Virus record (IMG/VR): IMGVR_UViG_3300021963_000403
Coordinates: 1-33,393 of that record
Direction: 5' to 3' (one strand)
Length of the DNA: 33,393 nt
Source: a virus
Shown here: positions 1-33,393 of the stretch, piece by piece
How the letters are laid out: every line of letters begins with the position of its first letter
Numbering within the stretch: the first letter of the stretch is position 1
The notes under the pieces: generated by a model
What the model saw: the letters and a program-made list of their open reading frames with translations, nothing else
Databases searched by the model: none
Told to the model about the DNA's origin: nothing
Made by a program: the position numbers and the translations under genes

Positions 1-15
1 AAAAAGAATAAGAAG

Positions 16-1464
16 ATGATTGAACGTACCTCAGGATATAGCAACAAAGTAATGTGGGAGTACTGCGAGATGCTAAAGAAGGTTGTGCTTCAAACCAAAA
101 CGGTAAAGTCAGGACGAGGCAAAGCCATTGAGATACGTGAAGTTCTTAAGTACGACACAGAGAAGCATATCATAGACAAGATTGTAAATAGTTGTGAGCA
201 TTATAAAAACCTATACGAGATGGAGCAAAATAAATTTCAGTTCAGGGACTATCAGGTTGACATTATTCATAAAGGATATGAGATACTTTCAAAGTATAGG
301 TTTTTATACCTTGCGATGGAAGTTCGTACCGGAAAGACACTTACAAGTCTTGGCATAGCAGAGATGTGTAATATAAAAAAAGTTCTGTTCATTACTAAAA
401 AGAAAGCAATTAGTTCAATTGAAGCCGACTACAATACGTTAAAACCAACATACGCCCTATGTGTCATCAATTATGAAAGCCTACACCTTGTTATGAACGA
501 CAATAAATGGGATTTAATTGTTTGTGATGAGGCACATAGTATGGGTGCTTTCCCAAAAGCAAGTGGAAGAGCAGAGTTAGTGGCACAGGTGCTAAAAAAA
601 TATAGACCAATGGTGATACTACTTAGTGGGACACCAACACCTGAGTCGTACTCACAGATGTACCATCAAGTATATGCGATACCTAACAACCCGTTCAGAG
701 AGTTTAAAAACTTCTATAGGTTCTGCGACAAGTACGTTAAAATAAAACAGCGTAAGATTAACGGACTGTTTGTTAATGATTATAGTGGTGGACTTGATAC
801 TATCCTCAAAGAGATGGAGCCATACACTATTAACTACACGCAACAGGAAGCAGGATTTATGACTGAGACCAAAGAAGAGATACTTGAGGTTGAGATGAAG
901 CCAATGACTTATGCGATGATTAAAAAATTAAAGAAGGAATTGGTGATAGAAGGAAAAGAAGAAACTATTTTAGCAGACACTCCGGTCAAGTTAATGATGA
1001 AAGTGCATCAGTTGTGCAGTGGAACCGTAAAGTTTGAGAGTGGCAACAGTATGATACTTGACCTGAGCAAGGCTGAGTTTATCAAAGAGCAGTTTGAAGG
1101 ATGCAAGATTGGAATCTTCTACAAGTTCAAGGAAGAGTACAACGCACTCAAGCAGGTATTTGGTGATGACTTAACCTCTGAGTTAAGTGTCTTTGAAGAC
1201 ACCCATAAAAACATAGCACTACAGATTGTAAGTGGACGAGAAGGAATTAGTTTGAGACAGGCTGAGTACTTGGTTTATTACAACATTGACTTCAGTGCTA
1301 CGAGTTATTGGCAGTCAAAAGACCGGATGACCACAAAAGAACGCCTCGAGAATCAAGTATATTGGATTTTCTCGAAGGGTGGGATAGAGCACGACATCTA
1401 CAAGGCTGTCACAAAGAAGAAAGACTACACGGTGAATCATTTTAAACAAGACTTTTATTTATGA
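16..1464 (+). CDS. SF2 (SNF2-like) DEAD/DEAH-box helicase, possibly 5'-partial
   Basis: This is an ATP-dependent superfamily 2 helicase or translocase, probably for phage DNA replication or recombination. A Q-motif-like stretch (FQFRDYQ, residues 74-80) precedes a Walker A loop (MEVRTGKT, about 101-108), a DEAH Walker B box (171-174), motif III-type SGTP (about 204-207) and a C-terminal motif VI-like segment (YWQSKDRM). Both RecA-like halves are therefore present in 482 residues. The ATG at 16 is the first in the window, but the frame stays open to base 1 (five Lys/Asn codons), so the true start may lie upstream. Its stop overlaps the ATG of the next small gene (ATGA). It also contains one copy (1187-1202) of a 16-nt near-palindrome found twice more in the window. 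The helicase call is firm; the exact biological step is inferred from context. Confidence 0.88.
   Translation: MIERTSGYSNKVMWEYCEMLKKVVLQTKTVKSGRGKAIEIREVLKYDTEKHIIDKIVNSCEHYKNLYEMEQNKFQFRDYQVDIIHKGYEILSKYRFLYLAMEVRTGKTLTSLGIAEMCNIKKVLFITKKKAISSIEADYNTLKPTYALCVINYESLHLVMNDNKWDLIVCDEAHSMGAFPKASGRAELVAQVLKKYRPMVILLSGTPTPESYSQMYHQVYAIPNNPFREFKNFYRFCDKYVKIKQRKINGLFVNDYSGGLDTILKEMEPYTINYTQQEAGFMTETKEEILEVEMKPMTYAMIKKLKKELVIEGKEETILADTPVKLMMKVHQLCSGTVKFESGNSMILDLSKAEFIKEQFEGCKIGIFYKFKEEYNALKQVFGDDLTSELSVFEDTHKNIALQIVSGREGISLRQAEYLVYYNIDFSATSYWQSKDRMTTKERLENQVYWIFSKGGIEHDIYKAVTKKKDYTVNHFKQDFYL
1187..1202. repeat. 16-nt near-palindrome, copy 1 (in the helicase gene)
   Basis: An exact GTGTCTTTGAAGACAC lies within the helicase reading frame, where it encodes SVFEDT. 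The identical 16-mer occurs at 23860 and 30928, always in the same orientation on the + strand although the reading frames differ. Confidence 0.8.
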
Positions 1465-1625
1465 CACCAATAGAAGAAATATTTAAAGCATTAGAAACAC
1501 TCAATCAAAATGACTTTATTGATTGGTTATTAGCAAACAAACAAACACTAATTGAAAATGGTAAAATGTATCTGCATCAACGACAAGAATCGTCCGAGCA
1601 AAATACCACAGGAGAAATGGCTTAA
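1461..1625 (+). CDS. small hypothetical protein (54 aa)
   Basis: This short reading frame begins with an ATG that overlaps the helicase stop codon (ATGA), the arrangement expected for translational coupling. It encodes an acidic N-terminal half that looks helical (MTPIEEIFKALETLNQ) followed by an FIDWLLANK stretch and a polar tail. Its last 68 bases overlap the start of the next gene in another frame. Without it there would be a 93-base gap in an otherwise overlapping operon, which supports it being real. I recognise no family with certainty. It could alternatively be an untranslated leader for the downstream gene. Confidence 0.45.
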   Translation: MTPIEEIFKALETLNQNDFIDWLLANKQTLIENGKMYLHQRQESSEQNTTGEMA

Positions 1626-1884
1626 AGAAGGACAAGAGTACACCATCATCTTCACGTTGATAGTTCTCCCACAGAAAACTTTAGCAGTACAGTTGGAGGA
1701 GATTGACTTAGACGAAAGCTGTATGCCCTATGAGTTCTTCTTGGCGAATAGATTCGCATTCACTCAGGAGGAATTAGATAAGCTGATTGCATTTATAGAA
1801 GAATGTAATCACGTTAGTCTTTCTATCAAAGACTTGTTAAAACAAACGAATGAAAGAACAGCAGATACAGTCAAAAAAGATTAA
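1558..1884 (+). CDS. conserved small phage protein (108 aa)
   Basis: This small soluble protein of unknown function starts MVKCICINDKNRP and carries an EKWLKEGQEYTI segment and a PYEFFLANRF segment. I recall similar short proteins in Bacteroidota phages and prophages, but no activity is known to me. A TTG six bases upstream (1552) is in frame, but the ATG at 1558 gives the more natural start at the conserved N-terminus. The gene overlaps the preceding 54-aa frame and shares 35 bases with the following VRR-NUC gene, placing it inside the early operon. The two Cys near the N-terminus (CxC) are the only potential ligand residues I noticed. Confidence 0.7.
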   Translation: MVKCICINDKNRPSKIPQEKWLKEGQEYTIIFTLIVLPQKTLAVQLEEIDLDESCMPYEFFLANRFAFTQEELDKLIAFIEECNHVSLSIKDLLKQTNERTADTVKKD

Positions 1885-2149
1885 GGACTTAGAGGCTCAG
1901 GGATACTACGTAATCAAGTTGATTAACACCAACAAGAATGGCATCCCTGACCTCGTAGCTATCCCTCCAAATTCAGACGTATTGTTTGTTGAAGTAAAGA
2001 AGCCGGATGGAAAGATGTCTAAACTACAGGAGTTTAGGAAAAAGGAATTAGAAAACCACGGAGTAAAAGTGGAAATATTTAAAGGCAATCAAATCAAATT
2101 AAATGGAAAGCAAACAAGAAATGGACAACCTGCAGAAGATAGTGAATGA
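1850..2149 (+). CDS. VRR-NUC domain nuclease
   Basis: This 99-aa protein is a stand-alone VRR-NUC nuclease, a minimal PD-(D/E)XK-fold family found in phages and in FAN1-type proteins, where members cut structured or branched DNA. The signature is clear: NGIPDLVAI (catalytic Asp34), FVEVKKPDG (Glu48 and Lys50) and KLQEF (Gln60). The length is normal for phage single-domain members. It probably processes recombination or replication intermediates beside the helicase. It overlaps both neighbours in different frames (35 bases upstream, 47 bases downstream if the next gene starts at its first ATG). The family assignment is firm; the DNA substrate is inferred. Confidence 0.9.
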   Translation: MKEQQIQSKKIKDLEAQGYYVIKLINTNKNGIPDLVAIPPNSDVLFVEVKKPDGKMSKLQEFRKKELENHGVKVEIFKGNQIKLNGKQTRNGQPAEDSE

Positions 2150-2633
2150 TATGTTCAGTGTGAATGTAATGAAGAAGGTAAACAAAAGGGAATTTGTTAA
2201 TGCAAGAAAGGTATTTTCAAAGATATTAGTAGATAGGGGGTTTACCATTTCAGAGATAGGAAGATACCTTAAGAAACACCACTCGACCATCATACACTAT
2301 ATGTCAGACGCTGATGGGATGCTACAATATAGTCCCTCTGTAATGGATAAATACATAGCCTGCAGGGAAACTTTTTTACAAGGAAGAGAGCCAATGGAGT
2401 TAAGTCTTGAGCAGCTTGAACAAAAAATGTCTATTATTGGTTTAAATAATCGAATAGAAAAGTTAATTTTGGAGAGAACTAACTTATTAAAGAAGATAGA
2501 TAAGTACAAAAGACTTTCAGATATAATACAACTCGTTGATGGAAGGACGCAAAAAGGAAGAGAGTCGTTTGTGTTTAAAAAAATTAATCAAATGTTTAAT
2601 GGCATAACCGACTATGAACAACAACTCGAGTAG
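2103..2633 (+). CDS. DnaA domain IV-like DNA-binding protein
   Basis: Residues about 28-70 resemble the C-terminal DNA-binding domain (domain IV) of bacterial DnaA. The stretch FTISEIGRYLKKHHSTIIHY matches the DnaA helix-turn-helix signature (EIG...H(T/S)T(V/I)xH) that reads DnaA boxes. There is no AAA+ ATPase module. The rest (about 85-176) is charged and looks helical, probably a coiled coil for dimerisation. A phage protein of this kind could bind the phage origin or host DnaA boxes; I saw no obvious DnaA box cluster in the window. The 531-base frame overlaps the VRR-NUC gene by 47 bases if it starts here. An ATG at 2151, just after the VRR-NUC stop, would remove the first 16 residues and keep the domain intact. 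Confidence 0.72.
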   Translation: MESKQEMDNLQKIVNDMFSVNVMKKVNKREFVNARKVFSKILVDRGFTISEIGRYLKKHHSTIIHYMSDADGMLQYSPSVMDKYIACRETFLQGREPMELSLEQLEQKMSIIGLNNRIEKLILERTNLLKKIDKYKRLSDIIQLVDGRTQKGRESFVFKKINQMFNGITDYEQQLE

Positions 2634-2808
2634 CGAGAACTCACGTGCTGAGCGTATCGCATTTAGAACAAATGAACAGCACCTGCTGTTAGCAAACATC
2701 TACGAAAACATTGTGGACAGGGAATTTGTCCCCGCAGAACGAGACATAAGAAATTTAATTGTAGACCTACGACTAATATTAAAATCATTGGAAGATGACG
2801 ACTTTTGA
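2614..2808 (+). CDS. small hypothetical protein (64 aa)
   Basis: This small, probably all-helical acidic protein has a Ser/Asn-rich start (MNNNSSSENS) and ends LKSLEDDDF. It overlaps the upstream DnaA-like gene by 20 bases and the downstream nuclease gene by 14 bases, consistent with translation as part of the same operon. I recall similar short proteins ending in an acidic patch from Bacteroidota phages but know no function. The gene is supported by its tight packing and its continuous frame; nothing suggests catalysis. Confidence 0.65.
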   Translation: MNNNSSSENSRAERIAFRTNEQHLLLANIYENIVDREFVPAERDIRNLIVDLRLILKSLEDDDF

Positions 2809-3211
2809 AACCGAGACGGACTTAATCAGAGAGAAGAAAGCAATTGAACTATTCGTTAGTATCTTCGGTGGTTCGTTTAAAAAGTTAGACCCGCACGATG
2901 TAGACTACAAAGTCTTTGATAAAGACAAAAGTCTAATAGCCTACGCAGAAGTTAAAGGTCGTATCAGAACTATGCGTGCAGCGTATCCGCTGCCTATATC
3001 AGCAAAAAAATTAGTTAAGTTAATTGACAAGCGTATAACCCCTGTACTTATATGGGCGTGCGAGGATGGAATCATCTATGGCAAAGCCAATAAACTGCAG
3101 GGAGAAATTAAATGGGGAGGTCGCCCTCCCCGTGACGGTGCGGTTAATGATGCCGAGATGATGGTTTACTATGACAAGCAGAAAGAACTAAAGTATATTA
3201 GGTACATTTAG
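2795..3211 (+). CDS. PD-(D/E)XK superfamily nuclease
   Basis: This 138-aa protein shows the restriction-endonuclease-like core: an N-terminal helix with a Glu (REKKAIELF), DVDYKVFDKD (candidate catalytic Asp37) and YAEVKGR (Glu52 and Lys54), followed by a basic segment. The size and motif spacing fit small phage nucleases or Holliday-junction resolvase-type enzymes. With the VRR-NUC gene it makes two compact nucleases in one operon. Its TAG stop at 3209-3211 overlaps the TAA stop of the convergent giant gene, so there is no intergenic space. The 3' third contains a GC-rich hairpin (3114-3131). The nuclease fold is likely; the DNA substrate is unknown. Confidence 0.72.
   Translation: MTTFETETDLIREKKAIELFVSIFGGSFKKLDPHDVDYKVFDKDKSLIAYAEVKGRIRTMRAAYPLPISAKKLVKLIDKRITPVLIWACEDGIIYGKANKLQGEIKWGGRPPRDGAVNDAEMMVYYDKQKELKYIRYI
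3114..3131 (-). terminator. possible late-operon terminator hairpin inside the opposing gene
   Basis: A perfect 7-bp GC-rich stem (GGGGAGG / CCTCCCC) with a 4-base loop lies 77 bases beyond the stop of the leftward giant gene. In the leftward transcript the stem is followed by ATTTAATTT, a loose U-rich run, so it could end late transcription. On the + strand nothing U-rich follows. It codes for GGRPP in the nuclease gene, so it may be only a coding coincidence. Confidence 0.35.
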
Positions 3212-6200
3212 TTTTTTGTACTTGTGAAACTTGATATTACATTACCATTTGCATCTTTTCTTACTCTCTTAAACGTTGAACTTTTAATTGTTCCATCTGA
3301 ATTTCTTCTTGATGTACGCTTAGGTTTAACAGGTGCAACATATCCTTGCTCAATATCCTCCATCTTGCGAATCTCTTTGTTCATTTTCTTTTGAACTTCT
3401 TTCTCATTTTTATGGTCTTGATACCACTCAGATTGCGGACCAAAGTTTTGATTGTATAATTTTGGATTGTATTTTTTAAGTTCAGACTCATTATCATATT
3501 CTTCTCCGGTGTCAGGGTCTGTAAGCAAATCTCTTTTAATTTCTTTTTCTGCTTTATTGTCTTCAGCTATTGCTTTCTTTTCTTCAGGAGTAGCTTCTAA
3601 CTCGCTAACCTTTTCGTCAATTGCGTCTATTTCATCCTGAGACTTAGCTTTCTCTCTTAACTTATCAAGAGCCTCAATTTTTTGAGAAGTGTCGTCTGCT
3701 TTTTTATCTGCTCTTTCTTGCTTTGCTCCTGTTTCTTCTGATGATTTACCCTCCCCTTTCTTAGCATACTTTATAGCATTTCTTACAATACTATTTGCTT
3801 CTACAGGAGCCAATCCAAGATTAGATAAAACAGCAGGAGCAACCAATACACTTAATGCCTGTCTATCGCTTTCTGATATTTGTTTTACTTTACCAAAATC
3901 ATCAGTGTATTCTCCGGTAGCAGATAACTTTGATATGTCATATAACTGAGATGCTCTGTCTGCTGCGATACCAAATAAACCAAGACTTTGAAAATAATCT
4001 TGCTTAGGAACATTATAGATTGAGAACACGCTTTCCTTAGGAATGCCAAGTAAAGATTCAGTTAAAAAGTTCCCACCTTTTTGATATGCTTTATCTAACA
4101 CAGGAAGCGGAGACATAATGTCCGTGAATGTACTTGTCACCTGACCTTTAATAACATTATTAATTCTTTTTTTGCGTTCTTCCTCATCCTCGTCTTGACC
4201 TAATGCCCATTTAGCAGCAGAGCCTAATAAGATAGCAGAACCTGCAGATACTATTTTAAATGTCACCATCTCCACAGCAAATCCACTTAACGAACGAATA
4301 GCAATCTTCTTATCTTCTTCAGTAGCTGTTTTATCTGCTAATACAGCAAGGTCAGCACCAAGTCTTGCAGATTGGTTCATTCTGAAACTTGCAAAAGGAA
4401 GCAAAGTCTTAACAAGCAATTGGTTTGAAGATTCTTTATTTGAAAACATCTTACCGGATAAGTCCGCATCTGAAACGTTTTGTTGTCTATCAACCATACG
4501 TTGTGCGTAATCAGCAGCCTCCTCATTAACCTCGTGAGTATTGTAATCAATTCCTTTTATATCAATCCCTTGTTTCTTTAATGATTGCTCATAATATGTC
4601 ATCCAAGATGCACGAGCAATAAATACGTCAGGATTAACCAAGAACTTTTCTAACCACCATTTGTTTAGTTTCTCAACTTTTTTAAGCAATTCAGCACCTT
4701 TAGATTTAGATGCTTCATCAATTAATTTATTTAAAGATTCAACCTGAGCCTGAGATTCAATACCTCTATTTGAAATGGCATATCCTGCTCTATTAATAAA
4801 ATCATTCTTAGCTGCACTAAACATAGCACCCATATCTAAACCACCTGCATTGACAAGAGTGTTCATCGCTACAGGTATTACCTGTTTTATTGGCTGCAGC
4901 ACACCACCTAATGCTTGACCAACACCCACACTTGCTATCTTATTAAGACTTCTTACAACAGCAGACAACTCATCATTAGAATATGGATTCTTATTTCTAA
5001 TATTCCCAACATACAATTGAACTCTGTTCTTTAAAATCTTAGCATCTTCTGATTTAGGAACAATCTTTCTGAAATCAGGAGAGTTTAAAAATGCTTCTAT
5101 TTGTCTAATTGGAGCAGCAGTACCCATATCAATAAGGGCATCGTACATAGCATTAGCATTGTTCTTATCAAATGATAAGTCAATGTACATACTTGTCTCT
5201 CCGCTCTTAGGATTTGTTGGTAAAGTCTCCGGCTTAACAGCAGTCATTAATACCCCTGTTTCTTTCTTATATATAACGCCATCACTATTATTGAAAAATG
5301 CAGACTCATCATTGCTTAGTTCAACAGGACCCGTTTCGGCACTTAACTTTACAAATTTATCAGGAGTATAGTTTAAGTCTTTATCTAAAACTTTATTGTA
5401 AACATTTTCTGCTACGTCTGATAATTGTTCGTATTTATCTGCCCATTCTTTATTCCAAAAATCAATACCTTCTAAGTTAGTTACATCGGTATTGTCTTTT
5501 ATTTCTTGGATTGAATTGGCATCTTTTAAAATCTTGTCATATACTTTTTGGTATAACTCAGACTTTCTTTGCTCTTGGTCATTGCCTTGAGATAGAACTT
5601 TAATAGATTCTTTTATTAATTCTTTTCTTCTATTAAACTCAGCCTCCATTTGTTTGGCAGTACCAATTACATTTCTTATCATAAATGCAGCTAACCCACG
5701 TTCAACACTATTGTACTCACTATTGTAAGCCTCTCCGTTTGCTTTCTTTTTATAGAACTGACTTACATATTTGTCAACTATATTATTGGCTTCACGCTCA
5801 CCCATTGACTTATTGTTCTTCAACTTAGTTACACCCATCGCATCTTCCACTTCTCCTCCACGGTTAAACCCTTTAAACATCTTTTCAAATAAGATATTCA
5901 AGTTGGTTGTTTGCTCACCCAAATATCTACCAAATCTTTCAGACCAATATTTTCTCAATGGTTGTGCAACAATTCCTTTTTCAGCTAATTTTTTTAAGTT
6001 AAAATTTGCTGTGTATTCAGACAATACAGTCTCCATCTTAGCAGTAGAATGATTCTGTAAGAAATTACCAAGAGCATCAACAGCCTGTAAAGCCTCTTTA
6101 GGTTTCAATAAACTAAGGTCCATATCCATAAACCTTTTAACCAAAGCCTTTTGTTTTTTAGTAAACTCTACATCCTCGTCATTGAATTGGTCTTTGCCGG

Positions 6201-9200
6201 TATCAATGGTTGCATTAATAATGCTTGAGTAAATATCAAACATCTTTTGAATGGTATCTCTAATGATACCTTCATTGTATTTTGTGATAGATTCTTTGCT
6301 ATCCAATAACTGCATCATATCATCATAGCTTAACTCAGATACATCAACACCCATAAGGTCTTGAATCTCTTCAGCTTTTTGTAGACGAATCTTTTCATCC
6401 TGAGCAGCTAATGTTTTAGCAATATATTCAGATGCATTCTCAATGTTTACAGTATTGGCAAACGTAACCTTCTCGCCTTTGATGGTAGAACCTTTAATAG
6501 CTTCTTTAATCTTGGCAGCCATCTCGTTGTAGGCGTCAATATCCTCAACCATAGATGGGTCAATCTTAACAAACTGCTGAGCCATATCTCTCAGATTGGC
6601 GTTCTTGTTTTTATCTTTTGAAAACTTAGATATATCTTTCTTAAGACCATTGGCTTGACTTAACTTAGAAGAGTACTCTGCGTTAGCAAAGACCTTAGTC
6701 ATATAATCAATGAATGAATCAATTGATTTTTGGCTAAACATATTAACCTTGCTAAACTTACGAAGTACATTCTTAGCTTGAGTATCGCTAATGGTTCCAC
6801 GGGTAGTCAATTCCTTTATGCCTTTAGATAATTCATTGCTAACTTTCATCCAAGCAGACTTGGCATCTCTTGCCCCTCTTGCCAAATCTTTTATTTGTTT
6901 TTTCAAAAGATTCTTTTCGGTCATAGTAACCTTAGCATCTTTCTTTACAGCACCAAAAAACTTTTGAAATAAAGACTGACCTTCTGTTTCAGCCTCGGCT
7001 TCTGTTTTTAGTCTCGCTACACTTGGAGCAGACTTTTCTTTTAAGCCAAGTTTTTTGCGTGCTTCACGAACTAACTTTTCTTTTTGAACATCTGTCGCAT
7101 TTTTATACGCAGCAGATTGTTGAACAAGTTTCATTACGTTCTTTTCAATCTTAGCAGCATCTACTTTCTTTTTGTTTTGGGTCTCAATCATTGCGTCTAC
7201 TTTGCTATTTAATGCATCGTATCCCGGCAACTCATTTTCAGAAACACCTTCACCCTTATTGAAATATTCTTTTACAGTTTGCTCAATCTTGTCTCTCTTA
7301 TCTTCTCCTAATAAATCAACTAAATCTTTTACTGCCTCTTTAACTGCTGCAGCAAACTCAACGCCCTTATCCATCAGCTTACCAATCTCAACAACTGACT
7401 TAGCTACTAATTTTTTAACGTCTTCTGCCGTAATCCCTGAGGTTTTAGTTCCTTCAGGAAGTGTTGCACTAAACCAACTTGGTATTTGAAAGTTCTCTAT
7501 ATCTTCTGCTAATTTCTTAGCCTTAGCTTCAAACTCTCCAACCTGAGTCTCTGTCATATCTCTTTCTTGTAATCCTTGAGGACGCATAGTTACATCTCCT
7601 GCATCCGCCTCGTCAAACTGAGAGAACTCTTCAGGAAGTAACCCTATCTTTTGGTCAGCAAAAAGACCTTCTTGATATATTTTATCTACAATTAATTTTG
7701 CTCCTTCCTCATCTCCTTGCTCACGTAATTTCCTTGCCTCCTCTCTTAACTTGTCAATCTTTTCATTAACACCTGAGAAGTTTACATACGAATTTTGACC
7801 ACGTGTTTCAGTAGTCATTGCTCTTCTTGCAAGTGGAGAGAACATACGTGCGTGGATATTCCAAGCATTCTCTTCTCCTTTAGGACCAAATGAATTGCCT
7901 AACTCTGCGTGACCATAGAAATCGTGGATAGCACGGAACACATCGTTAACTAATAACGTATTTCCTTTAGCATCTTTAAACCCTGAATCTTGAAGCAAAG
8001 GGTTTCTTTGTCTTTGTTCTTCTGTAATAGGATTACTTCCAAATCCTGCTTCGGTAGCAAATATTTTTATACGATTATTATTTCTCAAGTCATCAATCAT
8101 CTCTTGAGAATTAGCATATGGCTCCTCATTGTCTACCTCAATAGTAAACCCTGAGTCAACAAAGTCTTTATATTGGTCTAATGTTTCTTTAGCCATTGCA
8201 TCATAAGCAGCACGAACCTCAGGATTAGTGGGGTCGTCTTTCATTGCTATGTAAGCATCAGCTATTCTTTTTCCTCTTGCTTCATCAAGTTTTCTTGTGC
8301 CGGCAAAACTTGGTCTTTCGGTGCCGAAAACTCTTTGATAATATCTATTCGCAACTTCTTTAGCAGCCGTGAGTGGCTTATTAAAGAGTCTGTTTCCTGC
8401 GATAGGTCCGGTTGTTGCTGTTGTTGGTTGTCCATTTTCTGTAGTTTGAGTTATTGTTTCTTGCGTCCCTTGAGGAGTGATGGTTTCTTCGGTCCCTGTG
8501 GTAGTGACTTCAAGTCCTTGGTCTCCTTCGCCCACTTGCTGCAATCCCATTTCGGATTGTTGGCTGAGTAGCAGGCTTTCATTTGCTGCTTGTTTTTGAA
8601 TGGCATCTTCGCTTAGTTTAGTTAGTGATTCATTGATTGCGTTTATTCTATCTTTCTGTGGCTTAACCAACGCAGGGTCTTTGTTAATTATTTGATTCTC
8701 TAAATCTTTCTTTTCTTTCAAAAGATTCATTGCATTCTTTTTTCCCTCTAAATCTAAATTCTCAGGCATAGACTTAAATAAACCAACAGAGTTTCTGTAG
8801 TTATTTAATGTTGTTTTTGCCTGCTCCATAGTAATCTCTCCTTGATTAACTTGGTTCTTTAGTTTTGTTACAAACGCTTTTTGAATATTCTCATCGTTAG
8901 CTGCTGATTCAAATGTTCTAAAAGTAATGTCACTCATATTTAAGAATCCCTTCTTAGTATAAGCTGTACTTACAGCAGTTGGCATACCCATAATGAATCC
9001 GCCCACTGCTTCTTGTGCTCCTGCTTTTGCTACATCTTTTACCCATTCAGCCGTAAACGTCTCAGGGTTATTAAACATTTTTGTGCCCTTAATTGCATTG
9101 TAAATATCTTTTACACCATACTCTGCTATTTGTTGAGCCGCACCCGTCTCAGCCTCCGCAAGACCTGCTGCAGTTAAAGTAAGAGCACCCTTTGCAATCA

Positions 9201-10965
9201 TACTTTCAACCTCATTCTGAACAAGTTCTTTAAATGTGGTGGCAGTAGTTGTAGCACCGGCTTTACCAAGTGCTCTTAATGCTAACTTATTTAACAACCC
9301 TTTACTTCCTACTACATTTCTAAGACCAAGTTCTTCAAGAACAGCACCTGTTATACCAATAGGTATCATAACTGCATTCTTCTCATTCTCTGAAATATCT
9401 TTAAACGCAGGATTTTTTTCCATCTCCTGTGCAACGCCATCGCTGACTTGAGCATAAAATGCAGCCGTTGTTAATGCTCTGCCCGGTAATCCTCCACCTA
9501 TTGCGTTTACCATTGCAGGTAAAGATTTCATTACACCTGCATATGCTCCACCCCAAAAACCTTCTTCTTTTAAACGAGTCCATTCTGTAGTAGTAGTAGG
9601 GTCTCCAAGTACAACTCGGTTCCCTTCTCTTACAGCCGGCAATACATCAGCTTTAACTTGCTTCTTACCTAAGTCTCTTATCTTACTTTCTATTTTGTCT
9701 TTTTCAGTTTGAGTTAAAGAGTTTAACCATTTATCCGGAGATTGCCCTATGCTTGGTTCTCCTATTTTTAATTCTTTTGCTATACGTAATGACTCTGACT
9801 TCCATTCTTCAGGAGCCATTAACATATCCTTTGGCAAAAGACCAATACCCAAATCTATTACACTACTTGCCGCACCTGCAGCAATACTTGATGCTCCCTC
9901 TAACAACCAATTCCAAGTACCCCCTAAAAAGGTTCCTTGTTGTGATTTCATATTAGCATATTTGCCAACAGCTTTATCCAAATACTTGGACTCAGTTTCA
10001 ATTTTATTTTGTCTTGATATTAATTGTTGTCTTTGTGCTTCTAAATCTTTTTGTTTTTGTAACACAGCTTGAGACTTAGCTATATACTCAGGACTGTTTT
10101 TTAAAGCCTGAGGAACTTTTGCCAAATCAGAATACTCTGTTTCTAATTGTGTTCTTTGTTTTAAGAAACTACCCATCTCTTGATTAAGATTAGTAGCATC
10201 ATTATTTACTTTCTTAATAGACTCGTCTACTTCTTTTTGTGTATCAAATTTTTTATTCTCAGCAGCATATGACCTTTCAATAGTTGAAAGACCTTTTACT
10301 TGGGCAGAATTATCTTTAATAAACTTTTTTAATTTCTCAGACTCAGACACAGCTTTTGAACTAAAGAATGGGTCTAATGAAACCTCAATTGTTTTACCAT
10401 TAGGAGCAGTCGCTGTCATCCAATCCCCTGTAGCACCTGATTCTTCAAATTTAAAGCCAAGGTCAGCAAATTGGTAATTCATTTTAGGTACAACAAACTC
10501 TTCGTTCTTATTAATTAACTCAGGAGTTATTGTCTGTAATGAAGGCTCAAGAAAGTCTAATGGCTGTTTAGTCTTAGGTTTAGGCTTCGCCCCTATTAAA
10601 GGAGTGGTCTCAAACGTTGGAAGTTGTTTTTGTGATTCCAAAAAAGAAGGAGCCGATGGTAATGCCGCAACGCCAAAAGGAGACTGTCCTTTTTTTTTAA
10701 AATCCATAGGTCCCTGTTCGGGTTGAATAGGCTGAGTAGGTTGTGCAATAGGCTGCTCGGGAGTCTGAGGTGTTAAGCCTCCTCCTGAATATTTTTGTAA
10801 GAATGAGTTCTTATCTTTTGTGTAAAGACCATCACGTGAAACGACATCAAACACTTTATCTTTATAGGCTTGGTCTTGTCCCCATTTAGCCTGAAACTCC
10901 TCAAAAGACTTAGTGTATTTACCCTCTCTAACCAATACATCGTACAGTTTCTGTAACTCGTCCAT
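3208..10965 (-). CDS. giant virion/ejection protein (2585 aa), polyvalent-type, with putative metal-binding domain
   Basis: By position and size this is the analogue of the largest T7-type internal virion (ejection) protein. Residues 1-60 contain two copies of a LY-x-L-x4-GxYTK-x4-F motif. Hydrophobic, Gly/Ala-rich segments lie near residues 345-380, 565-680, 2005-2040 and 2225-2255 and could enter membrane. A Thr/Gln-rich linker (about 795-855) leads into a conserved domain (about 855-1065) with HDFYGHAE (His1014, His1019), GEENAW, HARMFSPLARRA and ETRGQNS. I know this domain from many phage proteins, but its activity is unknown. Long helical regions follow. The C-terminal 200 residues are highly charged, ending in a basic TSRRNS-type tail. 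It is the last gene of the late operon, and its stop overlaps that of the convergent nuclease gene. The role is inferred; the frame is unambiguous. Confidence 0.8.
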   Translation of the reverse strand: MDELQKLYDVLVREGKYTKSFEEFQAKWGQDQAYKDKVFDVVSRDGLYTKDKNSFLQKYSGGGLTPQTPEQPIAQPTQPIQPEQGPMDFKKKGQSPFGVAALPSAPSFLESQKQLPTFETTPLIGAKPKPKTKQPLDFLEPSLQTITPELINKNEEFVVPKMNYQFADLGFKFEESGATGDWMTATAPNGKTIEVSLDPFFSSKAVSESEKLKKFIKDNSAQVKGLSTIERSYAAENKKFDTQKEVDESIKKVNNDATNLNQEMGSFLKQRTQLETEYSDLAKVPQALKNSPEYIAKSQAVLQKQKDLEAQRQQLISRQNKIETESKYLDKAVGKYANMKSQQGTFLGGTWNWLLEGASSIAAGAASSVIDLGIGLLPKDMLMAPEEWKSESLRIAKELKIGEPSIGQSPDKWLNSLTQTEKDKIESKIRDLGKKQVKADVLPAVREGNRVVLGDPTTTTEWTRLKEEGFWGGAYAGVMKSLPAMVNAIGGGLPGRALTTAAFYAQVSDGVAQEMEKNPAFKDISENEKNAVMIPIGITGAVLEELGLRNVVGSKGLLNKLALRALGKAGATTTATTFKELVQNEVESMIAKGALTLTAAGLAEAETGAAQQIAEYGVKDIYNAIKGTKMFNNPETFTAEWVKDVAKAGAQEAVGGFIMGMPTAVSTAYTKKGFLNMSDITFRTFESAANDENIQKAFVTKLKNQVNQGEITMEQAKTTLNNYRNSVGLFKSMPENLDLEGKKNAMNLLKEKKDLENQIINKDPALVKPQKDRINAINESLTKLSEDAIQKQAANESLLLSQQSEMGLQQVGEGDQGLEVTTTGTEETITPQGTQETITQTTENGQPTTATTGPIAGNRLFNKPLTAAKEVANRYYQRVFGTERPSFAGTRKLDEARGKRIADAYIAMKDDPTNPEVRAAYDAMAKETLDQYKDFVDSGFTIEVDNEEPYANSQEMIDDLRNNNRIKIFATEAGFGSNPITEEQRQRNPLLQDSGFKDAKGNTLLVNDVFRAIHDFYGHAELGNSFGPKGEENAWNIHARMFSPLARRAMTTETRGQNSYVNFSGVNEKIDKLREEARKLREQGDEEGAKLIVDKIYQEGLFADQKIGLLPEEFSQFDEADAGDVTMRPQGLQERDMTETQVGEFEAKAKKLAEDIENFQIPSWFSATLPEGTKTSGITAEDVKKLVAKSVVEIGKLMDKGVEFAAAVKEAVKDLVDLLGEDKRDKIEQTVKEYFNKGEGVSENELPGYDALNSKVDAMIETQNKKKVDAAKIEKNVMKLVQQSAAYKNATDVQKEKLVREARKKLGLKEKSAPSVARLKTEAEAETEGQSLFQKFFGAVKKDAKVTMTEKNLLKKQIKDLARGARDAKSAWMKVSNELSKGIKELTTRGTISDTQAKNVLRKFSKVNMFSQKSIDSFIDYMTKVFANAEYSSKLSQANGLKKDISKFSKDKNKNANLRDMAQQFVKIDPSMVEDIDAYNEMAAKIKEAIKGSTIKGEKVTFANTVNIENASEYIAKTLAAQDEKIRLQKAEEIQDLMGVDVSELSYDDMMQLLDSKESITKYNEGIIRDTIQKMFDIYSSIINATIDTGKDQFNDEDVEFTKKQKALVKRFMDMDLSLLKPKEALQAVDALGNFLQNHSTAKMETVLSEYTANFNLKKLAEKGIVAQPLRKYWSERFGRYLGEQTTNLNILFEKMFKGFNRGGEVEDAMGVTKLKNNKSMGEREANNIVDKYVSQFYKKKANGEAYNSEYNSVERGLAAFMIRNVIGTAKQMEAEFNRRKELIKESIKVLSQGNDQEQRKSELYQKVYDKILKDANSIQEIKDNTDVTNLEGIDFWNKEWADKYEQLSDVAENVYNKVLDKDLNYTPDKFVKLSAETGPVELSNDESAFFNNSDGVIYKKETGVLMTAVKPETLPTNPKSGETSMYIDLSFDKNNANAMYDALIDMGTAAPIRQIEAFLNSPDFRKIVPKSEDAKILKNRVQLYVGNIRNKNPYSNDELSAVVRSLNKIASVGVGQALGGVLQPIKQVIPVAMNTLVNAGGLDMGAMFSAAKNDFINRAGYAISNRGIESQAQVESLNKLIDEASKSKGAELLKKVEKLNKWWLEKFLVNPDVFIARASWMTYYEQSLKKQGIDIKGIDYNTHEVNEEAADYAQRMVDRQQNVSDADLSGKMFSNKESSNQLLVKTLLPFASFRMNQSARLGADLAVLADKTATEEDKKIAIRSLSGFAVEMVTFKIVSAGSAILLGSAAKWALGQDEDEEERKKRINNVIKGQVTSTFTDIMSPLPVLDKAYQKGGNFLTESLLGIPKESVFSIYNVPKQDYFQSLGLFGIAADRASQLYDISKLSATGEYTDDFGKVKQISESDRQALSVLVAPAVLSNLGLAPVEANSIVRNAIKYAKKGEGKSSEETGAKQERADKKADDTSQKIEALDKLREKAKSQDEIDAIDEKVSELEATPEEKKAIAEDNKAEKEIKRDLLTDPDTGEEYDNESELKKYNPKLYNQNFGPQSEWYQDHKNEKEVQKKMNKEIRKMEDIEQGYVAPVKPKRTSRRNSDGTIKSSTFKRVRKDANGNVISSFTSTKN

Positions 10966-10987
10966 AGTATATTTTTAATGTCGTTTA

Positions 10988-12829
10988 TTAAATATCATCC
11001 AACTCACCTGCTCCGCTTGCTATAACTCCTGACTTTATAAGTGCTTTTATATTAGCAGCTTTTTGAGTAGGAGTTGCCCCTGCAGGATTTGCTTTAATCC
11101 ATTGTTTTATTGCCTCAACAGCACCTGCTTTCTTTATGTTAAATTTAGGGGATTCTTTTTTATCTCCATTAATTATATATACATCATCTGTAAATGGAAC
11201 AAGAGAAGATTTTACTGTAACTCCCAATCCTGATAATTTAGCATTTAATGCATCTGCCGCATCTCCCTTATCTAATCCTGCAACGTCAGAATCAGCAACA
11301 ACTTTGTCAATATATTTTCCATAAACCACTGTAGGGTCTACAGGTTTTGCTTGTTCTGTAAATCCTTTTGCAGAAGTTTTTGTTTCTAATGCATTGCTTC
11401 CTATGAACTGATTAGCAAATTGTACTATTTTATCTTCCGGTAAAGAGGTACCAAATGCAGAAACCATTGCCTTAGTTAATTTTTTAGGGTCAGTTATTTT
11501 GCCATTCTCCATAAAATTATAAGGACTTGAATTACTTCCATCTGCATTTGAAATAACCATTCCTGTAGCCGTTCTGTTAACTATCTTACCTGACTTATTT
11601 GCTAAGTACTTAATTGCATTACCAATAGCAACAGGGTCTTTACCTGTTAATGCTGTAGCCATATTTTCTGCAAAGTTCTTCGCATCAGCTATTAATTGTT
11701 GATTACTTAATTCTCCTGTAGTAGGTGCTCTACGCTCTTGTAACTGAGCCTGAGGAGTTGTTTTAAGTTCTTCTTTACGAGTGTATTTAGCACGAAGTTC
11801 AGTACGCATAAAACTCTCAGATTCTTTCATTTGTTCTTCAGAAAACTGAGGAGTTGGCTGACCTGACTTAGGGTCCTTTCTCAATAAAACTTTTGCAGGA
11901 TTCTTCTTTGCTTCTGCCTCATCATATGTAAACCCGTACTGCTCACCATTAGGGGCAAACTTTTTGCTATTTGTAAGAACAGATAGTCTATCAAAAGGAT
12001 TAGTAAGAGCCGATTTTATAAATTGAGTTTCTGAATCTGTAAATTTATATAATATCTGTTTTGTTGTAGGGTCTATGTCTGTTCTACTTCTAATATCTTC
12101 TATATTTTCAATCAACCCACCACTTGATAATGAAGCCGTTTTAGCAATAGCACTTGTAACTTCTTCACCTAATCCATTTACAAAAGCGTCTGTTGCTGCA
12201 TTTGTATTAAACTTATCATACTTTCCTGCAATTTGATTTCTAAGCGTACTAACAGAAACAAACTCATTAGGGTTTTGATTCATTACGTAAACCTCTTTGC
12301 CATCTACAATTTTCTTTTCTTTATTTGCAACACTAAGTGTACCGTCTGTTGGATTTATATACAACTCAGATTTATTGAAATCAGATAATCCTTCTGCTTG
12401 ACCCATAAGCCATTGCTCTAAGTCTTGAGATTTATCTGTTTTGTATCTCTCCATTTTATCAGCAAAAACTGCCTGATATTCTTTGGTAAGATTAAATGCT
12501 TGGTCTGTTCCATCAAGAATATTTTGACGAGCAACAGTGTAATCTTTTAATTTCATTTGACCACTTTTCAATAGTCTATCTTGCATCAACATAAATTGAG
12601 AAGCATTATCTGCATACTCTAACGCCCATTGATTAGCACCTTTATGCTCACCTTGTGGAGGATTAGCTAATGTCTGACCAAATTCACGAGATGCGGCATC
12701 AATTGCAGCTTTCTTTTCTTCACGAATACGAGTTTCGTTTGAGAGCATATCGCTCATATTCTTGCCTACTTCCGCCCAATTTATTTGCGAGTCTGCACTT
12801 CGTTCTACGTATTTATAATATGTTGCCAT
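10988..12829 (-). CDS. putative internal virion (ejection) protein, T7 gp15-like position
   Basis: This 613-aa soluble protein, rich in Gln, Asn, Lys and Ala, has a helical N-terminal half (NWAEVGKNMSDMLSNETRIRE onward, given here in part) and no membrane segment that I see. It lies between the 274-aa Ala-rich protein and the 2585-aa giant, the place of T7 gp15 in the gp14-gp15-gp16 ejection set. A 22-base gap separates it from the giant gene and a 15-base gap from its upstream neighbour, so it is part of the same unit. Its low aromatic content and long helices fit a protein carried inside the capsid or channel. I base the call on order and composition, not on sequence identity. Confidence 0.6.
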   Translation of the reverse strand: MATYYKYVERSADSQINWAEVGKNMSDMLSNETRIREEKKAAIDAASREFGQTLANPPQGEHKGANQWALEYADNASQFMLMQDRLLKSGQMKLKDYTVARQNILDGTDQAFNLTKEYQAVFADKMERYKTDKSQDLEQWLMGQAEGLSDFNKSELYINPTDGTLSVANKEKKIVDGKEVYVMNQNPNEFVSVSTLRNQIAGKYDKFNTNAATDAFVNGLGEEVTSAIAKTASLSSGGLIENIEDIRSRTDIDPTTKQILYKFTDSETQFIKSALTNPFDRLSVLTNSKKFAPNGEQYGFTYDEAEAKKNPAKVLLRKDPKSGQPTPQFSEEQMKESESFMRTELRAKYTRKEELKTTPQAQLQERRAPTTGELSNQQLIADAKNFAENMATALTGKDPVAIGNAIKYLANKSGKIVNRTATGMVISNADGSNSSPYNFMENGKITDPKKLTKAMVSAFGTSLPEDKIVQFANQFIGSNALETKTSAKGFTEQAKPVDPTVVYGKYIDKVVADSDVAGLDKGDAADALNAKLSGLGVTVKSSLVPFTDDVYIINGDKKESPKFNIKKAGAVEAIKQWIKANPAGATPTQKAANIKALIKSGVIASGAGELDDI

Positions 12830-12844
12830 TGATTATTTTTTTAT

Positions 12845-13669
12845 TTATTTGGTGAACCCAAAACTTCTCATTTTCTTTAAATTACCTGCATTTTGTCTGC
12901 TCATATAATCTTGGAAGTTTTGTGCTTTCATTGCACCAACACCTGAAACATCAAATCCATATCCTGTTCCTCCTGTACTTGAACCCATCATTTGAACAGC
13001 TTGGTTAAAAGGAATTGCTTGACCATTATTCATATATTTCGGAGCCAATGTTTTATTTTGAGCAGCAGAAGCGTAATCAGATTGTAATTTAGAAAACTGT
13101 TTAGCACCCTGCGACTTTTCATATAATGGGGCAAAACTTGAAATTTGTTGAGCCATACTTGTAACGCCTTCAAACCCTTGTTGCATTGCTTGTGCTCCTA
13201 ACTCTTGGGCATTTGCCGCAGCTAATTGAGCACCTGCTACTTCTTCTAAATCTAATTGAGTTCCTACATCACGTAAACGACTATCTTCTTGTGCACTTAG
13301 TTTTTCAAGGTTACTTAACTCTTGACCCATTGCAGTTCTAATTCCTGCTTGACCTTGTTGTTGTGCTAATTGGATACGACCTGCTGTTGCAGCCGCACCT
13401 CTTTCGCTTTCCACACCTGCTTGAATAGCCTCAGCACCTTGAGAAAGCAATGCTTCTCTTTCTAATTCGTAAGGCTCTTTTTGAATAGATAACTTGTCAT
13501 AAAAGTTTACCTCTAATTTTTTACGAGCCGCTTGCATAGCTTCGTCAGCATCACGCTCTGCGTTACGCTGTGCTTCTTTTTGTTTGCCGGCTTGTACAAA
13601 TGATGCTGTGGTAGTAGCTGCTGTTGCTGCTAATCCAATTCCTGCTGCGATGGTTGTAAATGCTGCCAT
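12845..13669 (-). CDS. putative internal virion protein, T7 gp14-like position
   Basis: This 274-aa Ala/Gln-rich protein starts with a hydrophobic helix (AAGIGLAATAATTTASF, about residues 8-24), followed by long predicted coiled coil (about 25-165) and a Gly/Ser-rich C-terminus. This is the usual build of the small ejection protein that inserts in the outer membrane at infection (gp14 of T7-type phages). It is the first of three consecutive probable ejection genes and follows the GNAT gene by a single base. There is no cleavable signal peptide context. The role is inferred from composition and order. Confidence 0.62.
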   Translation of the reverse strand: MAAFTTIAAGIGLAATAATTTASFVQAGKQKEAQRNAERDADEAMQAARKKLEVNFYDKLSIQKEPYELEREALLSQGAEAIQAGVESERGAAATAGRIQLAQQQGQAGIRTAMGQELSNLEKLSAQEDSRLRDVGTQLDLEEVAGAQLAAANAQELGAQAMQQGFEGVTSMAQQISSFAPLYEKSQGAKQFSKLQSDYASAAQNKTLAPKYMNNGQAIPFNQAVQMMGSSTGGTGYGFDVSGVGAMKAQNFQDYMSRQNAGNLKKMRSFGFTK

Positions 13670-13670
13670 A

Positions 13671-14081
13671 TTATAATACTTTTATCATTTCGCCTGTATA
13701 AGAATCACCTTTTATGTATCCAAGGTCTTCGTACATTCCTATAAGACTTTCGTTTTTAATTAATGCGTAACTATATTTACTTCCTGTTTTTTTACATATA
13801 TCTGTCAACGCTGACACCAATAACTTAATGGCGTCTTTTCTTTGTGGCTTCTTGGTATATTCCTTGTTTGATATTATCCAATCTACCCACGCTACTTTGG
13901 AATTAGTAAGATACATAAATCCGGCACATACAGGGGTTTCATCATCATAAATAATTATACCACCTTTGCCGTCATTAGGTAAGAAGTCTCTTTGCGGAGC
14001 CGTCCATTCCCACTGTTTCCACCATCCTACGAGTATCTCATCGTAGTCTGTTTCGTTCAGTTCTCGTATATATAATTCCAT
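13671..14081 (-). CDS. GNAT-family N-acetyltransferase
   Basis: This 136-aa protein has the build of a small GNAT acetyltransferase, which transfers acetyl from acetyl-CoA to an amine. It shows an N-terminal strand-helix (LYIRELNETDYDEIL), a central strand pair (GGIIIYDDETPVCAGFMYL, then KVAWVDWIISNKEY) and a C-terminal NESLIGMYEDLGY segment typical of the last GNAT helix and strand. The acetyl-CoA pyrophosphate loop (normally Q/RxxGxG/A) is degenerate here (KKPQRKDA). It sits alone between tail and ejection genes, behind its own candidate promoter at 14089. Related proteins occur in structural regions of marine phages. The substrate is unknown; a virion protein or a host protein are both possible. 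Confidence 0.7.
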   Translation of the reverse strand: MELYIRELNETDYDEILVGWWKQWEWTAPQRDFLPNDGKGGIIIYDDETPVCAGFMYLTNSKVAWVDWIISNKEYTKKPQRKDAIKLLVSALTDICKKTGSKYSYALIKNESLIGMYEDLGYIKGDSYTGEMIKVL

Positions 14082-14088
14082 ATTCTTA

Positions 14089-14096
14089 CAAAGATA
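14089..14096 (-). promoter_or_regulatory. candidate Bacteroidota-type promoter (-7 element) for the acetyltransferase/ejection genes
   Basis: On the - strand this reads TATCTTTG, a full match to the TAnnTTTG -7 consensus, followed by TAAGAAT and then the GNAT start codon. It lies in the only 21-base gap of this part of the operon. No TTG is visible at the usual -33 distance, so the match is partial. The same TAnnTTTGTA pattern precedes three other late genes. Confidence 0.45.
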
Positions 14097-14102
14097 TTAA
14101 AT

Positions 14103-14909
14103 TTAAGGAAAACTTTTCATAACGTCTGACTGTACCGCAAACAATTCTACTTTAGTGTTAGACGTGTTTTCTATATTAAATGTACAATAATGACCTAAGA
14201 CTCCGTGAGACTCAGCTACTGAATTTTTAATATATAAGAAAAACGCATCTTGAATAGGTATAGGTGTTGTTCCCGGGATAGTAATATCTATGGTTAATTG
14301 GTTAACTGAATTAGGCAAATCTACCGTAATAGCTGTTACTTTACCTGCAAGTACAGGAGTGGTATAAGGAGGTAACGAAAAATACAACAAATCTCCAACG
14401 CTAATAATATTACCTATGGCAACACCAATAACAAACTTAACTATTGTACCACCGGAAGCAACCTGATAGCTTCTTCCTATACCATTGACACTTCTAAGAG
14501 CAAGCTGACCCACTGAGTTGTTACGTACAAATGCAAAGTAAGCCGCTTCTTTCTTCTCAAACCAAGATTCTTCTATAAATCCTGAGTATTGTAAATCAGT
14601 TTCTAAAGTTACTCCCCACTTGTCATCTCCCTGCAGATTGATTGTCTTGAATAATTTATTCTCAAGAGGTGCTGTATTAAATACACTTTGCAATGTAGTA
14701 GGAGTAAATGCCCCTCCCGCATCACCAATCTTTACCCACCAAGGACTATAGAACGTGTTTCTGTCTGCATTAACGTTATGACGATACAAGTCTCCTCCTT
14801 TAAAAGTATAGAAATAGTTGTTCATTCCTATCATCCAATCAGGATAATAAGAGTAGAAGGATACCCATCCTCCGACCATATCGCTATATGATAATGTATA
14901 ATTTGGCAT
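14103..14909 (-). CDS. conserved tail/structural protein (268 aa)
   Basis: This predominantly beta-type protein starts MPNYTLSYSDMVGGWVSFYS and has FYTFKGGDLYRHN and APLENKLFKTI motifs. I recognise these from conserved structural proteins of marine and crAss-like phages, where they occur next to tail genes; the exact role is not known to me. Residues about 165-235 contain a VGD...GKVTAI...QLTID...AFFLYIKNS pattern resembling a beta-barrel module also seen in the MCP and the connector protein. It follows the Cys-rich 426-aa gene with an 11-base gap. I judge it a virion tail component, with moderate certainty. Confidence 0.66.
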   Translation of the reverse strand: MPNYTLSYSDMVGGWVSFYSYYPDWMIGMNNYFYTFKGGDLYRHNVNADRNTFYSPWWVKIGDAGGAFTPTTLQSVFNTAPLENKLFKTINLQGDDKWGVTLETDLQYSGFIEESWFEKKEAAYFAFVRNNSVGQLALRSVNGIGRSYQVASGGTIVKFVIGVAIGNIISVGDLLYFSLPPYTTPVLAGKVTAITVDLPNSVNQLTIDITIPGTTPIPIQDAFFLYIKNSVAESHGVLGHYCTFNIENTSNTKVELFAVQSDVMKSFP

Positions 14910-14920
14910 AGTTGTTTATT

Positions 14921-16201
14921 TTATACGCATCCGGTATCGCAATGTGAAAATGTATCTAAATTTAATGTTGTCCCTAAATCTCCGCTAACTACGGTATATG
15001 TTGTAGTAGAAATACCTGTAGAAGTATTAGCACAAGCTGCATCGGTTATTATTCCTGTGCAATAAGCGTTTGCATAATTACTTCCTCCAAAAGTACATCC
15101 ACTTGATGTAATTATAACATAAATCTCATCCCCAAGAGAAACATTCCAAGTTCCACTTGCAGTATAATCTCTGCTTTCAACAACCAATCCATTAACATAT
15201 AAATCCATTGTGCCAACAGAACCACCTGTTTCACTATAAGACCAAGCTAAAGATGCAGTAGTTGGAGGTGCCGAACAAACTCCTAAAGCAATAACTACGC
15301 CTGCTGAATTTACTTGAAACCAATCATTACTGCCCGTAATTGAACCTGTTGCTTTATAGTATCCTGCGTTCAATGGTGTTGAGCCATATGCATCAGCATA
15401 TACAAAGTCATACAAACCAACGGTCCCCGGAGTATCAGCTAATGAAGCATTATAATAAGTTACGGTTTCTGATAAAGCACAGGCAGCTACTGAAGAGACA
15501 GCATTTACGCTTGAACTAAATCCTGTAAGAAGCACAGGACAAGCAACCGACATTTGCCAAGCAGTTCCTGAGCAAGGTCCAACTACTTCAAAGTTAATAA
15601 CTGATGGAGATGCTGTAAGTTTTGGTATAACCATTAAACAACTTCCCGGAGCAGACGCTCCTAATGACACATCCCCCGGTGCTACAGTTACACTTTGAGT
15701 GCCTCCTGTAGCAACGAATGCTGTTCCATTATAACTATATTCTATTAAAGCAGGATAAGTAGTTCCTGATATTCCACAATCCCCACTTGTCTGACCAACA
15801 TATGTAAGGTTTCCTGAAGTGCTACTTTGGTGAAGTCCATCTACAGAAGAGGTTAGTTTATTATAAACATTTGCCCCAAGTGTGGCTCTTATTCCATCAG
15901 GAACCCCATACGGGTCAAATCTTACTATAACTGCACCAATATCACCCCCTGTGCTTCCGGTGTCTAAATCAAGAAGATAAATGCCTTGACCGCCACTTGC
16001 GTTAATAGTCTCTCCGCAAGGAGTAGCACAAGTAGGGCAAGTTTGCTGTGGCAATAAGACACATTCAACCTGTTCTCTAACAATACTCCCGTTAGAATAA
16101 AACCCATCATCGGCACATATACTTAGAGCCTCATCCGTAAAGATAGCAGTTGCCGACCCAAGAGAAGGTGCGTTTAAATAATATGATGAACTTGTTGCCA
16201 T
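14921..16201 (-). CDS. Cys-rich tail-associated protein (426 aa), possible tail tip or adhesin
   Basis: This Gly/Ser/Thr-rich beta-type protein has the N-terminus YYLNAPSLGSATAIFTD, which I recall from structural proteins of uncultured aquatic phages. It is unusually rich in Cys, with a CX7CX2CX3C cluster at residues 47-62 and about a dozen more along the chain. Residues about 270-310 hold an AGYYKATG...WFQVNSAGVV motif, and residues about 313-400 resemble the last domain of the neighbouring 1624-aa protein. There is no membrane segment. Sitting between the nozzle-like gene and the 268-aa gene, it is probably on the tail surface and may touch the host. Disulfide bonding or metal binding by the Cys cluster is inferred. 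Confidence 0.62.
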   Translation of the reverse strand: MATSSSYYLNAPSLGSATAIFTDEALSICADDGFYSNGSIVREQVECVLLPQQTCPTCATPCGETINASGGQGIYLLDLDTGSTGGDIGAVIVRFDPYGVPDGIRATLGANVYNKLTSSVDGLHQSSTSGNLTYVGQTSGDCGISGTTYPALIEYSYNGTAFVATGGTQSVTVAPGDVSLGASAPGSCLMVIPKLTASPSVINFEVVGPCSGTAWQMSVACPVLLTGFSSSVNAVSSVAACALSETVTYYNASLADTPGTVGLYDFVYADAYGSTPLNAGYYKATGSITGSNDWFQVNSAGVVIALGVCSAPPTTASLAWSYSETGGSVGTMDLYVNGLVVESRDYTASGTWNVSLGDEIYVIITSSGCTFGGSNYANAYCTGIITDAACANTSTGISTTTYTVVSGDLGTTLNLDTFSHCDTGCV

Positions 16202-16220
16202 TTGTTATATTTTAATTTAA

Positions 16221-19200
16221 TTATACGGGACAGGTTGGAGGTGCTACATTTTGTGCTCTTAAATTTACAAGAGCATATAATGGAGTTGGATTTACTAAAT
16301 AATCTTCATATTCTTCCACAATAGTAATTGCTGCACTTGTATATATTGTTCCACCATCTAATACATCACATAAGTTAAAATGTATAATATTTCCTGAACC
16401 TGACACCCACTCTCCACGAATGGTATAAGGTAACTCAGTTAATAATGGATATATTGTTCCTGATTGAACACTACCTGCAGTAGAAGTAATATTAAGTAAT
16501 TGAGACCCAACGTTATTAAATACTGTTAATGCACCGCCTGATTGGTTTCCTACGTTCCAATCTAATTGAACTGTTGTAGGTGCTGTACAAGCTGACTCGC
16601 ATTCGCCCAATGTTGCATATGTTCCTGTTCCGTCACCGGGGTCTGTACAGGTTCCTGATACACAATTATAAGATTCAACAGCAGGCGTTCCACATCCACA
16701 ACAAGCATCGCTAAGAGTTGCTGAAAAACATAATGTTGCAGGTATAGCCGCTCTAAAATCCCATACCAAATATAAATAATCTTGTAAAGCAGGGACTGTA
16801 AAGTCTGCATAATTATTAGTTCCACCACCTTGATTAGGCGTAGCCGTTGTAGCTAAACCTAATAATGTATTCACATCTGTGGTATTGTTGCCATATAATG
16901 TATCAGAAACAAGGTACTTAAACTTGTCTGTAGCAGGATTGAAGACAAATGTATCTGTAGGAAATTGATTTGAAATCATTGTCATTGTGCTACCTGCAGG
17001 AGGGAATGCTCCCGTACCTACATAGTTTGTAGTAACATTGTATCTTGAAATCAAAGGACTATCTGTTCCTGAAGCAAACGTGACAAGGCTTGATTGCAAA
17101 GGAGAAATAAACGCTCCATCTACATATCTGTATTGTGTGTGGATGGTATCTCCTGAATCATAATCATTAGTAAGAACAATCTGTACAATTGTAAGAGATG
17201 CAGCATTACAACAATCAGCAAGTACATTTAAAACAATGTCTCCTGTATAATTTATTGTAATTGAAACCGTCTCAACAGATACTGTATCCTTGTTAAAAGT
17301 TAAAGTTCCACCTGTAGAAACCCATCCTGTAGTATCAGTTACACCATTGTAATCAATTACTATTTCAAATTGTGCTCCTTCAGATATTGATGACACGCTG
17401 TAGTTGACATCAGTCAATCCAACTACAGGACCTAAATCAACGCAATAATTTATACTCTTGGTTTCTTCAGCTAATGTTGTTAAAGTAAACGTCTGAGAAA
17501 TACCACACTCTAAACATTCAGGATTGTAAGGTAACTCAAGAGTATTGCTTGATAACACATACTCATTCATATATGGGTCAAACCCACCAAGTTTCTGTGT
17601 ATTAAACGACTCGTTGAATGTATCTCTAAACCAAGTTCTCATATTCATTTCAGAGATAACCTTGAGTTCCTCATTAGAAAAAGAGTTACCACGTAGTTGT
17701 AAAACTACACCACGTTTTACGTCAGTAAAAAATCTATCGTATCCCCATTGAACATAACTTTCAGGGTTAAAACTGATACCATACTTCTCGGTACGTGCAA
17801 TTTGTGTACCCAATACCTCAGGTACAGATGTAACAGCACCGCCACCGGTTGAGTCTGATAGTAAGTTTTTGTCTGCTAATACATATGAAATTTTATCCTC
17901 TTGTAAAACAAGTACGTCAGTTTGACGACCATCCATTACATATATACCACCAAATGAAGTCTCTAAGTTCTTATAGTTTAATAGACCTAAGTTAAATTCA
18001 TTTAACCTATTTACGTTTGACTCGGCATTGTAAACACCACTATAAGTAATGTCAGCAAATCTATCAGCCTCTTTATAGTTCTGAGCAGATACACTTGTAA
18101 CCCTGTTACCAAAGCTAAAAGAGTTGCCAATGATTGAATCACGAATCTTATAACTTTCTGCTCCGTTTCCAAAAGCAAAACAGTTAAAGAACTTGGTATC
18201 AACTACAGCCGGAATACCCAATGCAATGTCTTGGTCTTGTAGGTTTCCCATATGATTGCCATTTGAAATAGCAAAAGACATTTCATTTTCAAAAAATACA
18301 TCAGGTAATGAATCACTTGGTTGTGTTTCAAAAATTAAAGTATTATCAGAACGGAATACCGTAATACTAACCTCAACATTTGATGCACGAGAATTAGGAT
18401 AACCAATACCGGTACAAGGGAATGTACCCGTTACCATTAATTGTAATTGGTTAGTTCCTGTGTTTCTGTAAAACTTATAATAGTTAATACATAGGTCAGT
18501 TAAAATATCTCCTGCTGTATTAGTTATTGTTGGTATAAATTGATTATCAGGGATACATTGACCGGCACCGGCATATCTTGAACCGTCATTTAAAAATTGC
18601 TCAACATCATCTCCTACAAACCAATCATACATATTGTCGTAATCGTTTGAGCAAATAAGAGTTTTTTCTAAAGAACTTCTTCTTTCCTCACAACTATTAC
18701 CTACACCGCCTCTTGTTTGTTTAATTGTCATAACAATTCTACTACCTGCAGGAACTGAATAATCAACCCACGCAGATGTAGCCGTATCATAACGGTTCAT
18801 TGGATAGTATAAAATAGGAGCATATCCTGCACCTCTTGGAGCAGTCTCAGTCTTTTTACCCGGAGCAATAATGGCTAATTCATCTTGAACAATATTAAAA
18901 CTGTTAGGATTAATCTTCATATATACGCCTGCAGGAATTGGTATCAACACCGTTGGGTCTAACTCACTTTTAATCTCAATAAAGTTAGATGCTTGTGATT
19001 GCTTCTCAAGAACGGTTGCATACACACAAGAAGTGGTTGCTCCATTAGAATCAGCCTTAACAATCAATCTATCTCCCACCTCAATCTTACGTGCATTCTC
19101 GCCTTCAAGTAAGAAGTACGCATTATTTGTTATTGGGTCTTGGAAGAATATGCTACAATAAATTGTCTCATAATTCTCTTCGTCAGGCTTAATAACAAAT

Positions 19201-21095
19201 TTATATCTTGTTGCCCAAGCCGGAGGTATTTGTGTTGGTGGTATAGTTACTTGAATAGAATTTTTAAACGCTGACAAACCACAAGGTACGTGTTCCGTAT
19301 TATTAGGACTCACAAGTGCAGTTGTTGCTCTATTAAACTCATCCATATAAACTATACCAATCTCATAATCACGATTGCTATGTAAACTTTGAGGATTAGC
19401 TATTTCTTGAAATGTGGCTTCTGCTAATGTAACCTCATAATATTCGTATAAAGTTTGAGTAGGAGTAGTAACATTATCTACATATCTCATTGCAGGAAAT
19501 TGTAGTCCAATTACACTGCTTGCAGGACTTGTAATAATACTTACCGGCTGACCTACTGCACTAATACCGCTACCATTTTTAGTAAAAGCATTTAAGTTAT
19601 TTGGTATTGCACAGTTAAATGAATCGGTAAAGGTTGTTCCATTACAAGAATTAGCAACTGTTTGGATATTAGCTGCCGTACCTACTGCATTTTGAAACTC
19701 AACACTTGTAGCTAATGCATAAACTGATGTATATGTAGTAGCTAAAAAGAACGCAAAGTTCAATCTAACTGTAGCTGTTTCTTCTGTAGGAAATGGTGTC
19801 TGTCCTGAAAACTGAGCGTGTGCAATAGCAACCTCTAAGTTTATTGCAGAGCCGGATACTAAATTTTGTCCTGTTAAATCAAAAGTAACTATGGCATTAG
19901 CCACGTTTACACTTCCGTTTATAGAATAGTTTCCCGACTGAAGACCATCGTCAATGTTTGAATTACCAATTGGCGTTGAAACCAAGTTAGTTGTGTATTC
20001 AAATTTAACAGGGACACCATATTGGTCTACTAAATTATATCCTTCAACGTAATTTCCGTACATCAATCTATTCCCCATAATAGTCTGAGCCTTTGCAAAA
20101 CGAGGCACGTTATCGTACAACCTTAGCAATTGAGACTCAGATAGTATTGTGAATATCTTACTGTTAGTAAATGTATATTGGTATTCTGTATTATTTGCAA
20201 GACCTAAATTAGCCTTATCAAGTTTCTCAATTACTTTTATTACGGTACCATCTGCTCTTTTAAACAACAAGTCTATACCAACTACAAGAGAACTTCCTGA
20301 GTTGTATGTGATTCTTGCTGAGTTACAGAAATTGGTCATCCCCTCATTCAAGAAACTTTCGATACTAAAACTAAATGGATTAGGTACAAACGCAGGTTGA
20401 GACCACTGAGAAGTAGCACTATACTCTCCATCAATGTATCTATATCTATAAGCAAAGCAAATGAATCTTGTATCTAAATAATTTTCTTGACCATTAGTCA
20501 CAATTGGCTGAACTCCCGGAGATTCAACCGGTGGTTTTTTTATCACAAGTAATGACTCTGCACTTACTTGGTCTGTGTTAGCAATTGGATTAGGATAATT
20601 CCTATTTATATTAATAAATCTTGGAGCATTATAATCATCTGTAAAAAAAAACAAATCATTCAAAATGTCCATACCCGTAACTAAGTAGTTCGGATTGAAA
20701 TTAAGAGTTGTATTTACACCACCCCCATCGTCAATGCTGACAACGTGATATGTCAATATACTTGATGAAACATTAAAAGAAACAATTAGGTCAAGTTTAC
20801 CTGTAGCACCTACAGGAAAATCAGGGTCGTGAACAAGCCAATAAAGAGTCTCATTCACGCTGTTTTGTAAAGCACCAATACATTTTGCCGCAGCACTAAG
20901 AGGTGTTCCATCAATGTACGCTAACGAAGTAAGGGGAAGATTCCCTTTTGTATTTTCAATTACCCCAACCTCAGAGTTCTCGGTTGAACCCATCCTAATA
21001 TTCATAGCATCTACATACTCACCTTCAGGAAGCAAACGTTGGTCTACTACCTTGTTCATTCTACCCGCTATAAAGTTTCTTGTAAAATTTGCCAT
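16221..21095 (-). CDS. large tail nozzle/muzzle-like protein (1624 aa)
   Basis: The N-terminus (NFIAGRMNKVVDQRLLPEGE, residues 5-24, then YVDAMNIRMG) is typical of tail tubular B (T7 gp12)-like nozzle and crAss muzzle proteins, where it begins a beta-propeller. A later conserved block (NPESYVQWGYDRFFTDVKRG, about 1107-1126) belongs to the same core. About twice the length of T7 gp12, it carries additional C-terminal modules: an Ig/PKD-like region (about 1200-1295), a second beta region (about 1305-1400), a short Cys-rich repeat unit (about 1474-1502, CVSGTCTDPGDGTG) and a final beta domain (about 1506-1624). It starts one base after the stop of the connector gene. The core call is good; domain edges are estimates. 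Confidence 0.75.
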   Translation of the reverse strand: MANFTRNFIAGRMNKVVDQRLLPEGEYVDAMNIRMGSTENSEVGVIENTKGNLPLTSLAYIDGTPLSAAAKCIGALQNSVNETLYWLVHDPDFPVGATGKLDLIVSFNVSSSILTYHVVSIDDGGGVNTTLNFNPNYLVTGMDILNDLFFFTDDYNAPRFININRNYPNPIANTDQVSAESLLVIKKPPVESPGVQPIVTNGQENYLDTRFICFAYRYRYIDGEYSATSQWSQPAFVPNPFSFSIESFLNEGMTNFCNSARITYNSGSSLVVGIDLLFKRADGTVIKVIEKLDKANLGLANNTEYQYTFTNSKIFTILSESQLLRLYDNVPRFAKAQTIMGNRLMYGNYVEGYNLVDQYGVPVKFEYTTNLVSTPIGNSNIDDGLQSGNYSINGSVNVANAIVTFDLTGQNLVSGSAINLEVAIAHAQFSGQTPFPTEETATVRLNFAFFLATTYTSVYALATSVEFQNAVGTAANIQTVANSCNGTTFTDSFNCAIPNNLNAFTKNGSGISAVGQPVSIITSPASSVIGLQFPAMRYVDNVTTPTQTLYEYYEVTLAEATFQEIANPQSLHSNRDYEIGIVYMDEFNRATTALVSPNNTEHVPCGLSAFKNSIQVTIPPTQIPPAWATRYKFVIKPDEENYETIYCSIFFQDPITNNAYFLLEGENARKIEVGDRLIVKADSNGATTSCVYATVLEKQSQASNFIEIKSELDPTVLIPIPAGVYMKINPNSFNIVQDELAIIAPGKKTETAPRGAGYAPILYYPMNRYDTATSAWVDYSVPAGSRIVMTIKQTRGGVGNSCEERRSSLEKTLICSNDYDNMYDWFVGDDVEQFLNDGSRYAGAGQCIPDNQFIPTITNTAGDILTDLCINYYKFYRNTGTNQLQLMVTGTFPCTGIGYPNSRASNVEVSITVFRSDNTLIFETQPSDSLPDVFFENEMSFAISNGNHMGNLQDQDIALGIPAVVDTKFFNCFAFGNGAESYKIRDSIIGNSFSFGNRVTSVSAQNYKEADRFADITYSGVYNAESNVNRLNEFNLGLLNYKNLETSFGGIYVMDGRQTDVLVLQEDKISYVLADKNLLSDSTGGGAVTSVPEVLGTQIARTEKYGISFNPESYVQWGYDRFFTDVKRGVVLQLRGNSFSNEELKVISEMNMRTWFRDTFNESFNTQKLGGFDPYMNEYVLSSNTLELPYNPECLECGISQTFTLTTLAEETKSINYCVDLGPVVGLTDVNYSVSSISEGAQFEIVIDYNGVTDTTGWVSTGGTLTFNKDTVSVETVSITINYTGDIVLNVLADCCNAASLTIVQIVLTNDYDSGDTIHTQYRYVDGAFISPLQSSLVTFASGTDSPLISRYNVTTNYVGTGAFPPAGSTMTMISNQFPTDTFVFNPATDKFKYLVSDTLYGNNTTDVNTLLGLATTATPNQGGGTNNYADFTVPALQDYLYLVWDFRAAIPATLCFSATLSDACCGCGTPAVESYNCVSGTCTDPGDGTGTYATLGECESACTAPTTVQLDWNVGNQSGGALTVFNNVGSQLLNITSTAGSVQSGTIYPLLTELPYTIRGEWVSGSGNIIHFNLCDVLDGGTIYTSAAITIVEEYEDYLVNPTPLYALVNLRAQNVAPPTCPV

Positions 21096-21096
21096 T

Positions 21097-22020
21097 TTAT
21101 TTTATTTGCTTGTCCATACCTCTCATATTCATTAAGAGTCTGCCGGGATGAATGTTACTGATTCTTATTTTAGCATTACTTAGCAAAGCCTTTCTCTTTT
21201 TACGAGAACGAGCAATGATATATTCTTGCACACCAAATTTAGAACTTAATATCTCATACTCAATAGCTGCGTAAATATATGCTTCAAACAATTTGTTTAC
21301 CGTAATCAAAGAATTGTCTCCTTGCTCCATACCATCAGATACGTACTCAAGAATACAAGATAACCCTGACATTGATGAATCAAAGTTAATTACTCCTGAC
21401 TTTCTATCAATATTAAAAGTCGGGTTAAAGTTTGCTGTTTCTGTATTTAAACCATAAGCAGTTCCAATGTTACCTTCAAAGTACCACATCCCATCATAGT
21501 TCCATCCCAACTGACCATTGAATTGATTGCCTTGGTTAAGATAAATACTCTTTTTAAGATGCGTCAATCTATCATAATCAATCTCAGAATACTGAGGACT
21601 TAATGCGTTTCCGTATTGGTCAAACAAAATACGACCTGTATTGTCTTGAAGATATGCTTTAGATGAAAGTGTTTGAATATTCTCAGATAATGGTCTTAAC
21701 CAACCATCTTTGTACAAAGACACACGAACCCAATTGACATAGTCAGATGGTAGGATAAACCTTAAGTTGTCAGGTACAGTCAACTCTAATACTTTAATTT
21801 CTTTAAAAGCATCATAGTTTAATTCTTGAATAGCACGCTTTGCGTGGAACAATACCTTGTAACGCTCTTCATTATTTACTAATGAATGGTTTCCTGAATA
21901 CATTAATAGGAAATTGTTTACAATATCCTGAAGACTTATAAACTGATATGACCCCCAATTTTTATCTTCGGGTACCACACCTCCATTTTCATAATATTGA
22001 TACTGTGATATATATGCCAT
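21097..22020 (-). CDS. head-tail adaptor / tail tubular A-like protein (307 aa)
   Basis: This is a conserved structural protein with the core HAKRAIQELNYDAFKEIKVL (residues about 64-83), followed by PDNLRFILPSDYVNWVRVSL and LYKDGWLRPLSEN. This pattern of a helical bundle plus 'PxDyxxlxxV' strand is what I expect of T7 gp11 / P22 gp4-type adaptor proteins that ring the portal. It lies directly before the nozzle-like gene, as gp11 lies before gp12 in T7. The C-terminus is basic (RSRKKRKALL), perhaps touching DNA or the portal. It is separated from the upstream connector gene by 12 bases. The family is inferred from motif style and order. Confidence 0.6.
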   Translation of the reverse strand: MAYISQYQYYENGGVVPEDKNWGSYQFISLQDIVNNFLLMYSGNHSLVNNEERYKVLFHAKRAIQELNYDAFKEIKVLELTVPDNLRFILPSDYVNWVRVSLYKDGWLRPLSENIQTLSSKAYLQDNTGRILFDQYGNALSPQYSEIDYDRLTHLKKSIYLNQGNQFNGQLGWNYDGMWYFEGNIGTAYGLNTETANFNPTFNIDRKSGVINFDSSMSGLSCILEYVSDGMEQGDNSLITVNKLFEAYIYAAIEYEILSSKFGVQEYIIARSRKKRKALLSNAKIRISNIHPGRLLMNMRGMDKQIK

Positions 22021-22032
22021 ATCTTAAAATTT

Positions 22033-22986
22033 TTATTGTTGCATACTGAATGTAGGCTGTTCGTGTTGTTGTTGTGCCATACCAAATTGAGTAACCTCTG
22101 ATTCACGAATAGACATACCTGCATATTCAAGTATCTTAGTCACTAATTTATATTCATCTTCGGGAGGTAATTCAAAGTCTTGATAATCATTTTGTGATTG
22201 GTCAAATACAGGCTCCCCATTGGCTAAAGTAATATAGGTCCATTTTGGTACTTTAGGATACCTAAAATAAGTCGCTTGTACCTGACCCTTGTTACTTATC
22301 GTTGTAGGATAAAAAGTCAATTCTGAGCCTTGTAATGCGTAAGCAGGGAACTCCTTAGTTGGAGGAGTTAAATTTGAATTAACCAATAAAGCAAGTTTGT
22401 TATTAATTACCTTTTCCGCTTGAACAATAGTAGCAGAAGAAACAATAGCGTAAGCATTTCCTGAAGCTAAAAATATATTTGAATCTAATAATAGAACAGT
22501 ATTGCTTAATACTGATACCACTGTAGAAATTAATCCTGTTGTTAAATTTGTAACCACATCTCCTGCAGAAATATCCAAGGCTGAAAATCCACCTGCAGAA
22601 TCAACTAATTCATTAGTAACCACCGAAGTGTTGGTTCCAATCTTAAGGATAACCGGCTTACATTTAATGTCTAACAACATATAGGTATCATAACCTGTAG
22701 TCGTAGTAGTAGGCATTGAAAATTTATTGGCAGAGATTTTTGTAAGGTAATCTGTGCGTAAGAAATACTCTAAAACTTCCGCAATTGGTTGCTCAATATC
22801 AGCATAATCAACACCTGACATCCGCCCATTCTCAGCATTTATAACTTTGTTATAACTACTAAAGTACTCCTCATAAATTTCCATCTGTGAGTTTTGGGCA
22901 AACAGATTAAAATCAGAAGGAGATATGTATCCATAGTTATTTTTATTCACTATAGATAATACTGCATTTCTTACTGAGTTTATCAT
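22033..22986 (-). CDS. head-tail connector protein (317 aa)
   Basis: This structural protein starts MINSVRNAVLSIVNKNNYGY, a motif I associate with connector or ring proteins of Bacteroidota phages. I place the start at 22986. The frame can be extended 21 codons upstream to 23049, but that extension runs through a strong terminator hairpin and the promoter, so it is not coding. Residues 127-184 form a beta module (ISAGDVVTNLTTG, then NTVLLLDSN) like one inside the MCP. The C-terminus is Gln-rich (AQQQHEQ). It is the first gene after a promoter/terminator junction and heads the tail-gene unit. The role is inferred from position between capsid and tail genes. Confidence 0.65.
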   Translation of the reverse strand: MINSVRNAVLSIVNKNNYGYISPSDFNLFAQNSQMEIYEEYFSSYNKVINAENGRMSGVDYADIEQPIAEVLEYFLRTDYLTKISANKFSMPTTTTTGYDTYMLLDIKCKPVILKIGTNTSVVTNELVDSAGGFSALDISAGDVVTNLTTGLISTVVSVLSNTVLLLDSNIFLASGNAYAIVSSATIVQAEKVINNKLALLVNSNLTPPTKEFPAYALQGSELTFYPTTISNKGQVQATYFRYPKVPKWTYITLANGEPVFDQSQNDYQDFELPPEDEYKLVTKILEYAGMSIRESEVTQFGMAQQQHEQPTFSMQQ

Positions 22987-23000
22987 TAGTTCTTTTTTTA

Positions 23001-23030
23001 CAAATATACATAAAAAAAAAGAGGGCACAA
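23001..23030 (-). promoter_or_regulatory. Bacteroidota-type promoter driving the tail genes
   Basis: On the - strand a TTG (23028-23030) is followed after 19 bases by TATATTTG (23001-23008). Both match the Bacteroidota sigma factor consensus (-33 TTG, -7 TAnnTTTG) at the usual spacing. The predicted start site leaves only about 8 bases before the ATG at 22986. The -33 element lies in the loop and stem of the preceding terminator, so the two signals are interleaved. Confidence 0.66.
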
Positions 23031-23040
23031 TAAGTGCCCT
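23012..23040 (-). terminator. rho-independent terminator after the 247-aa gene
   Basis: In the leftward transcript a 7-bp stem (AGGGCAC / GTGCCCT on the + strand, 23022-23028 and 23034-23040) with a 5-base loop is followed directly by nine U residues (23012-23020). It lies 33 bases beyond the 247-aa gene stop. The stem can extend by three further pairs if one base is bulged. This is a textbook intrinsic terminator. Confidence 0.85.
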
Positions 23041-23073
23041 TCTTTCCAATCATCAATCAATAATCAGTATCTA

Positions 23074-23817
23074 CTAACCTAAAGTTGCTTCTAACATCTT
23101 TAGAGAGTCTATACCCTCATCGCTCTGTAAGAAGTGGGCAACCATCTCATATGGGTCTTCTCCAAACGGAACGGATAACATTTTCTTTTTGTTGGTGGCG
23201 GTATTAAACCATACCTCTTTCTCACCATTTCTTAATATCAATAACTTGTTCTCAAAGAATGTACGAACCTTGGCTTGGAATTTCAATTCAGGGTCGTTCA
23301 ATATGTTCAAGAACTCCTTAGGGTCTCTTTTAGCAAATACCAATATATCACGCTTTAACTCAGCAGTAGATATGGTAGATGGGTCTTTGCCAAACATCAC
23401 TCTCGTAAGAGTTTCTAATTGGTCTGTTGTAAGCTGACGTGCTTCTACTAATGCTTCAATCTCTAAATCCAAGTCTTGAACCTCTTCTGCTGCGTCCTTC
23501 TCCTTATCTACCTCTACAAAAATGTTGCCATTTAAAGGGTGATAATGTAAGAACTGCTGCAATACAGGGTTTGTTCTTGGGACTCTTAAGAATCCATCTT
23601 CAAAAATGATAGGCTCAATAATGAAGTTTCCGTCTTGCTCGTCCTCAAATGGGGACTTTTGGTTTGTGCAATATCTTAATGCACGATTCATATTGTTTTT
23701 CTCGTCAAACCACATTAGTGGAAAACGAGGATGATTCCTTGACGCTAACGTGTAAGATAGCGGGTTTCCTATTTTCAACTTATAGACTTTGTCTACAGAT
23801 GTTGTACTTTTTGCCAT
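23074..23817 (-). CDS. conserved capsid-module protein of unknown function (247 aa)
   Basis: This soluble, charged protein lies directly after the major capsid gene. Recognisable stretches are RVPRTNPVLQQFLHYHP, an acidic EVDKEKDAAEEVQDLDLEIE helix, FGKDPSTISTAELKRDILVF and VPFGEDPYEMVAHFLQSDEG. I recall this combination from proteins next to capsid genes of uncultured aquatic phages, always without assigned activity. It is flanked on both sides by intrinsic terminators (23849 and 23012), and no promoter consensus is visible in its own leader, so it is probably made by read-through from the MCP unit. A head decoration, head completion or capsid-assembly role would fit; none is shown. Confidence 0.62.
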   Translation of the reverse strand: MAKSTTSVDKVYKLKIGNPLSYTLASRNHPRFPLMWFDEKNNMNRALRYCTNQKSPFEDEQDGNFIIEPIIFEDGFLRVPRTNPVLQQFLHYHPLNGNIFVEVDKEKDAAEEVQDLDLEIEALVEARQLTTDQLETLTRVMFGKDPSTISTAELKRDILVFAKRDPKEFLNILNDPELKFQAKVRTFFENKLLILRNGEKEVWFNTATNKKKMLSVPFGEDPYEMVAHFLQSDEGIDSLKMLEATLG

Positions 23818-23848
23818 TTTATATTTAATTTAATTTGATTTAATTTTT

Positions 23849-23880
23849 AAAAAAGGAGAGTGTCTTTGAAGACACCCTCC
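23849..23880 (-). terminator. rho-independent terminator after the major capsid gene
   Basis: Starting 20 bases after the MCP stop, the leftward transcript forms GGAG, one mismatch, then the 6-bp GTGTCT/AGACAC stem with a 4-base loop (23855-23880), followed by six U residues (23849-23854). The inner stem is one of three copies of the 16-nt near-palindrome GTGTCTTTGAAGACAC in this window. It probably limits expression of genes downstream of MCP. Confidence 0.85.
23860..23875. repeat. 16-nt near-palindrome, copy 2 (in the MCP terminator stem)
   Basis: This is an exact copy of GTGTCTTTGAAGACAC (7-bp arms around TG). It forms the inner stem of the terminator downstream of MCP. With copy 1 it shares 19 identical bases (AGTGTCTTTGAAGACACCC). 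Confidence 0.8.
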
Positions 23881-23899
23881 CTGTAATTTTCTTCCTTTA

Positions 23900-25318
23900 T
23901 TATCCGTAACGGAATAAAACGAAGTTGTTAGCACCCAAGGTACATACGCAACGCTCAGAAAGGAAGTTAACCTCCATTGCATCCAAATCGCTGTTAGTCG
24001 CACCACCGGCAGAACCTGTAATCCAAGTTTTGTATCTGCGGTCTTCAGCTTCAGAAGCACGGTAACGAACGTGTAAGAAAGGACGCTTAGCGTTCTTGCC
24101 CATAATTTGGTCGTACACTGAAGTAGAACCTGCAGGAACCATCAAACCTGTGATAGTACCGGTTGCAGTTGCAGCAGTAGTATTTAAACCACCACGCATA
24201 GTTGGGTCATTTAAGTATTTCCAATCAGACTTGTAGAAATCGTAACCTCTACGGAATCCTGTGAAACCTAAATTTAACGCCATATCAACATCGTTATCGA
24301 AAAGACCAAAAGAAGCTGATTGAGCAACACCACCTGAAGTGTAGCCGTTCAATGTAGCTAACATATTGTCAATATCGAAACTTAATCCACGATTTACGAA
24401 TACTACGTTCTCTTCGATAGCACCTTGCTTATCTAAACGAGAAACGATAGAATCCCAATCAGATAAAGTTGTTGGAGTACCACCACCCCAAACGTTACCA
24501 CGATTGTTTACAACGTAGAAGATACCTTGAGAACCAATGTAACCTGCAGTTGCAGCACCTGAAGAAGATGCAGCAGGAACCGCTTCAATCATTGAAGTCT
24601 CTAAGTAATCCTCAAAACGTAAACGAGTCTCGTGCTCTGATTTCAAATACCACAAGTATCCTGTAGCACCGTTCTCAGTAGTAACTTCAACCCAACCGAT
24701 TTGAGCCATATCTGAGCCATTAACCGCATACTTATCTTTAATGATAATAGGGTTGTTGCTGTAGATATCATCTTCTGATTCTAATGAACCAACCATTCCG
24801 TTAGTTCCTTTCTTAAACTCAGAACCGTAAATGAATACAGTACAAGCTGTAGAAACAGCGAAAGATTGACCTGCAGTCTCGTAGTAAGCTACTGTGAAAG
24901 TAGTTGCTGAAGGAACTGCAGTTACGATAGCCTTGTTGAAAACACCTGATGTATTGTTTTGAATCATCAAAGTTTGTCCAACACGAATAGCGATATAAGT
25001 CACACCACTATCAGCTACAGTGAAAGTTGCTGTTGAAGCACCTGCTGCTGCTGCTGAAGTACAACTTGTGTACTTGATGTGTAAACGTCCTTGTTCTGCC
25101 CATTTGATTTGGTCAGAATTAGACGGCATCTCTGCTCCTACCATACGTAAGAAAGATGCGATTGTTCTATTACCATAACGCTCAAATTCTTTTTCATAAG
25201 TATCAGGAAGATACTGATTCAAAAAGTTGAAGTTGGTAATGTAGTTTGTTTGTAACGCTACCTGTTCTGCAGAGGGCTGCAGGGCATAGGTAGGGGAACT
25301 TAAAAGTGCACTTGCCAT
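23900..25318 (-). CDS. major capsid protein (HK97-like fold expected)
   Basis: This 472-aa protein follows the scaffold gene. Conserved stretches are FNFLNQYLPDTYEKEFERYG (residues 30-49), FLRMVGAEMPSNSDQIKWAE (56-75) and QGRLH (76-80). I associate this series with major capsid proteins of crAss-like and related Bacteroidota phages. Residues about 95-167 are a beta-rich insert (IRVGQTLMIQNNTSG, then AIVTAVPSATTFTV), resembling a module in the connector protein. The middle and C-terminal parts (RRGYDFYKSDWKYLND, FLHVRYR, FVLFRYG) look like the P and A domains of an HK97-type shell. A strong terminator follows the stop. The leader has only A/T-rich sequence, without a Shine-Dalgarno motif. The order supports the call strongly. 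Confidence 0.85.
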   Translation of the reverse strand: MASALLSSPTYALQPSAEQVALQTNYITNFNFLNQYLPDTYEKEFERYGNRTIASFLRMVGAEMPSNSDQIKWAEQGRLHIKYTSCTSAAAAGASTATFTVADSGVTYIAIRVGQTLMIQNNTSGVFNKAIVTAVPSATTFTVAYYETAGQSFAVSTACTVFIYGSEFKKGTNGMVGSLESEDDIYSNNPIIIKDKYAVNGSDMAQIGWVEVTTENGATGYLWYLKSEHETRLRFEDYLETSMIEAVPAASSSGAATAGYIGSQGIFYVVNNRGNVWGGGTPTTLSDWDSIVSRLDKQGAIEENVVFVNRGLSFDIDNMLATLNGYTSGGVAQSASFGLFDNDVDMALNLGFTGFRRGYDFYKSDWKYLNDPTMRGGLNTTAATATGTITGLMVPAGSTSVYDQIMGKNAKRPFLHVRYRASEAEDRRYKTWITGSAGGATNSDLDAMEVNFLSERCVCTLGANNFVLFRYG

Positions 25319-25338
25319 TTTTTTAAATTTTTAATTGT

Positions 25339-26424
25339 TTATATTCTTTTTATACTGCGAATTTTCAGGTTTCGTCCTGAATCAGGGTTTATCGCTTTCA
25401 CCTGCATTCCATCTGCAGACTTGCTAACCTCAGGTGCTTTACGCTCTGACATATTGATGTTTTTGGTTTTACGCATTACATCTTCAGTAGCATCAGACAT
25501 CCCTTGTTCATAAAAGAATTTAGCAAATTTGTCAGGATGCATTGCTATCGACAATGACCTATGATAGCCTGCTGCGTCTTTCATCAAACCTTGCTCATCC
25601 AAAAACTTATTAATAAAGTTTTGTGGTGTTGCTTGGTTCTTTTTCAACTCACTAGCGTCTCCCGGAGCAAACGTGAACTTCTTGTCATTAACATTGAACT
25701 CAAAACCTTTGAACTCTCCGCTAAAAACATCGTTCGTCTTTTGGTCAAACCATTGACGTTTACGATTGTTCTCCTCTTCTATGGTCTTTGCCTGTTGGGT
25801 ATATTGCTTATAGCTTTCGTATACTTCTTTCTCCTCATTCGGAATGAATGCCGTTCTTGACTCAAGAGGCACTCTGTATTGCTCCTTTTGGGAAGTGAAA
25901 TATTTCTTGGCTTCAGCAAGAACTTTCTTTTTTGCGATTTTTACCTTTTTAATAGAAGCCTCATCATCTAAGTCTTCGTCATACTTATAATCCTCTATTA
26001 ACGCCTCGATGTCATCACTATCAAGACCATCTTGTGTAGATGTAAGATACTCTTTAAGAAGTTGGTCAGGATTCATTGTATCAAAGTCTTTATTTAACTT
26101 TAAAAAATCCTCAAATCCACGACCCGTTTCTTTTTTATATTTCATATAAGCAGAAACATCTTCAGGTAGTGGCTCAGCTTCTTTACGCTCAGCTACCAAT
26201 TCATCCAATGAATTTATCTGCTTGTTATATCTTTTACCAATATATGAAAGAACGTCTTCATCTTTTAACTCCGTTTCTGCAGGTATTGGGTCTATTACAA
26301 CCTCTTTATCTACTTCATTATTTTCTTGATTTAACGACTCTTCGTGTTTATCAAGTAACTCTTTTTCTACTTCTTGAACACCTTTAGGTTCAAGCATTTC
26401 TACGGCTCTAACTTTATATTCCAT
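25339..26424 (-). CDS. putative scaffolding protein
   Basis: This 361-aa, highly charged and largely helical protein lies between portal and major capsid genes, the standard place for the scaffold. The N-terminal half is strongly acidic (for example KHEESLNQENNEVDKE, and DDIEALIEDYKYDEDLDDE). The C-terminus is basic (SGRNLKIRSIKRI), as in scaffolds that bind the capsid protein through a basic C-terminal tail. A HPDKFAKFFYEQGMSDATED segment precedes it. A promoter-like TATTTTTG with an A-rich leader (AAATCAAATCAAATG) lies just upstream, so it heads the scaffold/MCP unit. I see no protease motif. Function is inferred from position and composition. Confidence 0.7.
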   Translation of the reverse strand: MEYKVRAVEMLEPKGVQEVEKELLDKHEESLNQENNEVDKEVVIDPIPAETELKDEDVLSYIGKRYNKQINSLDELVAERKEAEPLPEDVSAYMKYKKETGRGFEDFLKLNKDFDTMNPDQLLKEYLTSTQDGLDSDDIEALIEDYKYDEDLDDEASIKKVKIAKKKVLAEAKKYFTSQKEQYRVPLESRTAFIPNEEKEVYESYKQYTQQAKTIEEENNRKRQWFDQKTNDVFSGEFKGFEFNVNDKKFTFAPGDASELKKNQATPQNFINKFLDEQGLMKDAAGYHRSLSIAMHPDKFAKFFYEQGMSDATEDVMRKTKNINMSERKAPEVSKSADGMQVKAINPDSGRNLKIRSIKRI

Positions 26425-26444
26425 TTGATTTGATTTTATTTATA

Positions 26445-26474
26445 CAAAAATAGATAAAAATTTCGACATTTTAA
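26445..26474 (-). promoter_or_regulatory. candidate promoter for the scaffold/MCP unit
   Basis: On the - strand TATTTTTG (26445-26452) matches the TAnnTTTG consensus. A TTA, one base off the -33 TTG, lies 19 bases upstream at 26472-26474, overlapping the portal stop. The sequence downstream (TATAAATAAAATCAAATCAA) ends in the scaffold ATG and resembles the leader at 33061-33083. Confidence 0.55.
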
Positions 26475-28906
26475 CGAGGCTCAAATTCAGCTAAATCAAA
26501 ACCATCTAAGCTATCCTCATTTGATTCAAAACTTATTGGAGGTAAATTATTCTTTCTTTGATTAATTAATTTAGATTGCTCTGTATTTTGTTGGCTAATT
26601 CTTTTTGCTTTAGCATCCTCTTTTGTCTGCTCTCTAGTATTTATATTGCTTGTCTCCATACCGTGAAGTTGCATATTGTAATCAAATTCCTCACGCATCA
26701 ATTGAGATTTCATCTCTGCTTCTTTCTCTAACTTTTGAATCTCAAATGCTACCTCGGCTTGTTTGATTTGCATTTTAGACCTTGTCTCCATATCTATCTT
26801 CTGCATAGCAACCTGCCCTGCCATCTCCTGAGACTTTAATTGTTGCTGAGCAATCATTGCTTGCTTCTGCATCTCATTCTTCTCTAAACGCTCTTGAGTC
26901 TTAATACGCTTCATCTTTAATAACTGATTAGCAAGTTTAATATTGCGAATCTCACGTATGTCAATTGCATCCTCAAGGTTAATGTCGCCTTTAGATAATG
27001 CCATCTGAATGTTCTGCTCAAGCTGTGCTTTTTGCTCTTCATCAGGTGAAACTTCAATGAATATACCAAAGTCATAAATATAAAGGTCCTTTATCTCCTC
27101 TAATATAGATACATTGTATTTACCAATTTGATTGGCAAACTCATCTTTGAAGTCAGCGTATTGCAAAATGTCAGCAACTCTATAAGTTAAAGCCTCTGCT
27201 AATGAACGATAAACATACAAAGAACCATCAAGGATGTGCCTTGTAGCTGTATTTGAGTTTAATGCAGCCATTTTTTGTAGACCAACTAATGAGTTAGGGT
27301 CAGGATTAGAGCCATCTCTTGCTTCGTTAAGACCGGTCACAGACCTAATCATATCGATGTAGTGGTTCATATTTGTAATCAACATCTGCGTTTTAGCAGC
27401 ACCTGAGTTAGAGTTTAACTGAGTGATAGGCACTCTTGCATTGTTAAAGTCACCATCTTGCGTGAAGCTACGTCCAATTACGCTACCCGTTTGGAAGTAT
27501 AGTCTTAAAGCATCCTCAGGATTGTATGCGTTACCCGTACCTAGGTCAATCTCGTTTAGACCATCAGCATCAATAAAGACACCATCAGGAACTACACGAG
27601 CAATAACTTGTTGTAATTTTAAATGCGTGATTTGAATCAAGTCAGCAAATGGTATCATCCTTCTACATAATGACTCAATAACCCCCTTGTACATACGTGG
27701 AGCACAAGCTACATAGTTTGGTAGTGCGTGTTGGGATGCTGACTTAGGACGAACCATATTCTCAGACAATTTCCATTGTAATAAGATATTGGTACCCATT
27801 ACCATAATACCTTCATACCAAACGTCAATTGTTTTCTCTATTTTTTCAAAATTACCTTCCTCCATCATTTCGGTAGGAGGATTAAATGTATCATCTTTCT
27901 CAATAACACGAGAACCACCTCCTTCTAAAATTTTCTTTTTATAAACAACTTTCTTAGAGGTCTTATAATTAAAATATAATAAAGTACAAGTATCACGATT
28001 GAACATACTATTCTCGTAGAATTGTGCTACGTTGTAATAGTCATACCAAGCCTGACTGTATTGTGTAATTTCTTGTAAATCTTCTTTAGTCAAAGATTGG
28101 TCAATCTTCATTAACTCTGTTATTGCAAGTGTTTTAATTTCACCCCAATAAAAACAATCTTTAAAGAATGGGTCTTCAGTATAACTATAAACAATATTAG
28201 CAGGGTCTACATACGTAAGTTTAACCCCTGTTCCTTGTAAAAATTCGTGTTTAGCAACTCCAATACCAACTACGGTAATATCATAGTCCACTCTTTTACG
28301 AATGTCATCATAATGATTATCATCAAAAATGGTATTGATTGCTTCTTCTTCTGCAATCTCAATAGCAGGCTTAAACTTAAGCTGCATATATAAAGCCAAC
28401 TCATCATCAGTCTCAGGCAAATCTTCCGGGTCCATCATAAAAGCATTGACACCTGTCTTCTCTTTTATGGTTGTTAAAATATCTTTTGATACCATTTGAG
28501 ACTCAAGCATATCTTGATACTTACTTCTATTAGATTGAGACATTGCATCTTGTGCATATGCTTTAACCTTAAAAAGCCTATCAGACATTCCATTAACTAC
28601 AATATCAACAAACTTTGGTATAATAGGAACAGGAGTCCAATCTAAATTTAAATAAGACAAATCGCCATCAATAGCCAATTCGTTTTTGTATTTGCCAATT
28701 GGTTGTTCACCTCTCGCATATAGTCTTAGCCTACGGAAATCTCTCCATTGGCTATAGTACCTACAAGAGTTACCATCTTTACGAAACCACTCATATTGTA
28801 TCCCCTGCCCAACTTGAAGTCCAAATTCCTTCGATGCTCTTTCCGCATCAGTTGTTAATTGACTTGGGAAAGATGTGGCATTTATTTGTACTGTTACATT
28901 TTTCAT
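26471..28906 (-). CDS. portal protein
   Basis: This 811-aa protein lies directly after TerL, with a 4-base overlap (ATGA). The middle part has the features of podovirus portals: LNLDWTPVPIIPKFVDIVVN (wing), a long helical segment with YVDPANIVYSYTEDPFFKDC, and MNHYIDMIRSVTGLNEARDG (about the stem and clip). Residues from about 620 to 800 are a long Gln/Lys/Glu-rich coiled coil (QKAQLEQNIQMALSKGD onward) resembling the barrel of large podovirus portals, followed by an acidic tail ending FDLAEFEPR. It forms the dodecameric DNA channel at the unique capsid vertex. The order (TerL, portal, scaffold, MCP) and the length make this call firm. Confidence 0.87.
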   Translation of the reverse strand: MKNVTVQINATSFPSQLTTDAERASKEFGLQVGQGIQYEWFRKDGNSCRYYSQWRDFRRLRLYARGEQPIGKYKNELAIDGDLSYLNLDWTPVPIIPKFVDIVVNGMSDRLFKVKAYAQDAMSQSNRSKYQDMLESQMVSKDILTTIKEKTGVNAFMMDPEDLPETDDELALYMQLKFKPAIEIAEEEAINTIFDDNHYDDIRKRVDYDITVVGIGVAKHEFLQGTGVKLTYVDPANIVYSYTEDPFFKDCFYWGEIKTLAITELMKIDQSLTKEDLQEITQYSQAWYDYYNVAQFYENSMFNRDTCTLLYFNYKTSKKVVYKKKILEGGGSRVIEKDDTFNPPTEMMEEGNFEKIEKTIDVWYEGIMVMGTNILLQWKLSENMVRPKSASQHALPNYVACAPRMYKGVIESLCRRMIPFADLIQITHLKLQQVIARVVPDGVFIDADGLNEIDLGTGNAYNPEDALRLYFQTGSVIGRSFTQDGDFNNARVPITQLNSNSGAAKTQMLITNMNHYIDMIRSVTGLNEARDGSNPDPNSLVGLQKMAALNSNTATRHILDGSLYVYRSLAEALTYRVADILQYADFKDEFANQIGKYNVSILEEIKDLYIYDFGIFIEVSPDEEQKAQLEQNIQMALSKGDINLEDAIDIREIRNIKLANQLLKMKRIKTQERLEKNEMQKQAMIAQQQLKSQEMAGQVAMQKIDMETRSKMQIKQAEVAFEIQKLEKEAEMKSQLMREEFDYNMQLHGMETSNINTREQTKEDAKAKRISQQNTEQSKLINQRKNNLPPISFESNEDSLDGFDLAEFEPR

Positions 28907-31152
28907 CTAATTAATTGACTTGTTGTTCCATCGTTTTTATACTTAGCAAAGTTAATAATTAAATTTGATTCTTTTTTCTCAGGCATATATAAATGCTTTT
29001 GATTTGCCATTATACATAATCCCGAACTAATAGAGGCATCAAATTTTGTTCTGTCGTTTATATCAAACCTCGCCCAATCCTCAAGTGTTCTTGTAAATGG
29101 CATTGTGCCCATTTCCTCAGGGTCTCTATATTTTGCTTCTAAATCTAATCCTACAAACTTCTCGATGTAAGATTCAATTGCAGATGCGTGTGCTTGTTTT
29201 ACATCTTCTGATGAGTTTGGAATACCTCCTAACTCACGCTCAGTCTTTGTTAACTTAGCCATTTGCTTATCCGGTCTATTTACAGAAAAACCTCTGTACC
29301 CTCTATTTTTAATATGATACAAAAGTCTTGGCTTGTTATTCTCCACTAAGATAGGCATTCCGTAGAATATACACGCCATTAGCACCTCTTCAAAAAATAT
29401 TTCTGCTGTTTGTGGACGAGCAATGTACTCCAAAAAGAATTGATTGACAGGAGCGTCATCCATATGAAACTTAGTCATACCGTGTAGTGCACCATTAGAC
29501 CCACGTCCCCCAACCACGGCTGATATGTCGTATGAGTCACAACCAAATGAGCCAATATGCTCATTACCGGGATACTTAACTCCGTTACGTATATGTATGT
29601 TGTTCTGCATATGCTTAGGTGGTGCCCAAGCAATATTAAACCTACCACGAGTGTCAGGTGTCCAAATAACCTCAGTATCTTTGATGCCATCTTTCCACGA
29701 AAAAGACCCACGAGTAAGGTAATGTTCCTTAATCATTGAGTCGTTATAGTCAATCTGCTGATATAGTTTTGTTAAATTAAACAAAGCCTGTTTACTCTCA
29801 TCTCTGAAAGCGTGAGACTCTGTACGTGGGAACTGACGATAGAACTCATTCAGTGCATCGGCATCACTCTTTAAAGAGTCAACCTCTGCTTCCCAATAGT
29901 CAATGGCTCCGTTTGTAATCCAACTGCCATCTACGCCCATTATAGGCTCATTAGGCTTACGGAAAACGGGATGACCATATCTATCAATGAATCCTTCCAT
30001 ATTCCATTCCATAGGCACAAACAATGCATATAAGCCACTCTTTGTTTGTCCATTTGCATTGCGAACAGCTATTCTTGAGTCTTCATAGATATCTTTGTAG
30101 TTCTGACCTCCTTTACTTAAAGCATTTGAGGTTGAACCCATCATACACTTGCCGATAATTTTACTACCTAAACGCAAACAAGTTTTAGTTACACGCCAAT
30201 TCTCTTTGATGTTTACGGGCTTTGTCCATTTTGCTGATTCATCGTGAGCCAAGAATAATAACTTCTCTCCATCATAGGAATTATCTTCTGTATTCTTCCA
30301 ATCTATTGATGTATCTAATCCGTCAATCTCATTGTCGTTAGATTCGTACATATTCTTCTTAGTAATCTTAGATGCAGGAACTCTAAATGCCAACTCAGTC
30401 TTTGGCTTGTCCATACCATCCATTACAGGCTTAAAAAAGAAAGGTAATCGACTATTAATAGGAACTACCTTGTCGGTAAACATCTTTTTAGCATCAGCAC
30501 CCGTCTTGGATAGGATACCTATACGTGCGTCACGTGCGAGCGTACCTATATTAATACACTCTGAAGATGACATAAATGAGAATCCCGAACGTCTAATCTT
30601 TAGATATATCATACCAAAAGACCTTGGGTCAGCACGACAAGCCTCCCAAAATATCCAATAGATTCTATTTGCTTCACGGAAATCAGGGTACCCTACGTCA
30701 ATGCTTGACCATTGCAAGTACATATAATGTGAGCCCGTTATGTAGGTTTTAACCCCATTGTTCATAAACCAAAAACCTTGGTCTCTATAATCAAACTCTT
30801 GTTCAATATAATCAACCCATCTATCTTTAAATTCTTTTGGCTTTTCATTCCATTGGAATATGGACTGTATTTTGGATAACTCACGGGGGATATCTTGACG
30901 CTCCCAATACTGCTCTGCTTTAGATGTGTGTCTTTGAAGACACTTATCGGGTGTGGCAGGAAGAGCGATAAACAATCCCTCTATCTCTACTATTTGACCT
31001 ATCTGTCCGGTCTTTGAAATAACAACAACATTATATTGGTCGTTATATCCATACAACCACGACCTCACTCTATTTTTATTAGAGATGACGGAAGCCGGTA
31101 TATGACTTTCAACTATACGGCATAAACTATTGCTTTGACCTTCTTTCTGCAA
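28903..31152 (-). CDS. terL: terminase large subunit
   Basis: This is the packaging motor ATPase and nuclease (749 aa). The ATPase half has a deviant Walker A, IRRSGFSFMSSS (about residues 185-196), a Walker B LLFLAHDESAK (about 297-307) and a coupling motif GKCMMGSTSN. The C-terminal RNase H-like nuclease is marked by FGCDSYDIS (catalytic Asp near 535) and a second site near VENNKPRLL (about 602-610). No ATG occurs in frame in the first 120 or so codons. The best start is a TTG at 31152, which lies inside the 3' end of the preceding 95-aa gene (26-base overlap), with an in-frame stop 30 bases upstream. It contains copy 3 of the 16-nt near-palindrome. The portal start overlaps its stop. Confidence 0.9.
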   Translation of the reverse strand: MQKEGQSNSLCRIVESHIPASVISNKNRVRSWLYGYNDQYNVVVISKTGQIGQIVEIEGLFIALPATPDKCLQRHTSKAEQYWERQDIPRELSKIQSIFQWNEKPKEFKDRWVDYIEQEFDYRDQGFWFMNNGVKTYITGSHYMYLQWSSIDVGYPDFREANRIYWIFWEACRADPRSFGMIYLKIRRSGFSFMSSSECINIGTLARDARIGILSKTGADAKKMFTDKVVPINSRLPFFFKPVMDGMDKPKTELAFRVPASKITKKNMYESNDNEIDGLDTSIDWKNTEDNSYDGEKLLFLAHDESAKWTKPVNIKENWRVTKTCLRLGSKIIGKCMMGSTSNALSKGGQNYKDIYEDSRIAVRNANGQTKSGLYALFVPMEWNMEGFIDRYGHPVFRKPNEPIMGVDGSWITNGAIDYWEAEVDSLKSDADALNEFYRQFPRTESHAFRDESKQALFNLTKLYQQIDYNDSMIKEHYLTRGSFSWKDGIKDTEVIWTPDTRGRFNIAWAPPKHMQNNIHIRNGVKYPGNEHIGSFGCDSYDISAVVGGRGSNGALHGMTKFHMDDAPVNQFFLEYIARPQTAEIFFEEVLMACIFYGMPILVENNKPRLLYHIKNRGYRGFSVNRPDKQMAKLTKTERELGGIPNSSEDVKQAHASAIESYIEKFVGLDLEAKYRDPEEMGTMPFTRTLEDWARFDINDRTKFDASISSGLCIMANQKHLYMPEKKESNLIINFAKYKNDGTTSQLIR
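30928..30943. repeat. 16-nt near-palindrome, copy 3 (in the TerL gene)
   Basis: An exact GTGTCTTTGAAGACAC lies within the 5' part of the TerL gene on the non-coding strand; the TerL frame reads CLQRH through it. The leftward transcript has no U-run after it, so here it is not a terminator. Confidence 0.8.
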
Positions 31153-31414
31153 ATCCTTGTTTTGTATCTGTTTTACTTATTCCCCTGTCTGCGGAATCTA
31201 AATTTTCTTTCTCAGCTTCTATCCTGCTTAGTATCTCAAATGCATCAAAGATGGCTAATTTCTTAGCCGCTGCTGCGTTTTTCATCTTATCTGCTGACAC
31301 GTCTGTATCTGACTCGGTATTAATAATGTCCTCCTCAGCTACTTTTACAAGGTGGTTAACAGCCTTGTACCCCGCTTCAATAATACGTAGTTTTATTTCT
31401 TTAGTATCTCTCAT
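31127..31414 (-). CDS. candidate small terminase subunit (95 aa)
   Basis: This small helical protein lies immediately upstream of TerL and overlaps it. It has an N-terminal helix (KEIKLRIIEAGYKAVNHLVK), a central DKMKNAAAAKKLAIFDAFEI segment and a charged C-terminus (AERRSKQ). I recall this central motif in short proteins beside terminases of Bacteroidota phages. Position, size and helical character fit a small terminase (DNA recognition for packaging), but I see no clear helix-turn-helix, so the role is tentative. Its ATG shares one base with the stop of the oxygenase gene (TAATG), indicating coupled translation. Confidence 0.5.
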   Translation of the reverse strand: MRDTKEIKLRIIEAGYKAVNHLVKVAEEDIINTESDTDVSADKMKNAAAAKKLAIFDAFEILSRIEAEKENLDSADRGISKTDTKQGFAERRSKQ

Positions 31415-31887
31415 TATTTAGCCTTTAAAAATATTATCTGAACCAACCTTGCAGACTCTGCTTCTCCAAAATTATGGAATAAATTCCTCGAGTGTGGAGC
31501 ATCTGAATTAAAAGCTATCATACGATTGAACTTAGAGTACATTGTAAGCAGTGGTTTCTTGTCTTCATCGTAAATAGTAGTCCCATCATCCTCAGGAGCC
31601 TGCTCATTTAAATATAAAATACAAGTGACATCACCCATCATTTCATCTGTATGTACAAAGTTTGGCTCTTCTTGATTAAGTGGTGACTTACGAATAAAGT
31701 TTAAATCTATCTTGTAATCAGAGAATAAATTAGTGACGTATAGGGCAAACTCATCGTTACTATCCCTTGGTTGAATGTTTCTGAAAGTGTACTCCCCGTC
31801 TGCCACGTCTTGGAATCCGTGTAAGTGTATATCTTCCACATATGATAATGGGTTTTTGATAATATTGTCGAATGTGATTAGATTCAT
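31414..31887 (-). CDS. 2OG-Fe(II) oxygenase family protein
   Basis: This 157-aa protein has the facial triad of Fe(II)/2-oxoglutarate dioxygenases: HTD (His79, Asp81), a distal His in DAPHSR (His132) and a later Arg (147) suited to bind the 2OG carboxylate. Strands such as VTCILYLN and MIAFNSDAPHS match the jelly-roll core. The overall pattern is that of the prolyl-4-hydroxylase-like DUF6445-type group. Such enzymes hydroxylate proteins or nucleic acids; the target here is unknown. It overlaps the co-chaperonin gene by 4 bases (ATGA) and the next gene by 1 base, so it is expressed with packaging genes. The length is short but complete for phage members. Confidence 0.77.
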   Translation of the reverse strand: MNLITFDNIIKNPLSYVEDIHLHGFQDVADGEYTFRNIQPRDSNDEFALYVTNLFSDYKIDLNFIRKSPLNQEEPNFVHTDEMMGDVTCILYLNEQAPEDDGTTIYDEDKKPLLTMYSKFNRMIAFNSDAPHSRNLFHNFGEAESARLVQIIFLKAK

Positions 31888-32447
31888 AATTTCATTGTTA
31901 TTTGGTGGTCATACATCCTATATAATTTCTCATCATCTATCGTAAACTCGTATTCACTATCAGGGCTAAAACATACCATATCTCCCGCCTTAATACCACG
32001 CTCAAGTAAATACTCGTTAGGGTACTTCATAATACCCATAAGGGGTTCTTCTGAGAATGGTTTTTTGATATAGCTTTCTGTAGCTGAGATAGGTTTGATA
32101 AAGCAATACCTATCATAAGCGTTCCACGTGGAGTCTTGCTTATACATATAAAACTGCTCGGTCTCAATAAAGAATAGGTCATCTTTAAAAAAAGACTTGC
32201 CACTCTTCTGCCTACCTTTCATATCGTTATAAAACTTAAACACGTTATGGTGCACAAGTAAAGTGTCACCTGTCCTGATAGGACCGTTGTAACCCAATGG
32301 AAGTTCAACAACTTCTGCAAATCGGTTAGAGAACTTGTGGTCCTCCTCAGAAGTGCTGACAATAAAGTCAATACCTCCTATCTCTTTTGTATTGTCGTAT
32401 CTTCTTCCATTAACCGGCTTGGCTATGAAATAGAATGGAGACTGCAT
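31884..32447 (-). CDS. tandem GroES-like co-chaperonin (187 aa)
   Basis: Two GroES-type units appear in one chain. Unit 1 (about residues 4-103) has GGIDF at the place of the GroES mobile loop (GGIVL), then FAEVVELP, IRTGDTLLVHHNVF and a closing LFFIETEQFYMY strand. Unit 2 (about 111-186) has DRYCFIKPI, GIKAGDMVCF and YEFTIDDEKLYRMYDHQI, resembling the GroES end (KVGDIVIF...DNEEVLIMSESDILAI). The second unit lacks a recognisable GroEL-binding loop. By analogy with T4 gp31 it may replace host GroES on GroEL to fold capsid proteins. It is coupled to its neighbours by 1-base and 4-base overlaps. The GroES resemblance is by eye and needs profile confirmation. Confidence 0.62.
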   Translation of the reverse strand: MQSPFYFIAKPVNGRRYDNTKEIGGIDFIVSTSEEDHKFSNRFAEVVELPLGYNGPIRTGDTLLVHHNVFKFYNDMKGRQKSGKSFFKDDLFFIETEQFYMYKQDSTWNAYDRYCFIKPISATESYIKKPFSEEPLMGIMKYPNEYLLERGIKAGDMVCFSPDSEYEFTIDDEKLYRMYDHQITMKL

Positions 32448-32674
32448 TAGATATTGATGTTATATTCAATGGATATAGGAATAGTGGAGGTAAACTCTTT
32501 CCAAAGCACCACCTCCGCCTTCTCGTTTATAATAAAGATTTGGATAGATTCTTTCTCAGGATTAAGCCTGATAAGATGGATTTCGTTAGTATCGCCAAGG
32601 ATTTTCTGCCCTACGATGTAGTGCATAGCACCGCCTTTGTAGTCGGGTCCTATTGATATTTTACGAATGTCCAT
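32447..32674 (-). CDS. conserved small phage protein (75 aa)
   Basis: This short beta-rich protein has an N-terminus MDIRKISIGPDYKGGAMHY and a C-terminal VVLWKEFTSTIPISIEYNI pattern. I recall this combination from uncultured phages, without a known function. It shares one base with the stop of the 128-aa gene and one with the start of the co-chaperonin gene, so translation is probably coupled along the chain. There is no membrane segment, no Cys cluster and no catalytic motif. Confidence 0.65.
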   Translation of the reverse strand: MDIRKISIGPDYKGGAMHYIVGQKILGDTNEIHLIRLNPEKESIQIFIINEKAEVVLWKEFTSTIPISIEYNINI

Positions 32675-33060
32675 TATAGTTCCTCCTCCTCTTCTTCAAC
32701 AAACTCAATGCCTGTAGTCCAATCTTTTAAGAATGTAAACTTTTCTAATCCGTTGGTGTTAATGACTTCAATAGGTTTAAACTCAAACTCTTTTTCGTTT
32801 AAAGCCTCAATGTCTTTGGTTAATTTCTTAACCCCTTCTTTGTTGAATTTGTAACCCCCTTTTTCATCCATTATTAATACCCCCTTATCGTCAGTAGCAG
32901 CATTATCTAAACGCAACTCTTCTACTTGAGCCTGATAAGATTCGTGATTAGGCTTTACCTTCTCATACAACTTAAATAATTTTTTCTGAATTTTGGTCTC
33001 TTGACCACCAATAACGGCATTAATTGACGCCACTAATTGGTTTAGCTGATTGTATTTCAT
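32674..33060 (-). CDS. small phage protein of unknown function (128 aa)
   Basis: This Lys/Glu-rich, largely helical protein starts MKYNQLNQLVASINAVIGGQ and ends in a run of acidic residues (FVEEEEEEL). The layout, a helical N-terminus with an ELRLDNAATDDKG middle section, recalls small phage proteins of the DUF1617 type, but I cannot confirm that. A promoter-like TATCTTTG and the leader AAATCAAATCAAATG precede it, making it the first gene of the packaging unit. Its stop shares a base with the next ATG. Confidence 0.65.
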   Translation of the reverse strand: MKYNQLNQLVASINAVIGGQETKIQKKLFKLYEKVKPNHESYQAQVEELRLDNAATDDKGVLIMDEKGGYKFNKEGVKKLTKDIEALNEKEFEFKPIEVINTNGLEKFTFLKDWTTGIEFVEEEEEEL

Positions 33061-33075
33061 TTGATTTGATTTTTA

Positions 33076-33083
33076 CAAAGATA
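33076..33083 (-). promoter_or_regulatory. candidate Bacteroidota-type promoter (-7 element) of the packaging unit
   Basis: On the - strand TATCTTTG matches TAnnTTTG and is followed by TAAAAATCAAATCAA and the start codon of the 128-aa gene. A TTG lies upstream at a longer-than-usual spacing of 23 bases. The leader is nearly the same as that of the scaffold gene, which supports a shared control signal. Confidence 0.5.
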
Positions 33084-33086
33084 TGA

Positions 33087-33393
33087 TTAAATACTATTTG
33101 TTGGTGCAACTTCTTCAGCAACTTCAGGCACAGGTGGAACATAATCACCAATGATTGTAAGGTTTAAACTTGTAGCTACGAACTCCCAAGCATATTGGTC
33201 GTTTGCTCCCCATTTAGTGTAATCTTCACCTACCATATTTAAACTGCCATCTTGTAATCTTTGTTGAGCAGCATCTAATAGGTTGTAAGTGAATACTGCA
33301 CTTGTTCCTAAAGTTACATTTGAAGCCCAAGTGTTAAGATAAATCGCTTCTACAAATTGACCATTTTGCCACATTTGAATTGGTTGAATTTCC
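33087..33393 (-). CDS. hypothetical phage protein, 5'-partial at the window edge
   Basis: The frame stays open to the last base of the window. An internal ATG at 33374 gives 95 residues (MWQNGQFVEAIYLNTWASNV onward), but six further codons upstream are open (EIQPIQ), so the start is probably beyond the window. The visible part has a conserved-looking WASNVTLGTSAVFTYNLLD section and a Pro/Glu-rich tail (VPPVPEVAEEVAP). I do not recognise a function. Its stop is 4 bases from the candidate promoter of the next unit. Confidence 0.6.
   Translation of the reverse strand, partial: EIQPIQMWQNGQFVEAIYLNTWASNVTLGTSAVFTYNLLDAAQQRLQDGSLNMVGEDYTKWGANDQYAWEFVATSLNLTIIGDYVPPVPEVAEEVAPTNSI

Follow-up and report, generated by a model that had tools for sequence, protein, structure and literature searches.

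Palindromic 16-bp sites in relatives of a Flavobacterium/Cellulophaga-type podovirus as putative operators of a candidate phage protein

The analyzed window, a stretch of 33,393 nucleotides from the IMG/VR record IMGVR_UViG_3300021963_000403, represents about half of a ~60-kb podovirus whose relatives are Flavobacterium/Cellulophaga phages. For this DNA, three exact copies of GTGTCTTTGAAGACAC had been predicted in unrelated contexts, which raises the question of what keeps the same 16 nucleotides in a helicase gene, a terminator stem and a terminase gene on the other strand. The triplicate was verified, and the contexts of the copies are as claimed:

16..1464, + strand: helicase gene (ResIII/SNF2-related), carrying putative operator copy 1; its start may be upstream of the window
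1187..1202, + strand: putative operator copy 1, within the helicase CDS, encoding SVFEDT
23849..23882, − strand: predicted intrinsic terminator of the major capsid protein (MCP) transcript, a 13-bp hairpin (23853-23882) with a U-run, whose upper stem is copy 2
23860..23875, no strand assigned: putative operator copy 2, in the gap that separates the MCP gene from the following minus-strand gene
23900..25318, − strand: MCP gene, matching annotated structural/major capsid proteins, upstream of copy 2
28903..31152, − strand: terminase large subunit (TerL) gene, carrying putative operator copy 3
30928..30943, − strand: putative operator copy 3, within the TerL CDS (codons TGT CTT CAA AGA CAC, CLQRH)

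The MCP terminator hairpin was calculated to have −19.8 kcal/mol (z −4.8) and is followed by UUUU, i.e. a stable hairpin with a U-run. Copies 1 and 2 have 19 bases in common, as stated originally. A chance repeat, already called very unlikely, was rejected: the count was 0 in 100 shuffles, and no further copy with up to three mismatches was found beyond the three places in the window (0.33 expected by chance). The shared + strand orientation, given by the central TG of all three copies, applies to the window and is not a rule, since the relatives carry both orientations. Their site centre is TG, CA, TA or CG, i.e. a YR step.

In related genomes of 54-65 kb, GTGTCTTYRAAGACAC or close variants were found in 8 to 16 copies per genome. 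The reversed control pattern was absent from all 24 records of a first set and present once in one of the 22 records of a second set, so that the genome-wide count proposed as a check agrees with the original prediction. The consensus of the family is GTGTCKTYRAMGACAC, a 7+7 palindrome around the YR step. GTGTCTT-NN-AAGACAC or its inner part was also the most frequent palindrome in a de novo count in 10 of 10 motif genomes (in G004 tied with AT repeats). The same type of count revealed 14 copies of GTGTCGTTAACGACAC instead in MW202828, a variant with one changed letter per arm.

The sites are under selection at the nucleotide level, and many of them are syntenic. For TerL, 78 sequences were compared (80 loci without the incomplete L154 and without L130 and L188, which have internal stops, plus the window). 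One codon set is used by 42 of the 44 TerLs with CLQRH; for 499 other shared pentapeptide windows the median was 16% and the maximum 0.76. As the TerLs without the site mostly have other residues at this place, protein conservation was rejected as the cause, as had been argued before. At the aligned place of the helicase, identical codons were identified in 9 of 11 TT-type motif genomes, including the window; the exceptions are G017, with TTC for TTT, and G014, where the site lies roughly a dozen codons away in the same gene. Other residues are present in G003, G031 and MW202828, and one exact copy is kept in the helicase of G010, which has no gene for the candidate binder described below. The two further checks suggested at the outset, for synteny and for synonymous positions, thus gave retained positions in the relatives and frozen codons within the coding copies. 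In the TerL and helicase alignments the copies substitute existing codons without insertion. Further sites are located within GroEL and a giant virion gene of the relatives. Not every syntenic place is occupied: the binder-bearing G012 has no MCP site, and the TerL site of G001 is degenerate.

The original prediction had offered an operator, a packaging or partition site or an RNA hairpin as possible functions, with a dimeric DNA-binding protein suited to the symmetry. A candidate for the dimeric binder was found outside the window, in the relatives. It is a protein of ~205 amino acids whose gene opens the early region, within the genome half that the window does not include. Carriers of this gene include G023, a relative with 96% TerL identity, and MW202828, where the protein is UOF82534.1. 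Among the 19 records of at least 54 kb, it was present in 16 of 16 with 8-16 sites, ten of which were found via the motif, and in 0 of 3 with 0-1 sites. In a phylogenetic profile of the ORFs of G002 and MW202828 over 14 genomes, it was the sole family that occurs in at least 10 of the 11 motif genomes and is absent from the three others; the eleventh, G017, has the binder as well, outside the 40 kb first profiled. The tree provides three independent pairs on starred branches, all of which are concordant (p 0.25, with significance out of reach for this number).

Eleven records are binder-less, of which G024, G025, G026 and G028 (34-40 kb) carry two to five sites and G022 a single unusual copy. 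The contigs of the former four may simply not reach the binder gene: a marker gene of the early region is missing from G024, G026 and G028, and in G025 it is found close to the contig end. Among the three large binder-less records, the marker gave a weak match in G003 only; since G010 and G031 lack this gene, they may have a different early region, or none in the case of G031 (56 kb). Overall, gain and loss of the sites mostly parallel those of the binder gene. MW202828 combines the variant site set with a diverged binder (23-37% identity in the alignment with other binders), and co-variation of operator and binder rests on this one clear switch. The binder of G017 is very diverged as well, with unchanged site arms. 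No simple residue-to-base rule was found for L240, L282 and L297.

The structure model of the candidate binder (pLDDT 88, pTM 0.72) contains two helices, 76-84 and 88-98, which are spaced as in a helix-turn-helix. The consensus KVFGWQKS spans both of them, and K82, V83, F84, G85, K88 and S89 are at least 90% conserved. No usable match of the family was found in Pfam, PHROGs, PDB sequences or PDB folds; the best PHROGs match (E 0.0013) is a family of unknown function. The search of PDB chains, which gave no sequence match and no confident fold match, bears on a kinship to the repressors of L5 and TipsytheTRex. An adenylate cyclase domain in one of 36 binder members (Pfam, E 2e-4) was judged a chance match. 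In BFVD, four unnamed viral proteins match at E ≤ 0.001. A pattern-based scan of bacteria yielded one weak match, in Ensifer (32% over ~60 amino acids), and no binder was found in plasmids. Within 50,697 phage records the binder was detected in MW202828 only. For the two most diverged binders, those of MW202828 and G017, the search for further relatives returned none and the own contig, respectively. The binder protein of L316 is a fragment.

Sites flank the binder gene. GTGTC-N6-GACAC is present in all 77 binder loci, many of which are kin. Of 71 loci, 60 have a site 20-400 nt ahead of the binder start (13% expected), and of 75 loci, 47 have one at most 40 nt past the binder stop (1.6% expected). 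For the early region, 269 sites were obtained after de-duplication on 12+12 flanking bases, and 205 of them lie within −1 to 51 nt of a stop codon. A promoter-like TAnnTTTG was found 26-29 nt upstream of 16 sites, where 0.8 were expected for an offset that was picked after the counts had been seen, and 14 sites lie 55-57 nt downstream of a promoter-like box.

From these sequence comparisons, the 16-mer is probably a DNA operator of the ~205-aa protein. A double-stranded operator used for stoperator-like silencing would be the best overall explanation and is somewhat favored. The silencing of elongation or initiation, taken as the role of the putative operator, comes slightly short of an even chance. 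The presence of putative sites throughout the phage, even in essential genes, points to an undescribed genome-wide gene control. A homodimer of the predicted helix-turn-helix protein would occupy the palindrome around its flexible YR step in leaders just past promoter-like boxes, immediately behind stop codons and within a small number of long genes. We infer this occupancy and, with less certainty, that the bound dimer may block RNA polymerase at many places simultaneously. Early genes would thereby be shut down and late genes dampened, as with the stoperators of mycobacteriophages. The binder may also regulate itself through a site ~205-290 bp upstream of its own gene. Since the operator is palindromic, the intergenic copies could double as an RNA hairpin, either as the stem of the MCP terminator or 5′ of a hammerhead that would define mRNA 3′ ends. 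No match to integrases, resolvases or ParA (PF00589, PF00239, PF13614) was found in 20 records, whereas the control genomes matched in 14 of 14, 10 of 14 and 14 of 14 cases, respectively. This questions the need for a repressor and was counted against the main reading.

The same operators may instead serve an activator or a middle/late switch factor, which is unlikely although the recurrent distances to promoter-like boxes and the lack of signs of lysogeny genes would suit such a role; the sites lie downstream of the boxes, not upstream, and several conserved ones are deep in coding sequence. Somewhat less probable still is an RNA hairpin GUGUCU-UCAA-AGACAC that is bound by a phage RNA-binding protein, either for nut/boxB-like antitermination or for the protection of mRNA ends, with the DNA palindrome as a by-product. 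RNA pairing does matter in the flanks of the intergenic copies, which are often part of longer stems: flanking positions 2-6 pair, and A.C is avoided. In addition, 180 of 269 early sites and 77 of 95 hammerhead sites read CA on the mRNA, and a hammerhead core follows within 90 nt in 85 of the 269 early sites, compared with 2.2% at random positions. A purely RNA-bound form is disfavored by the half-site variants, which are strand-symmetric: T.G (17) is not preferred over C.A (13) at position 6/11 on the mRNA strand, and in the absence of a G.U preference the motif was read as a double-stranded operator for a dimer. Against the hairpin are also the TG-centred coding copies (TG on the mRNA in 44 of 55 copies classed as helicase or GroEL by simple text patterns, which may misplace copies and left 362 of the 640 sites at least 75 nt from a locus end as "other"), the unrelated terminator hairpins kept at the MCP gene of site-less relatives, and the predicted helix-turn-helix of the protein that tracks the sites.

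A centromere or chromosome-organizing site of the parS or matS type, which would serve to partition or condense the genome of an episomal phage, is quite improbable. ParB/parS and MatP/matS use palindromic sites of 13-16 bp across a replicon that are bound by dimers, and a 16-bp palindrome is of parS-like size. The copies found here are likewise spread over the genome, also within genes, with a proposed dimer and without a detected integrase or resolvase. In contrast to ParB/parS, there is no ParA in the 20 records, ParB is not among the 15 Pfam families matched by any of 36 binder members (E 0.1), and the early copies cluster at gene boundaries. A mobile or REP-like repeat, or a recurring ordinary terminator hairpin, is hardly credible. 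Copy 2 is indeed a terminator stem, but coding copies replace codons without insertion, changes in the site sets mostly accompany those of a single gene, and a whole variant set exists in MW202828. A mere terminator repeat was rejected since relatives without the 16-mer at the MCP gene retain the terminator hairpin, with a free, unrelated sequence. Of the functions offered originally, the dimeric DNA-binding protein is the best supported, and partition is disfavored.

The putative operators resemble in part the stoperators of L5 and other cluster A mycobacteriophages, as far as these are described in the excerpts of PMC9283540. In both cases one phage protein with a predicted helix-turn-helix is associated with many genome-wide copies of one short site, placed in the short gaps between genes and close to promoters. 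The L5 sites are asymmetric 13-mers with predicted monomer binding and number more than twenty per genome, whereas here 16-bp palindromes with a YR centre occur in 8-16 copies. The L5 sites are oriented with respect to transcription; here, the CA bias of the early sites is accompanied by symmetric TA/CG centres and by helicase and GroEL copies that are mostly TG. Further differences to these excerpts are the frozen copies within TerL and helicase and further ones in GroEL and the giant virion gene, a binder without detectable similarity, the lack of a detected integrase and the hammerheads beside many early sites. Among the matches listed, the stoperator literature concerns mostly actinobacteriophages. 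Searches of the open PMC literature gave no paper with the three 16-mers, nothing on stoperators in Bacteroid phages or repressor sites in flavobacterial phages, and nothing relevant on hammerheads in Flavobacterium bacteriophages.

Tentatively, the findings may reflect an undescribed control system of Bacteroidota podoviruses without recognizable integrases. In it, a protein of a new DNA-binding family would act on 8-16 palindromic operators, some in essential genes; the operators of many early genes would be joined to hammerheads, one element being both DNA roadblock and RNA hairpin capping ribozyme-made mRNA ends; and the specificity would switch as a set from GTGTCTT to GTGTCGTT. If true, silencing of transcription across whole genomes would have arisen more than once, also in phages without recognizable lysogeny genes; here, widespread environmental Bacteroidota phages would use another protein and a palindromic site for it. 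The unannotated early protein would gain a testable function, and a handle on carrier-state or immunity behavior of these phages would be available. The sites would also show that a DNA site can be strong enough to impose residues on terminase and helicase, and a specificity that switches as a set would define separate immunity groups.

The pairing of operator and hammerhead provides a concrete hypothesis for the role of phage hammerheads. Of the 14 strict hammerheads in the motif genomes, 11 begin 0-10 nt downstream of the putative operator palindrome. For type III hammerheads beside the early sites of relatives, RF00008 was matched on one scanned stretch over the full model length with 43.5 bits (E 7.8e-8), below the gathering score of 48.5, at which none was found in the 11 sources scanned. 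Prophages carry several hammerheads at the borders of single phage genes, and a processing of long transcripts was proposed in the excerpts of PMC3088659; those described here differ in that they adjoin the palindrome, in phages in which no integrase was found. Several sites also adjoin tRNA-like sequence, and ARAGORN identified two tRNAs in the 13 loci scanned.

The original prediction that the window holds three copies of one 16-nt palindrome was borne out: the copies at 1187-1202 (helicase), 23860-23875 (MCP terminator) and 30928-30943 (TerL) are exact and more than expected by chance. The source is a linear viral record of 33,393 bases. Its closest named relative was found to be MW202828 (Podoviridae sp. 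ctfjg026, a circular record of 60,850 bp; TerL identity 78%), followed by Flavobacterium and Cellulophaga phages with a TerL identity below 60%. By comparison, the window covers about half a genome, without the early region.

In a scan of viral contigs, the exact 16-mer was present in at least 120 stretches, several with 5-9 copies within 15 kb. With up to two mismatches allowed, matches were identified in 22 of 24 related records (23 IMG/VR contigs and MW202828), most of those of about 60 kb carrying 8-16, and the reversed 16-mer, used as a control pattern, gave no match in the same 24 records. The centre of the site was TG, CA, TA or CG among the relatives. Sites of the GTGTCTT type were found neither in MW202828 nor in the related record G003, and one was found in G010. 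De novo palindrome counting detected 14 copies of GTGTCGTTAACGACAC at 43.7-55.2 kb of MW202828, in and after the early region, and no comparable repeated palindrome in G003, G010, G031 or 42 kb of the related phage genome elemoA.

The 16-mer is a real, selected and genome-wide site. Among 78 TerL sequences (the window and 77 loci, gathered by TerL alone, some rows being dropped), it was present in 42, always as the codons TGT CTT CAA AGA CAC, and the sequence on either side varies freely. The TerLs without the site mostly have different residues at that position. All five codons were identical in 42 of the 44 sequences bearing CLQRH, the other two (loci L142 and L143) differing by one synonymous base. 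For 499 other pentapeptide windows, which overlap and are each common to at least 35 sequences, the top codon set reached a median of 16% and a maximum of 76%. The helicase codons tell the same story, pointing to selection on nucleotides. Identical site codons (VFEDT) occupy the aligned place in 9 of the 11 motif genomes with GTGTCTT arms, including the window. In G017 the site has TTC instead of TTT and is still within the site family; in G014 it is also within this gene, roughly 12 codons further upstream. Different residues were found at this place in G003, G031 and MW202828.

A strong hairpin was predicted at the MCP terminator in all nine genomes folded. The sequence of this hairpin varies freely in G003, G010, G012, G031, MW202828 and elemoA, and the 16-mer forms the top of the stem in the window, G002 and G004. 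A further gene holds the operator in several relatives:
Window 3208-10965, minus strand: 2585-aa protein without a Pfam match; the MW202828 counterpart at the same place has 3859 aa.

When the G002 and MW202828 ORFs were compared across 14 genomes, one family stood out: it occurs in at least 10 of the 11 motif genomes and is missing from G003, G010 and elemoA; in the eleventh motif genome, G017, it is present too. Its product, of about 205 aa, is a strong candidate for a 16-mer binder of a new family. Among the 19 records no shorter than 54 kb, all 16 with 8-16 sites have the binder (10 of these 16 were found via the motif), and none of the three with 0-1 sites has it. Shorter records are less clean: G024, G025, G026 and G028 (34-40 kb) have no binder, yet 2-5 sites. 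An early marker gene is absent from three of them (G024, G026 and G028), and in G025 it sits near the end of the contig, so the binder gene of these four may lie outside the covered sequence. The binder-less G022 has a single odd copy; no site was found in G027, G029 and G030. The early marker is also weak in G003 and absent from G010 and G031, so that the G031 record may simply lack the early region. That G031 and G003 have no sites is independent of this coverage, since their TerL, MCP and helicase genes are also without sites. In the TerL tree, G003 (no sites) is the sister of G012 (12 sites and the binder), and G031 (no sites) falls within one starred clade with G004 (8 sites and the binder); all three of the independent pairs that sit on starred branches are concordant, a number too small for significance. 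GTGTC-N6-GACAC was found in all 77 loci retrieved with binder queries, many of which are close kin and some of which are pieces of contigs already in the set. One genome keeps the helicase site although no binder was detected:
G010:C1:45344-45359: lone exact copy in the helicase gene, perhaps a relic, with no other sites detected in the genome.

Another protein was rejected as the binder because its distribution does not match the sites, homologues being present in the motif-less G003 and near-motif-less G010 and not found in the motif-bearing G006 and G015:
Window 2103-2633: protein whose helix-turn-helix resembles that of DnaA domain IV (PF08299, 25.1 bits, under the cut-off).

The candidate binder has a helical N-terminal part, an acidic linker and a small alpha/beta C-terminal part (deeper model: mean pLDDT 88, pTM 0.72). 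In the predicted structure, helices 76-84 and 88-98 look like a helix-turn-helix, with the consensus KVFGWQKS running from the end of the first helix across the turn into the start of the second helix. The protein of MW202828, the genome with the GTGTCGTT operator, has NAYGLSKAQGHKYARAS instead. Comparison with known families, sequences and folds gave no family, no sequence and no confident fold match. A site lies 20-400 nt upstream of the gene in 60 of 71 loci, mainly at 205-291 nt, and at most 40 nt past its stop codon in 47 of 75, as expected for self-regulation.

For the early sites (269 operator copies from the early region of relatives, de-duplicated on 12 flanking bases per side), a stop codon was identified within -1 to 51 nt of 205. 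For the 236 sites with an ATG after them, the distance to it has a bimodal distribution, with most values at 10-49 and 70-99 nt. A TAnnTTTG box, which we take to be the flavobacterial -7 element, ends 26-29 nt upstream of 16 sites (0.8 expected) and 55-57 nt upstream of 14 (0.6 expected), offsets chosen post hoc with the counts already known. The analysis demonstrates the site itself, its synteny, its fixed codons and its association with a single gene; beyond this, we infer that the protein would bind as a dimer and silence transcription as a roadblock, blocking polymerase escape and read-through. The site positions suit such a roadblock, hence the analogy with stoperators as these are outlined in PMC9283540. 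The system would work most like a stoperator system. Unlike in the L5 type, the site is not asymmetric and temperate genes were not found; as it differs in these two tested defining features, it is not classed as an L5-type stoperator. Searches of 20 records for a tyrosine integrase, a resolvase and ParA gave none of the three. It is therefore not certain that the protein is a classical lysogenic repressor; a role in temporal shut-off or in a carrier state is equally likely.

Type III hammerhead-like ribozymes were observed in the spaces between early genes, usually immediately 3' to an operator:
L221:17592-17646 (G001): Type III hammerhead-like ribozyme
Pieces of G002, G004, G005, G006, G012, G014 and G015: other Type III hammerhead-like ribozymes

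A strict finder identified 14 in motif genomes and one in elemoA, a genome without sites; of the 14, 11 begin 0-10 nt downstream of a site. A looser core follows 85 of the 269 early sites, compared to 2.2% at random positions, and the ATG lies at 60-99 nt for 49 of these 85 versus 37 of the 184 without a core. With the loose pattern, G010 gave one and elemoA two, and there was none in G003, G031, MW202828, G009, 40 kb of G017 or the window. At one hammerhead the Rfam match had an E of 7.8e-8, under the gathering score. PMC3088659 reports prophage hammerheads on either side of single genes and suggests that they process transcripts.

Read on the mRNA strand, position 6/11 carries a single change to T.G in 17, to C.A in 13 and to C.G in 9 of the 269 distinct early sites. 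An RNA stem should favour T.G over C.A. This near-parity favours double-stranded DNA, as does the retention of the helicase- and GroEL-classed coding copies, of which 44 of 55 show TG on the mRNA. On the other side, base pairing in excess of expectation, with avoidance of A.C, was seen for flanks 2-6 and not for flank 1, and the mRNA strand shows a preference for CA (180 of 269 early sites; 77 of 95 beside hammerheads), which argues that intergenic copies also live in RNA hairpins. We read the core as a probable DNA operator, its palindrome being reused in RNA.

Sequence resembling a tRNA adjoins or contains some operator copies, either as a T-arm-like stretch downstream of the copy or as a tRNA-like gene immediately 3' of it; ARAGORN reported no tRNA in these six loci:
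L213:15128, operator copy at tRNA-like sequence
L256:11871, the same
L257:10662, the same
L247:6782, the same
L245:17789, the same
L249:18353, the same

In addition, TTTGATTTGATTTAATTT-like stretches are repeated in the window, several just upstream of start codons, and are perhaps leader sequences of host type:
Window 26412-26442, TTTGATTTGATTTAATTT-like stretch
Window 33050-33073, the same
Window 2080-2110, the same
Window 23819-23845, the same

Follow-up and report, generated by a model that had tools for sequence, protein, structure and literature searches.

Can one short stretch of DNA close an operon and open the next? The question is raised by the 33,393-nt piece of DNA from a flavobacterial virus analyzed here (the window, meaning the whole stretch). 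Its minus strand carries, in order, genes for a terminase, a portal, a probable scaffold, a major capsid protein-type protein (MCP) and a 247-aa protein, then an element of roughly 45 bases, and then the genes 317, 307 and 1624. A first-pass annotation had read the element as a terminator and a promoter occupying the same bases, and it had placed the stem, the nine-T run, the box TATATTTG and a TTG with a 19-base spacer correctly, letter for letter, on the minus strand (Table 1).

The element and the genes around it

Read along the minus strand, the element is AGGGCAC TTATT GTGCCCT C TTTTTTTTT ATG TATATTTG TAAAAAAAGAACTA ATG, where the last ATG, at 22986, starts the 317-aa gene. Its first part has the features of an intrinsic terminator. 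The hairpin, T2, is GC-rich and stable (-14.9 kcal/mol as RNA, z = -4.6), with no equally stable structure among 200 shuffles, and it can be extended with A/U pairs to about 23045; a U-tract of nine T follows after one C. The second part resembles a promoter of the Bacteroidota primary sigma factor. Promoters of F. johnsoniae have TAHHTTTG as their -7 box and a transcript start 4-5 nt past it; the -33 motif is weak, and stronger AT-rich motifs lie at -18 and -28 (PMC6847099). Indeed, TATATTTG matches the box, and the block around -18 is AT-rich, with 94% A+T at -24 to -16. An E. coli-type sigma-70 promoter was also considered and rejected, none being present at the site.

Table 1. Positions in and around the element, in window coordinates unless a locus is named
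Feature	Position	Strand	Remark
317-aa gene	22033-22986	minus	opens tail operon; fold predicted to resemble crAss001 tail-barrel proteins
Predicted start site (22995-22996) and short leader	22987-22996	minus	leader about 9-10 nt, estimated from F. johnsoniae box-to-start spacing
TATATTTG, -7 box	23001-23008	minus	Bacteroidota primary-sigma promoter type (TAHHTTTG); consensus PMC6847099, PMC9723704
T9 run	23012-23020	minus	terminator U-tract and, putatively, AT-rich block at -24 to -16 of downstream promoter
Single C	23021	minus	between T2 stem and T-run
T2 hairpin, intrinsic terminator	23022-23040	minus	7-bp stem, 5-nt loop (AGGGCAC-TTATT-GTGCCCT)
TTG, proposed -33 element	23028-23030	minus	19-base spacer; not conserved, probably not functional
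247-aa gene	23074-23817	minus	between MCP and element; phrog_34748
T1, separate strong terminator	23849-23882	minus	directly after MCP, without -7 box; conserved in relatives
MCP-type structural gene	23900-25318	minus	phrog_13704
TATTTTTG, probable promoter box of scaffold-MCP-247 operon	26445-26452	minus	hairpin-free; comparison case
Insertions in 247-317 gap, locus L086	4003-5785
Insertions in 247-317 gap, locus L084	3873-4976

At the start of the 317-aa protein, the residues M1 and I2 do not vary among 22-25 relatives. A sequence search of the 317-aa protein against the PDB gave only noise. Its structure was predicted with good confidence (pLDDT 84.5), and the best fold matches of the model are the crAss001 tail-barrel proteins (E about 5e-6 to 1e-5; TM normalized to target 0.53-0.61). 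This resemblance suggests that the element separates head genes from tail-barrel genes, and it agrees with the earlier proposal that tail transcription begins after the element, the first gene of the next operon being a predicted tail-barrel protein. For the 247-aa protein, neither a PDB sequence search nor a fold search gave a match.

The same annotation had MCP transcription ending exactly at the element. This part does not hold, because MCP has its own terminator, T1 (hairpin plus T-run, -19.8 kcal/mol), and the 247-aa gene intervenes. The stem sequence of T1, GTGTCTTYAAAGACAC, is kept across very distant relatives, whereas that of T2 varies freely, and T1 may be more than a terminator. We also noticed a period-five leader, AAATYAAATYAAAT, just 5' of the start codons of the 247-aa gene (23818-23848), the scaffold gene (26425-26444) and the 33060 gene (33061-33075). 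It is conserved in relatives for 247 and scaffold, is absent before 317, and is possibly a translation or mRNA-stability signal.

Conservation and spacing among relatives

Relatives of the MCP are found in the Flavobacterium elemo phages, in the Cellulophaga phages phi38:1, Calle_1 and phi18:3, in the Maribacter phage Panino and in MW202828. We compared 80 IMG/VR loci and six isolate loci gene by gene, and clustered the 247-aa proteins at 70% identity, which gave 35 representatives. A hairpin, a T-run and TAHHTTTG come right after the 247-aa gene in 64 of 77 relatives and 28 of 35 representatives, counts that are not fully independent since some relatives share ancestry. When these junctions were shuffled with dinucleotides preserved, the combination appeared in 0 of 700 sequences. 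Directly before the 317-aa gene, the fused unit is present in 64 of 68 loci and 27 of 29 representatives; the four loci without a called unit include one that looks fused by eye (L041) and one that has a hairpin with TATCTTTA (L069). It is also seen in phi38:1, Calle_1, elemoE and MW202828. The sharing of bases by terminator and promoter, as first proposed, is thus an arrangement conserved in position and spacing.

What is conserved in the hairpin is its form. A hairpin with a T-run is retained at the T2 position in 69 of 77 relatives with differing stem sequences (57 distinct hairpins in 64 loci); the stems have 3 or more GC pairs, and in nearly all relatives the run is 6-10 T. This bears on the idea that the site holds a promoter alone, or is a place of RNA processing, and that its hairpin serves mRNA stability and not termination. 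A hairpin with a U-tract can also protect 3' ends. However, a GC stem with 6-10 T that is kept while the stem sequence changes freely is what one expects of intrinsic termination, and no Rfam family reaches threshold at the site, as would be looked for in a known RNA element. We consider this reading very unlikely.

The box is more uniform, reading TATMTTTG before 317 in 27 of the 28 box-bearing representatives and TACATTTG in the remaining one. Could it be there by chance or for translation, with T2 only a terminator and the tail genes reached by read-through? Bacteroidota genomes are AT-rich, and TANNTTTG is frequent, with dozens of sites in the window. Other junctions served as controls. 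At the MCP|247 junction, the terminator T1 is present in 31 of 34 representatives and is fused to a box in only 3 of 34; at the scaffold start, there is a box in 26 of 29 representatives and a terminator in 1 of 29; the starts of MCP, 307 and 1624 have essentially neither. With a terminator lacking the box, a box lacking the terminator, and junctions lacking both, the box does not simply come along with terminators, and it does not mark start codons in general. The idea that TANNTTTG is a signal ahead of every gene was rejected for the same reason, the box being essentially absent at the MCP, 247, 307 and 1624 starts. Together with the 0 of 700 shuffles, the fixed spacing of the box before 317 and its absence from those starts leave the terminator-only reading extremely improbable. 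The element is very probably a real, built-in switch point and not a coincidence.

Two details concern boxes elsewhere. One at the portal gene was discounted because these bases encode INFA(K/R)Y, a conserved stretch at the C-terminus of the terminase. The usual box is TAAMTTTG before scaffold, where the window has TATTTTTG, and TATMTTTG before 317; the two types may reflect strength or timing.

The TTG inside the hairpin, which the first-pass annotation had taken for a -33 promoter element, did not withstand the comparison: it is at chance level, present in 4 of 28 representatives against 19% in shuffles. Since the -33 element is weak in F. johnsoniae too, we do not require it of a flavobacterial promoter; under a strict B. 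fragilis-type definition, the site falls short of a promoter in its -33 TTTG/TTG.

The distance between the end of the T-run and the box is nearly constant, at 2-3 nt in 25 of 28 representatives. Its standard deviation is 0.8 nt, versus 2.6 nt for the distance from box to ATG; as the latter is narrow too, the near-constancy could in part reflect compact genomes. The hairpin-free scaffold promoters of the relatives show what the promoter has at these positions. They are 98% A+T at -24 to -16, in agreement with the AT-rich -18 and weak -33 motifs of F. johnsoniae (PMC6847099). Since the same positions are the T-tract in the fused unit, the simplest reading of the sequence is that the T-tract serves both terminator and promoter.

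Insulation, hand-off or interference

The comparison of sequences establishes both signals, their conservation, their fixed register and their location. On this basis we hold with good confidence that the element is a compact module at an operon boundary: an intrinsic terminator has bases in common with a host-type Bacteroidota promoter, the T-tract would be put to two uses, and the head operon would be insulated from the tail operon. Transcripts that get past T1 and extend over the 247-aa gene would end at the T2 hairpin and U-tract, the RNA ending in the T-run. Since T1 already follows MCP, T2 would mainly stop what passes T1. Host RNA polymerase with the primary sigma factor would then begin another message at the TAHHTTTG box, which follows after 3 bases, and this message would drive the 317-307-1624 tail genes. 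The T-tract would double as the AT-rich block that the promoter has at -24 to -16, and a -33 element would not be needed. A leader of about 8 bases had been proposed; it is indeed likely to be short, but with a start at 22995-22996, 4-5 nt after the box (PMC6847099), we expect about 9-10 nt. The likely purpose is that the heavily used head operon would be insulated, with limited read-through, and the tail operon would be given its own fixed start and its own rate. That the element sets the ratio of capsid to tail protein is plausible, because the head operon would be closed and the tail operon would have its own promoter.

The fusion is not indispensable for such a boundary. In phi18:3 and Panino, which have other genes at the site, a terminator remains behind 247 and a promoter with no adjoining hairpin precedes the 317 homologue. 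Terminator and promoter functions are therefore separable, though they are nearly always found together.

The close spacing of the two signals allows other readings of their relation. In one, the core enzyme would release the head RNA at T2, stay on the DNA over the -7 box, gain sigma and restart at the fused promoter, so that head transcription feeds the tail. Such recycling is known for E. coli RNA polymerase on designed templates: it often stays on the DNA after intrinsic termination, and reinitiation at a nearby downstream promoter reached 37-55% in vitro (PMC6978380, PMC6978322). As in those experiments, the promoter here is placed where a terminating polymerase would come to rest; just a few bases would separate the box from the point of release, a closeness that is conserved. 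However, the evidence comes from E. coli and would have to carry over to the flavobacterial enzyme; the same E. coli work shows long-distance sliding too, so that tight fusion is not needed; and the fusion is lost in Panino and phi18:3. We regard a hand-off as unlikely, and would give an equally low rating to its corollary, a natural polymerase-recycling station that couples tail to head transcription in fixed proportion.

The opposite effect can also be imagined, with polymerases that pause and terminate at T2 covering the -7 box and repressing the tail promoter during heavy use of the head operon, and tail output lower or later as a result. Given the spacing of T-run and box, a terminating polymerase would be expected to cover both the box and the start site. 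But many compact promoters that follow a terminator are not strongly occluded, and both operons look like late operons, and we regard interference as unlikely. Sequence alone cannot choose among insulation, hand-off and interference; a hand-off is possible, and interference equally so.

Relation to known boundaries, and distribution of the fused unit

Terminators between capsid and tail genes are already known from T7-like phages. In T7, the terminator T-phi lies next to MCP, before the tail tubular genes, and tunes head versus tail expression. The terminator of LUZ100 after MCP and before the tail tubular genes does the same (PMC10134795). The boundary described here is similar in that both of its terminators, T1 and T2, stand after the major capsid gene and before a gene predicted to be tail-barrel-like. 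It is unlike T7 and LUZ100 in that MCP has T1 as its nearest terminator, and the fused unit comes one gene later with a putative host-sigma promoter within its bases; T7-type systems feature promoters for single-subunit phage RNA polymerases, whereas the boxes here match the host sigma consensus. With the Bacteroidota primary-sigma promoter, the module shares the sequence of the box, an AT-rich upstream block and a short distance to the gene (PMC6847099, PMC9723704), but here the T-tract of a terminator makes up the AT-rich block, and a GC-rich hairpin occupies the -33 region.

How special is the fused unit? The pattern CTTTTTTTT-N3-TATMTTTGTA was found in at least 120 IMG/VR stretches, and among the matches listed, 113 of 127 were at this site. 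A control with N8 spacing gave 20 stretches, none of them at this site, and most were one repeated element. This element, CTCACTTTTTTTTAATCTTTTTATATTTGTAATTTGGAATTT, occurs with a hairpin in many IMG/VR contigs (L235-L254, among the control-spacing matches) and is probably the end of a mobile element. A few N3 matches with a hairpin lie elsewhere (for example, L153, L216 and L229), and the arrangement thus occurs in other viral contigs too. In 200 genomes of one host family, the pattern without the final TA had 7 matches versus 5 for a reversed-pattern control, which is near background.

Terminators of individual phages gave a similar picture. Fused units were absent among the terminators of crAss-like phages, 0 of 10 in crAss001 (first 100 kb) and 0 of 15 in phi14:2. 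One of 8 terminators is fused in phi38:1, that one at 247|317, and 2 of 5 in elemoE and 2 of 6 in MW202828, in both phages at MCP|247 and 247|317. The module looks specific to this phage group. We found no earlier description of a conserved terminator-promoter fusion sharing a T-tract for Bacteroidota phages in the open-access literature, and as far as that literature goes, this is a deeply conserved and new regulatory module in a widespread flavobacterial phage group. Its layout suggests that bases in the U-tract of a terminator can at the same time serve a Bacteroidota promoter. It also offers flavobacterial genetics a compact, ready-made combination of insulator and promoter, and a natural template for asking whether polymerases pass from a terminator to a neighboring promoter. 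The cultured carriers phi38:1, Calle_1 and elemo make the module directly testable.

Several relatives have one or more additional genes, of about 100 aa, inserted in the 247-317 interval. There the fused unit is still found directly before 317, often with a second copy ahead of the inserted gene. The inserts (MAKFLKI.../MEKFLSI...) occur in L059, L060, L061, L063, L074-L079 and L081, often with their own fused unit, and they are perhaps head decoration proteins. The 247-317 gap is a hot spot of insertion more generally: phi18:3 has six small opposite-strand genes there, and Panino has five small genes.
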